In this document: one piece after another, positions 1 to 64,000 of the stretch | Numbering within the stretch: position 1 is the first letter of the stretch | Layout: every line of letters begins with the position of its first letter | DNA from: Aphrocallistes beatrix | Taxonomy: Eukaryota; Porifera; Hexactinellida; Sceptrulophora; Aphrocallistidae | DNA: 64,000 nucleotides | Direction of reading: 5' to 3' | Assembly (NCBI GenBank): GCA_963281255.1 | Contig: OY725488.1 | Location: 9,459,524-9,523,523, forward strand | Notes under the pieces: generated by a model | What the model was told of the DNA's origin: nothing | Databases searched by the model: none | What the model saw: only the letters and a program-made list of their open reading frames with translations | Translations under genes and position numbers: made by a program

Positions 1-277
1 CGAACTCCACTGTAAATGCGTAGTTAAGACCTGGGGGGGGGGGGGGCATCCGGTACATTTTCCCCGAGTTTGATTCTGCGGCCCTGGATTTCATTCGACT
101 ACCAAAGCCAAAATCATAGTAAGGTCCCGAATCTTTTTCTTTGGTCCCGGTTTGGAAAATTCCTGTGACCGCCACTGGTTAAGAGTAAAGTATATTTGTT
201 TATAATCGTTAAGTACGTATTAATTAATAATGGGGGAAGATGCATACAAACTCTGAAGGTATAAACACGAGTTAAGC
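1..277. other. noncoding edge with a G14 tract
   Basis: No supported gene. A homopolymer of 14 G runs from 33 to 46. The rest is AT-rich sequence downstream of the minus-strand gene that follows; I see no clear polyadenylation signal for that gene here. Confidence 0.6.
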
Positions 278-1036
278 TTAGAACAAGCCCACTTCTCCGA
301 GGTATCCCGGGACTCCAGTAGGCGGGAAAGTGAATATATGACGGATGACTAACCGCGTCAGTTTAGGATCGTCAGTCGGTAGCTGTCCTTGGGCGCCCGT
401 TAGCATCCCCTGCCCGAGTTCTCTGTTATAGCATTCGAGATGGCGGATACCGAAGCCGTAGGGGTCCCTGTAGGTAGGAGAGATGGAGGCGCATAGAATG
501 AGAGTAGGCGTATGCGGACAGAAATTGAAAGTGAAGTAATTGTAGATGAGGTCCACACCTGGTGTAACGAGACTCCCGTTCTCTCCTCCAAACGTCCCAC
601 CCAGCAGCTGGTTGTCAAGGAATAGCACCTGGTATCCACCTTCTATTGCCACGTAGCACAAGCTCCTCTGTCGGCCAGTGTTTGCCCACTGATTGTGTGT
701 GACTGTTACTTCCACGCCAGCATTCGCCGGATAGAGCAGGGCGTTCTCGAACCTTCTATTCCCGTTAACGACCGGCGCATTTGAGAAATCCAGACCGAAC
801 ACTCGCTTGAAATACTTAATCGCATCACTCGTCGTTTTATCGATTTCTACATCATTGAATTTTAGAATGTCTTTAAAATAGACCAAGTCTGGATCGAAGA
901 AGTCAAGTTCCTCTCCGTTGACAATCTTATCGATCGTCACACTCAGAGTGACATTGAACCACCCCGCTGGGCAGCTACTACTAGCTGCTAGTGCAGTGAA
1001 TGCACATACGATTGAGAGTCTACTCCAGAGCCTCAT
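278..1036 (-). CDS. secreted protein of unknown function, 252 aa
   Basis: Single open frame starting at an ATG (1034-1036) 42 bp downstream of a TATA box. The N-terminus looks like a signal peptide: Arg at residues 2 and 6, a hydrophobic stretch at about 8-18, and small residues (AASSS) before Cys22. The mature part has no transmembrane segment and a few scattered cysteines (22, 127, 173, 182, 202), so some disulfide bonding is possible. It reads as a globular extracellular protein rich in aromatic and beta-forming residues. I do not recognise the family and give no function. The neat promoter, signal peptide and normal amino-acid composition argue that it is a real gene. No introns are visible. 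Confidence 0.75.
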   Translation of the reverse strand: MRLWSRLSIVCAFTALAASSSCPAGWFNVTLSVTIDKIVNGEELDFFDPDLVYFKDILKFNDVEIDKTTSDAIKYFKRVFGLDFSNAPVVNGNRRFENALLYPANAGVEVTVTHNQWANTGRQRSLCYVAIEGGYQVLFLDNQLLGGTFGGENGSLVTPGVDLIYNYFTFNFCPHTPTLILCASISPTYRDPYGFGIRHLECYNRELGQGMLTGAQGQLPTDDPKLTRLVIRHIFTFPPTGVPGYLGEVGLF

Positions 1037-1077
1037 GTTAAGCTTGATAGTTGTTTAAGAATTGTTTTTGAAATGTG

Positions 1078-1085
1078 TATTTATA
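1078..1085 (-). promoter_or_regulatory. TATA box of the secreted-protein gene
   Basis: TATAAATA on the minus strand, first base at 1085, 49 bp before the ATG. An inverted CCAAT-type motif (1087-1094) overlaps its upstream side. With initiation about 30 bp downstream, the 5' UTR would be under 20 nt. Confidence 0.6.
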
Positions 1086-1479
1086 AACCAATGGTTTACT
1101 GATGCTGACGTGACTGCATCACCTTTTTCATAAATCACTTTCTACAGGTCTCAGCATTTTAGTGTTGTTTCTGCTTTTTGCCATCAAGGCAGTGAACCGA
1201 ATTAATTCCATCAAAACAACTTGATTACGTTGAGTTAGAGGAGTATCAGTAATAACGGCTGTTGATTCAATACTGAACTTCTTAGGAAATAATCTCAAAA
1301 CTGCATCGAATCTTTATTGTCAAGTTTTAGATTAGTTGACTATTTAGATTAATTGCAGAGTAGAAGTTAAGGTTTATCTTCATTTACCACTGATCTATTC
1401 CATTCAATCTTTACATAACTGAGCACTATTGTAAGCGGAACGTGTCAACTCGTCCTCACATTTTTAATATATCAACATG
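1086..1479. other. noncoding, nothing recognised
   Basis: AT-rich intergenic sequence upstream of the secreted-protein gene. No coding potential, repeat or RNA gene seen. Confidence 0.5.
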
Positions 1480-1695
1480 CATACTTGCCAACTGTCCCGT
1501 TTTTGGCGGGACGTCCCGCTTTTTACACTCTTTTATTGAGCTAATTTTCTCGAGTGTCCCGCTTTTACATGAAATTTCCCCATTATGTCCTGGTTTTTTT
1601 TACTCATGTTTAATACTTTTCTATTGCGTCCCGCCATGTCCCGCGAAATTCAACGCTGCGTCCCGTTTTTATCACGGCTCAGGTTGGCAAGTATG
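1480..1695 (+). mobile_element. 216-bp TIR element (family A, copy 1)
   Basis: Ends are inverted repeats of 13 bp: CATACTTGCCAAC at the left and its complement at the right. Both flanks carry AACATG (1474-1479 and 1696-1701), a likely target duplication. The body is rich in TCCCG/CGGGA words. Related copies lie inverted at 2135-2341 and 9415-9600. It is too small to encode a transposase, so it is a MITE. Short ORFs across it are not coding. Confidence 0.75.
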
Positions 1696-1799
1696 AACAT
1701 GAAACATTGTAATATATTTAGACACTATTCTGTTGGGCAAGTCATGGATCAGGATTTGTTAAGTAAGTGGTTTGGAGTGTTGCCAGATGGGCTGCTTAG

Positions 1800-2120
1800 C
1801 ATGTTCATGCCACATACCTTCAAATGTTCATGCCAAGTTCATGTCATACAACCTTAAATGTTCTTGCCAAAGCTCAAATGTCCATGTCAAGTTCTTGCCA
1901 AGTTCTTGCCAAAGCTCAAATGTCCATGTCAAGTTCTTGCCAAGTTCTTGCCAAAGCTCAAATGTCCATGTCAAGTTCTTGCCAAGTTCTTGCCAAGTTC
2001 ATGTCATATCAAAGAAGTATTTTGCCATGTTTATGGAAAAAGTAACAAATTCATGCCACAACCCAAAAGTTCATAAAAATCATAAAATCTATGAGCTTAG
2101 TTCATGATATGGCAACATTG
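1800..2120 (+). repeat. tandem repeat, 42-bp unit, with GCCAAGTTC words
   Basis: Three near-identical 42-bp units start at 1871, 1913 and 1955, each containing TTCTTGCCAAG twice and CAAATGTCCATG. Looser copies of the same words (TTCATGCCA) extend on both sides. A 111-aa low-complexity frame runs through it only because 42 is a multiple of 3. The array lies between two inverted family A elements. A relative of the TTCATGCCA words reappears near 43125-43200. Confidence 0.8.
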
Positions 2121-2134
2121 GTGGTTTGCATCTA

Positions 2135-2341
2135 CATACATGCCAATTTGAGCCGTGATAAAAGCTGGACGCGGCGTTGAAATTCGCGGGACGGACGCAA
2201 TAGAAAAGTATTAAGAATGGAATTAAAAAACAAACGGGCATAGTGGACTTTTCAAGTAAAACGGGACAAATGGAAATTAGCTCAATAGAAGAGTGAAAAA
2301 AGCGTGAAAGCCCGCCAAAAACGGGACGGTTGTCATGCCTG
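2135..2341 (-). mobile_element. TIR element (family A, copy 2, inverted)
   Basis: Reverse-complement relative of the element at 1480-1695 with diverged ends and the same internal words (GAGCTAATTTCC, AAAACGGGAC, GCGTTGAAATTCGCGGGAC). Together the two copies make a large inverted repeat around the 42-bp array. Confidence 0.7.
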
Positions 2342-3339
2342 CATTTCTCAGAGTATAGAGCTGCCTTATTGCACTACTCCATTCTTTGGTACCATTGATA
2401 ATGCCGTATTTGGCGCCTAGTTAGTTTTTTCCGCATATATAAGTCTGAGTTGTAGGCTGATCAGCTTTAGAGTAACCAGCAAATACAACTCCAACTTCTT
2501 ACTGTGGCTCAGATGCTCAAGGATCATTAGGGCCGAGTTGTTGGACGTAGCGATCTGGAGATCATTCTACATAATTATTTTATTACGGAGTGAAATAGCA
2601 TGGATTTGACTACTACGAGTTGGTATGTGGTACGAGTTAGTATTCTATGGTACTAGCTAGTAGTTGTAGAGTTGAATGGCATTCATTGTATTTGTACGAG
2701 AACTCCCAAACTATTGTTTTGGAATCCAATTATTCACTTTCAATGCAAGGATTAGGGCTATGATTTTTGGTCCGATCGTGTTTATAAGCGAGAAAATTTG
2801 TAATATTTTCCTATGCCATTATTTCTCGGATCAAGGAAAAATTATGAGATTGGTATTATCTCCTCAGATATTTAACTCCCTGAACCCCATATACTGGTTA
2901 ATATGAGAACAAGTGAGAGAAAATTCTTGATTATTATACACATTTCCTTCTTCCATTCATAAATGCATGCAATTATATATACTTAGGAGGAAATTCAGAT
3001 AAGACGCACAGATTCAGATGTTCTCTCCGTGCGTAATAATACTTAGTCGACCACTTTTTCTATTAAAAGCTCAACGTGTAAATCAATGTAATTAATAACT
3101 CTATTACAATTTGATTGGCCAGTCTCTAATCTATTTAGATAATACTTATTTCTGTGAGGTGGTATATTGTTATTGGCCAAAGCAAATTGATACAACACAT
3201 GAGAATCATAATTATTTTCATGACGCACGATCTAGCACCATGTTAACTCAGGCCCGTCGGGAGCTCATAAAAAGTGTTAAGGCCATTATCGTTATGCCAA
3301 TCAAAAGTGGTGCGAGTCAACCACCTGATTGTCCATATA
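2342..3339. other. noncoding, nothing recognised
   Basis: AT-rich DNA without a convincing frame. Short ORFs at 2676-2906 and 3111-3464 have no recognisable domain, and the second runs into a MITE end. Confidence 0.5.
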
Positions 3340-3718
3340 CAGGGTGTCCTGAAATTATTGGCGCCTTACTTGATATGCTAAAAATTCAAATCATGGTAAA
3401 CTATCGCATAAATATATCTCCAGCAAGTTCTATACGCTTCCTGATCCTATCAGGCATCGAATAATACCTATTACCGAGGCTCAATAGAATGATAGGAAGG
3501 TTGAAAGGATAAACTGTATGGTTATTCAGTGGAATTCGCTTATTAGCAATATTGCTCTATTAGCAACCAATTTTCAGGTCCCAGGTGAAGTTTTTGTGTT
3601 AATTCTGTTCGCTTATTAGCAACTTCGCGCATTAACAACCATTTTATGAGCAAAACGCTGATAAATATAGTAAGTCAAGAAACCTAAGGTGCCAATAATT
3701 CCTGGACACCAACACCTG
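3340..3718. mobile_element. 379-bp Tc1/mariner-type MITE
   Basis: Left end begins CAGGGTGTCCTGAAATTATT and the right end is its imperfect complement over about 30 bp (AATAATTCCTGGACACC, then CCTG). TA flanks both ends. The interior contains GCTTATTAGCAA words in direct repeat and no transposase. The CAGGGTG start matches the element at 30471-31048. Confidence 0.7.
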
Positions 3719-4639
3719 TATTAACACAGTTTATAAAAAAAGTGGTAATGCCATGTGACTGTAGCCACCCAAGAAGTATTACCAAGGTTCTGAGTACAGA
3801 TCCTAGGTATAGCCATCCCTGGTACTGACACCAAGTAAACGCTGTTAACGGACAGTTTTGCTGTTGGTTGTAACAGCTCAGCTTTCTTTCCAGTATTGTT
3901 TCACTGTCCTGTAAGAAGCGGAGTAGTTCCTCTCAAGGGTAAATTACGGCGTAAAACCACCAAGCAACCTTTGGAGTCCTTTTTTAGCTAAGCTGGCATT
4001 TTAGGTCAAAGAAAACCTCCAAAGGGTGGTTGGGTGTTTGGTGGTAAATTACCAATTAACCTCAATCTCGCACGAAAGTGGTATTTTTGAACAAATTTCA
4101 ATTTTGACCTCTACACCATCATGATTTAACCTTAACAACAGCATTTATCCCTATTCATATTCGATCTTTATCTTTATCGAAAGAAATGGGAGACAATTTA
4201 AATAGGATTATTTTTACTTTAAATACGCTTGTATTATTTAATATACTAAGAGTATTTAGGTTTGGACATCCACAAGTACTACTATATGGTAATAAACTGA
4301 CTCCAGATTAATTATATTTAATTCAACTACGTTAAAGTTAAATACTTTCTACTTTAATCTGTCTTTATAACTTGATATATATGGGCAACAGTTCTCATTT
4401 GTTGAGAATGAAGCTAATGCTCGATTTTTTAATGAAAAGGGCAAGACGCTATCAAATTATCAATAATTGAGTTTCTATTAATAGCTCCCATTGTTACAGA
4501 GAAGAGCAATAGTAGTCTAATTAACGTAGTAAGTACAATACAAGAAGTTACAAACGATAGGGATACTACACTCAGATGAAACTATATACTACTTAACAAT
4601 TGCTGTACGTACAAAGGATAATCATAGTTATAGTTATCA
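3719..4639. other. noncoding, nothing recognised
   Basis: Long AT-rich stretch without coding signal, repeat or RNA structure that I can support. Confidence 0.5.
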
Positions 4640-4752
4640 CTTAAATTACCTGGGATCATTTCTATTTATAGCAAAGACTCTACACTTCTAAGGTTTCCCC
4701 GCCCGAAATGACTTAACCGGAAATGAGTTAGCAAAAATCTAGCGCCATTTAA
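4640..4752 (+). repeat. 113-bp dispersed repeat, copy 1
   Basis: Matches 5875-5987 over 113 bp with no indel and only a handful of substitutions. Part of it (ATCATTTCTATTTATA followed by GAC) recurs in degenerate form near 12540 and 12750, so this is a dispersed family, not an LTR pair. Confidence 0.75.
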
Positions 4753-5874
4753 TTAAGTAATACTGAATACCAGCTACTTTCTGTTCCATGAATCTCTACT
4801 ACTCTACACCATCATGGTTTGCTATTAACTATAACCAGTGGTGTAGTGCTCAAAATAACGCGGGGAAACGCCTGTAAAATAGTATTTTGCGCCAAAATGT
4901 TGGTAAGACATGAACACATCGTCACAGAAGGTTTTGCGATCGGAGCTCCAACATAATATTGCAAAAAAATAAAGTTACTGCACCAATCCTTCAACGAAAA
5001 TAAACGCGCTTTCCCTTCGAAAATGGTACAGTTAAGATGTGGTGTTGTCGTACCTAGCACATTGATCCATTCTCCATGCATCTTTTGATATAACACTGAA
5101 GTATGCCATGAGTTATCGTACTGAGACCACAAGAGAGCATACTTGTATAACATCCTCATTGCATTCAGATGCGAGAATAGCAATACACAAGGTGAATAGC
5201 ACCTGAGAATAGAATATCCTATTGCCGCTAATATTAGGACATTGAAGACAGGAAGAGAGATACTCTAGGAAGACATGAGACTTTGCGATCCAGCAACTGT
5301 TTTTAATTCTTCCTATTATTTATTAAAATTATAATAACGATATGATGATATTGTTAAATGGAATTTTAAAGATCCTTCCAGATATCGCGTCTTTCAGTCA
5401 CTTTCTATGCCACCGAATCCACAAAAATGCCGAGCAGTCTAAGTAAGGTAAATTAAGATACACTTTCTCCATACGCAAGAAGCCACCTGATCCAACTGCT
5501 ATTTTATGGCAATGTCACTATATTGTGGATAACGCTACACCATTCATTGAGATTTTAACGGACGCAATTCACACTATTGTTAACATGTGACGTGTTAAAT
5601 AATAATAGTCGGTAGAGATCAATTTGCACGAGTATGTTTTACTTGTTGCTAAGTTAAGCCAGAGAAGAAGATAACTAAATCTTCAACTGCTTCAAAACTT
5701 AGTGGTAGGTAATCATCAAATGGAAAAATATCTAAATTTAAACTCTCAATGATAGTACTAATGTTTGCTATAACAGACTTTATATTGTCATAAGGATTAT
5801 CTCTATATAATACTTTTACTTGTTTAATTGCCTCTTAAGTGTAAATACCCACACACTGATATTAATAATTATCC
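4753..5874. other. noncoding between the two 113-bp repeats
   Basis: A 123-codon minus-strand frame at 4812-5183 opens at TTG, not ATG, and has no recognisable domain; I do not call it a gene. Nothing else found. Confidence 0.45.
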
Positions 5875-5987
5875 CTTAAATTACCTGGGGTCATTTCTAT
5901 TTATAGCAAAGACCCCGCACTTCTAAGGTTTCCCCGCCCAAAATGACTTAACCGGAAATGAGTTAGCAAAAATCTAGCGCCATTTAA
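5875..5987 (+). repeat. 113-bp dispersed repeat, copy 2
   Basis: Second copy of the repeat at 4640-4752, same orientation, 157 bp beyond the stop of the Rab-like gene. Its high identity suggests a recent duplication or insertion. Confidence 0.75.
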
Positions 5988-6143
5988 GGAATTAAAGTAT
6001 CTATAATGTAATTGTATGTATTTGTATTTCAATAGAACGCAAAAATAAGGATTAAGAATAGCGCGCATCTCTGCTGATTCTTTGTTTAGTTGCCGCTCAA
6101 ATTTAAGCCAATCAAATCTGTGCATCACTAGCACCCCACTTGC

Positions 6144-6671
6144 TTATGGGGTTAGCGAAATGTTGAAATAAGAAAGATCCAAATCCATATTCGTTCCTTC
6201 TTTCGCACTCACTTCAAGAAATTCTACTTCGTTTCTCTTCGCAAAATTCTCAACTTCGTTTATTGGGACCTCTCTCTTCGATTGAAGATCACATTTGTTC
6301 CCGATGATGATTTTCCTTGGCACTTCTTTAACTTGACTCAACCAAAATTCTAATTCTAGAAATGACTTCTTATTCGTGACATCATACACCAAGAATACTA
6401 TCTCGGTATTCAGCTTGAAAGAATCGTGAATATATCTGGACCTTTGGTTATAAACCTGGTCCCAGATTTGAATTCTAACTTCCATGTCGTCCTTCTTTAC
6501 TACTTTCAGTCTGTAGTCCAAGCCTTCCACTTCGCTGATGAATTCTGGAAAAATTCCTTCCGCATACCTTCGTATGAAACTTGTGATCCCTACGCCGTGT
6601 TCCCCCACAGCGATTACCTTTCTGTACTTATCTCTTACTGCCATTTGTAACAACTCTGATACCAAGACCAT
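6144..6671 (-). CDS. Rab-like small GTPase with degenerate nucleotide site
   Basis: The 175-aa product follows a Rab/Ras fold. The P-loop is GEHGVGITS (residues 23-31): the family's invariant Lys is Ile29. The G2 region (FISEVEGLDYRLKVV, 44-58) lacks the effector-loop Thr. The G3 DTAGQ motif is replaced by DQVYNQ (71-76), losing the Gly and catalytic Gln. G4 (GNKCDL, 124-129) and G5 (SAK, 155-157) are intact. The C-terminus stops soon after G5, without the hypervariable tail or prenylation cysteines of Rabs. Loss of both the P-loop Lys and G3 while the frame stays open and G4/G5 stay perfect suggests a pseudo-GTPase, or a young pseudogene or retrocopy. A downstream exon with the tail cannot be excluded. 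The start could also be Met10. Confidence 0.75.
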   Translation of the reverse strand: MVLVSELLQMAVRDKYRKVIAVGEHGVGITSFIRRYAEGIFPEFISEVEGLDYRLKVVKKDDMEVRIQIWDQVYNQRSRYIHDSFKLNTEIVFLVYDVTNKKSFLELEFWLSQVKEVPRKIIIGNKCDLQSKREVPINEVENFAKRNEVEFLEVSAKEGTNMDLDLSYFNISLTP

Positions 6672-7835
6672 TATCTATTAGCAATGCATATTCGGTATCA
6701 GGGAGCTTAAAGTTATTGAGAAGAGGTTCTCTTTTATATCAGTCGCTATTGTTCTCCTGACTCCATTCATGTTTAAGCAGTAGTCACAGCGCAATTACCG
6801 AATGTATGGAATATTCAATCAGTGCTGTTAACCAGGATATGATCACTTCGCGTTGTTTAATTCATTTCCTCCATCAAAATTATTCGCATCTCCAAGAGAG
6901 ACTCAATGATGGACAATCAGACTTTATTCTTCAGTGTGAACCAGCTACGAGATGGTAGTGCTTCCATAATCTCAGATAAAGCGTGATGAATTTCCTCTTC
7001 TGATACTTTTCTTACTTCTGCATCCTCTCATGCATCCTTTTACATCCATTATATCATAGCATCAAATCATACACTACTTGGAATTCTCCAAAGAACAGCT
7101 GACCACTCGAGATTGTGTCCATAATTGCTTCTGGAAACTCCCTATTAATAGCACATTATCTTTTTATCGCATAATCGACAAGTTTATTAAGCTTTCAATT
7201 TGTGGGTATTTTTCCGCTTCACAATTGCTCTAGTTATTTTCACAGATTATTAAATACTTATATACCATTAAATTGTAAAGATTATCAGTTAATTTCTCCA
7301 ACTAACCAATAGATACTATCTCATGCATGCATTTATCATCGAATATTAATACCAGTTAAACTCTTTTATCCAAGATTTAATATGTACTTCCACCTAGACT
7401 ATCGAGAAGGAGGTCCATTGTTAAAGAATTGATTGGTAATCGATAAGAAAGTCCTTCATCAACACTATCAATAGGGATTTAGTTCAGTAACATGATGCTA
7501 CTGGTCCGGTTGGTCTGGTTTAAACGTACCACTTTTCAAAATTGGCCCACAGTTGGTCCGATTAAACCTGACCACTTTTCAAAGGTGGTCCGGTTAAACC
7601 GAACCACTTATAAAATTGTGTCGCCGGCGGAGTGCTATTATTAGAGTCTTATTTCTTCTTTGGCGTTGATAATAGCAAACTGATGCTTAGTAAACGCCTA
7701 ATTTAAAGGGTTTAGCTTGGAAAATAGCGTGTTTGTTGTAAATAATGCAATTTACCTGATTGAACCATACAAAATTCAAGATTAAGCACTTACAATCATC
7801 GTGAGGGAATACTGCCATTGTTACTCATTGCCTTG
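6672..7835. other. noncoding, short internal GGTCCGGTT repeats
   Basis: No gene recognised. Around 7500-7615 a TGGTCCG(G/A)TTAAAC word followed by ACCACTTTTCAAA recurs about three times, partly as an imperfect palindrome; it may be a worn MITE. Confidence 0.45.
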
Positions 7836-8013
7836 TATATATGACTCCGCTTAATAGGGCCATATCGTCAGAGGGTAATTTGACTTGATTAAAAGCGGAG
7901 AACCCTATTAACCGAACAAAGTATTAGCTGATATTGGCATGATTATGTTCCTAACTAAAGTGACCCGATTACCCGGTTGGTCCCATTAACCGGTGGTTAT
8001 ATTTAGCGGAGTA
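7836..8013 (+). mobile_element. degenerate MITE, GACTCCGCTTAATAGGG family (copy 1)
   Basis: Worn relative of the element complete at 24336-24527: it keeps GACTCCGCTTAATAGGG, a central GCGGAGAACCCTATTAACCG and a right end TTAGCGGAGT. The ends have decayed. Confidence 0.65.
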
Positions 8014-8169
8014 CAGATATTGGATATAGTGATAATTTTGTTTGGTTTGAGGTCCCCAGTCGATGATTCCATACTAATTTTTATTGGATATATTGATGTA
8101 TTGGATATAGTGACAATTTGACCAAATTTCCTACCCTCGGCACTATCACCATATCCAATATCTACTGTA
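8012..8169. mobile_element. 158-bp TIR element, TACAG..ATATTGGATAT ends
   Basis: Left end TACAGATATTGGATATAGTG matches the complement of the right end (CACCATATCCAATATCTACTGTA, broken by one 3-bp gap). It abuts the right end of the previous MITE, so one probably inserted into the edge of the other. No coding capacity. Confidence 0.6.
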
Positions 8170-9414
8170 TACCGTATTTGTAATCTGATGAAATTAAGTT
8201 AAGACCCCAGAAAGAACTGAGTAAGGCAGAGCACTTTACAGTAAATAACAGTATCTAATCTTACACAGTGAAATAGAGTGTTTTAATTTAGTCGTCGATG
8301 TATTGTTATAAATTGATTAAATGTATTACGTCTAAAAGTCATGAATTGCTTCGACATCGTTTGTTGAATACGCTGCATTTTGTTTGAATGAGAATTCCTG
8401 TGTTAAATATCTCTCCTATGCTCGAAGAGAAGGAATCAGATAACACTGAAACTGATTGTATGTAATAATCTAGCATCATACATTTACTGTTGATGTAGCT
8501 ATATTATCTTGGTGGATGGCATGGTCAGATCTTTCTAACGTATTTTAATCCTACAAAGTTTGATTAGCTACAAACATCTGTTGAATGAACCAGAATTCTT
8601 TTCTGACCTCGTAGTACGAACACCAGGGGATGGCCAAAATTTGTTCGTATTATCAGGAATTCGTGATTTACAACTGAAGAGGATTATAAAGATTCGTATT
8701 AAGTTAACAGTTTCTACTGTAGTATTTGGAATGGGCGAAACTTATGTAGCCAAAGGTTTTTGTTGTTATTTCCTTCAAACTCATATTGTGTTAAATCTAA
8801 GGGGTTACAATCAAATCATTAGTAAAAGACTCACATTTAATTATATATGCACCACCTCAATGTGTCAGTGGCGTACATCATGAGATCGGAGTATTTGTGT
8901 ATACTTTTGCAAAACAAGAAATTCAAAAAGTGTACGCACTTCTTATCCGAGTTACCCCTTATCTGTACTACGAGTCTACTGTACAGTATATATCGTCTGT
9001 AGCCAATAATTTGCATTCAGAGACAGAATTAACCAATCCTGACTAGTATTCATGAAGTACTCTTTAATGAGGGAGAAAGTGGTGAAAGAGCGGTATTCTG
9101 GATACAATTTGCATTTCGTTATAAGTTGGATATTGACTTGAACTAGAAAGTAATTTTCACATCATCTGGGTTGACAATATTTTGATCCAAAAGTCAGAAA
9201 TTGAACCAAATAGATGTATTATAGACCTAAAAATGGAAAAATGACTTGAATTTATTCTATTTGGAATTTTTCAATCATTTTGACTAAATATATTGCGATT
9301 ATTGTACACAATCATAATAAATGGTACTTTTACGTACTTTAAGTACTGAGCCGTTATCTGTATTCAGAAGCTAATTAGTGGAAATAGAATAAATCAAAAG
9401 CTGATCACCTGAGC
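8170..9414. other. noncoding, nothing recognised
   Basis: AT-rich DNA. A 107-codon frame at 8560-8883 has no recognisable domain and is not called. Confidence 0.5.
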
Positions 9415-9600
9415 TATACAATGCCAACCTGAGCCATGATAAAAGTGGGGCGCAGCGTTGAATTTACAGGACATGGCGGGACACAATAAAAAAGTAAAAT
9501 ACAAAAAAGCAGGACATAATGGGGAAATTTCATGTAAAAGCGGGACACTCGAGGAAATTAGCTCAATAGAAGAGTGAAAAAAGCGGGTCGTCTCGTCAAA
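9415..9600 (-). mobile_element. TIR element (family A, copy 3, right end decayed)
   Basis: Same orientation as the copy at 2135-2341: it starts near ATGCCAACCTGAGCC and runs through GCGTTGAATTTACAGGACAT and GAGCTAATTTCC complements to AAAAAAGCGGG. The terminal CCAAC arm is lost into an AT microsatellite next to the following MITE. Confidence 0.7.
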
Positions 9601-9611
9601 ATATATATATA

Positions 9612-10173
9612 TACAGTCGACTCCGCTTAATAGGGTCACATCGGTCAGAGGACATTTTGCCCCGATTAAGCGGAGAACCCTATTAACCGAAAATATTTTG
9701 TATCAGCTTCTGTGTGTGAGAGCTATTCTGGTCCTGCCAAAAGTGACCCAATTAAGCGGTTGACCCGATTAAACAGTGACCCTGGGCCTTATTCACTAAG
9801 AAAACTTAAGATTTGCTTAACTTTTGAATCTTCAAAATTAGAAGAGATTTTTAAAGATTTCAAATAGATTGCATACTCTATTAATTTTAAGTGGTACAAT
9901 TGAAATGCTTGACAAGTTTTGACCCATTTGTTAAACTTTTCAGAAAGTTACGTAATATTTTAAGTTAAGTATGACATCACGAATATTTCGAGAGTGACTT
10001 GGAATATTTCCAGTATTTAGGTAGTTTATATTTCTATTGGTATCATTGAACATCTATTTACCCAAATCGTAATGCAACTCTTCAAAATTTCCACTATATA
10101 AAGTTATATAAAGTTAAGCAAATCTTAAGTTTTCTTAGTGAATAAGGCCCCCTATTAAGCGGAGTTGACTGTA
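9612..10173 (+). mobile_element. MITE, TACAGTCGACTCCGC family (copy 2), interrupted
   Basis: Left part 9612-9783 and right part 10151-10173 join into the same sequence as the complete 192-bp copy at 24336-24527. Ends are TACAGTCGACTCCGC and its complement, in an AT microsatellite. The gap is filled by a second element with perfect 40-bp TIRs (9784-10150). Confidence 0.85.
9784..10150. mobile_element. 367-bp MITE with perfect 40-bp TIRs, nested
   Basis: The terminal 40 bp (beginning GGGCCTTATTCACTAAG) are exactly repeated in inverse at the other end. CCT flanks both sides (9781-9783 and 10151-10153), a 3-bp target duplication as in PIF/Harbinger-type elements, though C runs make the duplication length uncertain. 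The uninterrupted copy at 24336-24527 is the empty site. No transposase, so it moves in trans. Confidence 0.8.
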
Positions 10174-10623
10174 TATATATATATATATATATATATCCTT
10201 ACTATTAAAACGCGATCAATGTTTATTTATTTGTTTATTTAAGGTTAGATATTATCGGTTTTATTCAATCTTGAGTCGCTAACGAGATGAAACTTTTCAA
10301 TTTACATAAACTTGTGCATTAAAGCTGCAGTCTAGAAAATATCTAGTATGGTTGCTATTTTTGTATTGTATGGTAACCAGATTTTGGTTAGGAATTCATA
10401 TGTAAATAACTCTGAAATATATATCCTTCGTTGAATAAACCCATCATTTTGCTTAGCTGAGAAAATGCATACCATTCCCTTTATTCTAGACATCTCAGGT
10501 TTCAACGTGGAACAGAAACCATGTGCTAAATTTGTATTCGGTTTCTTTAAAAGCTTTTGAAGAGATTTTGCAATAATATACACGCATACATATCAATTGA
10601 AACTAACTCTTCAAAATCTCACG
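10174..10623. other. noncoding, upstream of methyltransferase copy 1
   Basis: An AT microsatellite (10172-10196), then a CCTTACTATTAAAACG word like the Helentron-like 5' ends at 11611 and 31271, so it may be a third, truncated 5' end. The last 21 bp before the ATG (CTCTTCAAAATCTCACG) are shared with other methyltransferase copies, but the sequence further upstream is unique to this copy. Confidence 0.5.
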
Positions 10624-11469
10624 ATGGCATCCACTGAGTCAAGAGAAGGGAAACTCTACAAACTGTTTGAAGAACCTAAACACGCTGAAATCTATTCCAA
10701 ATATCGGCCCGAGTATCCGATAGAGCTGAAGCAACGAGTGCTGTCGTACATGGGAGAGAACGGGTTTGATGCGACAGCAGGAACCAGTTTGATGCTGGAC
10801 ATTGGATGCGGGACTGGACTCGTGATGCGGTTATTCGCACCTAGTTTCACTGCCGCCTGGGGTGTTGACATCAGTCACGAGCAAGTGAGGCAGGCAGTGA
10901 ACCAGAGTGCACACAATCAGTTCTATCTGAAGTCTCCAGCTGAGGTGACCTGCTTCAAGGACAACACGTTTGACATCATCACTGCAGGACAGGCCTGGCA
11001 CTATTTTGACCATGACATATTCAACAGGGAAGTTTCTCGGATATTAGCTCCGAATGGATTCCTCGTTATATTTGGGTATGACACTCCATTCTCTCTCAGT
11101 CCTCAACTCGACAAAGCACAGGGAATCTTGAATGAATTTTATTTGGAAACTCTCGCCCCTTTCTACTCGGACAGATTGAAGCTAGTGCAGAATCGCTACA
11201 GAGACATAGAACTTCCGTTTACTACGAGACATCGGATTGAAGAAGTGGAGCTACGCATGGAAGTTCCTCTTAGCTGGATGCTTGGCTACATGAGTACTCA
11301 TGGGTTTTACCAAGCTTTGAATAGAGCTCTTCCTGGTAATTCTGAGCTGGAGAAATTGAGGAAGAATTTGGCAGTGGCTATTGGAGGGAATGACGTCAGA
11401 GATTATTTCAATCCAATGCTAGACATAACTGCTTCAATATTCGTAGAAATCGCTAAGAAAACCGATTGA
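10624..11469 (+). CDS. class I SAM-dependent methyltransferase, copy 1
   Basis: 281 aa. The start is placed at the ATG of MASTESRE, as in the other copies; nine further upstream codons are open but begin at TTG. The Rossmann core shows motif I LMLDIGCGTG (57-66), the acidic residue after beta 2 (VDIS, Asp82), motif II region FDIITAGQAW (116-125) and FLVIFGY (146-152). This matches small-molecule methyltransferases of the Methyltransf_11 type, close to the Dictyostelium/yeast trans-aconitate-methyltransferase-like group. The real substrate is unknown; the enzyme should be cytosolic (no signal peptide or membrane segment). Its first 118 residues are almost identical to the other four copies, while residues 126-135, 152-185 and 218-231 differ. 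Its 3' flank is interrupted 140 bp after the stop by transposons. Confidence 0.9.
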   Translation: MASTESREGKLYKLFEEPKHAEIYSKYRPEYPIELKQRVLSYMGENGFDATAGTSLMLDIGCGTGLVMRLFAPSFTAAWGVDISHEQVRQAVNQSAHNQFYLKSPAEVTCFKDNTFDIITAGQAWHYFDHDIFNREVSRILAPNGFLVIFGYDTPFSLSPQLDKAQGILNEFYLETLAPFYSDRLKLVQNRYRDIELPFTTRHRIEEVELRMEVPLSWMLGYMSTHGFYQALNRALPGNSELEKLRKNLAVAIGGNDVRDYFNPMLDITASIFVEIAKKTD

Positions 11470-11609
11470 AGAAGTAACAAATCCATCAACTGAATTCTGT
11501 ACAAGCTAGGCAATGATAGTGATTCCTGACAATTTTAGAAATCCTTTCACCTCAAATTCGTTTGCTCCCGAGCGATTTGTAAGAATTATTTAATTTCATA
11601 CTAGAACTA

Positions 11610-12674
11610 TCCTTACTATTAAAAACTGTATATATATATATATATATATATAGTTGAACCTACATATAACGGCCACCCAAGGGACTGGACAAAATTGGCC
11701 GTTATACACAAGTGACCGTTATATACAGGTGATTGTCTTAATCCCCAAAAGGTATCAATGTAGTGCAATAAATATCAAGTTTTTAGAAATCCATTACTTG
11801 AAGTAATTACATGAAACTTGTTTATCGTTCGTAACAGGTCCTGTAATAAACACATAAAAAGGTGAAAAAGGTGATGGCCATTATGACAGATAGTGGTCGT
11901 TATAGACAGGTGATGGCCGTTATACACAGTTTAGGCCGCGTTGAGCAGGTGACCGCTATATACAGGTTCAATATTATGGAATTTCGGACGGGACTGTTCA
12001 TTGGTGACCGCTATAGACAGTTGACCGTTATATAGAGTGGCCGTTATAGCAGGTTCGACTTATATATATATATATCTGTAACGAATTGATTGAAGAAACT
12101 GCCAGGCGCAGAAAGCTGATTTTTGGCATGTGGAAGTCTTTTGGCTATGGCTCCACTAAGTTCTGAGCTCAGACGAAAATGTCGACTCATCGTGGAATTA
12201 TGACGTCATTATCACCTTTTTATAATTAGAAATTTCAGTTTTTCGACTATAACTCAGCCATTTTAAGTGTTGGAAAGTTAAATTTAGAATGTGTATATTA
12301 ATATATCACATATAATACAACTCTCATCCAAATATGATGACTCATCACTCTGTTATGACGTCATCATTACGCATCAAAAATTTTAAAAATTGACAAAATT
12401 TGGTGATTTTTCGTTCGATATCGATTATAATAGTAGGACAGACTTATTTAGGGATGTTATCTCCTTTATAATTAACCTTCGCATGCCTAAGTGGAAGTGA
12501 AAGTTAATTGAAAATAAACTGAAAGTGAAAATGAAAGTGGGATCATTTCTATTTATACCTTTGACCCCAAGGCATTCCAGAGTTAATCAATGTGACCCCA
12601 GGCGCCCTAAGTGCACCTCCGGGGGGCACAAAGTGTCCACCAGCCGCGCAGCGCAAGCAAGCGAAGCCCGCTTG
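11610..12674 (+). mobile_element. Helentron-like non-autonomous element H1
   Basis: Begins TCCTTACTATTAAAA right after the methyltransferase 3' flank and ends with the GC-rich GCGCAGCGCAAGCAAGCGAA..CGCTTG terminus. The body (GAAACTGCCAGGCGCAGAAAG, TTTTTGGCATGTGG) matches element H2 at 31270-31755. It is interrupted by a MITE (11652-12060) inside its AT microsatellite and by extra sequence near 12470-12580. It has no canonical CTRR end, so Helentron/Helitron2-like is the better label. It separates methyltransferase copy 1 from its polyadenylation signal. Confidence 0.55.
11652..12060. mobile_element. 409-bp MITE in an AT microsatellite
   Basis: Ends are AGTTGAACCTACATATAACGG and the complement of a close variant (CCGTTATAGCAGGTTCGACT). 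The interior is full of GGCCGTTATACAC/GACCGTTATATACAGG words in both orientations. TA repeats flank both sides. No coding capacity. Confidence 0.7.
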
Positions 12675-12797
12675 TAAATACTTAACCCTACTTGGACTCG
12701 GAATGTTGAAGTGAAAGTGAAAGTTAATTGAAAGTGAAAATGAAAGTGCGGTCATTTCTATTTATACCTTTGACCCCAAAGTCGTTCCAGGGTTTTA

Positions 12798-12803
12798 AAT
12801 AAA
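12798..12803 (+). terminator. displaced AATAAA of methyltransferase copy 1
   Basis: AATAAA with the flanking AAGAAATATTTAACTTTCG that follows copy 3 at 17033, where it lies about 100 nt after the stop. Here it is about 1.3 kb after the stop because of the insertions at 11610-12793. Confidence 0.5.
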
Positions 12804-12892
12804 GAAATATTTAACTTTCGTCCGTTATAAAACATAATATATCTGTAATGCAAACTTCAGCTACATATAGTCCAATTTGCAAGGGTGCAAAC

Positions 12893-13272
12893 CAGGGTTG
12901 CCGTGGGAATGGAATTTCAATACCCATCCCCATCCCATTCCCACAGGATTTCTGTGGGAATACCCACATAAACCCACAGAACCCACAGGAAACCTCACAA
13001 AAAACCCACAGAAACCCACAAGAAATTAGGCATCTTAACCCGTCCCGTCTCGGAAATTAGATACCTTTTCTGTCCCGTCCCGGAGATTAAGCATCTTGAC
13101 TCGTCCCGTTCCGGAAATTAGGTACCTGATGGTTCCGTCCCGTCCCGGAAATTAGGCATGCCCCAAGAAAACCCACAGAAAACCCACATGTGGGAATACC
13201 CATAGGCTTAAAGTCATTCCCATTCCCATCCCATGGGAAAACCCACAGATTCCCATTCCCACGGCAACCCTG
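12893..13272. mobile_element. hAT-type MITE with 8-bp target duplication
   Basis: TIRs start CAGGGTTGCCGTGGGAATGG and end with the complement. Exact 8-bp duplications GTGCAAAC flank it (12885-12892, 13273-13280), as hAT elements make. The interior holds CCCACAGAAA words and a short tandem block of CCGTCCCGGAAATTAGGCAT-type units (13030-13165). The same units appear in the palindrome at 20384-20609. Confidence 0.85.
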
Positions 13273-13280
13273 GTGCAAAC

Positions 13281-14832
13281 CCTTGTCATCGCCATTAAAA
13301 TGTTACATCAAAATATGACAACATTTATAAACACAGTGACATGTTTAATAATTTTATGTTTCAAAACGCTTTGATTTTGCTTGAATTAATTAAAAAACTG
13401 GCCTCATTAGGCACTCTACGGGCACTTAATATTACTACCACTTCCTCAACCTTTCGTAGTAGTCTCCATATTTACAAAATGGCATTAAGAGAGTTGGATG
13501 TGTCCACAAATAAAGTAGTGTGCAGGACTTTTTGCGGAGAATTTACTAATACTGATTTGTTGTTGTGCAAAACAGCTAATGTGGCTTGATTTTTCAGTTA
13601 CATATTTTGTTTCATCTTTGAAGAAGGAAAGTTATTTATCGGTAAACTGGAGTGATGTAGTTCAAAGCGACGCCCATTGCAGTATCAACTAGGCACGAAT
13701 GACAGACATTTCGTCGCACGGACACTTCGTCACATGGACATTTTGTCACACAGACATTTCATCACACAGACATTTCATCACACGGAGATTTCGTCGCACA
13801 GACATTTCGTCCCTAGAATTTTCGTCAAATTTTTGTCCCCTAAAATGCCCCTTTCGCACCTACGTATTTCTCAATCAAAAGCCCTCATTTTCACCTTTTT
13901 TAGTGCAGCTCCTTGTATAAGAGATGCCTTATTTCATGATCGGCGTGCGACGTCCGTCTCCTGGAAATTCTTTGACCAAATTGCACCAAATTTGGACCAT
14001 GTATTCCTTATATGGTGGAGATTTGAACCTGGGTCCAAATTCTGAAAATTTTCACATTTTCACAAAAGGTGTCAAAAGAATCCAGGGATTTAACAATACA
14101 GTTGGCTTTCATTTTATTGACTAATAGGGATTATACTTGGCTCAATGCATATAAATGAATTACTACCAGACTCTCTTAAACATGAATTCTGATTGGTTGA
14201 ATGGAGAAAATTGTTTAAATGCATTTAAGGATGTATATTATGCAAATACTCTACAAGTCAGGTTACTTAATGGAGCTGCACTATCAGTCTGTCTACTGAT
14301 ATTTTTTTCAAATATACTCCACTCCAAAAGCCTCAACTTACGTTCCTTACATAGTAGTACCCGTTTGTTTTAGTCTCTAATGAGACGAGATTCTGAAATA
14401 GAAACGGATATGAATATTCCGGAGAAGAAAATTCCAGGGATGATATCCATTGTCCGGTAACTAATCTTCGGCGACGAAATGTCCGTTTACCGCTAGTAGG
14501 GCATTAGAATCTTTCGAACCATGATCGAAAGATCCGGATCGCGATCCTTTTTTTGAGGATCGAGATCGGATCGACGATCCTTTTTAAAAGTAGGATCGGG
14601 GTCGGATTGAAACTTTACTGAATTCGATCCGATCCTTTTTCTTTTTAATCCCCAAGTTGGAGGTGAGTGTTGGAATTTATGTTCTGACTATTATTGAAAG
14701 GATCTTTTTGGGGATCGTGATCGGATCGAAGATCCTTTTATAAGTTAGGATTGGGATCTGGATCTAGATCCTTTTTTTGAGGATCGACTAATGCCCCAAC
14801 CGCTAGGCACTAATCACTTTGAAAAAGTTGCA
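13281..14832. repeat. duplicated noncoding block, unit 1
   Basis: This stretch aligns with 18190-19590 at high identity. It includes a 16-bp tandem repeat (TTCGTCGCACGGACAC type, about six units at 13710-13815), a dispersed segment with TTTTAGTGCAGCTCC (near 13900), and a GGATC/GATCC-rich block (14520-14790). No coding region is supported; several 60-120-codon frames are repeat-driven. The TTTTAGTGCAGCTCC segment also interrupts an NHL pseudogene at 30268. Confidence 0.7.
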
Positions 14833-14883
14833 TTATTTATAACGTAAATATAATAAGGAAATATAATAAGTAGATCGGCTTAG

Positions 14884-14885
<2 letters not shown>

Positions 14886-14925
<40 letters not shown>
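14886..14925. repeat. (GA)n microsatellite at a deletion junction
   Basis: About 20 GA units. In the paralogous position (19589-19607) the GA tract is short and the methyltransferase 3' end is present, so here a deletion between the tract and codon ~227 removed the C-terminal part. Confidence 0.8.
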
Positions 14926-14928
<3 letters not shown>

Positions 14929-14939
14929 GAAAGATAAAG

Positions 14940-15612
14940 TGCTTATGCTATCCAGTATCCAGCTAAGGGGAACTTCCATGCGTAGTTCCACTTCTTCAAT
15001 CCGATGTCTCGTAGCAAACGGAAGTTCTATGTCTCTGTAGCGATTATACACTAGCTTCACTCTGTCCGGGAAAAAAGGGGCGAGAGTTTCAAAATAAAAT
15101 TTATTCAAAATTGTCTGTGCTTTGTCGAGTTGAGGACTGAAAGAGAATGGAGTGTCATACCCAAATATAACGAGGAATCCATTCGGAGCTAATATCCGAG
15201 AAATTTCTGTGTTAATTCTGTCATGATCAAACCAGCGCCAGGCCTGTCCTGCAGTGATGATGTCAAACGTGTTGTCCTTGAAGCAGGTCACCTCAGCTGG
15301 AGATTTCAGATAGAACTGATTGTGTGCACTCTGGTTCACTGCCTGCCTCACTTGCTCGTGACTGATGTCAACACCCCAGGCGGCAGTGAAGCTAGGTGCG
15401 AATAACCGCATCACGAGTCCAGTCCCGCATCCAATGTCCAGCATCAAACTGGTTCCTGCTGTCGCATCAAACCCGTTCTCTCCCATGTACGACAGCACTC
15501 GTTGCTTCAGCTCTATCGGATACTCGGGCCGATATTTGGAATAGATTTCAGCGTGTTTAGGTTCTTCAAACAGTTTGTAGAGTTTCCCTTCTCTTGACTC
15601 AGTGGATGCCAT
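14940..15612 (-). pseudogene. truncated methyltransferase, copy 2
   Basis: Starts with the same MASTESREGKL N-terminus and keeps the full SAM-binding core to about residue 224 (VPLSWILDSIST), then runs into the GA repeat, giving a Ser-Leu tail. The C-terminal ~55 residues are missing. It is divergent from copy 3 (475 bp between ATGs). In this copy GQAWRWFDHDRINTEI replaces GQAWHYFDHDIFNREV. A truncated but translated product is possible; loss of the C-terminal helix region makes activity doubtful. Confidence 0.85.
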
Positions 15613-16086
15613 TGTGAGATATTTATATCTACTAGTACTTATTTACTATATGCGTACATTTTAAAATATTTCTAATATTGATTGTAAAATGCCAATACCT
15701 CGGTCCCGACGAGACTGAATATTTCTGAAATATTCGGTTCGGTCGGACCTAATAAATAAGGAAATATTTCTTAGCAGCAATTGAATACATTTCATAAATA
15801 TTATTTCCCAATGTGTTACCAGTGGTTCCAACCTGGGGACCACAAATACTTCAGGGGATCCACGGGCAGAAAGTTGAAACCAATGATCTATTCCCAATGA
15901 GAAATGCAATATCTATATACCTTCACACCCTTGAACATTTGAAATTTGATCTTAGAAGCTCGATGGTAAACAAATTGAAAACGTCATAATAATAAACACC
16001 CAAAACAACACTGATGGTTACTTATATAGCTCTAGCTATAGCAATGCTATTATCGTACATCGGTTGAATCTCTTCAAAATCTCACG
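15613..16086. promoter_or_regulatory. shared 5' region of divergent methyltransferases 2 and 3
   Basis: Both ATGs face away from this interval, so it should hold both promoters. The right part (from GCAGCAATTGAATACATTTC to the ATG) matches 20560-20897 upstream of copy 5. No clear TATA-Inr pair found. The CCTCGGTCCCGACGAGACTG segment is unique to this unit. Confidence 0.5.
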
Positions 16087-16932
16087 ATGGCATCCACTGA
16101 GTCAAGAGAAGTGAAACTCTACAAACTGTATGAGGAACCCAAACACGCTGAAATCTATTCGAAATATCGACCCGAGTATCCGATAGAGCTGAAGCAACGA
16201 GTGCTGTCGTACATGGGAGAGAACGGGTTTGATGCGACAGCAGGAACCAGTTTGATGCTGGACATTGGATGCGGGACTGGACTCGTGATGCGGTTATTCG
16301 CACCTAGTTTCACTGCCGCCTGGGGTGTTGACATCAGTCACGAGCAAGTGAGGCAGGCAGTGAACCAGAGTGCACACAATCAGTTCTATCTGAAGTCTCC
16401 AGCTGAGGTCACCTGCTTCAAGGACAACACGTTTGACATCATCACTGCAGGACAGGCCTGGCACTGGTTCGATCATGACAGAATTAACGCAGAAGTTTCT
16501 CGGATATTAGCTCCGAATGGATTCCTCGTTATATTTGGGTACTTCACTGAATACTCTTTTAGTCCTCAACTCGACAAAGCACAGACAATTTTGAATAAAT
16601 TTTATCTAGAAACTCTCGCCCCTTTCTACCCGGACAGAGTGAAGCTAGTGCAGAATCGCTACAGAGACATAGAACTTCCGTTTGCTACGAGACATCGGAT
16701 TGAAGAAGTGGAGCTGCGAATGGAAGTTCCTCTTAGCTGGATACTGGACAACATGAGTACTTTATCTTTTTACCAAATTATGAATAAAGCTCTTCCTGGC
16801 AATTCTGAGCTGGAGAAATTGAGGAAGAATTTGGCAGTGGCTATTGGAGGGAATGACGTCAGAGATGATTTCAATCCAATGCTTGACATAACTGCTTCAA
16901 TATTCGTAGAAATTCGTAAGAAAACTGATTGA
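16087..16932 (+). CDS. class I SAM-dependent methyltransferase, copy 3
   Basis: 281 aa, same length and motifs as copy 1 (motif I at 57-66, Asp82, FDIITAGQAW 116-125). Differences concentrate after residue 125: HWFDHDRINAEV, then YFTEYSFSPQ for YDTPFSLSPQ, and DNMSTLSFYQIMNKA near 221-235. N-terminal changes are few (V9 for G, Y15 for F). The 3' flank is uninterrupted, with AATAAA about 100 nt after the stop. It forms a divergent pair with truncated copy 2. Confidence 0.9.
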   Translation: MASTESREVKLYKLYEEPKHAEIYSKYRPEYPIELKQRVLSYMGENGFDATAGTSLMLDIGCGTGLVMRLFAPSFTAAWGVDISHEQVRQAVNQSAHNQFYLKSPAEVTCFKDNTFDIITAGQAWHWFDHDRINAEVSRILAPNGFLVIFGYFTEYSFSPQLDKAQTILNKFYLETLAPFYPDRVKLVQNRYRDIELPFATRHRIEEVELRMEVPLSWILDNMSTLSFYQIMNKALPGNSELEKLRKNLAVAIGGNDVRDDFNPMLDITASIFVEIRKKTD

Positions 16933-17032
16933 AGAAGTAATAACTTCATCAACTGTATTCTATACAAGCTAGGCAATGATAGTTATTCCGAACAATTTTA
17001 ATTTTATACTAGAACTATTATATAAATGCTCA

Positions 17033-17038
17033 AATAAA
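17033..17038 (+). terminator. AATAAA polyadenylation signal, methyltransferase copy 3
   Basis: AATAAA 101 nt downstream of the stop, in the context CTCAAATAAAGAAATATT. The same context follows copy 1 after a transposon insertion. Confidence 0.55.
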
Positions 17039-17140
17039 GAAATATTTAACTTTCGTCCGTTATAAACATAATATTACTGTAATGCAGGCGTGTCAAACTG
17101 GTGGCCTGCGGGCCATTTATGGCCCGCAGGTTGCTCAGAG

Positions 17141-17458
17141 GCATTGGTCAATGGGTCAGATGGGTCATTTTTTTAAGGTGGGTCGTTAGGTCATGGGTCA
17201 TGCGCTAATGGGTCAATATTTTATTTATATACAATGTAGGCTTAAAAGAGTTTATTTGTTAATTTAGAAAACCTTGCAAATAGAGTTATGTAATAATTAT
17301 ACTATTTTTTAGTTTGGACTACTACAAAGTGATATATTCATAAACGTACATGTATATGTCTTCAGGTATAGTAACTGTAATCATCAATTAATTTTATCGG
17401 TAAACCTATTATGTACAATATTACTGGAAACCTAGGATTGCAATTCAAATATATATCA

Positions 17459-17499
<41 letters not shown>

Positions 17500-18035
17500 G
17501 TGACTGTCTAAAATTCAAAGCAAAACAAACTGATGGCTCTGTTAAATTATACGGAACTAAAAATTGGCGGACCATTGCAAAACCTGTACTCCAAAGGGGA
17601 AACTCAAGCTTCTGTAGCATGTTTTTTCAAGAAAACCCCCGGTAAGTACTTTACGAAAGAAGAAGGGAAGCGAGTAAAGGATGCGGAAGTCCGTATTGTT
17701 CTGTCGAAATGTACCACAGTGGTACTTAACTCTATGTCTTCTTTCCCATTGAAAATGGCTGGAGACATCCGCGATATCGCGAGTTATCGATCATCTAGGG
17801 ATAATAATTATTGCTCGGCGTATCGTAACATCCCAACGGAATGCAATGTTGCCAGAGACTATTGAAGCTTTGTCTATTGTGTTAGACTAAATACTTACAT
17901 TCACTTGCTCCTAATATTGGAATCATAATGGGTCAGAATAGGTCAGATAATCATGAATGGGTCATGACCCATGGGTCACTACTTCGATGGGTCACATGGG
18001 TCATGGGTCACTTTATGTGGCCCATTTGCAGCTCT
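17141..18035. mobile_element. ~895-bp element nested in the hAT MITE
   Basis: Interrupts the MITE; GCTCAGAG appears at both borders (17133-17140, 18036-18043), an 8-bp target duplication. Both ends are rich in ATGGGTCA words in direct and inverted order. The middle has a (TA)n tract (17460-17496) and a 110-codon ORF. TIRs are weak, so the class is uncertain (hAT by target length). Confidence 0.65.
17533..17865 (+). CDS. 110-aa ORF inside the nested element
   Basis: Starts at a true ATG. It has Lys-rich segments and three cysteines but no domain that I recognise. Its position inside a transposon suggests a fragment of an element-encoded protein, or chance. It is not a host gene. Confidence 0.3.
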   Translation: MALLNYTELKIGGPLQNLYSKGETQASVACFFKKTPGKYFTKEEGKRVKDAEVRIVLSKCTTVVLNSMSSFPLKMAGDIRDIASYRSSRDNNYCSAYRNIPTECNVARDY

Positions 18036-18189
18036 GCTCAGAGGTGGCCCGCCAGCCAGTTGCGAAAAAATAGTATAATTGAATGAATGAGTAGTTAAAA
18101 TTTATTCATTTCTATCATGGCCCGGGGAAGAGCTGAGGTTATGAAATTGGCCCACTATCCGATTCGAGTTTGACACACCCGCTGTAATA

Positions 18190-19600
18190 CAACCTTCGGC
18201 TACATATATGAACATTTATAAACACAGTGCATACATTAAATATTTTATGTTTTAAAACGCTTTGATTTTGCTTGAATTAATTGAAAAACTGGCCTTCTTT
18301 AGGCGCTCTACGGGCACTTAATATTACTGCCACTTCCTCTCAACCTTTCATACTGATTTGTTGTTACGAGTGCAAAACGGCTAATGTTACTAGATTTTCA
18401 GTTATTATGTTTTATCTCTGATTAGAACGCTAAAGTTATTTATCGGTAAACTGGAGTGATGTAATTCAAAGCGATGCCCATTATCAGCTAGGCACGAATG
18501 ACGGACATTTCATCCCTAGAATTTCGTCACGCGGAATTTTTGTCGTTTGAAATACCTTTTTCGCACCTATGTATTTTTCAATCAAAAGCCCTCATTTTCA
18601 CCCTTTTTAGTGCAGCTCCTAGTATGGAGATGCCTTATTTCATGATCGGCGTGCGACGTCCGTCTCCTGGAATTTCTATAGGACCAAATTGCACCAAATT
18701 TGGATCAAATATTCCTTAAATGGTGGAGATTTGAACCTGGGTCCAAATTCTGGAAAATTTTCACACTTTCACAAAAGGTGTCAAAAGAATCTAGGGATTT
18801 AACAATACAGTTGGCTTTCATTTAAATAACTATTAGGAATTATACTTGACTCCTCAATGCATATAAATGAATTACTACCAGACTCTCTAAACATTAATTC
18901 TGATTGGTTGAATGGAGAAAATAGTTTAAAACGCAATTAAGGATTCTATTATGCAAATACCTTACAAGCCAAGTTACTTAATGGAGCTGCACTATCAGTC
19001 TGTCGACTGACATCTTTTTCAAATATACTCCACTCCAAAAGCCTCAACTTTCCTTACATATTAGTACCTGTTTGTTTTAGTCTCTAATGAGACGAAATTC
19101 TGAAATGGAAACAGATACGAATATTCCGGAGACGAAAATTCCAGGGATACCACCCATTGTCCAGTAACTAATCTTCGGCGACGAAATGTCTGTTTACTGC
19201 TAGTAGGGCATTAGAATCTTTCGATCCATGATCGAAAGATCCGGATCGCGATCCTTTTTTTGAGGATCGACGATCCTTTTTAAAAGTAGGATCGGGATCG
19301 GATCGAAACTTTTACTGAATTCGATCCGATCCTTTTTCTTTTTAATCCCTAAGTTGGAGGTAAAAGTGTTGGAATTTATGTTCTGACTATTATTGAAAGG
19401 ATCTTTTTGGGGATCGTGATCGGATCGAAGATCCTTTTATAAGTTAGGATTGGGATCTGGATCTAGATCCTTTTTTTGAGGATCGACTAATGCCCTAACC
19501 GCTAGGCACTAATCACTTTGAAAAGGTTGCATTATTTATAACGTAAATATAATAAGGAAATATAATAAGTAGTTCGGCTTAGCGGGGTGAGAGAGAGAGA
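18190..19600. repeat. duplicated noncoding block, unit 2
   Basis: Second copy of 13281-14880, including the TTTTAGTGCAGCTCC segment (near 18605), the GATCC-rich block (19220-19490) and a short GA tract. The 16-bp tandem repeat of unit 1 is reduced to one or two units here. No gene supported. Confidence 0.7.
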
Positions 19601-19656
19601 GAGAGAGTTGAATACGAGATGGAATGAAAGCAAGGTATTATGCAGCTAATGCTTCT

Positions 19657-20183
19657 TCAATCGGTTTTCTTACGAATTTCTACGAATATTGAAGCAGTTA
19701 TGTCAAGCATTGGATTGAAATCATCTCTGACGTCATTCCCTCCAATAGCCTCTGCCAAATTATTCCTCAATTTCTCCAGCTCAGAATTGCCAGGAAGAGC
19801 TCTATTCATAGTTTGATAAAACCCATGAGTGCTTATGTATCCAAGAATCCAGCTAAGAGGAACTCTCATGCGTAGCTCCACTTCTTCAATCCGATGTCTC
19901 GTAGCAAACGGAAGTTCTATGTCTCTGTAGTGATTCTGCACTAGCTTCAATCTGTCCGAGTAGAAAGGGGCGAGAGTTTCCAAATAAAATTTGTTCAAAA
20001 TAGCCTGTGCTTTGTCGAGTTGAGGACTGAGAGAGAATGGAGTGTCATACCCAAATATAACGAGGAATCCATTCGGAGCTAATATCCGAGAAACTTCCCT
20101 GTTGAATCTGTCATGGTCAAAATAGTGCCAGGCCTGTCCTGCAGTGATGATGTCAAACGTGTTGTCCTTGAAGCAGGTCACCT
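19657..20183 (-). CDS. class I SAM-methyltransferase, copy 4, N-terminus in gap
   Basis: Residues ~108-281 of the family are readable with no stop or frameshift (CFKDNTFDIITAGQAWHYFD and the full C-terminus). The N-terminal ~107 codons (321 bp) fall into the N run, which is only 200 long, so the gap size is nominal. It differs from copy 1 at a few residues (DHDRFNREV, QTMNRALPGNS). Unlike copy 2 its C-terminus is complete. Whether the gene is whole depends on the gap. Confidence 0.75.
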
Positions 20184-20383
20184 NNNNNNNNNNNNNNNNN
20201 NNNNNNNNNNNNNNNNNNNNNNNNNNNNNNNNNNNNNNNNNNNNNNNNNNNNNNNNNNNNNNNNNNNNNNNNNNNNNNNNNNNNNNNNNNNNNNNNNNNN
20301 NNNNNNNNNNNNNNNNNNNNNNNNNNNNNNNNNNNNNNNNNNNNNNNNNNNNNNNNNNNNNNNNNNNNNNNNNNNNNNNNNNN
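20184..20383. other. assembly gap, 200 N
   Basis: Exactly 200 N. The flanking gene needs at least 321 bp here plus a 5' region, so 200 is a placeholder. The gap is bordered directly by one arm of a perfect palindrome. Confidence 0.95.
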
Positions 20384-20609
20384 CCTTGGGAAATAGCACA
20401 TATTAATATTTATGAAATGTATTCAATTGCTGCCACGGGGCATGCCTAATTTCCGGGACGGGACGAGTTAAGATCCTAATTTCCGGGACGGGACGGGTTA
20501 AGATACCTAATTTCCGGGACGGGATCCCGTCCCGTCCCGGAAATTAGGCATGCCCCGTGGCAGCAATTGAATACATTTCATAAATATTAATATGTGCTAT
20601 TTCCCAAGG
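20384..20609. repeat. palindrome with perfect 81-bp arms next to the gap
   Basis: Arms 20384-20464 and 20529-20609 are exact reverse complements. The 64-bp spacer is made of CTAATTTCCGGGACGGGAC units, also found in the hAT MITE at 12893-13272. In unit 1 (15755-15810) the arm sequence GCAGCAATTGAATACATTTC occurs once, without the palindrome. It is either a real inverted duplication or an assembly artefact at the gap edge. Confidence 0.85.
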
Positions 20610-20897
20610 TGTTAATAGTGGTTCCAACCTGGGAACCACAAATACTTCAGGGGATCCACGGGCAAAAAGGTTGAAACCAATGATCTATTACCAATGAGGA
20701 ATACAATATCTATGTCTTCACACCCTTAAACATTTGAAATTTTATCTTAGAAGCTCGATGGAAAACAAATTGTTTCCGTGATGAAAACGTGATGATAGTA
20801 AACACCCAAAACATCACTGATGGATACTTACGTATAAAGCTATAGCTATAGCAATGCTATCGTACATCGGTAGAAACTAGCTCTTCAAAATCTCACG
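20610..20897 (+). promoter_or_regulatory. 5' region of methyltransferase copy 5
   Basis: Matches 15800-16086 upstream of copy 3, ending in CTCTTCAAAATCTCACG before the ATG. Contains AGCTATAGCTATAGCAATGC, a short internal repeat. No clear TATA box. Confidence 0.5.
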
Positions 20898-21743
20898 ATG
20901 GCATCCACTGAGTCAAGAGAAGGGAAACTCTACAAACTGTTTGAAGAACCTAAACACGCTGAAATCTATTCCAAATATCGGCCCGAGTATCCGATAGAGC
21001 TGAAGCAACGAGTGCTGTCGTACATGGGAGAGAACGGGTTTGATGCGACAGCAGGAACCAGTTTGATGCTGGACATTGGATGCGGGACTGGACTCGTGAT
21101 GCGGTTATTCGCACCTAGTTTCACTGCCGCCTGGGGTGTTGACATCAGTCACGAGCAAGTGAGGCAGGCAGTGAACCAGAGTGCACACAATCAGTTCTAT
21201 CTGAAGTCTCCAGCTGAGGTCACCTGCTTCAAGGACAACACGTTTGACATCATCACTGCAGGACAGGCCTGGCACTTTTTTGACCATGACAGATTCAACA
21301 GAGAAGTTTCACGGATATTAGCTCCGAATGGATTCCTCGTTATATTTGGGTATAACATTTCATTCTCTCTCAGTCCTCAACTTGATAAAGCACAGGCAAT
21401 CTTGGATGAATTTTATAATTTAAAACTCGCTCCATTCTATTCTGATCTAGCAAAATTAGTCCACAATCGCTACAGAGACATAGAACTTCCGTTTGCTACG
21501 AGACATCGGATTGAAGATGTGGAGCTACGCATAAAAGTACCTCTTAGCTGGATACTGGACTTTATTAGGACGCAGTCAATTTACCGAGCTATGAATAAAG
21601 CTCTTCCTGGTAATTCTGAGCTGGAGAAATTGAGGAAGAATTTGGCAGTGGCTATTGGAGGGAATGACGTCAGAGATGATTTCAATCCAATCCTAGAACT
21701 TTCCAACTCAATTTTTGTAGAAATTGCTAAGAAAACAGATTAG
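20898..21743 (+). CDS. class I SAM-dependent methyltransferase, copy 5
   Basis: 281 aa with the SAM motifs intact. It is the most diverged copy in the second half: GYNISFSLSPQ, LDEFYNLKLAPFYSDLAKLVHN, VELRIKVPLSW, DFIRTQSIYRAMNKA and a C-terminus NPILELSNSIFVE in place of NPMLDITASIFVE. The first 118 residues stay essentially identical to copy 1. The DNA 3' of the stop is unrelated to the other copies. With partial copy 4 it repeats the divergent-pair arrangement of copies 2 and 3. Confidence 0.9.
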   Translation: MASTESREGKLYKLFEEPKHAEIYSKYRPEYPIELKQRVLSYMGENGFDATAGTSLMLDIGCGTGLVMRLFAPSFTAAWGVDISHEQVRQAVNQSAHNQFYLKSPAEVTCFKDNTFDIITAGQAWHFFDHDRFNREVSRILAPNGFLVIFGYNISFSLSPQLDKAQAILDEFYNLKLAPFYSDLAKLVHNRYRDIELPFATRHRIEDVELRIKVPLSWILDFIRTQSIYRAMNKALPGNSELEKLRKNLAVAIGGNDVRDDFNPILELSNSIFVEIAKKTD

Positions 21744-21951
21744 TTACCATTTCTCTGCGTAATTATAATTTTACTTTATCCCAAAATCCCACCACACCGT
21801 TCAATGATGTGTGTGTGTTGTTTCTTATCTCTAAACGCATACAGTCGACTCCGCTTTAATCGGGTCACATCGGTCAGAGGACATTTTGCTCCGATTAAGC
21901 GGAGAGCCCTATAACTCGAAAATTATTTATATTAGCTTCTATATGTGAGAG

Positions 21952-23206
21952 CGTGACCTTCGTTATATAAGGCCATACTACTATGCACTGATTGACTCAA
22001 CCATGGATTACTTAAAGTCTAATATTTTAATAACCCATTATTGTAAAATACAACTTGAATATTATAGTAGTCGTAGTACGTATGATTGATTTAAAGAAAT
22101 TATATTATGTCTTTTTATTCCATCTTCATTCAACATGCGTATAAACATTTGTATTATGGGATTACAGGCAATTCGTGACATTACAATTCGTAACGTACAT
22201 ACTACGTGCCAAGTGCTATTCACCGATATAAAACTTATACTTGAGATTTGTGTGGTTTGCGGTTAATAATAAATTTAATAATTTCAATGATTGCTCTGCT
22301 TAGATACGAAATGTAGATTTGGAATTGTCAATACAAGTAAATTAAATTGTAATGTCACGAATTGTATGTCATGAATTATCTGTTCCCGAACTATGTATAT
22401 TAGTATAGTTATTTGAAAACTTTGGAAAACTGTCGATATCTTGTCTTGTATTAATATCTCATTATTAACGCGTCATACACAATTAACTACAAGCGTATTA
22501 GGATGCCTAATATATGTTCTGCACCAAGCTGTAGAAGCAATTATGATGGCGAACCTTGCACAGCAGTGTTCAGGCTACCAGTGGAGAAGGATATCGCACA
22601 GGAATGGCTACGATCACTGCATAGGGAAGGTGTAGATGATCTAAAGAACATTTTTGTATGTGCTAAACACTTCCGTTCTGAGGATGTTATTACAGAAGTA
22701 GATATACCACAACCAGATGGATCAATGACTAAAATCAAGCGTCGTCCAATACTCCGTGAAAACGCCTGTCCATGCTTCTTGCCTAACTGTCCCAGTTACC
22801 TCAGTTCGCAGCAGGTGTCAACTAAACCCAAACGTTTAGATCTAGGTGAAAAAGACTTGTGAGCATCAAAGCCAGAAAGAATTTGACCTGGAACAAGCAA
22901 TGTTTGGCGTAAATCTATTTCGGATGTTAGAACAAAGTTAATACACTACGAGCAACCTTTTGATTGGATAGTTTGGTCTCCAAATCCAACTACAATCAAT
23001 TTTATCCTACCATCAACTTCTGGAAACACTATTTCTATGCTTATTTACGCATTTTCGTTTATGTATGCATCAAAAATGAATTGATGATGATGATGATGAT
23101 GTTTCAATGTCTAAAAATAGTTGAGAAAGTTATAGAAATACATAGTTCAGACTTTAAGTAATCCATGGTTCGGAATAGTAGTATGGCTTATATAACGAAG
23201 GTCACG
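21952..23206 (+). mobile_element. 1255-bp P-like transposon carrying only a THAP domain
   Basis: TIRs of about 57 bp begin CGTGACCTTCGTTATATAAG and include CCATACTACTAT and CCATGGATTACTTAAAGTCT at both ends, with one indel patch. GTGAGAG flanks it on both sides (21945-21951, 23207-23213). The uninterrupted MITE at 24336-24527 is the empty site. P elements encode a THAP-domain transposase and make 7-8-bp duplications, so this is best read as an internally deleted P-like element that keeps only the DNA-binding domain. Confidence 0.8.
22503..22862 (+). CDS. THAP-type zinc-finger protein, 119 aa, transposon-encoded
   Basis: The protein is almost all THAP domain. The C2CH zinc ligands are C5, C10, C53 and H56, with conserved W35, P26 (FRLP) and a C-terminal AVPTIF-like segment ACPCFLP (89-94). 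About 20 charged residues follow and the frame ends, with no RNase H-like transposase domain. It would bind DNA, by family analogy the ends of the element that carries it, and could compete with full transposase as a repressor, as truncated P products do. That role is inference. The ATG at 22503 gives the canonical MPxxCxxxxC start. Confidence 0.85.
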   Translation: MPNICSAPSCRSNYDGEPCTAVFRLPVEKDIAQEWLRSLHREGVDDLKNIFVCAKHFRSEDVITEVDIPQPDGSMTKIKRRPILRENACPCFLPNCPSYLSSQQVSTKPKRLDLGEKDL

Positions 23207-23322
23207 GTGAGAGCTATTCCGGTCCTGCCAAAAGTGGCCCGATTAAGCGGAGTCGACTGTAATTTATTTTCTAGAAATTTATTTGCGATTTATCCTAACT
23301 TTTAAATAGAATAAACAGTTAG

Positions 23323-24189
23323 ATGTCTGTAATGACCCCCGAGCTGGTAGAACAGTTCCGTGAGAACGGCTACCTGCTGCTTCCTGACGTATTCCCCGCT
23401 GTGCTGTGTAGCAAGCTGAAGGAGCAAGCCATTCTCCTCTCCAAGCAGCTGGACTTCAGTCTACATCCCAGGTCCGTGTTCATTAGCGGGAAAGAGGCCG
23501 AGGAGAATGCACACTACTTCATGACGAGCGGCGATAAGATTAGGTATTTTTTCGAAGATGACGCTTTTGACGAGAAAGGAGAGCTCTCCCATCCTGTGGA
23601 GAATTGCCTGAACAAGCTAGGACACGCGTTGCATGCTCTGGACCCCGAGTTCAAGTCCTTCACTCACTCCCCTCCCATCCAGGAAGTGGCTCGCCGCTTC
23701 CAGATGAAAGAGCCGAAGGTAGTGCAGAGCATGTACATCTTCAAGCAGCCGAGGATCGGAGGGAAAGTGAATGTGCACATGGACTCCTCCTACCTCCACA
23801 CCCAGCCGACGGACTCCCTGCTCGGCTTCTGGGTCCCAGTGGACGACGCGACTCTGGAGAACGGCTGTCTCTGGTTCGTCCCGGGGTCCCACCGCGTGCA
23901 CCCGGAGGTCACGTACCGGTTCGGCCGTAAGGACCCGGCCTCGGAGAAGGTGGGGTACTCCGGTGAGCCGCACGGGTCCCCTGATACCGGATGGGTACCG
24001 GTAGAAGTTAAGAGCGGCGCCCTGGTTCTCATACACGGCCGTGTTCTGCACAAGAGCGCTCCCAACACCTCTCCTCTCTCCAGACACGCGTATACATTCC
24101 ATGTGTACGACTCTGCTGCTACGGAGTACAGCGACCTCAACTGGCTACAGCCTACAGCCGAGCTCCCCTTCCCTCCTCTCTACCAGTAA
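23323..24189 (+). CDS. PHYHD1: phytanoyl-CoA dioxygenase domain protein 1 homologue
   Basis: 288 aa, close to the ~291 aa of vertebrate PHYHD1. It is an Fe(II)/2-oxoglutarate oxygenase with a double-stranded beta-helix: metal ligands H152 and D154 (VHMDSSYLH), third ligand H243 (VLHKS), and the 2-oxoglutarate Arg254 (SRHAYTFH). The C-terminal NWLQPTAELPFPPLYQ is typical of PHYHD1. All catalytic residues are present, so the enzyme should be active; its natural substrate is not settled for the family. No intron in 867 bp, and GC is far above the flanking DNA. The start MSVMTPELVEQFRENGY fits family N-termini. The gene sits between two direct copies of the same MITE (21840-23261 and 24336-24527); the upstream one leaves only 61 bp before the ATG. 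Confidence 0.93.
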   Translation: MSVMTPELVEQFRENGYLLLPDVFPAVLCSKLKEQAILLSKQLDFSLHPRSVFISGKEAEENAHYFMTSGDKIRYFFEDDAFDEKGELSHPVENCLNKLGHALHALDPEFKSFTHSPPIQEVARRFQMKEPKVVQSMYIFKQPRIGGKVNVHMDSSYLHTQPTDSLLGFWVPVDDATLENGCLWFVPGSHRVHPEVTYRFGRKDPASEKVGYSGEPHGSPDTGWVPVEVKSGALVLIHGRVLHKSAPNTSPLSRHAYTFHVYDSAATEYSDLNWLQPTAELPFPPLYQ

Positions 24190-24335
24190 ACCTCTCACTT
24201 AGAACTACTCAGGTCTGCAGGTTATTTGCGAATACATTTATACAATCCGCCTAGCTTCATAGAATTCGCTACAGTAGAACTCGGATAAGTACCCCTACGG
24301 GAAGCGGAAAGTACGTACTAACCAAGTTGATATTA

Positions 24336-24527
24336 TATAGTCGACTCCGCTTAATAGGGTCACATCGGTCAGAGGACATTTTGCCCCGATTAAGCGGAGA
24401 ACCCTATTAACCGAAAATATTTTGTATTAGCTTCTATGTGTGAGAGCTATCCCGGTCCTGCCAAAAGTGGCCTGATTAAGCGGTTGACCCGATTAAACAG
24501 TGACCCTATTAAGCGGAGTCGACTGTA
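24336..24527 (+). mobile_element. complete 192-bp MITE, TACAGTCGACTCCGC family (copy 4)
   Basis: Uninterrupted copy: ends TATAGTCGACTCCGCTTAAT and its complement (AAGCGGAGTCGACTGTA), with an internal repetition of the GATTAAGCGGAGAACCCTATT theme. It lies 146 bp after the PHYHD1 stop, same orientation as the upstream copy. It serves as the empty-site reference for two nested insertions in this window. An AATAAA follows at once (24533). Confidence 0.85.
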
Positions 24528-25242
24528 TATTGAATAAATGTTTGTTGAGAGAAACGAGTACGTACTAGCTGAAGTACTTCTTATACCGAGTACGTACTGA
24601 GTTCTACTATATTACAAGTATCAAGGTATCCTGGTAGGTAGATCTAGCAGGATATATACGCATTCTATGTATAGATACAGTTGAGTGTATTCCACTATGG
24701 ATCACCTTGGCTTTATTCTATTCTTTAAAAGTTTCACTAATGTTCAGAAGAGTTAACCTACAATTCTATTTATAGCTACTTTGGTAAGACCGGTACGTCC
24801 ATGGTGCAATCGACGATATTAGTTTTACATATACACAGGCGCCGGACCAATGTTTACACCAGGTTACTTCATAGTCACATTAGTGCTTATCGAAGCTTTG
24901 TTAGGATTTAATGTACAAAATTTGGTGATAAAATTTACAAGTATTTTGTCATTTATCGAGAAGTATAGACTAATTTCGATGAATCTGGGCATATTGTACA
25001 ATAAATGTTGTCAGTTTCCAGGGGCAAAGCACTGGACCCCACTGGGGTCTTACAGCGCCCCCAGACCCCCCACCAAGATGCTGTGTCCCCCCGTCACTAA
25101 AATCATTGGTTACGCCGGATCAATGCAGGCGATACACATATCTCGGCATTCCATATGCGTAATCCTGTATCTTAGCACAGAGAGTAATGGCGTTACCCAG
25201 TACACTCATTCCTGTGCATAGCTCCCACCGACTAGCACAGAG
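24528..25242. other. noncoding; 5' flank of the LMF2-like gene
   Basis: No gene supported. The last ~125 bp before the LMF2 ATG are shared with the second copy at 54920-55031, so this is probably 5' UTR or promoter. A short segment with CACTGGACCCCACTGGGG (near 25030) recurs at 40265 and 48750. Confidence 0.5.
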
Positions 25243-27231
25243 ATGAGCAGAGTGGTGAACACGACACAAGCAGTGCTGTGGCTGGTGTCGGCTGCCTACC
25301 TCTCCGCCTTCCTCTCCCTCTTCTTCCAAGTCCCGGGCCTCTACGGACCCAGGGGAGTGCTGCCCGTGCACACGCAACTCCCACCCAACGCAGACCCCTT
25401 CCTTTCCAACTGGCAGTCCCGCCCCTCGCTCCTCTGGCTCTCCTACGCGGCGGGACTGGACCCCTCCTCAGGAATGTTGATCCTAACTCTGGCGGGAACG
25501 GCGCTCAGCTTCCTCACTCTGGTCGCGCGTATGGCGCGTTCCCCGCCCGTTTACCTGGCGCTCTACCTGCTGTACCTGTCCCTGCACCAGGGGGGCGGGG
25601 TCTTCCTCTGGTTCCAGTGGGACGCCCTGCTCCTGGAGACGGGCTTCCTGGCGGTCTTTCTCGCGCCACTCGAGCCTCTCCTCCTGCTTCCCCCCGCCCC
25701 CAGGCCCTGGGACCGCCTGAAGCTGTGGGTGGTCCGCTGGCTGGCCTTCAGACTCGTCTTCTGCTCGGGCGTCGTGAAGCTGAGCGCCGGGTGTCCCGCG
25801 TGGTGGGGGCTCACGGCCCTCCAGACTCACTTCGAGTCGCAGTGCATCCCCTCTCCGCTGGGATGGGCGCTGCATCAGCTGCCTGAGTGGGTTCTGAGAC
25901 TCTCCGTGGTGCTCACTTTCTTCACGGAGGTCGCGACCCCGCTCCTCTTCCTGGCGCCTTCCCGCCTCCTGAGACTGGTGGCCTTCCTCTTCCAGTGCCT
26001 GCTCGTGCTCGGGATAAACCTGTCCGGGAACTACAACTTCTTCGGGATCCTCACGCTCGCCGTTTCCTTCGCTCTCCTGGACGATGGCCTGCTGTCCCCC
26101 CTGTCCTCCAAGAGGCGCAGGGGGTGGCTGTCCCTCCTGGACTTCACGGTGGTCTCCCCCCTGGTGCTGTCCGTGTGTGGGTACCAGCTGGTGTCCCTCT
26201 TCGGTCTCCAGCTGTCCCTTGAGCCTCTGCAGCTCAACTCCTCCGTCGCCTTCACGCAGGATGAGTGGGACCAGTGGGTGGCCTGGGTGGTCCCGCTCAC
26301 GGTCTGGGCGGGACAACTCTGGCTCCTCTACGAGGTCTTCTCCGCCGTCCTCCGCTCGCTGCTGGAAGCCAGCGGACTGCTCTCCAAGCTCCTCAGTGTG
26401 TCCGCGTCCTGCGTCTACTCGGTGCTGGGTCTGCTCCTCTTCCTGCACTCCCTCCCCTCCTACGCCCAGATAGCCCCCCAGTTCCGCTCCTCTCTCCCCG
26501 CGGTCCTGCTCTCCTGGGAGCGGGCCCTCTCCCCGTACGGCGTCGCGTCCGCCTACGGACCCTTCAGACGCATGACCGGGGTGGGGGGTCGGCCTGAGGT
26601 GGTGTTGGAGTGGAGCGACCGGCTGGAGGGGGACTGGCACGAGTACGAGTTCCGCTACAAACCGGGAAACGTCTCAAGAGCGCCGCCGTTCCTGGCCCCG
26701 CATCAGCCCCGGCTGGACTGGCAGATGTGGTTCGCGGCGCTCTCCACCTATCAGCGCGCGCCCTGGGTGGTCCAGCTGATCAACAGACTCCTGCACAACG
26801 AGTCTACCGTCCGCGCTCTCCTCAAGAACCCCCCCGAGCGTCCAGAGTTCGTCCGCGCCTCTCTCTACCTCTACCACTTCGAGGGAGAGGGAGAGGACTG
26901 GTGGCGGAGGGAGAGGAAGGAGGAGTTCGTGCCTCCCCTCACACAGGACCACAAAACCGTGGTGGAGTTCCTGAAGAACGCCGGAATGTGGAGTGAGACC
27001 GCTGCTGGGGACTCTGCTGCTGACAGGTTAATCTACAAGTTCTATTGGTCAGTGCAGGATATGGTGTCTCCTCATGTGGCTATCTGGGCTGCATTCCTGC
27101 TAGCTCTCTCTGTTGCTACAGCCGGCTCAGCTACGGCTGGGTGTGGGAAATGTGTCGGTACGCTTGTGCCATTTGCGACACTTTTAAGTGTGGCAGCTGT
27201 CTACTACCTCCTAGCTCGATCTGCTGGCTGA
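25243..27231 (+). CDS. LMF2: lipase maturation factor 2-like, intact copy
   Basis: 662 aa. LMF proteins are multipass ER membrane proteins that help lipoprotein-lipase-type enzymes fold; LMF2 itself is less studied. The family signature VPGLYGPRGVLPVH (28-41) sits after the first membrane segment. Many hydrophobic segments follow (65-95, 103-115, 125-145, 215-280, 305-360, 385-410). The conserved luminal core has WFQWDALLLE, NLSGNYNFFG and the C-terminal APHQPRLDWQMWFAAL. A last hydrophobic segment lies near 620-660. One uninterrupted 1989-bp frame, very GC-rich with C/G-ending codons, which also creates long antisense frames that are not genes. Lack of introns is unusual for an animal LMF2. 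A near copy with two stops lies at 55032-57020. Confidence 0.93.
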   Translation: MSRVVNTTQAVLWLVSAAYLSAFLSLFFQVPGLYGPRGVLPVHTQLPPNADPFLSNWQSRPSLLWLSYAAGLDPSSGMLILTLAGTALSFLTLVARMARSPPVYLALYLLYLSLHQGGGVFLWFQWDALLLETGFLAVFLAPLEPLLLLPPAPRPWDRLKLWVVRWLAFRLVFCSGVVKLSAGCPAWWGLTALQTHFESQCIPSPLGWALHQLPEWVLRLSVVLTFFTEVATPLLFLAPSRLLRLVAFLFQCLLVLGINLSGNYNFFGILTLAVSFALLDDGLLSPLSSKRRRGWLSLLDFTVVSPLVLSVCGYQLVSLFGLQLSLEPLQLNSSVAFTQDEWDQWVAWVVPLTVWAGQLWLLYEVFSAVLRSLLEASGLLSKLLSVSASCVYSVLGLLLFLHSLPSYAQIAPQFRSSLPAVLLSWERALSPYGVASAYGPFRRMTGVGGRPEVVLEWSDRLEGDWHEYEFRYKPGNVSRAPPFLAPHQPRLDWQMWFAALSTYQRAPWVVQLINRLLHNESTVRALLKNPPERPEFVRASLYLYHFEGEGEDWWRRERKEEFVPPLTQDHKTVVEFLKNAGMWSETAAGDSAADRLIYKFYWSVQDMVSPHVAIWAAFLLALSVATAGSATAGCGKCVGTLVPFATLLSVAAVYYLLARSAG

Positions 27232-27755
27232 GATTAGAACTTGTTTAGCTTAGTTAGCCAATCAATTATGTTTCTTTAAATATATGCAACTTTGATATCT
27301 TCAGTTTTGTGCGTCAGTTTACGATTCTATTAAATTAGAATACAATGTTTCTAAAAATAGATCTAAAATCATTCGTTTTTCTAGTGCACTATTTAGTACT
27401 ACAAAACAAAATGAAAACAAACTTTTTTCTACAGAATGAAAATCTCCTTTCCTCTTCATCAGATATATTTATACATATTCGAGTCGAGAATTCTAATCTA
27501 ACTGACCTCCATTACCAATACATATATTCGTGAACAATTATTTATATGAATACTAGAATACACATCTTGAAATCGGTTAGAAAACTGATGACTTTGGTTA
27601 TAGATTCGAACGATATAGAGTAGTACAGCCGTAGATTGCAAAGTATAGCAACGTCAGTGGGTTATTTACAACTTTGTAGCGACTTATGTGTATATTTATT
27701 CTACTCATTAAATTAATGTTTGATTCCATCCCCGATTAATTCTATTTTAAGAAAG
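27232..27755. other. 3' flank of LMF2, duplicated
   Basis: AT-rich, matches 57021-57534 with small indels, so it belongs to the duplicated block. No gene seen. Confidence 0.55.
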
Positions 27756-27907
27756 CGGGTCAGTTTAGTAGAATTTAATTGTTCTCAACAAGAAAAGTAC
27801 AGTTGAGTTAGATCAAGAATACAGCAATAAGCTTCTAACTACTCTAGAATGAGCTGAACTAGTGACAAGGTGTTAAAGAGTTAGTTAGTTGAGGGTGGAG
27901 TTGTCAT

Positions 27908-28057
27908 CTAACCTCCGATAGGCAAATCGAAAGGGGCAACCGGAAGATCGATACGTGTGATCGGTAGGTCGATAGGGGTGAGCACATCGAGGTGTGTGGA
28001 GAGAACTTCCTTCCGAGAAGAGTTCTTGTTGGAAGAGCTGAGCTGTTTGCCAATCAT
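27908..28057 (-). CDS. 49-aa palindrome ORF, copy 1L
   Basis: Short ORF in the left arm, too short for a usual ORF cutoff. It starts MIGKQLSSSNKNSSRKEV, then STHLDVL, then three DLP repeats (PIDLPI, RIDLPV, PFDLPI), and ends GG. No signal peptide or membrane segment; the first half is Ser/basic, the second hydrophobic/Asp. I do not recognise it. Four copies keep the length exactly, and differences are substitutions only. It lies 83 nt downstream of a TATA+Inr start site. Confidence 0.6.
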   Translation of the reverse strand: MIGKQLSSSNKNSSRKEVLSTHLDVLTPIDLPITRIDLPVAPFDLPIGG

Positions 28058-28162
28058 CTTACTGCTGAGTTAGAAGTTGAGAAGAGAGAGTAAAGTTGAG
28101 TGGAGTGGAGAGATGATTGGAGTGTATTCTTGATCGAACTGATCTCACTCTGAATCCGTTCT

Positions 28163-28170
28163 TATTTATA
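28163..28170 (-). promoter_or_regulatory. TATA box, palindrome ORF 1L
   Basis: TATAAATA on the minus strand, first T at 28170. An Inr TCAGTT has its A at 28140, exactly 30 bp downstream. The ATG at 28057 gives an 83-nt 5' UTR. Confidence 0.7.
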
Positions 28171-28324
28171 CTCATGTGCGTTGCTAAGGGGTTGATTGAG
28201 GTATGCCGAGTGGCAGGCTGAATCCAATGCATTAAATTCAAGTGGACAGGCATTCTACAATACAGCATTGGATTCAGCCTGCTACTCGACATTCCTCAAT
28301 CAGCCTCTTAGCAACGCACACGAG

Positions 28325-28332
28325 TATAAATA
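28325..28332 (+). promoter_or_regulatory. TATA box, palindrome ORF 1R
   Basis: TATAAATA starts at 28325; Inr GATCAGTTCGATC has its A at 28355, exactly 30 bp away. The geometry is identical to the left arm. Confidence 0.7.
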
Positions 28333-28437
28333 AGAACGGATTCGGAGTGAGATCAGTTCGATCAAGAATACACTCCAATCATCTCTCCACTCCACTCCAC
28401 TTTACTCTCTCTTCTCAACTTCTAACTCAGCAGTAAG

Positions 28438-28587
28438 ATGATTGGCAAACAGCTCAGCTCTTCCAACAATAATTCTTCTCGGAAGGAAGTTCTCTCCACA
28501 CACCTCGATGTGCTCACCCCTATCGACCTACCGATCACACGTATCGATCTTCCGGTTGCCCCTTTCGATTTGCCTATCGGAGGTTAG
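28438..28587 (+). CDS. 49-aa palindrome ORF, copy 1R
   Basis: Identical to copy 1L except Asn for Lys at residue 11. Starts MIGKQLSSSNNNSSRKEV and ends DLPIGG with TAG at 28585-28587. Preceded by an 83-nt pyrimidine-rich leader. Function unknown. Confidence 0.6.
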   Translation: MIGKQLSSSNNNSSRKEVLSTHLDVLTPIDLPITRIDLPVAPFDLPIGG

Positions 28588-28926
28588 ATGACAGCTCCAA
28601 CCAACTAACTAACTCACTAACACCTTGTCACTAGTTCAGCTCATTCTAGAGTAGTTAGAAGCTTATTGCTGTATTCTTGATCTAACTCAACTGTACCTTT
28701 CTTGTTGAGAACAAATTAAATTCTACTAAACTGACCCGTTTACTCTAATTGGGAATTTATGGTAACTATGGTAACTTAGGGAATTAGCTTGCTATCTTTC
28801 TACGAAGCCTCTCTAAGAACTAAAAATTCTAGAATTTCATACCAATTCTAAGAATTAACTTGTCATCGAAGGATTTGAAAATTTTTAAAACATTTTAGAA
28901 ACTTGAGTCCTATGAAGATTATAATA

Positions 28927-29122
28927 CAGGCGTGTCAAACTGGTGGCCCGCGGGTCATTTATGGCCCGCAGGTTGCTCTGAGGTGGCCCGACAGCTAGTT
29001 GCGAAAAAAATGATTATAATTGAATGAATCAGTAGTTAGAATTTGTTCGTTTCTATCATAGCCCAGAGAAGAGCTGGGGTTATGAAATTGGCCCACTATC
29101 CGATTCGAGTTTGACACACCTG
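28927..29122. mobile_element. 196-bp hAT-type MITE, CAGGCGTGTCAAACT family
   Basis: TIRs CAGGCGTGTCAAACT and AGTTTGACACACCTG with exact 8-bp duplications TTATAATA (28919-28926, 29123-29130). The duplicated block at 58812-58819 has a single TTATAATA and no element: an empty site. Insertion is therefore younger than the block duplication. Confidence 0.92.
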
Positions 29123-29232
29123 TTATAATATTTCACTGGGATGTTATCATGCAATGAGTTGAACTGCTTAATTATCTGTAGAGCAAACTTAATGTTTTTG
29201 TCTGTTCATAATTGGAATAATTACAAATAAAT

Positions 29233-30268
29233 ATGGCAACAGCAGATCCAGGATCTGGTCCTGTTAGTTTATTCTGAGTGCGTAACAAACTCCAGAATAA
29301 ATGAACTCGTTTAGAGAAGTGATTGAAAGGAAGAAGTTAGAAGTAAGAAGAGTTACAGCAAAGAAATGAGAAGTCTTATCGAAAAGAAAGAAGAGATTAT
29401 CAGAGAATTGAATGCTATCTGGGAAGAAGTGAATACTAGAATTGAGAAGAAGAAAATTGAAACTCAGAAAAAACTCGAAAAAATGGAAGAGCACAGGAAA
29501 GGAATGGAAAATATTTTTCGCGAACTAAATCCTACTTCTATCACATTTTCTCAATTTTCTGATACCATTGATTCTGTAAAAAGGGAAATGGATATTGATA
29601 TTCCTAATGTGAAGTTAACGTGGAGAATGGATGAATTGAAAGATTGTATAAATAGAATGTGTCGTTGTGATCAACAGATTCTAGTTTATAGCGAAGATAC
29701 TCGGTATCAACTGAAATGGAGTAATTGCGAGGAAGGAAGTGGAGACAATCAACTCTATAATCCATGTAGTATAGCGACTAATCCTATGAATGAGAATATT
29801 TATGTAACTGACCAATCGAATCACAGAGTTCAGATTTTCTCTAGAGAAGGAGAACGGATCAGATCTGTGAAAAATAGCGAAATTAAATATGCACAAAATA
29901 TTTTATTTCACAACCAATCAATTTACGTACAATGTTATATAAAGATTCTAAAATTGAATCAATTTACTGGGAAGAAAGAAAAGTCTAAATATTGTGATTT
30001 TAGTCTCAGAGGTATCTGTACAGATAATATTCATATTTATGTCGGCCAACTGACTGGAATGAATATAATAGTGTTAACTCTAGATTTGATTGAAAAAAAG
30101 AAAATATCTCTCAAGAGTGAATTCTGTCAACAAGATACTGAAATCAGAGATATATCTCTATCTCAAGGATTGTTTTACATTTTGCTATTCAAAAATGAAT
30201 TTCCAATTCAATCATTTTCTAGGGAAGACATTCTGACAAGATGTGATATTAAGAAAGATACCATTGAC
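29233..30268 (+). pseudogene. coiled-coil/NHL gene copy N1, broken
   Basis: Starts MATADPGSGPVSLF like the other copies, then GGA has become TGA (29275-29277). A 1-bp loss (near 29297) and a 2-bp gain (near 29354) follow, and the frame reopens at 29366. The coiled coil and NHL blades read normally until about 30268, where the copy is cut by a dispersed repeat (TTTTAGTGCAGCTCC) and the C-terminal blades are missing. Blade residues at the variable sites are N/C-S (NQLYNPCS), YIK and LT. Confidence 0.88.
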
Positions 30269-30470
30269 TGTGTTTTTAGTGCAGCTCCTATAGGGAGATG
30301 CCCTTATTGCATGGACGGAGTATCTCGTCCATCCGCAAAGCTCCAATAATTTCTTTCAAATAGCTAAAATTTCACATTTTAAGTCAATGACATTTAATTT
30401 ATACAAATAGAAAATGAATTTGTAGCTGTAACAAATTCATTTTCTACACAATCATTAAACTCACTATATA
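30269..30470. repeat. dispersed repeat end replacing the N1 3' end
   Basis: TTTTAGTGCAGCTCC(TATAGG)GAGATGCC sequence shared with 13895-13930 and 18605-18635, followed by NHL-spacer DNA like 62085-62200. This junction removed the last blades of N1. Confidence 0.6.
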
Positions 30471-31048
30471 CAGGGTGTCTCAAAAGTTCTGCAACGAATT
30501 TTGCTAATGTATTATACATAGTAGATAAATATCGAACATCCAATGCCTCATTTTAATCAAAAATAGAGAGGATTATCTTAATTATTTTCCATCCCAATGG
30601 CCTGTATTTCTCAATTTATTTGCAATGATGGATCATATATTTCATTGTCTCGTAAAGAATATTAAAAAATCTCACATCCCAGGTACATTTTATGGTTATA
30701 CTTTAAAAATACTCGTTCTTATCGAAGATTACTGCTACATAAATCAAAAGTAATAATATTATTTTAGTATTATGAATCATTTACAGATATGGAAGTGATT
30801 GATGTAATATTTCACTAGAAAAATAGTGATCTTCAAAATTAGCACTTTTGAGCTCGAAATTTTGGAGTAATTAGTCTGTAATTATTTAAAATTTTATAAG
30901 AATTGTTTTTTGAGTAATGGGTTGAGCTCATTTCTATGCTAGAAGGATACTAGATTTCATTTACGGAGGCTAATTTGGAATACAATCAAGTGATCTTAGT
31001 CAAATTAACGAAGTAAAATTGGTTGTTGCAGAATTTTGAGACACCCTG
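30471..31048. mobile_element. 578-bp Tc1/mariner-type MITE
   Basis: Ends CAGGGTGTCTCAAAAGTTCT and the complement of CAGGGTGTCTCAAAATTCTG; TATA at both flanks. The paralogous spacer at 62195 lacks it (empty site). No transposase. Confidence 0.85.
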
Positions 31049-31269
31049 TATATGTAGGTTTTTAACTGAATAATTCTTCATCAAGGTTACATATTCCAAT
31101 ATTCAATACCGTATGCCACTAGTCACACGTCATCACACACAATATAAGATGGCATTAGTGGTGCAATGTAGAACAATTAAACGTATTTAAGCTTGGGAGC
31201 AATTCGATTGAAAGACCATATGTAAAGGTCAATAGAGAATACGAATTTGAAGCTAAATTAAGTATATTA

Positions 31270-31755
31270 TCCTTACTATTAAAACTCGATTAATCTGTGT
31301 GTATGTGTGTATATATATATATATCTCTGTAACGAAATGATTGAAGAAACTGCCCGGCACAGAAAGCTGATTTTTGGCATGTAGGAGTCTTTTGGCTATG
31401 GCTCCAGTAAGTTCTGAGCTCAGACGAAAATGTCGACTCATCATGGAATTATGACGTCATTGTCACATTTTTAAAAGTTAAGCAACTAACACGTCTCACA
31501 TATGATGCAACTATCATCAAAAAATGAAGACTCATCACTCTGCTATGACGTCATCATTACTCATCAAATTTTTAAAAATTGACAAATTTGGTGTTTTTTC
31601 GAGTGATATCGATTTTAAAACTAAGATGGACATATTTAGAGATGATATATATCCCGTTTAATTAATCAATGTCACCTCCAGGCGACCGAAGGGAGCCTCC
31701 GGCGGACACAAAGTGTCCGCCAGCTGCGCAGCGCAAGCAAGCGAAGCGCGCTTGT
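31270..31755 (+). mobile_element. Helentron-like element H2, empty site known
   Basis: From TCCTTACTATTAAAACTCG to the GC-rich GCAAGCAAGCGAAGCGCGCT end. The paralogous spacer near 62412 (TATATTGTACCAATG) is uninterrupted, placing the insertion between two T residues as Helentrons do. The body matches H1 (11610-12674). Confidence 0.7.
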
Positions 31756-31889
31756 ACCAATGAAGCTATAAAAGATTTGTATTGAAAATATTTGTGTTAC
31801 GAATAATTTTGGTTGGACCTTGTATGTAGTGTACACTGGACTTATCTGTACTGATCTAATGTCTAAAAATAGAATCATATTTACAGTGT

Positions 31890-32057
31890 GGAGTGTAATG
31901 TAAGAAATATCTCAGAAACTATAGTCCTATGTAATAGTATAGTATTTCACAGAGATTTTATTATTAATACACTGAATAGAATTAAACTGCTTAATTCTCT
32001 GTAGAGCAAACTTAATCTATTTGATCTGTTCATAATTGAAATAAGAGCGAACAAATA
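31890..32057 (+). promoter_or_regulatory. conserved NHL-gene upstream region
   Basis: About 165 bp directly upstream of the ATG are conserved before N2, N3, N4, N6, N7, N8 and partly N1 and N9. Shared words are GTAAGAAATATCTCAG, AGTATAGTATTTCACTG, TGCTTAATTCTCTGTAGAGC and TGTTCATAATTG, then the leader GAACAAATAATGG. Probably promoter and 5' UTR. No canonical TATA box at a fixed distance. Confidence 0.5.
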
Positions 32058-33323
32058 ATGGCAACAGCACATCCAGGATCTGGTCCTGTTAGTTTATTCG
32101 GAGAGAGCAGCAACAAACTCCAGAATAAAGTGAACTCGTTTAGAGAAGTGATTGAAAGGAAGAAGTTGGAAGTAAGAAGAGTCAGCAAAGAAATGAGAAG
32201 TCTTATCGAAAAGAAGGAAGAAGAAATAATCCGAGAATTGGACACTATCTAGCAAGAATTGAATACTAGAATGGAGAAGAAAAAAATGGAAACTCATAAA
32301 AAACTTGAAACGATTGAGGAGTACAGGAAAGGAATGGAAAATATTTTCCGCGAATTAAATCCCACTTCGAGTCCATTTTCTCAAATTTCTGATGCCATTG
32401 ATTCAGTGAAAAGAGAAATGGATATTGATATTCCTAATGTGAAGTTAACGTGGAGAGTGGATGAATTGAAAGATTGTATAAATAGAATGTGTCAATGTGA
32501 TCAACAGATTCTAGTTTATAATGAAGATACTCGGTATCAACTGAAATGGAGTAAGTGCGACAGAGGAAGTGGAGACAATCAACTCTATTATCCATGGGGT
32601 ATAGCGACTAATCCTATGAATGAGAATATTTGTGTAGCTGACCAATGGAATCACAGAGTTCAGATTTTCTCTAGAGAAGGAGAATGGATCAGATCTGTGA
32701 AAGATGAAATGGAATATCCACGAAATATTCTATTTCACAACCAATCAATTTACGTGCAATGTAGCAAAGCAATTCTGAAATTGAATGAATCTACTGAGAA
32801 GAAAGAAAAGTCTAAATCTTATGATTTTAGTCTCAGAGGTATCTGTACAGATAATATTCATATTTATGTCGGCCAATGGTTGGGAATGAATCTAATAGTG
32901 TTAACTCTAGATTTGATTGAAGAAAACAGAATATCTCTCAATACTGAATTCTGTAAACAAGATACTCTAATCAGAGATATATCTCTATTTCAAGAATTGT
33001 TTTATATTTTGTTATTCAATACAGAATTTCCAATTCAAGCATTTTCTAGAGAAGGCATTCTGACAAGATGTGTTGTTGAGAAAGATAGCATTAACAGTGC
33101 TTATTGTTTCTGTCTAGATCAGCAACACAACATCTTAGTAGCAGACTGTGGAGACTCTAAAGTGAAGATATTTTCCAATGGAGGGAAGCTACTCACTCAG
33201 TTCGGTGAGAAAGGACAGTTCTCTAGTCTTACTGGTATTTCTCTTTTTCAACATGATTGTATCATTACAACAGATTGCGTAAGGCGCCGAGACAAACTTC
33301 AACTTTTCTATCCTATTTATTGA
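32058..33323 (+). pseudogene. coiled-coil/NHL gene copy N2, one nonsense codon
   Basis: 421 codons in one frame from MATAHPGSGPVSLFGESSNKL to the common end LQLFYPIY, broken only by TAG at codon 65 (32250-32252) where others have Trp (DTIWEE). Everything else, including the coiled coil (15-110) and NHL blades, is intact. Variable residues: YY-P, SK, WL, C, CVRR. It could be an allele-level null or sequencing error. Downstream of the stop a frame without the N-terminal half of the coil remains. Confidence 0.85.
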
Positions 33324-36300
33324 ACAATGGTGTTTTCTTATTTTCAAACTTCTTGTTTATTATTTTAGTTCTTATAGTATATTTTCTCTGTTACTAGTAT
33401 AATCTCTCTTTTTCTTATTTAAATCCAATTTAGTACTAATTTCTCTATCGACGCCATTGCTAACTTCTCTCCATTGAAACATGAAATTATTCGTCTAAAA
33501 ATATTCTGTAGTCATTTAATTGAGAGTATAATCACGTTCACAGGTTTTCTATCTATTATCATGTACTTGGATACTCATCGCCAGGTCCTACCGAATTTTG
33601 CGAAATCTATGGGCAATTTTGAGTTCTAGGGGGATCAGCCTTAAAGTTGTAATATTCATGGGCCATCTGCTAATCCAGGGTTGGCGCAATCCCACCCAGT
33701 CCCAGGGTTCGGCGCCCATCGTCATAAAAGAGGCGTTGCTAAGGTGTCTTCATACGGCCAAGGCCTCAACTCAATAATTCGTGCGGGCCCTAAAATTCAA
33801 TTGACTATGTCTCTGCTCATTTCATTGGTATATAACTGTGGAATGTTATCTGAAAGTTCTCCTGTCATCCCACAGACCATAGCTTCCCCAGAGTTGTGTT
33901 GTAAGTATCCCGCATAATTCCAGAACATTTCAAGCAGATTATCGGTGCCTCTTCCAATAGATGCGATTTTAGCGTGAAGTTATTTTTGACAATATTTGGA
34001 ATTCTGTATTGTTCGTGTTCATATTAGTGAGATTCTACTAGAAATTGTTACTTTAGTACCGTGTGCCTACTTTGGACCTATTTCGGAATTCAAGATGCTA
34101 TTTTTATATCAAAGTTAATCGAAAATTGTGTTAGTATAGACTGCCAGGTGGAAATCTGTTCTTAATCATAGGAATAGATAAAAATAGAATGTTGTTCTTC
34201 GCTTATTTATTAGACATTCAAGATAGACAGCGCGCCTATACGTAAATAGTAAAATACTGAGACCAGGCACGACACATCTACAGCGGGATTATTATTCGAG
34301 TTTGATATATCTACACTGCACCAGGTATTCAAATGTACAACTGCATACACACCGTATCAATGCACTTCTCACTGACTATTGCCTTAGATAATTATCAGGT
34401 TTTATAATGGCATAATGGGTTCACTAGATAATTCAGAACGAGAGAGTTACTGTCCATACATCTACATATAACTGGCACGAAAAAAATTGTACAGTGCTCG
34501 CCGTACCAGCCGTACCGCTGTGTCATCCGTGTGGGACTGGACTTGGCACAACACCTCTACTTCACTAAGCAATCATCCAGATACATACTAGTACATCTCT
34601 GTAGCGTTTTCAAATTCTCTTCACCGTAATTTGCCTCAATTAAATTCAATTGAGTCTGATCCCATACTTAAGATTTGCTTTAAAGACACAGCTCCCTTCT
34701 GTGCAACTCACGAGACAGAAGTAGAGAGTCCGTTTGTTTCCCTGGAGAGCTCCTCTCCTGCTGACCTCACGTCCCTACCGCCGTGGTTCTAGACCGCAGG
34801 TATTTCTCTTTTCAGCTTGTTTGCATCATCACAACAGATTATGTGAAGAGCAGAAAGGGGACCTGGACAAGAGATGTGACTGATTTCGATTTCTTCTTTT
34901 GACTTCGGCCTCCAGGTGAAACGGTAGGTCCCACTAGAAAAACGCGTGAGCTCGGCTCTCTGGGTCAAGAGGTTCTTCAGGACGATAAAACTGGCCTCGC
35001 AATCAATCGACTACTCCCACGGAATCAATTCCGAGTCAGTCTGTGTAAAGGATCCGCTAGGTCAGCAACCATGGCACATATTCCCGGTACAGTTTATTAG
35101 CCATAAACTGTCTGATATCTCTTTTGTTAGAGGGAATCGGAAATTGTTCGATACGCAACAGAGTTGAAGGCTATGGGTGGCGCCAATCCGCAGAAATCAA
35201 ATGACCCAGGAAGGAAGGGCACTTCCTCATATGCGAATTTGAACTTTTCCGCTCAATTCCTGTCGCTTCAATACAGCCAAGTCTTTGATCCAGGTGAAGG
35301 ACCTGTGATTTAACATATTTTCGCCTATAAGTGAATAATGAGAATACTAGGACCAGGCACGACACATCTCGAAAAGCAGTACAGCGGGATTATAATTCGA
35401 ATTTGATATATCTATGCTGCACCAGGTATTCAAATGTCCAACTGTATACACTCCGTATCAATGTACTTCTTGCTGACTACTGCCTTAGATAATTATCAAG
35501 TGGCATAATCAGGGGTTTATCTAGGTGCTTAGCCGGCACTTATAGGTGCCAGCCTGGTATCGTCCGAGTTGCCTAGGTGCTTGCAGTGTGATTCGATTTT
35601 GGTATTGAGTTACTACCACCCATGGAATTACAAGATAAACCACTGTTTGGGTGCCATATAACTTTTATCACCTCAAAAAAAAGTGCCGACCTGGGAAATC
35701 CTAAATAAACCCATAGCCATAATGGCACAATGTTACTGTCCATACATCTACATGTGAGCTACACCAAAAAAGTTGTACAGTACTCGCCCTACCATGCGTA
35801 GCGCTGTGTCACCCCTGTGGGACTATACTTATGACAACACCTCTACTTCACTAAGCAATCATCCAGATACATACTAGTACATCTCTGTAGCGTTTATCAT
35901 TAGTTAAGCCTAAAATATTGTTTATTTGATTTGTTTTAGTTAAACTTGACACAGTCTTGAACTTTATTTTGCCAATTGTTAACAGCTGAGAATTCCTTAT
36001 AGTAGATCTAATATTGTGAATTGAGTCTAAACCAGTTGGTCTTAATTTCCAATTTATTCTTAAACATTCAAGATTGGTTCTTCGTTTACAACTAAAGTGA
36101 TATCTCGACTATTAACATGAAGTATTCCACTCATTCAATTCCAGATTTAATACAGTTAATCTATGTTACAAATTCGTTTCTACACAATCAATTTAATCAA
36201 TTTACTCAACATAAAGGTTTTCAACTGAATTTTTTTCAAGGTTAAATATTTCAGTATTTAATACCGTGTGCCACTAATCACATATCACCACACTATACAA

Positions 36301-36687
36301 GGTGGCATTAGTGGTATAAGATGATACAGTTTGAAATTAGAATAGAAAATAAGAACTTGGAGCTAAATAAAGTTTATTTTTCTAAAGAAGCTTGAAAGAT
36401 TGGTTGCAAAAATTTAGTTTGTTTTGAATACATTTGGTGAGGCCGTATAACTATGACTACTTGGCTATATGAAATTAATGATAAAAATAGAAATATATAT
36501 ATATATATATATAGATATAGTGTAGAGTGTAATGTAAGAAATATCCCATAATTATAGTCCTATGCAAGAGTATAGTATTTCACTGCGATTTTCTTATTAA
36601 TACATATTGATTCAATTGAATTGCTAAATTCTCTGTTAGAGCAAATCTATTTATTCTATTCATAATTGAAATAATAACGAACAAATA
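33324..36687. other. NHL-array spacer 1
   Basis: No gene. It contains modules that recur in other spacers: GGCGTTGCTAAGGTGTC (33730), AAGCAATCATCCAGATACAT (34567, 35852), and an internal duplication (34250-34600 resembles 35330-35900). A partial GC-rich cassette lies at 34655-34876. An AT microsatellite is at 36492-36513, and the conserved NHL upstream region starts near 36520. Confidence 0.6.
34655..34876 (+). repeat. GC-rich gene-remnant cassette, copy 1 (partial)
   Basis: Shares GTCTGATCCCATACTTAAG, then CTCCTCTCCTGCTGACCTC, then a decayed NHL 3' tail (GGTATTTCTCTTTTCAGCTT and ACAACAGATTATGTGAAGAG) with the cassettes at 39170, 42595 and 47650. It ends after GGGGACCTGGACAAGAG. Confidence 0.6.
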
Positions 36688-37964
36688 ATGGCAACAGAAG
36701 ATCCAGGATCTGGTCCTGTTAGTTTATTCGGAGTGAGTAACAAACTCCAGAGTAAAGTGAACTCGTTTAGAGAAGTGATTGAAAGGAGAAGTTGGGAGTA
36801 AGAAGAGTCAGCAAAGAAATGAGAAGTCTAATCGAAAAGAAAGAAGAAGCAATAATCCAAGAATTAGACACTATCTGGGAAGAAGTGAATGCTAGAATGG
36901 AGGGAAAGAAAACTGAAACTCAGAAAGAAATTGAAGATATTGAGGCCTGCAAGTTAGAAATGGAGAAAAAGTTCAAAAAATTAAATCCAACATCAAAACC
37001 TAAAATCGATATTTCGGATTCAATCGATTCTGTGAAAAGAGAAATGGATATTGATATTCCTAATGTGAAGTTAACGTGGAGAATGGATGAATTGAAAGAT
37101 TGTATAAATAGAATGTGTCGTTGTGATCAACAGATTCTAGTTTATAATGAAGATACTCGGTATCAACTGAAATGGAGTAAATGCGAGGAAGGAAGAGGAT
37201 ACAATCAACTCTATCTTCCATGGGGTATAGCGGCTAATCCTATGAATGAGAATATTTATGTAGCTGACCAATGGAATCACAGAGTTCAGATTTTCTCTAG
37301 AGAAGGAGAATGGATCAGATCTGTGAAAAATGACGAAATGAAAAATCCACAAAATATTCTATTTTACAACCAATCAATTTACGTACAATGTCATGCAGCA
37401 ATTCTGAAATTGAATGAATCCACTGAGAAGAAAGAAAAGTCTAAATCTTATGATTTTAGTCTCAGAGGTATCTGTACAGATAATATTCATATTTATGTCG
37501 GCCAATGGTTGGGAATGAATCTAATAGTGTTAACTCTAGATTTGATTGAAGAAAACAGAATATCTCTCAAGACTGAATTTTGTCAACAAGACACTCAAAT
37601 CAGAGATATATCTCTATCTCAAGAATTGTTCTACATTTTGCTAATCAATACAGACTTTCCAATTCAAGCATTTTCTAGAGAAGGCATTCTGACAAGATGT
37701 GTTGTTAAGAAAGATAGCATTAACTGTGCTTATTGTTTCTGTCTAGATCAGCAACACAACATCTTAGTAGCAGACTTTGGAGATTCTAAAGTGAAGATAT
37801 TTTCCAATGAAGGGAAGCTACTCACTCAGTTCGGTGAGAAAGGATCTGAGAAGGGACAGTTCTCTAGTCTTACTGGTATTTCTCTTTTTCAACATGATTG
37901 TATCATTACAACAGATCTTGTAAAGAAGCGAGCCAAACTTCAACTTTTCTATCCTATTTATTGA
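36688..37964 (+). pseudogene. coiled-coil/NHL gene copy N3, one frameshift
   Basis: The ATG at 36688 opens MATEDPGSGPVSLFGVSNKL. A single A is missing near 36786 (GAAAGGAGAAG for GAAAGGAAGAAG), and the frame is then open from 36792 to the normal stop. The coil segment after residue 75 (EIEDIEACKLEMEKKFKKL) differs from most copies, suggesting exchange of a coil cassette. Variable residues: YL-P, HA, WL, F, LVKK. Confidence 0.85.
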
Positions 37965-40840
37965 ACAATGAGTTTTTCTTTATATCAAACTTCCCTTTGT
38001 TATTTTCTATTTCTTATAGTATATTTTCTCTGTTTATTCTCTCTTTTTCTTATATCCATTTGATAATACGAATTTCTCTATCGATGCCATTACAAACTTC
38101 TGTCCATTTGAAATTACTCGTCTGAATATAGTCTGCAGTTTGATTTAATTGAGTGAATATAATTATGTGTTCAGTTTATTAAATATTTTCGATTCTGATC
38201 AGTTCTCTAAATATCCTCCTCACTTGCATCTGAGAAGTTATTTACTTTATTAAAATTTACTTGAGTGATTTTGTCAACACACCCATAGTCACTCCCATGC
38301 TGCTTGACATCAAATATTTATTAAAATATGTCAGTGAAGCCAATTCGTTCAGTTATTTGAAAGTCTAGCATCAAATTCTAAATCTACACACTGAGTTATT
38401 CAGTCACAAGTTTTCTGTCTATTAATTATTCTGAACTGAAATACTCATTCCAGAGGCGTTGCTAAGGTGTCTTTCATACGGCCAAGGCCTCAACTCAATA
38501 ATTCGTGCGGCACACTAAAATTCAATTGGCTACGTCTCTGCTCATAACATTAGTGTATAACTGTGGAATATTATCTTAAAGTTCTCCTGTCATCTCACAG
38601 ACCATTGCTTCTCCAGTGTTAGTATTACAAGTATCCCGTATAATTCCAGCACATTATAAGCACATTTCACTGTCTCTTCCAAAATATATGATTTTTGCGT
38701 CAAGTTATTTTTGTACAATATTTAGAGTTCTGTATTATCCGTATTCGTATTTGTGAGGTTCTGCAAGAAATTGTGACTTTAGCAGATAAAATTGTGCTTG
38801 TATTAGCAGCCAGATGGAAATAAATTCTTAACCACAGGGTTAGATAAATATAGAATGTTGTTTTACGCTTATTTGTTAGACATTCAAGATAAACAGCGTC
38901 TATACGTAAATAATGAGAATACTGATACCAGACTATAGCACAATTATTAGTTCACTAGATATTTCAGAACGGGGAAGAGTTACAGTCCATACATCTACAT
39001 ATAACCTGCACGATAAAGTAGCTGGCCGTGACAGCCGTACCGCTGTGTCATCCGTGTGTGACTGGACTTAGGACAACACCTCTACTTCACTAAGCAATCA
39101 TCCAGATACATACTAGTACATCTCTGTAGCGTTTTCAAATTCTCTTCACCATAATTTACCTCAATTAAATTCAATTGAGCCTGATCCCATACTTAAGATT
39201 TGCTTTAAGACTCAGCTCCCTTCTGTGCAACTCACGAGACAGAAGTAGAGAGTCCGTTTGTTCCCTGGAGAGCTCCTCTCCTGCTGACCTCACGTCCCTA
39301 CCGCCGTGGTTCTAGACCGCAGGTATTTCTCATTTCAGCTTGATTGCATCATCACAACAGATTATGTGAAGAGCAGAAAGGGGACCTGGACAAGAGGGTG
39401 TGACTGAGCTCCCCTGTATCCTCTCTCGACCGACAGACCCCTTCTCTCCCACTCGCTAGCGGACACAAAGTCCTCTCTCCCATTCACTTCCAACTACCAG
39501 ACGTTCTCCTGGTTCTGATGGACGCCGCTCTCAGAGATAACCGCACTCAGGGACAGCCCCTCCTGAAGCTGAGAGAGTCCTGTCCAACTCCACACAGAGG
39601 ACAGCTGGGAGGTCCCCGCGCATCCTTACATGAGCCTGAGTCTCACTACCCCGCCTACTCAGCTGATGCCAGCCAATCAACGGCCTTCACACCTTCACTG
39701 GTGATGACGTCACATTCCCTCAAAATTACTTTCAATTAATCTCCTTCAAGCATAAATATTTGAACTTTTACTTCACTGTGCCACATTCCGTAAATTAATG
39801 CCACTATATATGATGGCGTAGTGGCACTAGGTGTCACGGGTTAAAAATATTTAACTTTTAAATAGAGTAATTGAGTTGAAAGACTTGAAAATGAGTAAAT
39901 CGAGCGTGTAGAATATGAATTTTAAGGAAAGTTAGTCAAACTGTCACTGGTTTATTACTATTGTCTCCAAAATAGATACGATTTATTTTGTATGGGAATT
40001 ATTGAGGTGTACGAATAATTTTGGAGGGCAGTGTATAATGTCTGCAATTATCTGTGTTCTATCAATTCAAAATGAAACTCGTCAGTTATAATGGGTTTTT
40101 TTATTGTACCGTGAAATACCCTGACAGATCCTACCAACTCTAATGTATTGCTATGATACTTTAGTGTGGAAACTACTGATGGTGATCATCCTCCATATAG
40201 TTATGATATTTTATTGGAGATTATTCGGATTATAGGCATTACCCTTTCTGGGAACTTTGTCTCTGGACCCCACTGGTGGATTTACTGCGCACCTAGTTCC
40301 CAGCTGGTTATTATGTCATTACAATTATTCCTAGCTACCCCCGCGAGATATGTATTGATTGTGCACTCCCAACAAAAGTATTGCATGAAGTATACATCAC
40401 ATTTTAATGTACTAATATAAAAATTCCACAATTCACACGTTGTTACCACACTATAAGGTGGCATTAATGGTATAAGATTGTACAGTTTGAAAAGATTGAA
40501 GTAGTATGAAGACAGTATCCGAATACGGAATGTGAATTTGAAACTAAATTAAGTTTAAGAATATATGATATTAAAAATTTAAGCGACTAATCTTTTGGTG
40601 AGGCTGTGTATGTCGTAACACTGAACTTATCTGTAATGAACTAATGTCTAAAAATAGAATTATATATAATGTATAGCGTAATGTAAGAAATATCTCAGAA
40701 ACTATAGTCCCATGTAAGAGTATAGTATTTCACTGATATTTTATTATTAATGCATTGAATAGAATTGAACTGCTTAATTCTCTGTAGAGCAAACTTAATC
40801 TATTTGATCTGTTCATAATTGAAATAATAACGAACAAATA
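37965..40840. other. NHL-array spacer 2
   Basis: No gene supported. Holds the GGCGTTGCTAAGGTGTC module (38455), AAGCAATCATCCAGATACAT (39093), a full GC-rich cassette (39170-39730), and the region 40100-40480 that is paralogous to 48640-49690. The conserved upstream region of N4 begins near 40665. Confidence 0.6.
39170..39730 (+). repeat. GC-rich gene-remnant cassette, copy 2
   Basis: About 560 bp, much richer in GC than its surroundings. Short coding-looking pieces in different frames (THETEVESPFVSLESSS; PLSTDRPLLSHSLADTKSS; LLKLRESCPTPHRGQLGG) are separated by stops. It also contains a decayed NHL 3' tail (39323-39385). It reads as a decayed gene carried along in the array. Copies at 42595 and 47650 are nearly identical. 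Confidence 0.6.
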
Positions 40841-42108
40841 ATGGCAACAGCAGATCCAGGATCTGGTCCTGCTAGTTTATTCGGAGTGAGTAACAAACTC
40901 CAGAATAAAGTGAACTCGTTTAGAGAAGTGATTGAAAGGAAGAAGTTGGAAGTAAGAAGAGTCAGCAAAGAAATGAGAAGTCTAATCGAAAAGAAAGAAG
41001 AAGCAATAATCCGAGAATTGGACACTATCTGGGAAGAAGTGAATGCTAGAATAGATAAAAAGAAAACTGAAACTCAGAAAAAACTCGAAACAATTGGAGA
41101 GTACAGGAAAGGAATGGAAAATATTTTTCGCGAATTGAATCCCACTTCTATTCCATTTTCTCAAATTTCTGATTCCATTGATTCAGTAAAAAGAGAAATG
41201 GACATTGATATTCCTAATGTGAAGTTAACGTGGAGAGTGGATGAATTGAAAGATTGTATAAATAGAATGTGTCGTTGTGATCAACAGATTCTAGTTTATA
41301 ATAAAGATACTCGGTATCAACTGAAATGGAGTAAATGCGAGGAAGGAAGAGGAGACAATCAACTCAATGATCCATGGAGTATAGCGACTAATCCTATGAA
41401 TGAGACTATTTATGTAGCTGACCAATGGAATCACAGAGTTCAGATTTTCTCTAGAGGAGGAGAATGGATCAGATCTGTGAAAGATGACGAAATGGAATCT
41501 CCAGTAAATATTGTATTTCACAACCAATCAATCCACGTACAATGTTGTAACGCAATTCTGAAATCCACTGAGAAAAATGAAAAGTCTAAATCTTATGATT
41601 TTATCTCAGAGGTATCTGTACAGATAATATTCTTATTTATGTCGGCCAATGGGAGGGAATGAATCTAATAGTGTTAACTCTAGATTTGATTGAAGAAAAC
41701 AGAATATCTCTCAAGACTGAATTCTGTGAACAAGATACTCAAATCAGAGATATATCTCTACCTCAAGAATTGTTTTATATTTTGCTTTTCAATACAGACT
41801 TTCCAATTCAAGCATTTTCTAGAGAAGGCATTCTGACAAGATGTGTTGTTAAGAAAGATAGCATTAACTTTGCTTTTTGTTTCTGTTTAGATCAGCAACA
41901 CAACATCTTAGTAGCAGACGATGGAGACTCTAAGGTGAAGATATTTTCCAATGAAGGGAAGCTACTCACTCAGTTCGGTGAGGAAGGATCTGAGAATGGA
42001 CAATTCTCTAGTCTTACTGGTATTTCTCTTTTTCAGCATGATTGTATCATTACAACAGATTTTGTAAAAACCAAATTCAAACTTCAACTTTTCTATCCTA
42101 TTTATTGA
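40841..42108 (+). pseudogene. coiled-coil/NHL gene copy N4, one frameshift
   Basis: Frame open from the ATG to about codon 255. A 9-bp in-frame loss (near 41560) and a 1-bp loss (TTTTATCTC for TTTTAGTCTC, near 41604) shift it, and the rest continues in another frame to LQLFYPIY. Coiled coil intact. Variable residues: ND-P with WS, CN, WE, D, FVKT. One base would separate it from an intact gene, so a sequencing error should be excluded first. Confidence 0.85.
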
Positions 42109-42594
42109 ACAGTGAGTTTTTCTTTTTATCAAACTTCCCTTTGTTATCTTCTTTTTCTTATAGTATATTTTCTCTGTTATAATCTCTCTTTTTCTTATTT
42201 AAATCGATTTTTTAGTACTAATTTATCTTTCGACGCCATTGCTAGCTTCTCTCCATTAAAACTTGAAATTATTCGTCTAATTTGAATTTCTAACTTCAGA
42301 TTCTAAATCTACTGTACACGCTGAGTTATTCAGTTACAAGTTTTCTATCTATCAATTATTCTGAACTGAGACACTCATTCCAGCGGCGTAGCTAAGGTGT
42401 TAAGGTGGCCAAGGCCTCAACTCGATAATTCGTGCAGCACACTAAAATTCCATTGGCTATGTCCCTGCTCATAACATTAGTATATATCTGTGGAATGTCA
42501 TCTTAAAGTTCTCCTGACATCCCACAGACCATAGCTTCCCCTGATTTAGTGTTGCAAGTATCCTGCAGAATTCAAGCACATTTCAAGCTTATAA

Positions 42595-43010
42595 GCTCCT
42601 CTCCTGCTGACCTCACGTCCCTACCACCGTGGTTCTAGACCGCAGGTATTTCTCTTTTCAGTTAGATTGCATCATCACAACAGATTATGTGAAGAGCAGA
42701 AAGGGGACCTGGACAAGAGGGTGTGACTGAGCTCCCCTGTATCCTCTCTCGACCGACAGACCCCTTCTCTCCCACTCGCTAGCGGACACAAAGTCCTCTC
42801 TCCCATTCACTTCCAACTACCAGACGTTCTCCTGGTTCTGATGGACGCCGCTCTCAGAGATAACCGCACTCAGGGACAGCCCCTCCTGAAGCTGAGAGAG
42901 TCCTGTCCAACTCCACACAGAGGACAGCTGGGAGGTCCCCGCGCATCCTTACATGAGCCTGAGTCTCACTACCCCGCCTACTCAGCTGATGCCAGCCAAT
43001 CAACGGCCTT
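42595..43010 (+). repeat. GC-rich gene-remnant cassette, copy 3
   Basis: Starts at GCTCCTCTCCTGCTGACCTC and runs to CAGCCAATCAACGGCC, nearly identical to 39260-39690. The 3' end then diverges into a tandem GAGTCACATTTCC repeat. Confidence 0.6.
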
Positions 43011-43458
43011 GAGTCACATTTCCTTCTATCAACTCGATGAGTCACATTTCCTTCTATCAACTCGCCCCTCCCCCCACGCCGCTAGCCTCCCGACGCGAGA
43101 ACCAGACTCTCTCTCCGATTAACATGACAAGAACTTTTTACTTTTGGCATGAACTTTGCATGGAGGTACGTGGCATGACAAACAACTCATATGGCAACAC
43201 TGTCTGTGGCGGATAAATATCAACGCAAACAATTTTCCGCGACCTTATTTCCTCCATTCATTTCAAATCTAAAAATCAAAAATTCCAATAGAACTTAAAA
43301 TATTTATTTGTATTGAAATTATTGTGTTACGAATACTTGTGGTACTGTGTATCGTGTGGATACTGAACATAATTATCTGTACTGAATAATGTCTAAAAAT
43401 AGAATTATATATAGTGTGGAGTGTAATGTAAGAAATATCTCAGGAACTATATAGTCTA

Positions 43459-45399
43459 CAAGCACGCTTCGCTTGCTTGCGCTGCGCGGCTTGCGGACAC
43501 TGCGTGTCCGCAGAGTCGCCCTGCGAGCGCCTGGAGTTACTCAATCTAAAATATTTTGGGAATTTTTCCTTTATATAAATATCGTAAACAAAAGTCAACG
43601 AATAATTTCTCATATGGATCCGAAAATATAATATTCGAAATCTAGAGCACTAAAAATCCCATGTCAACCGTTGGAAGCTAGTCTCTAACCCATTTTTGTA
43701 ATTTGTTTACTTTATGTATCTATTGTAAACAAAGGTAAACAAATTGATCATCAATTTTACTCGAAAATGTGATATTCGAAATCAACACCCCTGAAAACCT
43801 AAAAATGTCAAAAATGTCAACCGTTGAAAGCAAGTTTCTACCATATTTTTGAGATTTGTTTACTTTATGTATCTATTTTAACAAAAGTAAACAAATTGAT
43901 CGTCAAATTTACTCGAAAATATGATATTCGAAATCTACACCCCTGAAAACCCCATGTCAACCGTTGAAAGCAAGTTTCTAGCATATTTTTGAGATTTATT
44001 TACTTTATGTATCTATTGCAAACAAAAGTAAACAAATAATTTATCATATAGATCTGAAAATATGATATTCGAAATCTACGCCCCTGAAAACCCCATGTCA
44101 ACCGTTGGAAGCTAGTCTCTAATTTACACGAATCTATTCGAAAAATGGTCGATCACCGACAAAATATATTTGAATCCGTTTGATTCGAAGACCAGTCAAA
44201 CCATACAAACTCTGAGCCACACTTTTGTGATGACAGGAAGAGAAGTAGGACTTTTCAGGGATGGTTGATTTTGTATGCTGCGTTCGCAAGCTTTCACGTA
44301 GACATCAATATATTTTAACATGCTAGGCCAATTGTAGCGATCCTTCCCAATGTTATAGGCAGCGGTGTTTTGCCAAAAATAGAAGTGGGGGGGCGCTTCC
44401 TTCCCGTAAAAAAGTTATATGTTTTTTTGTGAAACTTTTTGTGAAACTTCCAAAAAACACCACTGGTTATAGGTATAGCGAGCGTTTTGGTGACCCGAAT
44501 TATCGTGTATTTCTTTCAGTATTTCCTCTACCTCAGCCGTTTTAATGACAATCAAATTTTGATTTCCACATTGCTTTTGGGGATTTTTCCTTTATATAAA
44601 TATTGTATACAAAGGTCAACGAATAATTTCTCATATGGATCCGAAAATATAATATTCGAAATCTAGAGCACTAAAAATCCATGTCAACCGTTGGAAGCTA
44701 GTCTCTAGCCCATTTTTGTAATTTGTTTACTTTATGTATCTATTGTAAACAAAAGTAAACAAACAATCATCAAATTTACTTGAAAATGTGATATTCGAAA
44801 TCAACACCCCTGAAAACCCCATGTCAACCGTTGAAAGCAAGTTTCTAGCATATTTTTGAAATTTGTTTACTTTATGTATCTATTGTAAACAAAAGTAAAC
44901 AAATTGATCATCAAATTTACTCGAAAATATGATATTCGAAATCTACACTCCTGAAAACCCCATGTCACCCGCTGGAAGCTAGTCTCTAGCATTATTTTCA
45001 ATATTCATCAAATTGTGTGAAAATATGTATATAAAGGTGTGAAAATATACACATATACTTTTTTATTGCCCTACACTATAATACATTTAAGATATCAATC
45101 ATAAGTTTTAGCTTTGTAGTATTAATAACAATGACAATCTATTTATTGTAGTGTCGTACTTGTACAATGATTTCTATTGTGATAGTGTAGTCATTTATTT
45201 TGTATAGAAAAGGTGTGAAAAATTGTTTCCATTTTTTGCAGAGGTGTGAATATTTCGCTTAGATCTTAGAACTTAATCGTAGTCATATCATTTGACACCT
45301 ACATGCCAATTTTCACATCTCTATGACTTCCCAATTCTACAATCAATTCGGACAAACACAAAAAAAACAAAAAATCCTAGCATTTTAATATATAAGATA
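43459..45399 (-). mobile_element. Helentron-like element H3, ~1.9 kb
   Basis: Reverse orientation: GC-rich terminus (complement of GCAAGCAAGCGAAGCGTGCTTG) at 43459, and 5' end TATCTTATATATTAAAATGC at 45399. It inserted into NHL upstream DNA (GAACTATATAGTC / TGCATTGAATTGAATTG). It carries about seven ~141-bp tandem units in two runs (43560-44120, 44580-44990) with GTAAACAAAAGTAAACAAA and CATGTCAACCGTTG words, separated by unrelated sequence. No Rep/helicase ORF, so non-autonomous. Confidence 0.6.
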
Positions 45400-45568
45400 T
45401 ATGCATTGAATTGAATTGAATTGCTTAATTCTCTGTGAAACAAAAATTTAAATGTACAAATAGAAAAATAGCACATTTCACACGTTATCACCACACTTAA
45501 GCCTAAAATATTTATTAATTAATTTTCCTCGGAATTTTTTTAACTCCCGTAAATTGACTTTGTCAAAT

Positions 45569-45636
45569 TACGGAAATAAATTGCTGGGTCCGTTTATACG
45601 GAAATAAATTGCTGGGTCCGTTTATACGGACCCTTG
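45569..45636 (+). repeat. tandem duplication, ~33-bp unit x2
   Basis: TACGGAAATAAATTGCTGGG followed by TCCGTTTATACGG occurs twice in a row. TCCGTTTATACGGA is itself near-palindromic. Confidence 0.75.
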
Positions 45637-46228
45637 AAGTGATGTTAAATACTTTTGATATAATAATTTGATTGAAGATGTGCATTTATGGTTGAGAAAT
45701 TTAGGGTGGGATTTCCCCCATCTTCCTTGAGATTGCGATATGATGCACTACAGCTTATCCATTAGGATGCATGAACAAATTAAAATTATCACAGATAACA
45801 TTATTATGGTTGTAAAGTCGCTATACACGTTGCATACAAAGTCGCATCGAATACTTCAACACACAAGATATAAAAAAAGTTGTTTGCAACATTTCGACAT
45901 ACATACCGATACAACTTAGTTGCATTAAAAAGGTTGCTTTGCGTATGATGACCTCTAAGGAGTGGAGAGGGACGATACCAAACATACTCTGTGTAGAACT
46001 ATTCTGTGGTCCAATTCTTGCCGTTGAGGGAAGGAAGCTGTCATTTACAATCATGCCTACTGGCGGTGTTCTCGATCACGAGAATCAACACGAGCTGCAA
46101 AACTAATAGTTAATGGAAAACGGAGGGATTAATTTCCTAGGTTTAAAACCCGCCTACATTATGTGATTATTAGCCGTGAACGATCATACTTTAAAGTATG
46201 TATTGGAGATAGGGTGTAATGTTGTCGA

Positions 46229-47165
46229 TTCTGCGAAAAGAGAAATGGATATCGATATTCCTAATGTGAAGTTAACGTGGAGAGTGGATGAATTGAAAGA
46301 TTGTATAAATATAATGTGTCGTTGTGATCAACAGATTCTAGTTTATAATGAAGATACTCGGTATCAACTGAAATGGAGTAAATGCGACAGAGGAAGTAGA
46401 TACAATCAACTCTCTGGTCCATGGGGTATAGCGACTAATCCTATGAATGTGAATATTTATGTAGCTGACCAATGGAATCACAGAGTTCAGATTTTCTCTA
46501 GAGAAGGAGAATGGATCAGATCTGTGAAAGATGACGAAATGAAATATCCACGAAATATTCTATTTCACAACCAAAGAATTTACATAAAATGTATCGCAGC
46601 TATTCTGAAATTGAATGAATCCACTGAGAAGAAAGAAAAGTCTAAATCTTATGATTTTGATCTCGGAGGTATCTGTACAGATAATATTCATATTTATGTC
46701 GGTCAATCGAAAGGAATGAATTTAATAGTGTTAACTCTACATTTGATTGAAGAAAACAGAATATCTCTCAAGACTGAATTCTGTCAACAAGACACTGAAA
46801 TCAGAGATATATCTCTATCTCAAGAATTGTTTTACATTTTGCTATTCAGTACAGAATTTCTAATTCAAGCATTTTCTAGAGAAGGCATTCTGACAAGATG
46901 TGTTGTTAAGAAAGATAGCATTAACTGTGCTCATTGTTTCTGTATCGATCAGCAACACAACATCTTAGTAGCAGACTATGGAGACTCTAAAGTGAAGATA
47001 TTTTCCAATGAAGGGAAGCTACTCACTCAGTTCGGTGAGAAAGGATCTGAGAAAGGACAGTTCTGTAGACTTATTGGTATTTCTCTTTTTCAACATGATT
47101 GTATCATTACAACAGATTGTGGAAAGACCCGAGACAAACTTCAACTTTTCTATCCTATTTATTGA
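46229..47165 (+). pseudogene. NHL gene copy N5, 5' half missing
   Basis: Homology starts abruptly at about residue 113 (DSAKREMDIDIPNVKLTW); the whole N-terminal coiled coil and the conserved promoter are absent. The upstream open codons begin at GTG, not ATG; the first in-frame ATG is at 46245. All NHL blades are intact to the common C-terminus. Variable residues: SG-P, IA, SK, Y, CGKT. It is a propeller-only remnant and possibly a donor for gene conversion. Confidence 0.85.
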
Positions 47166-47649
47166 ACAATAAATTATACTTGTCTTATATCAACCTTCCT
47201 GTTCATTATTTTTAATTCTTATTGTATATTTACGTGACTAATCAGAATACTGGGACCAGGCACGATACATCTCGAAAAGCAGTGCTATAATTCGAATTTG
47301 ATATATCTACGCCACACCAGGTATTCAAATGTTAAGCTGCGTACACACTGTGTCAATGCATTCTTACTCACTACTGCTTTAGATAATTATCAGGTGCTAT
47401 AATGGCACAATTGGTTCGTTTCAGAACGGGAAAGTTATTGTTTTCTGTCCATACATCACATATAACTTGCACGAAAAAAGTTGGAAAAGTTGTACGGTGC
47501 TCGCCGTACAAGCCGTACCGCTGTGTCATCCTTGTGGGACTGGACTTAGGACAACACCTCTACTTCACTGAGCAATCATCCAGATACATACTAGTACATC
47601 TCTGTAGCGTTTTCAAATTCTCTTCACAGTAATTTACCTCAATTAAATT

Positions 47650-48200
47650 CAATTGAGTCTGATCCCAAACTTAAGATTTGCTTTAAGACTCAGCTCCCTT
47701 CTGTGCAACTCACGAGGCAGAAGTAGAGAGTCCGTTTGTTTCCTTGGAGAGCTCCTCTCCTGCTGACCTCACGTCCCTACCGCCGTGGTTCCAGACCGCA
47801 GGTATTTCTCTTTTCAGCTTGATTGCATCATCACAACAGATTATGTGAAGAGCAGAAAGGGGACCTGGACAAGAGGGTGTGACTGAGCTCCCCTGTACCC
47901 ACTCCCAACCGACAGACCCCTTCTCTCCCACTCGCTAGCGGACACAAAGTCCTTCTCTCTCCATTCACTTCCAGCTGCCAGACGTTCTCCTGGTTCTGAT
48001 GGACGCCGCTCTCAGAGATAACCGCACTCAGGGACAGCCCCTCCTGAAGCTGAGAGAGTCCTGTCCAACTTCACACAGAGGACAGCTGGGAGGTCCCCGC
48101 GCATCCTGACATGAGCCTGAGTCTCACTACCCCGCCTACTCAGCTGATGCCAGCCAATCGACGGCCTTCACACCTTCACTGGTGATGACGTCACATTCCC
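47650..48200 (+). repeat. GC-rich gene-remnant cassette, copy 4
   Basis: Same content and order as 39170-39730, with small changes (CCACTCCCAACCGACAG for CTCTCTCGACCGACAG). Also contains the decayed NHL tail. Confidence 0.6.
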
Positions 48201-48796
48201 TCAAAATTACTCTCAATTACTCTTCTTCAAGCTTAAATATTTGAACTTTTACTTCACTGTGCCACATTCCGTGAATTAATACCACTATATATGATGGCGT
48301 AGTGGCACTAGGTGTCACGAGTTAAAAATATTTGACTTTTAAATAGAGTAATCGAGTTGAAAGACTAAAATGAGTAAATCGGGCTTGTTGAATATGAATT
48401 TTAAGGAAAATTTAGTCAAACTGTCACTGGTTTATTACTATTGACTCCAAAATAGATACGATTTACGATTTGTATGAGAATAATTGAGGTGTACGAATAC
48501 TTATGAAAGGGCAGTGTATAATGTCTGCGATTCACTGTGTTCGATCTATTCAAAATGAAACTCATTAGTTATAATGCGTATTTTTATTGTACCGTGAAAT
48601 ATCCTTGACAGATCCTACCAACTCTAGTGTATTTGTTGTGATACTTTAGTGTGGGAAACTACTGATGGTGATCATCTCCCATGCATTATGATATTTTATT
48701 GGAGATTATTCGGATTATAGGCATAGCCCTTTCTGGGAACTTTGTCTCTGGACCCCACTGGGGGATTCACAGCGCACCCAGTTCCCAGCTGGTTAT

Positions 48797-49540
48797 TATA
48801 ATTTTAAATTCCACTAGTGGGAACTCCAATTGGAATTTGCCCTGGGGGAATTTAAAATTCTAAAGACTAGATTTAGTTGTACAAAAAATTGGAGTTTCCA
48901 CTAGGGGAATTTAAATTTCCACTAGGGAAAACTCCAATTGAAATTCCCCCCAGTGGAAACTCCAATTTGAGAATTTTAAATTCCCCCAGGGCAAATTCAA
49001 ATTGGAGTTCCCACTAGGGGAATTTAAATTTCCACCAGGGGAAACTCCAATTTTTTTGTACGACAAAATCTAGTCTTTAGAATTTTAAATTCCCCCAGGG
49101 CAAATTCCAATTGGAGTTCCCACTAGTGGAATTTAAAATTCCACTTGGGGAAACTCCAATTGAAATTTCCCCTGGAGGAACTTCAAATTACCCCAGATTT
49201 GAAGTTCCCCCATGACATATACATACCTATTAGACCTAATTATTGAATCAGAGAACGATATTGAATGATGTATGAGTGAAGTGTTATATTATTATTTCTC
49301 TCTATTAAGGTTCTAAGCTTCATAAATTATTGTCACCAAATATTGGTTGTACCTACCCCTATTTAATGTATTGCCAAATAGATTGATTGAGATAATATAC
49401 TAAAGTAAAAATGCAAATACAATGTTACGAGAGCACATTTAATGTAATATTAATAGGGGGGACCATCCACGGCAAGGGGGGACCATCCATGGCTGCCGTG
49501 GATGGTCCGGCTGGACCACTTACGGCGTGACATATCCCCT
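48797..49540. mobile_element. insertion of dense AACTCCAATTGGAATT palindromic repeats
   Basis: The paralogous spacer at 40310-40325 is uninterrupted (TTATTATGTCATTACAATTA), so this is an insertion of about 745 bp. Its first 400 bp are built from CCCACTAG(T/G)GGAATTTAAA, AACTCCAATTGG and CCCCCAGGGCAAATT words alternating in both orientations. Near 49455-49515 a GGGGACCATCCACGG palindrome follows. No ORF. Class unknown. Confidence 0.65.
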
Positions 49541-50067
49541 ACAATTATTCCTAGCTACTCCCACGAGATATGTATTAATTGTGCACTCCCAACAAAAGTA
49601 TTGCATGAAGTATACATCACATTTGAATGTACTAATATAAAAATTCCACAATTCACACGTTGTTACCACACTATAAGGTGGCATTAATGGTATAAGATTG
49701 TACAGTTTGAAAAGATTGAAGTAGTATGAAGACTGTATCCGAATACGGAATGCGAATTTGAAACTAAATTAAGTTTAAAAATATATGATATTAAAAATTT
49801 AAGTGACTAATACTTTTGGTGAGGCAGTGTATGTCGTAACACTGAACTTATCTGTAATGAACTAATGTCTAAAAATAGAATTATATATAATGTATAGCGT
49901 AATGTAAGAAATATCTCAGAAACTATAGTCCTATGTAAGAGTATAGTATCTCACTGAGATGATATTAGTATTATTAATGCACTGAATATAATAGAACTGC
50001 TTAATTCTCTGTAGAACAAACTTAATCTATTTGATCAGTTCATAATTGAAATAATAACGAACAAATA

Positions 50068-51344
50068 ATGGCAACAGCAGATCCAGGATCTGGTCCTGTT
50101 AGTTTATTCGGAGTGAGTAACAAACTCCAGAGTAAAGTGAATTCGTTTAGAGAAGTGATTGAAAGGAAGAAGTCTGAAATTAGAAGAGTCAGCAAAGAAA
50201 TGAGAAATCTTATCGAAAAAAAAGAAGAATCAATCATCCGAGAATTGGATGCTATTTGGGAAGAAGTGAATACTAGAATGGAGAAGAAGAAAACTGAAAC
50301 TCAGAAAAAGCTCGAAACAATGGAAGAGCACAGGAAAGGAATGGAAAATATTTTTCGCGAATTAAATCCCACTTCGATTCTATTTTCTCAAATTTATGAT
50401 GCCATTGATTCAGTGAAAGAGAAATAGACATTGATATTCCTAATGTGAAGTTAACGTGGAGAATAGATGAATTGAAAGATTGTATAAATAGAATGTGTCG
50501 TTGTGATCAACAGATTCTAGTTTATAATAAAGATACTCGGTATCAACTGAAATGGAGTAAATGCGAGGAAGGAAGAGGAAACAATCAACTCTATCATCCA
50601 TGGGGTATAGCGACTAATCCTATGAATGAAAATATTTATGTAGCTGACAAATGGAATCACAGAGTTCAGATTTTCATTAGAGAAGGAGAATGGATCAGAT
50701 CTGTGAAAGATGACGAAATGAAATATCCAGAAAATATTCTATTTCACAACCAATCAATTTACGTACAATGTGATACAGCAATTCTGAAATTGAATGAATC
50801 CACTGAGAAGAAAGAAAAGTATAAATCTTATGATTTTATTCTCAGAGCTATCTGTACAGATAATATTCATATTTATGTCGGTCAATGGGAGGGAATGAAT
50901 CTAATAGTGTTAACTCTAGATTTGATTGAAGAAAACAGAATATCTCTCAAGACTGAATTCTGTCAACAAGATACTGAAATCAGAGATATATCTCTACCTC
51001 AAGAATTGTTTTACATTTTGCTATTCAATACAGAATTTCCAATTCAAGCATTTTCTAGAGAAGGTATTCTGACAAGATGTGTTGTTAAGAAAGATAGCAT
51101 TAACTATGCTGATTGTTTCTGTCTAGATCAGCAACACAACATCTTAGTAGCAGACTGTGGAGACTCTAAAGTGAAGATATTTTCCAATGAAGGGAAGCTA
51201 CTCACTCAGTTCGGTGAGAAAGGATCTGAGAAAGGACAGTTCTCTAGTCTTATTGGTATTTCTCTTTTTCAACATGATTGTTTCATAACAACAGATTATG
51301 TAAACAGCCGCGACAAACTTCAACTTTTCAATCCTAATTGTTGA
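50068..51344 (+). pseudogene. coiled-coil/NHL gene copy N6, one frameshift
   Basis: Open from the ATG to codon ~117. One A is lost (GTGAAAGAGAAATAG for GTGAAAAGAGAAATGG, near 50416) and Met is changed to Ile, after which the NHL part is fully open to a slightly different end (LQLFNPNC). Variable residues: YH-P, DT, WE, C, YVNS. It also carries DKWNHR for DQWNHR and FILRAI for FSLRGI. Confidence 0.85.
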
Positions 51345-53496
51345 ACATTAAATTTTTCTTATATCAGTCTTCTTTTTTATTATTTTTACTTCTTATTCAA
51401 TATTTTATCTGCTATAATCTCTCTTTTCTTATTTACATCCTTTTTGTAATACTAATTTCTTTTTCGACGCCATTATTAGCTTTCGTCGAGGAAAAAATTA
51501 CTCGTCTAAAAATATTCTGCAGTGCTTGATTAATTCAGTGAATATAATTATGTGTTCAGTTTATTAAATATTTTCGATTCTGATCAGTTCTCTAAATATC
51601 CTCCTCACTTGCATCTGAGAAGTTATTTACTTTATTAAAATTTAACTTGAGTGATTTTGTCAACACACCCATAGTCACTCCCATGCTGCTTGACATCATA
51701 AATAATTACTAAAATATGTCATCGAAGCCAATTCGTTCAGCTTTTGAAAGTCTAGCATCAAATTCTAAATCTACTCACTGAGTTGTTCAGTTACAAGTTT
51801 TCTGTCTATCAATTATTCTGAACTGAGATACTCATTCCAGAGGCGTTGCTAAGGTGTCTTTCATACAGCCAAGACCTCAACTCGATAATTCGTGCAGCAC
51901 ACTAAAATTCCATTGGCTATGTCTCTGCTCATAACATTAGTGTATAACTGTGGAATGTTATCTTAAAGTTCTCCTGTCATCTCACAGACCATAGCTTCCC
52001 CAGAGTTGTGTTACAAGTATCCTACATAATTACAGCACATTTCTAGTATATTATCAGTACTTCTAAGCAATCATCCAGATACATACGTGTACTACTAGTA
52101 CATCTCTCTAGTGTTTATCATTAGTTAAGCCTAAAATATTGTTTATTTGATTTGCTTTGGTGAAACTTGACACAGTCATGAACTTAGTGATTATGCCAAT
52201 TTTTAACAGCTGAGAATTCCTTATAGTTGATCTAATATTGTCAATTGAGTCTAAACCAGTTGGTCTTAATTTACAATTTATTCTTAAACATTCAAGATTA
52301 ATTCTTCGTTTACAACTAAAGTGATATCTCGACTATTAACATGAAGTATTCCACTCATTCAATTCCAGATTTGATACAGTTAAATCTCACCATATAGGTT
52401 TTCAAATCAAACATTTTCAAGGTTAAATATTTAAGCTAGCTTAGGTAACTCTATACTAGTATAGTATACATGAATCCTTACTATAGTCGTTACATGGACT
52501 AAGAATGAATGTAATTCTGAATGCTTTAAATCTTGTGCATATTGAAAATTGACTTGGAATTTTTTGGTTTTCTAATTTTGGCTTCCATCATCCGTAATAC
52601 AACGCATAAAATTTTTGTCAGGAACAGCTTTTAATTCTGGTTCTTAGTGATATTTTGCAACTTGTTATCGAGTTTATTAGAAAATATATTGGAATATTGT
52701 TGCTGATCTCTGATTTTAGCGGTTTTTTCAATATTTTTACCCAAACCTGTCTCCCATTTTAATCATAGGCAATAAATAAAAAATCCGGCTCAATAGATTG
52801 TAAGTTTCAAACCTATTTTACACGAATTAAATCATATTAGCACCTTTCTTAACCTTATCTTTGGCCTAACAAATTTTTAGACTCCTCTGATTGTCCAATA
52901 TTGAAATGTTGATAAAATGAAAAATAAAGTATATTATTTTTCATTAATTACATCCTAGTCATAATGTACTTTTGGAGGTGTTTGGGGTTGAAAATCCGAA
53001 AAATTTTGACCTTCATATATACTTAGATGAATACTAAATCACTATAAAAAATTCAATTCAATTTTTCAAAAAAAGTGAAAAAAAAGTTCATTTAGTGGGC
53101 TCTGACAGCCTTAATCTTGAAGGATAGCAATTCGGTTGAAAAAATATCAAGTGACTAATTCGATGGAAAATAAGAACTTGGAGCTAAATTAAGTCTATTT
53201 TTGGAAAAAGCTTAAAAGATTTGTTGTAAAATATTTAGTTTATTTTGAATACTTTTGGTGGGGCCATGTAGCTACTACTACTAAGCTGTATGGAATTGAT
53301 GATAAAAATAGAAATATATAGTATGGAGTGTAATGTAAGAAAAAGTCTATAATTATAGTCCTATGTAAGAGTGCGTATAGTATTTCACTGTGATTTTCTT
53401 ATTAATGCATATTGATTCAATTGAATTGGTAAATTCTCTGTAGAGCAAACTTAATCTATTTATTCTATTCATAAGTGAAATAATAACGAACAAATA
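51345..53496. other. NHL-array spacer 5
   Basis: No gene. GGCGTTGCTAAGGTGTC (51842) and CATCCAGATACATA (52071) modules; no GC-rich cassette here. 52430-53150 is AT-rich sequence not shared with the other spacers. The conserved upstream region of N7 begins near 53320. Confidence 0.6.
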
Positions 53497-54780
53497 ATGG
53501 CAACAGCAGATCCAGGATCTGGTCCTGTTAGTTTATTCGGGGTGAGTAACAAACTCCAGAATAAAGTGAACTCGTTTAGAGAAGTGATTGAAAGGAAGAA
53601 GTTTGATGTAAGAAGAGTCAGCAAAGAAATGAGAAATCTTATCGAAAAGAAAGAAGAATCAATAATCCGAGAATTAGACACCATCTGGGAAGAAATAAAT
53701 TCTAGAATTGAGAAGAAGAAAACTGAAATTCAAAGGCACATTCGAGAACTAGAGAGTAAGAAAAAGGAGATGGTTGAAATTCTTCGAAAGTTCAATCCAA
53801 CTGAAACACAATTCCCTCAAGTTTCTGAAGCAATAGAAAGAGCGAAGAATGAAATGGATATAGATATTCCTAATGTGAAGTTAACGTGGAGAGTAGATGA
53901 ATTGAAAGATTGTATAAATAGAGTGTGTCGTTGTTCAACAGATCAACAGATTCGAAAGTATAATGAAGATACTCGGTATCAACTGGAATGGAGTAAGTGC
54001 GAGGAAGACATTGGACACAATCCACTCTATCGCCCATGGGGTGTAGCGACTAATCCTATGAATGAGAATATTTATGTAGCTGACCAATGGAATCACAGAG
54101 TTCATACTTTCTCTAGAGAAGGAGAATGCATCAGATCTGTGAAAGATGGCGTAATGAAAAATCCAGAAAATATTCTATTTCACAACCAATCAATTTTCGT
54201 ACAATGTCATAGAGCAATTCTGAAATTGAATGAATCCACTGGGAAGAAACAAAAGTCTAAATCTTATGATTTTTATCTCGGAGGTATCTGTACAGATAAT
54301 ATTCATATTTATGTCAGTCAATGTAATGAGATGAATCTAATAGTGTTAAGTCTAGATTTGATTGAAGAAAACAGAATATCTCTCAAGACTGAATTCTGTA
54401 AACAAAATACTCAAATCAGAGATATATCTCTATCTCAAGAATTGTTCTACATTTTGCTAATCAATACAGACTTTCCAATTCAAGCATTTTCTAGAGAAGG
54501 CATTCTGACAAGATGTGTTGTTAAGAAAGATAGCATTAACAGTGCTTATTGTTTCTGTCTAGATCAGCAACACAACATCTTAGTAGCAGACTTTGGAGAC
54601 TCTAAAGTGAAGATATTTTCCAATGAAGGGAAGCTACTCACTCAGTTCGGTGAGAAAGGAGCTAAGAAAGGACAGTTCTCTAGTCTTATTGGTATTTCTC
54701 TTTTCCTGCATGATTGTATTATTACAACAGATGATTTAAAGACCCGAGACAAACTTCAACTATTCTATCCTATTTATTAA
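53497..54780 (+). CDS. coiled-coil/NHL propeller protein N7, the only intact copy
   Basis: 427 aa, uninterrupted. Residues 15-115 form a long charged coiled coil, like the BBC region of TRIM-NHL proteins, but there is no RING or B-box. A linker (MDIDIPNVKLTW, 120-131, and a Cys cluster 139-146) leads into NHL-type blades: NPMNENIYVADQWNHRV (186-202), FHNQSIFVQCHRAIL (228-241), TDNIHIYVSQCNEMNLIVL (267-284), QQHNILVADFGDSKVKIF (358-374), HDCIITTDDLKTRDKL (405-420). It is probably a cytosolic recognition or adaptor protein; TRIM-NHL propellers bind RNA or protein by their exposed faces. The loop residues just after each blade's AD/QC/SQ/TD step differ between paralogues. Its coil segment 78-118 and a two-residue insertion (CRCSTDQQ) are unlike most copies. 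Confidence 0.85.
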   Translation: MATADPGSGPVSLFGVSNKLQNKVNSFREVIERKKFDVRRVSKEMRNLIEKKEESIIRELDTIWEEINSRIEKKKTEIQRHIRELESKKKEMVEILRKFNPTETQFPQVSEAIERAKNEMDIDIPNVKLTWRVDELKDCINRVCRCSTDQQIRKYNEDTRYQLEWSKCEEDIGHNPLYRPWGVATNPMNENIYVADQWNHRVHTFSREGECIRSVKDGVMKNPENILFHNQSIFVQCHRAILKLNESTGKKQKSKSYDFYLGGICTDNIHIYVSQCNEMNLIVLSLDLIEENRISLKTEFCKQNTQIRDISLSQELFYILLINTDFPIQAFSREGILTRCVVKKDSINSAYCFCLDQQHNILVADFGDSKVKIFSNEGKLLTQFGEKGAKKGQFSSLIGISLFLHDCIITTDDLKTRDKLQLFYPIY

Positions 54781-54885
54781 CAATAACCTTTTTTTAATAT
54801 CAACTTTTGTTTATTAGTTCTTGTAATATTTTTCTCTGTAATAATCTCTCTTTTTATTATTTAATTCCGTTTTATTTTATCGCTT

Positions 54886-54918
54886 CCTGAGCCTCGTGGC
54901 CTTCCTCTTCCAGTGCCT
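54886..54918 (+). repeat. LMF2 fragment at the duplication breakpoint
   Basis: About 33 bp (GGCCTTCCTCTTCCAGTGCCTG with a preceding CCTGAGCCTCGT) match the interior of the LMF2 coding region (25965-26000), placed directly before the start of the duplicated LMF2 block. It looks like filler copied during the duplication. Confidence 0.65.
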
Positions 54919-55031
54919 GATATTACCCAGTACACTCATTCCATATGCGTAATCCTGTATCTTAGCACAGAGAGTATGGCATTACCCAGTACACTCATTC
55001 CTGTGCATAGCTCCCACCGACTAGCACAGAG

Positions 55032-57020
55032 ATGAGCAGAGTGGTGAACACGACACAAGCAGTGCTGTGGCTGGTGTCGGCTGCCTACCTCTCCGCCTTC
55101 CTCTCCCTCTTCTTCCAAGTCCCGGGCCTCTACGGACCCAGAGGAGTGCTGCCCGTGCACACGCAGCTCCCGCCCAACTCAGACCCCTTCCTGTCCAACT
55201 GGCAGTCCCGCCCCATGCTCCTCTGGCTCTCCTACGCGGCGGGACTGGACCCCTCCTCAGGAATGTTGATCCTAACTCTGGCGGGAACGGCGCTCAGATT
55301 CCTCACTCTGATCGCGCGTAAGGCGCGTTCCCCGCTCATTTACCTGGCGCTCTACCTGCTGTACTTGTCCCTGCACCAAGGGGGCGGGGTCTTCCTCTGG
55401 TTCCAGTGGGACACCCTGCTCCTGGAGACGGGCTTCCTGGCGGTCTTCCTCGCGCCCCTCGAGCCTCTCCTCCTGCTGCCCCCCGCCCTCAGGCCCTGGG
55501 ACCGCCTGAAGCTGTGAGTGGTCCGCTGGCTGGCCTTCAGACTCGTCTTCTGCTCGGGCGTCGTGAAGCTGAGCGCCGGGTGTTCCACGTGGTGGGGGCT
55601 CACGGCCCTCCAGACTCACTTCGAGTCGCAGTGCATCCCCTCACAGCTGGGATGGGCGCTGCATCAGATGCCTGAGTGGGTTCTGAGACTCTCCGTGGTG
55701 CTCACTTTCTTCACGGAGGTCGCGACCCCGCTCCTCTTCCTGGCGCCTTCCCGCCTCCTGAGAGTGGTGGCCTTCCTCTTCCAGTGCCTGCTCGTGCTCG
55801 GGATAAACCTGTCCGGGAACTACAACTTCTTCGGGATCCTCACGCTCGCCGTTTCCTTCGCTCTCCTGGACGATGACCTGCTGTCCCCCCTGTCCTCCAA
55901 GGGGCGCAGGGGGTGGCTGTCCCTCCTGGACTACACGGTGGTCTCCTCCCTGGCGCTGTCCGTGTGTGGGTACCAGCTGGTGTCCCTCTTCGGCCTCCAG
56001 CTGTCCCTGGAGCCTCTGCAGCTCAACTCCTCCGTCGCCTTCACGCAGGAGGAGTGGGACCAGTGGGTGGCCTGGGTGGTCCCGCTCACGGTCTGGACGG
56101 GACAACTCTAGCTCCTCTACGAGGTCTCCTCCGCCGTCCTCCGCTCGCTGCTGGAAGCCAGCGGACTGCTCTCCAAGCTCCTCAGTGTGTCCGCGTCCTG
56201 CGTCTACTCGGTGCTGGGTCTGCTCCTCTTCCTGCACTCCCTCCCCTCCTACGCCCAGATAGCCCCCCAGTTCCGCGCCTCTCTCCCCGCGGTCCTGCTC
56301 TCCTGGGAGCGGGCCCTCTTCCCGTACGGCGTCGCGTCCGCCTACGGACCCTTCAGACGCATGACCGGGGTGGGGGGTCGGCCTGAGGTGGTGCTGGAGT
56401 GGAGCGGCCAGCTGGAGGGGGACTGGCACGAGTTCGAGTTCCGCTACAAACCGGGAAACGTCTCAAGAGCGCCGCCGTTCCTGGCCCCGCATCAGCCCCG
56501 GCTGGACTGGCAGATGTGGTTCGCAGCGCTCTCCACCTATCAGCGCGCGCCCTGGGTGGTCCAGCTGATCAACAGACTCCTGCACAACGAGTCTACCGTC
56601 CGCGCTCTCCTCAAGAACCCGACCGACCGTCCAGAGTTCGTCCGCGCCTCTCTCTACCTCTACCACTTCGAGGGAGAGGGAGAGGACTGGTGGTGGAGGG
56701 AGAGGAAGGAGGGGTTCGTGCCTCCCCTCACACAGGACCACAAGACCGTGGTGGAGTTCCTGAAGAACGCCGGAATGTGGAGTGAGACCGCTGCTGGCGA
56801 CTCTGCTGCTGACAGATTAATCTACAAGTTCTATTGGTCAGTGCAGGACATGGTGTCTCCTCATGTGGCTATCTGGGCCGCATTCCTGCTGGCTCTCTCT
56901 GTTGTTACAGCAAGCTCTGCCACGGCTGGGTGTGGGAAATGTGTCGGTACGCTTGTGCCATTTGCGACACTTTTAAGTGTGGCAGCTGTCTGCTACCTCC
57001 TAGCTCGATCTGCTGGCTGA
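55032..57020 (+). pseudogene. lipase maturation factor 2-like, copy with two stops
   Basis: Exactly 1989 bp, like the intact gene, with no indel. Two Trp codons are stops: codon 162 TGA (55515-55517) and codon 360 TAG (56109-56111), both TGG with one G-to-A change. About 30 amino-acid changes spread over the protein (for example PSLLW to PMLLW, GCPAWW to GCSTWW, SPYG to FPYG) suggest relaxed constraint. The C-terminal LDWQMWFAAL region is intact. Start context and ~110 bp of 5' flank are shared with the intact copy. It would give a 161-aa product without the conserved core. Confidence 0.92.
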
Positions 57021-57534
57021 GATTAGAACTTGTTTACTTAGTTAGCCAATCAATTATGTTTCTTTAAGTATATGCAACTTTGGTAACTTCAGTTTTACGC
57101 GTCAGTTTACGATTCTATTAAATTAGAATACAATGTTTCTAAAAATAGATCTAATCATTCGTTTTTCTAGTGCATTATTTACTACAAAGCAAAATGAATC
57201 AAGGAAAATCTCTTTCCTCTTCATTAGATATATTTATACATATTTGAGCCGAGAATTCTAATCTAACTGACCTCCATTTCCAATACATATATTCGAGAAC
57301 AATTAATTATTTGAATACTTGAATACACATCTTGAAATCGGATAGAAAACTGATGACTTTGGTTATAGATTCAAACGATATAGAGTAGTACAGCCGTAGA
57401 TTGCAAAGTATAGCAACGTCAGTGAATTACAGAAGAACAACTTTGTAGCGACTTAAGTGTATATTTAATCTACTCATTAAATTAATGTTTGATTCCATCC
57501 CCGATTAATTATATTTTAAGAAAGCGGGTCAGTT
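57021..57534. other. 3' flank of the LMF2 pseudogene, duplicated
   Basis: Matches 27232-27755 with small indels. Nothing else seen. Confidence 0.55.
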
Positions 57535-57676
57535 TAGTAGAATTTAATTGTTCTCAACAAGAAAGGTACAGTTGAGTTAGATCAAGAATACAGCAATAAG
57601 CTTCTAACTACTCTAGAATGAGCTGAACTAGTGACAAGGTGTTAAAGAGTTAGTTAGTTGAGGGTGGAGTTGTCAT

Positions 57677-57826
57677 CTAACCTCCGATAGGCAAATCCAT
57701 AGGGTTAACCGGCAGATCGATACGTCCGATCGGTAGATCGATAGGGGTGAGCACATCGAGGTGTGTGGAGAGAACTTCCTTCCGAGAAGAGTTCTTGTTG
57801 GAAGAGCTGAGCTGTTTGCCAATCAT
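57677..57826 (-). CDS. 49-aa palindrome ORF, copy 2L
   Basis: Same frame length as the palindrome 1 ORFs. Starts MIGKQLSSSNKNSSRKEV; the repeat part is PIDLPI, GRIDLPV, NPMDLPIGG. It differs from copy 1L only in the repeat part: T to G, A to N and F to M. Unknown function. Confidence 0.6.
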   Translation of the reverse strand: MIGKQLSSSNKNSSRKEVLSTHLDVLTPIDLPIGRIDLPVNPMDLPIGG

Positions 57827-57931
57827 CTTACTGCTGAGTTAGTAGTTGAGAAGAGAGAGTAAAGTTGAGTGGAGTGGAGAGATGATTGGAGTGTATTCTT
57901 GATCGAACTGATCTCACTCCGAAACCGTTCT

Positions 57932-57939
57932 TATTTATA
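57932..57939 (-). promoter_or_regulatory. TATA box, palindrome ORF 2L
   Basis: TATAAATA on the minus strand with the same TATA-Inr-ATG spacing as in palindrome 1 (first T at 57939; ATG at 57826). Confidence 0.65.
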
Positions 57940-58093
57940 CTCGTGTGCGTTGCTAAGTTGCTGATTGAGGTATGCCGAGTGGCAGGCTTAATCCAATGCT
58001 GCATTGTAGAATGCCTGTCCACTTGAATTCAATGCATTGGATTCAGTCTGCCACTCGACATACCACAATCAGCAACTTAGCAACGCACACGAG

Positions 58094-58101
58094 TATAAAT
58101 A
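58094..58101 (+). promoter_or_regulatory. TATA box, palindrome ORF 2R
   Basis: TATAAATA from 58094, GATCAGTTCGATC Inr 30 bp downstream, ATG at 58207. Confidence 0.65.
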
Positions 58102-58206
58102 AGAATGGATTCGGAGTGAGATCAGTTCGATCAAGAATACACTCCAATCATCTCTCCACTCCACTCAACCTTACTCTCTCTTCTCAACCACTAACTCAGC
58201 AGTAAG

Positions 58207-58356
58207 ATGATTGGCAAACAGCTCAGCTCTTCCAACAAGAACTCTTCTCGGAAGGAAGTTCTCTCTACACACCTCGATGTGCTCACCCCTATCGATCTAC
58301 CGATCGGACTTATCGATCTGCTGGTTAACCCTATGGATTTACCTATCGGAGGTTAG
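58207..58356 (+). CDS. 49-aa palindrome ORF, copy 2R
   Basis: Starts MIGKQLSSSNKNSSRKEV and ends PMDLPIGG; the middle reads PIDLPI, GLIDLLV, N. Against copy 2L it has R to L and P to L in the second repeat, so the two arms are not fully homogenised here. Frame length is conserved. Unknown function. Confidence 0.6.
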   Translation: MIGKQLSSSNKNSSRKEVLSTHLDVLTPIDLPIGLIDLLVNPMDLPIGG

Positions 58357-58582
58357 ATGACAGCTCCACCCAACAACTAACTCACTAACACCTTGTCACT
58401 AGTTCAGCTCATTCTAGAGTAGTTAGAAGCTTATTGCTGTATTCTTGATCTAACTCAACTGTACCTTTCTTGTTGAGAACAAATTAAATTCTACTAAACT
58501 GACCCGTTTTCTCTAATTGGGAATTTATGGTGAATATGGTAACTTGGTAACTTAGGGAACTAGCTTGCTATCTTACTACGAC

Positions 58583-58627
58583 GCAGTGTCCGCAAGCCGC
58601 GCAGCGCAAGTAAACGATGCGCGCTTG
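58583..58627 (+). mobile_element. solo Helentron-like 3' end
   Basis: GTGTCCGCAAGCCGCGCAGC followed by GCAAGTAAACGATGCGCGCT matches the GC-rich termini at 12674, 31755, 43459 and 61836. No body is attached; the paralogous place near 28800 lacks it. Confidence 0.6.
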
Positions 58628-58921
58628 TATACTAGAAATTGAGTTAAGGTATGTTTTAAGAATTCTAGTTAGATTTTCCAGATTTCACACAACCGTGACT
58701 TAAGTTATAATAGTAAGACCAGTTCACTTCAAGGAAAATGTGAGCATGGATGTCATCGAAGTATTTGAAAGTTAAAAAAAAATATTTTAGAAACTGTAGT
58801 CCAATGTAAGATTATAATATTTCACTGGGATGTTATTATGCAATGAGTTGAACTGCTTAATTCTCTGTAGAGCAAACTTAATATTTTTATCTGTTCATAA
58901 TTGGAATACTTACAAAGAAAT

Positions 58922-60199
58922 ATGGCAACAGCAGATCCAGGATCTGGTCCTGTTAGTTTATTCGGAGTGAGGAACAAACTCCAGAGTAAAATGAACTCGT
59001 TTAGAGAAATGATTGAAAGGAAGAAGTTGCAAGTACGAAGAGTGAGCAAAGAAATGAGAAGTCTTATCGAAAAGAAAGAAGAAGAAATATTCCGAGAATT
59101 GGATTCTATTTGGGAAGAAGTGAATACTAAAATGGAGAAGAAGAAAGCTGAAACTCGAAAAAACTCGAAAAAATGGAAGAGCACAGGAAAGGATTGGAAA
59201 ATATTTTTCGCGAACTAAATCCTACTTCTATCACATTTTCTCAATTTTCTGATACCATTCATTCTGTAAAAAGGGAAATGGATATTGATATTCCTAATGT
59301 GAAGTTAACGTGGAGAATGAATGAATTGAAAGATTGTATAAATAGAATGTGTCGTTGTGATCAACAGATTCTAGTTTATAGCGAAGATACTCGGTATCAA
59401 CTTAAATGGAGTAAATGTGAGGAAGGAAGAGGAAACAATCAACTCCATCATCCATGTGGTGTAGCGACTAATCCTATGAATGAGAATATTTGTGTAGCTG
59501 ACCAATGGAATCACAGAGTTCAGATTTTCTCTAGAGAAGGAGAATGGATCAGATCTGTGAAAGATGACGAAATGAAATATCCACAAAATATTCTATTTCA
59601 CAACCAATCAATTTACGTACAATGTAGTGAAGCAATTCTGAAATTGAATGAATCCGCTGAGAAGAAAGAAAAGTCTAAATCTTATGATTTTAGTCTCGGA
59701 GGTATCTGTACAGATAATATTCATATTTATGTCGGTCAATGTGAGGGAATGAATCTAATAGTGTTAACTCTAGATTTGATTGAAGTAAACAGAATGTCTC
59801 TCAAGACTGAATTCTGTCAACAAGATACTGAAATCAGAGATATATCTCTATCTCAAGAATTGTTTTACATTTTGCTGTTCAAAAATGAATTTCCAATTCA
59901 AGCATTTTCTAGAGAAGGCATTCTGACAAGATGTGTTGTTAATAAAGATAGCATTAACTGTGTTTTTTTGTTTCTGTCTAGATCAGCAATGCAACATCTT
60001 AGTAGCAGACAATGGAGACTCTAAAGTGAAGATATTTTCCAATGAAGGAGAGCTACTCGCTCAGTTCGGTGAGAAAGGATCTGAGAAAGGACAGTTCTCT
60101 AGTCTTTCTGGTATTTCTCTTTTTCAGCATGATTGTATCATTACAACAGATAATGTAAAGAGCAGAGACAAACTTCAACTTTTCTATCCTATTTATTGA
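58922..60199 (+). pseudogene. coiled-coil/NHL gene copy N8, two frameshifts
   Basis: ATG at 58922 with the usual MATADPGSGPVSLFGV. One A lost near 59160 (ACTCGAAAAAACTCG for ACTCAGAAAAAACTCG) and one T gained in a run near 59966 (GTGTTTTTTTG). Otherwise homologous to the common end. It is the paralogue of N1 in the duplicated block, but keeps its 3' end and lacks the hAT insertion upstream. Variable residues: HH-P with C, SE, CE, N, NVKS. The start was chosen at MATADP, since the upstream open codons begin at TTG. Confidence 0.85.
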
Positions 60200-60272
60200 A
60201 TAACTGGCACCAAGGAGATAGTTGTAAATTTAGAAAAATTTTTTTTTCATTTGCTATGTAGTAGTATTATTG

Positions 60273-60349
60273 TATAGGGTGACCCATAAGTTCTGTTACA
60301 AGCTTTATACCTAATGAAGCTTGTAACAGAACTTATGGGTCACCCTATA
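60273..60349. repeat. 77-bp hairpin with perfect 33-bp arms
   Basis: Arms 60273-60305 and 60317-60349 are exact reverse complements, starting TATAGGGTGACCCATAAG, with an 11-bp spacer. The ends resemble the CAGGGTGTC ends of the MITEs at 3340 and 30471, so it is probably a minimal mariner-type MITE that has lost its interior. It lies about 75 bp after the N8 stop, so an N8 transcript could carry the hairpin in its 3' UTR. Confidence 0.85.
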
Positions 60350-60922
60350 TATTAACGAAAACCTAAACGGGAAGGAGATAAGCCTGGGATATCCTATGTT
60401 ATAATCGTAGCTTCACATTTAATAGAAAGTTTATTTCTAATTGGGAGATCCAGATTTCATTCCTTACTGGAGTCTTAGTAATGTTCTGTCCCAATTAAGA
60501 ATATACCTACTTAATGCAAAATAATAGAATAATCTTGCATTCCAAAAAATCCTACTTAGTGCACCAAAGTAAGCATCAAAACATTTTCATTTACAATTTC
60601 TTTGGGGTCTACTAGCAATTTCGGGGTTACATATGGAGAGTATGAGAACAAATTTATTTTGTTCTTAGATTAATCAAGAAATTTATCATTTAATTATCAT
60701 AATGCGCCTATTTTTGACAGAATTTGCAATCAAAGCATAGAGATACTTTATAACTGACCTCAAATTAGTTAGTCCACATTGAAACTCTTCTCAGCTTTGA
60801 TATTTTAAGTTGGCTAATTATTTGTTCATATCCCAATTTTGTAGCGCCAGCTAAGAATATTATTACTCAGCGCAGAACAGTAACACAATCTACATTGTAA
60901 TATCTTTATCATATTGTAGGAA
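60350..60922. other. noncoding, nothing recognised
   Basis: AT-rich DNA with no frame or repeat that I can support. Confidence 0.5.
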
Positions 60923-61836
60923 TTATCTTATATATTAAAACGCTAGGATTTTTGTTTGTTTGTATGTTTGTCCGAATTGATTGAAAAATTGGCAAGTCGT
61001 GGAGATATGAAAATTGGCATGTAGGTGTCAAATGATATTACTACGATTAAGTTCTAAGATCTAAGGAAATTTTCACATCTCTGCAAAAAAAATGGAAAAC
61101 GATTTTTCGCACCTTTTCTATACAAAACAAATGACTACACTATCACAATAGAAATCATTGTACAAGTACGACACTACAATAAATAGATCGTCATTGTTAT
61201 TAATAATACTTCAAAGCCAATACTTATGTTTGATATCTTAAATGTATCATAGTGTATGGCTATAAAAAATATAATCTGCATATTTTCACACCATTTGATG
61301 AATTTTGAAAATAATGCTAGAGAATAGCTTCCAACGGGTGACTTGAGGTTTTCAGGGGTGTAGATTTCGAATATCATATTTTCAGATGTATATGATAAAT
61401 TGTTTGTTTACTTTTGTTTACATTGGATACATATTACATAAAGTAAACAAATCTCAAAAATATGCCAGAAACTTGCTTTAAACGGTTGACATGGGGTTTT
61501 CAGGGTTCTAAATTTTGAATATCATATTTTCGAGTAAATTTGATATCAATCTTTTTACTTTTGTTTACAAAAGTTACATAAAGTAAACAAATTACAAAAA
61601 TGGGCTAGAGTCTAGCTTCTAACGGTTGACATGGGGTTTTTAGTGCTGTAGATTTTGAATATTATATTTTCGGATCTATATGAGAAATTATTCGTCGACC
61701 TTTGTTTACAATATTTATTTAAATGAAAAGAAAATCCAAAATATGTTTGATTGAGTGACTCCAGGGGCCCGCAGGGTGACTCTGCGGACAAGCAGTGTCT
61801 GCAAGCCGCGCAGCGCAAGCAAGCGAAGCGCGCTTG
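60923..61836 (+). mobile_element. Helentron-like element H4
   Basis: 5' end TATCTTATATATTAAAACGC, body GAATTGATTGAAAAATTGGC, about three ~141-bp tandem units with ACGGTTGACATGGGGTTTT and TAAACAAA words (61320-61740), 3' end GCAAGCAAGCGAAGCGCGCT. It is the same subfamily as H3, opposite orientation, with fewer internal units. Confidence 0.6.
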
Positions 61837-62558
61837 TTGTATGTAAAATTATGAATAATCTAGTTCACCAAAAATAACAAATTTAATGTTTTTTATCAAT
61901 TTAATGCAATGAAAATCTAGAGTCTACTCTTTCTAATATACGTAAAATATGAAATATTTAATCAAAATATATGATATATTTATTACCGGGTAAATTAAAA
62001 AAATACTCGATATTCCAGACTTTTTGCCGGTACTATATATATGTATGTATGTATGTTCGCGAAACTTCAATAAAGGCCATTCAAACAGCTAAAATTTCGC
62101 ATATTATAAAGTCAATGGCATTTATTTGTTCAAATAGAAACTGAATTTATAACAGATACAAATTCATTTTCTACACAATCATTGAACTAACTATACAGGT
62201 TTTTAACTGAATAATTCTCCATCAAGGTTACATATTCCAATATTCAATACCGTATACCACAGTCACACGTCATCACACCCTATATAAGATAGCATTAGTG
62301 GTATAATGTGGTACAATTAAACATATTTAAGCTTAGGGAGCGATTCGGTTGAAAGACTACATGTAGAAGTGAATAGAGAATACGAATTTGAAGCTAAATT
62401 AAGTACGTATATTGTACCAATGAAGCTATAAAAGATTTGCATTGAAAATATTTGTGTTACGAATAATTTTAGCTGAACCTTGAATTGCTTAATTCTCTGT
62501 AGAGCAACCTTAATCTATTTGATCTGTTCATAATTGGAATAGTTACAAGCAGATAATA
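61837..62558. other. upstream region of NHL copy N9
   Basis: The stretch 62085-62480 is paralogous to 30355-31830 without the MITE and Helentron-like insertions found there, so it serves as an empty site for both. The conserved TGCTTAATTCTCTGTAGAGC leader precedes N9. A GTATGTATGTATGT microsatellite lies near 62042. Confidence 0.6.
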
Positions 62559-63823
62559 ATGGCAACAGCAGATCCAGGATCTGGTCCTGTTAGTTTATTC
62601 GGAGTGAGTAACAAACTCCAAAATAAAATGAACTCGTTTAGGGAAGTGATTGTAAGGAAGAAGTCTGAAATTAGAAAAGTGAGCAAAGAAATGAGAAGTC
62701 TTATCGAAAAGAAAGAAGAATCAATAATCAGAGAATTAGACACCATCTGGGAAGAAGTGAATGCTAGAATGGAGGAAAAGAAAAGTGAAATTCAGAAAAA
62801 GCTGGAAACAATTGAAAAGCACAGGAAAGAAATGGAAAATATTTTTTATGAATTGAAGCCCACTACAACTCCATTTTCTCAAATTTCTGATGCCACTGAT
62901 TCAGTAAAAAGAGAAATGGACATTGATATTCCTAATGTGAAGTTAACGTGGGGAATGGATGAATTGAAAGATTGTATAAATAGAATGTGTCTTTGTGATT
63001 AACAGATTCTAGTTTATAATGAAGATACTCGGTATCAACTGAAATGGAGTAAATGCGAGGAAGGAAGTGGAGACAATCAACTCTATCGTCCATGTGGTAT
63101 AACGACTAATCCTATGAATGAGAATATTTATGTAGCTGACCAATCGAATCACAGAGTTCAGATTTTCTCTAGAGAAGGAGAATGGATCAGATCTGTGAAA
63201 GATGACGAAATGAAATATCCACAAAATATTCTATTTCACAACCAATCAATTTACGTGCAATGTAGGAAAGTAATTCTGAAATTGAACGAATCCACTGAGA
63301 AGAAAGAAAAGTCTAAATCTTATGATTTTAGTCTCGGAGGTATCTGCACAGATAATATTTATATTTATATCGGGAAATATAGCGGAATGAATCTAATAGT
63401 GTTAACTCTAGATTTGATAGAAGAAAACAGAATATCTCTCAAGACTGAATTCTGTCAACAAGATCTCGAATCACTGATATATCTCTATCTCAAGAATTGT
63501 TCTACATTTTGCTAATCAATACTGAATTCCCAATTCAAACATTTTCTAGAGAAGGCATTCTGACAAGATGTGTTGTTAAGAAAGATCTCATTAATGGTGC
63601 TTATTGTTTCTGTCTAGATCAGCAACACAATATCTTAGTAGCAGACTGTGGAGACTCTAAAGTGAAGATATTTTCCAATGAAGGGAAGCTACTCACTCAT
63701 TTCGGTGAGAAAATTACGTGGTCATATCTTTCTGGCATTTCTCTTTTTCAACATGATTGTATCATTACAACAGATTATGCGAGGACCCGAGACAAACTTC
63801 AACTTTTCTATCCTATTTACTGA
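62559..63823 (+). pseudogene. coiled-coil/NHL gene copy N9, stop plus frameshift
   Basis: Open from MATADPGSGPVSLFGV to codon 147, where CAA is TAA (63000-63002). The same frame then resumes, and near 63465 a base is lost (AGATCTCGAATCAC for AGATACTGAAATCAG). The last part is open to LQLFYPIY but lacks part of the KGSEKGQF segment. Variable residues: YR-P with C, RK, YS, C, YART. Confidence 0.85.
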
Positions 63824-64000
63824 ACAATGGTGTTTTTCTTATTTAAACTTCTTCTTTATTATTTTTGTTCTTATGGTTATTTTCTCTGTTCTTATCTCTC
63901 TTTTTATGTTTAAATCCAATTTATAACATTAATTTCCCTATCGACGCCTTTACTAGCTTCTCTCGATTAAACTTATTCGTCTAAAAATATTCTGTACTCA
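63824..64000. other. 3' flank of N9
   Basis: T-rich 3' flank ending TATCGACGCCTTTACTAGCT, shared with the other NHL copies (CGACGCCATTGCTAGCTTCT). The array probably continues past the window. Confidence 0.55.

Follow-up and report, generated by a model that had tools for sequence, protein, structure and literature searches.

A tandem family of coiled-coil NHL proteins in the glass sponge Aphrocallistes beatrix that looks like a recognition repertoire with a diversified propeller face

The 64,000-nucleotide stretch of DNA analysed here (the window), taken from the 100.5 Mb genome of the glass sponge Aphrocallistes beatrix, holds nine tandem copies of an intronless gene that joins a coiled coil to an NHL domain, all on the forward (+) strand. 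Only copy 7 (53497..54780) is full-length and free of stop codons and frameshifts in codon register. Its product, P0001, measures 427 amino acids and comprises a coiled coil, probably of TRIM type (approximately residues 18-142), followed by a six-bladed NHL propeller (approximately residues 157-427), a layout drawn from the open reading frame, Pfam matches and an AlphaFold model. Seven of the nine copies carry net frameshifts or stops: copy 1 (29233..30349) has several frameshifts and lacks its C-terminal part, copy 2 (32058..33323) has a stop codon at residue 64, copy 3 (36683..37964) is frameshifted early and then open from residue 33, copy 4 (40841..42108) is frameshifted within the propeller, copy 6 (50068..51344) within the coiled-coil half and copy 8 (58922..60203) in both coiled coil and propeller, and copy 9 (62559..63823) combines a stop codon with frameshifts. 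Copy 5 (46176..47165) lacks the N-terminal part and is open over the rest. The broken state of most copies had been overlooked in an earlier, sequence-only reading of the window. Scans of the window with Rfam and for tRNAs gave no matches.

That sequence-only reading had proposed that the copies differ, mostly by amino acid, at a fixed set of propeller codons, and six-frame reading reproduces its residue lists. From copy 1 to copy 9, the residue before the proline of the first WG is N, Y, L, D, G, H, R, H and R; the residues after QC are YIK, SKA, HAA, CNA, IAA, DTA, HRA, SEA and RKV; and the residues listed after YVGQ, LVAD and ITTD are likewise recovered. The QC turn itself, claimed for all copies, is found in every copy but the fifth, which has KC. 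At the 14 codons that we treat as hypervariable (see below), 343 of 464 pair-cells among the window copies are non-synonymous and 3 are synonymous, and the other propeller codons give 865 non-synonymous and 307 synonymous pair-cells out of 7394 over all pairs of the nine.

This variation at set propeller codons is confirmed as real and extends outside the window, where 61 further long open copies lie; 49 intact members make up the core alignment. The 14 hypervariable codons were picked by eye from the alignment, and their combined residues are distinct in all 49 core proteins. Given with their positions in copy 7 (+ strand) and their amino-acid counts among the 49 paralogs, they begin in blade 1 with codons 178-179 in the loop preceding strand A (54028..54033; 6 and 12 amino acids) and codon 198 in the B-C loop (54088..54090; 9 amino acids). 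In blade 2, codons 222 and 224 (54160..54168; 9 and 6) stand either side of the conserved P223, which is invariant across 76 members, and codons 238-239 follow QC in the B-C loop (54208..54213; 13 and 9). Blade 3 contributes codon 260, preceding strand A (54274..54276), with 14 amino acids and a third base of T in 48 of the 49, together with codons 276-277 in the B-C loop (54322..54327; 6 and 12). Codon 349, preceding strand A of blade 5 (54541..54543), shows 6 amino acids and is also picked out by the site model described below; its partner in that blade, codon 351, is weaker. Codon 366 follows VAD in the B-C loop of blade 5 (54592..54594; 8 amino acids) and aligns with TRIM71 Arg625 and Lys672, while codons 396 and 398, preceding strand A of blade 6 (54682..54690; 10 and 12), align with TRIM71 Arg655 and Arg751, respectively. 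The coiled coil, too, shows at least 8 amino acids at 14 of its 144 codons in the 49 core members, and third bases are also variable there.

In the AlphaFold model (mean pLDDT 83, with the propeller mostly above 90), the variable sites are predicted to occupy two loops in each blade, the one leading into strand A and the one joining strands B and C, which share one face, as had been proposed; the assignment derives from loop positions in the predicted model and the alignment, not from coordinates. Ten RNA-contact residues of human TRIM71 tested by mutation (PMC5908797) align to the variable loop positions, seven of them inside the printed alignments and three via short extrapolation, and the structural neighbours include the RNA binders Lin41 and Brat. 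Of the 20 sites flagged by the site model, 14 coincide with one of 22 loop positions defined in the TRIM71-contact register; these 22 were chosen after inspection of the variable sites, and the Fisher value for loop enrichment is too strong because both the 14 codons and the 22 positions were chosen after the alignment had been seen. Cleaner tests of loop placement come from diverged relatives and from a second subfamily. In 23 relatives at 42-47% identity, 4 of which belong to Oopsacas minuta, mean entropy is 2.08 at the 22 loop positions against 0.90, and in a second NHL subfamily (52 proteins) the same two kinds of loop account, by our own reading, for 17 of the 19 propeller positions that vary most.

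Diversifying selection on a binding surface had been suggested from the window alone, and both the one-sided placement of these loops and a large non-synonymous excess support it, for a face that would presumably bind a ligand. Within a single array of 19 genes (171 pairs), the first two bases of the 14 codons diverge by 0.485, against 0.042 at the third positions of propeller codons for the same amino acid, a measure whose expectation is unchanged by recombination. Bases 1 and 2 of the remaining propeller diverge by 0.036 in this array, and its flanks by 0.13-0.43 upstream and 0.21-0.48 downstream (six full windows); the propeller backbone is homogenised. Over the 1176 pairs of the 49 core members, the fraction of the 14 codons at which two members differ hardly changes with the background divergence (0.71-0.83); the closest core pair differs at 10 of the 14 variable codons and at 11 of 223 backbone codons. 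In per-codon diversity, 8-14 amino acids occur at 12 of 241 propeller codons in the 49, comprising 10 of the 14 as well as codons 170 and 395. A control family, the four methyltransferase copies of the window, shows at least three amino acids at 13 of 258 columns, and random NHL quartets at about 20 of up to 241, a comparison that is weak given so few copies.

An excess of this kind might arise with no selection at all, through relaxed constraint, pseudogene decay or a recombination artefact of a repetitive array, and the state of the locus lends this some colour, as 8 of the 9 window copies are broken or truncated and the site model proved vulnerable to conversion. Fitted to a single tree and to separate trees for six segments, that model flagged 20 of 241 propeller codons, as the proposal of diversifying selection would predict, but it also flagged 16, 31 and 56 of 385 codons at a posterior probability above 0.95 in gene-conversion pools simulated without positive selection, pools with lower divergence than the real sequences (0.021-0.031 at third positions). 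We therefore rest the conclusion on per-codon diversity and not on the site model. Neutral gene conversion was simulated five times at omega 1, with third positions diverging by 0.050-0.134, in single mixed pools that lack the family's real subgroups, and none of 385 codons reached 8 amino acids in any run; codons 178, 224, 276 and 349, with 6 amino acids each, lie inside the neutral range on this one measure, and at most of the 14 codons the neutral conversion pools fall short of the observed diversity. As the 61 long open reading frames lie outside the window and the same positions vary in diverged relatives and in the second subfamily, we regard an absence of selection as very improbable. 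A more exotic source would be targeted mutation, in which bases 1 and 2 of fixed codons are overwritten by an enzyme or by templated copying and the backbone is restored from templates, much as with a diversity-generating retroelement but in the germ line of an animal. The third base is nearly frozen at codons 178, 179, 222, 260, 349, 366 and 398, whereas the first two bases come close to 2 bits at several of them; a tree-based selection simulation expects 66.5 purine third bases if any amino acid is allowed, or 26.2 with the amino acids seen, and 4 are observed; and the variable codons are close to saturation even between the closest pairs. Yet a count of distinct dinucleotides rather than of events on the tree, the proper course if conversion shuffles codons, gives 7.2 expected third-base amino-acid changes against 4 observed (P 0.16). 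The third base does alter the amino acid at codons 198, 238, 276, 277 and 396, third bases of the 14 codons taken together diverge by 0.138 against 0.042, and conserved AAT codons adjoining variable ones speak against the adenine-specific substitution of a diversity-generating retroelement. Targeted mutation thus seems unlikely, and we would give equally long odds to its fullest form, in which glass sponges would carry hundreds of coiled-coil NHL receptors as a germ-line repertoire, with a dedicated process diversifying bases 1 and 2 of set codons and conversion rewriting the backbone, perhaps for self-recognition in a syncytial body. A general local hypermutation likewise looks unlikely: in the seven NNT columns only 4 of 343 codons end in C, whereas the minor share averages 4.1% over 45 conserved two-fold columns.

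What the diversified face would engage is a separate matter. Each copy may bind an RNA of its own, be it viral, from a transposon or a self mRNA, by way of the RNA-binding loops known from LIN41/TRIM71; the alignment of the ten TRIM71 contacts to the variable loops, with Lin41 and Brat among the structural neighbours, speaks for this. RNA-binding NHL faces present a strongly positive patch (PMC9070667). The 22 positions hold instead 15.4% K+R, 11.8% D+E and 24% aromatics, with a net charge of -4 to +4 per protein, and by this mixed charge and aromatic content protein or mixed ligands fit at least as well as RNA. RNA targets are thus possible, though we doubt that they are the answer.

The reading that we favour, at a probability of about 0.76, is a tandem family of probably intracellular recognition proteins, diversified by selection and homogenised by gene conversion. 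The sequences support conversion as a likely part of the mechanism, an addition to the diversifying selection proposed at the outset: the genes are mosaics in which paralogs share stretches without a difference as long as 161 codons, and r2 in the C1 array starts at 0.26 and is down to 0.07 at 120-250 bp. Given this decay of linkage within about 250 bp, diversifying selection together with gene conversion is the likeliest mechanism. Conversion among paralogs would keep the propeller backbone alike while mixing short tracts, and diversifying selection would drive ongoing change at loop residues of the top face, chiefly those either side of the proline in xPxG and one or two after the AD/QC turn. 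Each gene would then offer a ligand-binding face of its own while the scaffold stays constant. The variable face presumably touches a ligand, the proteins may reside in the cytoplasm, and they could act in the recognition of non-self, be it microbes or allogeneic tissue.

By composition the family is TRIM-like, perhaps derived from TRIM-NHL proteins, without being canonical TRIM. It has the six-bladed NHL propeller of TRIM-NHL proteins, and PF25600, a TRIM-type coiled coil, is matched at E<=0.001 in 31 of 76 members (P0001 scores 22.8 bits, under the 30-bit cut-off); the 76 scanned members match 8 families in all, neither RING nor B-box being one of them. TRIM-NHL proteins (TRIM71/LIN41, Brat, Thin, TRIM2/3) are few and conserved, whereas the sponge genes form large tandem families with hypervariable faces. 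The finTRIM and TRIM5 B30.2 families of vertebrates likewise diversify a ligand-binding domain on a TRIM-type scaffold within an expanded family, but with B30.2 rather than NHL and with a RING. A nearer parallel is offered by the HNWD genes het-d, het-e and het-r of Podospora anserina, in which diversifying selection acts on a few codons per WD40 repeat (PMC1805685, PMC2873952). Both systems combine a propeller recognition domain in a multigene family, variable top-face codon pairs flanking a conserved residue and concerted evolution elsewhere, and the sponge family appears from its model and alignment to follow the same working principle, with codons of the top face diversified and the rest of the propeller homogenised. 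By the same sources, the HNWD proteins bear their WD40 repeats on NLR proteins and exchange repeats within and between loci, whereas the sponge family pairs NHL with a coiled coil, exchanges sequence between tandem genes and belongs to an animal; Pfam gives no match to the NACHT NTPase or HET effector that mark HNWD receptors, only NHL, other propeller-like and coiled-coil-type families. In Aphrocallistes vastus, also a glass sponge, the AIG1 cluster (PMC10282587) is a comparable case of possible immune genes that have multiplied in a large tandem array, most of them with a single exon, but these belong to another protein family, and NHL is absent from the main text of that paper. A literature search for sponge NHL expansions among published open-licence papers returned no description of the present family; one demosponge paper names NHL among the domains in the legend to an immune-receptor figure.

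Taken from its sequence, this very large family has the look of a recognition repertoire not described before, in an animal lineage that is among the oldest. Sponges diverged close to the root of the animal tree, and glass-sponge tissue is syncytial; for the question of how such sponges discriminate self from non-self, the family would offer named codons to resequencing and to graft or fusion genetics. NHL domains are mostly known as conserved RNA-binding regulators, and here their RNA-contact loops appear as the part of the propeller that varies most. If the family is indeed a recognition repertoire, the NHL propeller would be a new scaffold among diversified receptors and a close animal parallel to the fungal HNWD propellers.

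Among paralogs of an intronless gene in Aphrocallistes beatrix, diversity is concentrated at scattered single codons of an NHL propeller whose backbone is otherwise much alike. The gene encodes about 425 residues comprising a coiled coil and NHL repeats (Pfam); the coiled coil matches TRIM_CC at 22.8 bits, under the 30-bit cut-off, and no RING or B-box was matched among the 76 members scanned. Among named proteins the nearest come from the glass sponge Oopsacas minuta (42-47% identity), and near-identical hits fall on other contigs. The window (C1:9459524-9523523, in a genome of 100.5 Mb in 28 contigs) holds nine copies, all on the plus strand within 29.2-63.8 kb, and only that at 53497-54780 is full length and intact. 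A THAP-domain ORF (22503-22862) and a Ras-family ORF (6144-6671) lie beside the array. A 3.7 kb segment carrying an LMF1 (lipase maturation factor) gene and an inverted repeat with 338-nt arms is present twice at 94.7% identity (25147-28808 and 54937-58584); the second lies inside the array, its LMF1 frame split into several ORFs. Five methyltransferase-like copies, one partial, occupy both strands of 10597-21743, with inverted arms 86-95% alike (Pfam was run on two of the five).

Because only 98-101 of the 1742-2144 candidates in each genome protein search were scored, family counts are lower bounds: the DNA examined holds at least 82 family ORFs that span 200 residues or more, 62 of which (the window's own included) span 395 or more, on C1, C4, C6, C9, C13, C16 and C18. 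At least 103 matches, chiefly on C12, C3, C9 and C1, belong to a second subfamily. The NHL model returned 3391 first-look candidates. The 150 that were scored all lay above its cut-off, and many of them sit in reading frames some 420 codons long; the genome may hold many hundreds of coiled-coil NHL genes. On C12 (G000:C12:4253726-4265110), four copies of another such gene, 100% identical in protein and spaced at exactly 3380 bp, either arose by tandem duplication very recently or are an effect of the assembly. Twenty further family proteins (P0003-P0022) lie on a separate contig of 418513 bases; 18 are only 80-88% identical to the ORFs examined, one is 95.8% and one 99.5%, and P0010 reaches at best 85% against the whole genome among the candidates scored. 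The array may be longer than the assembly shows, or haplotypes may differ. A run of exactly 200 N at window 20184-20383 probably marks a scaffold join, and the array may extend past what is assembled.

The core alignment comprised 49 members (410-450 residues, scoring >600 bits against the intact window copy). From its entropy list, where propeller peaks fall on scattered single codons, 14 hypervariable codons were picked by eye: 178, 179, 198, 222, 224, 238, 239, 260, 276, 277, 349, 366, 396 and 398. Left out of this set were two other variable regions, a coiled-coil segment at about 76-115, third bases also varying in the coiled coil, and the last 15 residues, the C-terminal end existing in several versions. 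No two of the 49 proteins have the same combination of residues at the 14 codons, and any pair differs at 5-14 of them. Otherwise similar genes bear clearly different last blades and C-termini (FQHDCIITTD..., ELGDIVTVQ..., EFGSIVTVD...) in arrays at C1 9.93-10.03 Mb, at C1 9.48-9.75 Mb and on C4, perhaps through exchange of 3' modules. Set against near-identical proteins from a further assembly, P0007 and C1_9599944 differ by two residues and P0071 and C4_1080123 by one, positions 349 and 351 among them, possibly as alleles or errors; three other near-identical protein pairs differ at other positions.

Within one array, over the 171 pairs that 19 genes form, divergence was 0.485 at bases 1 and 2 of the 14 codons, 0.036 at the same bases in the rest of the propeller, 0.042 at third positions of propeller codons for the same amino acid and 0.122 at coiled-coil third positions. 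Upstream DNA diverges by 0.13 adjoining the start codon, climbing to 0.43, and downstream DNA by 0.21, climbing to 0.44-0.48 over the six complete windows (a final three-column piece gave 0), the far flanks being possibly non-homologous. The backbone of the propeller thus diverges less than the sequence around it, and the 14 codons diverge far more. Taking all 49 members together (1176 pairs), the share of the 14 codons that differ stays almost constant (0.71-0.83) with growing backbone divergence. The two closest members, C1_9933869 and C1_10018415, differ at 11 of 223 backbone codons, 4 of them non-synonymously, and at 10 of the 14 hypervariable codons, all non-synonymously. Within the C1 array (24 genes), r2 between common variants falls from 0.26 to 0.07 by 120-250 bp, and C4 behaves likewise; tracts as long as 161 codons are identical between paralogs, and one of 76 codons spans five variable codons. 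This linkage decay and these tracts point, at the level of sequence, to short-tract exchange that carries the variable codons along.

The sequence-only reading had proposed diversifying selection at these codons, and our own FUBAR-like model did return PP>0.95 at 20 of 241 propeller codons on the full tree and at 21 on segment trees, omega reaching 37 and 57. However, on pools simulated under gene conversion without positive selection, that code flagged 16, 31 and 56 of 385 codons, so per-codon diversity, whose expectation is unaffected by recombination, was used as the measure instead. Five pools simulated as neutral (omega 1; divergence at third positions 0.050-0.134, against 0.074 overall in the real data) had no codon among 385 with as many as 8 amino acids or as much as 2.4 bits; their highest values were 5-7 amino acids and 1.61-2.26 bits. 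The core alignment has 8-14 amino acids at 12 of 241 propeller codons and at least 2.4 bits at 11. Ten of the 12 belong to the 14-codon set, the others being 170 and 395; set codons 178, 224, 276 and 349, with 6 amino acids each, are within reach of neutral pools. The coiled coil also exceeds them, with at least 8 amino acids at 14 of 144 codons.

A mutator specific to codon position might be suspected behind the variable codons: codons 179, 260, 366 and 398 end in T in 48, 48, 48 and 49 of the 49 genes, yet are highly variable at their first two bases. Over seven such sites, tree simulation of selection predicted 66.5 purine third bases with every amino acid permitted and 26.2 with the choice limited to those seen, against 4 observed. 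If conversion shuffles variants, however, the proper count is of distinct variants, and on that count (at least 59 changes at bases 1 and 2) 7.2 third-base amino-acid changes are expected against 4 seen (P 0.16). Third-base changes do, moreover, alter the amino acid at codons 198, 238, 276, 277 and 396. Given these two results, selection and conversion are enough to account for the third-base pattern, a mutator of this kind being an unlikely alternative.

The same places vary in more distant proteins. Among 23 relatives at 42-47% identity, four of them from O. minuta, mean entropy was 2.08 at 22 loop positions in register with the TRIM71 RNA contacts versus 0.90 elsewhere in the propeller, and all ten of the most variable positions were among the 22. 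In the second subfamily (52 proteins sampled out of 120 listed), the 30 most variable positions listed comprise 11 in the N-terminal half and 19 in the propeller, 17 of the latter, on our reading, flanking the P of xPxG or following an AD/QC-type turn. The 22 positions bear mixed charge (K+R 15.4%, D+E 11.8%, aromatic 24%), which gives no particular indication of RNA phosphate binding.

No description of the coiled-coil NHL family was found in the literature searched, and NHL is unmentioned in the main texts of two glass-sponge genome papers. The closest working parallel is the HNWD family of Podospora anserina, in which diversified paired codons surround a conserved residue on the top of a WD40 propeller and repeats are homogenised (PMC1805685, PMC2873952). 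Diversified multigene receptors are a known kind, and use of an NHL scaffold in this way is unreported in the literature searched. As read from sequence, the copies present different faces on a common scaffold, which is how a recognition repertoire is built, and we infer that the family may serve an immune or allorecognition function.
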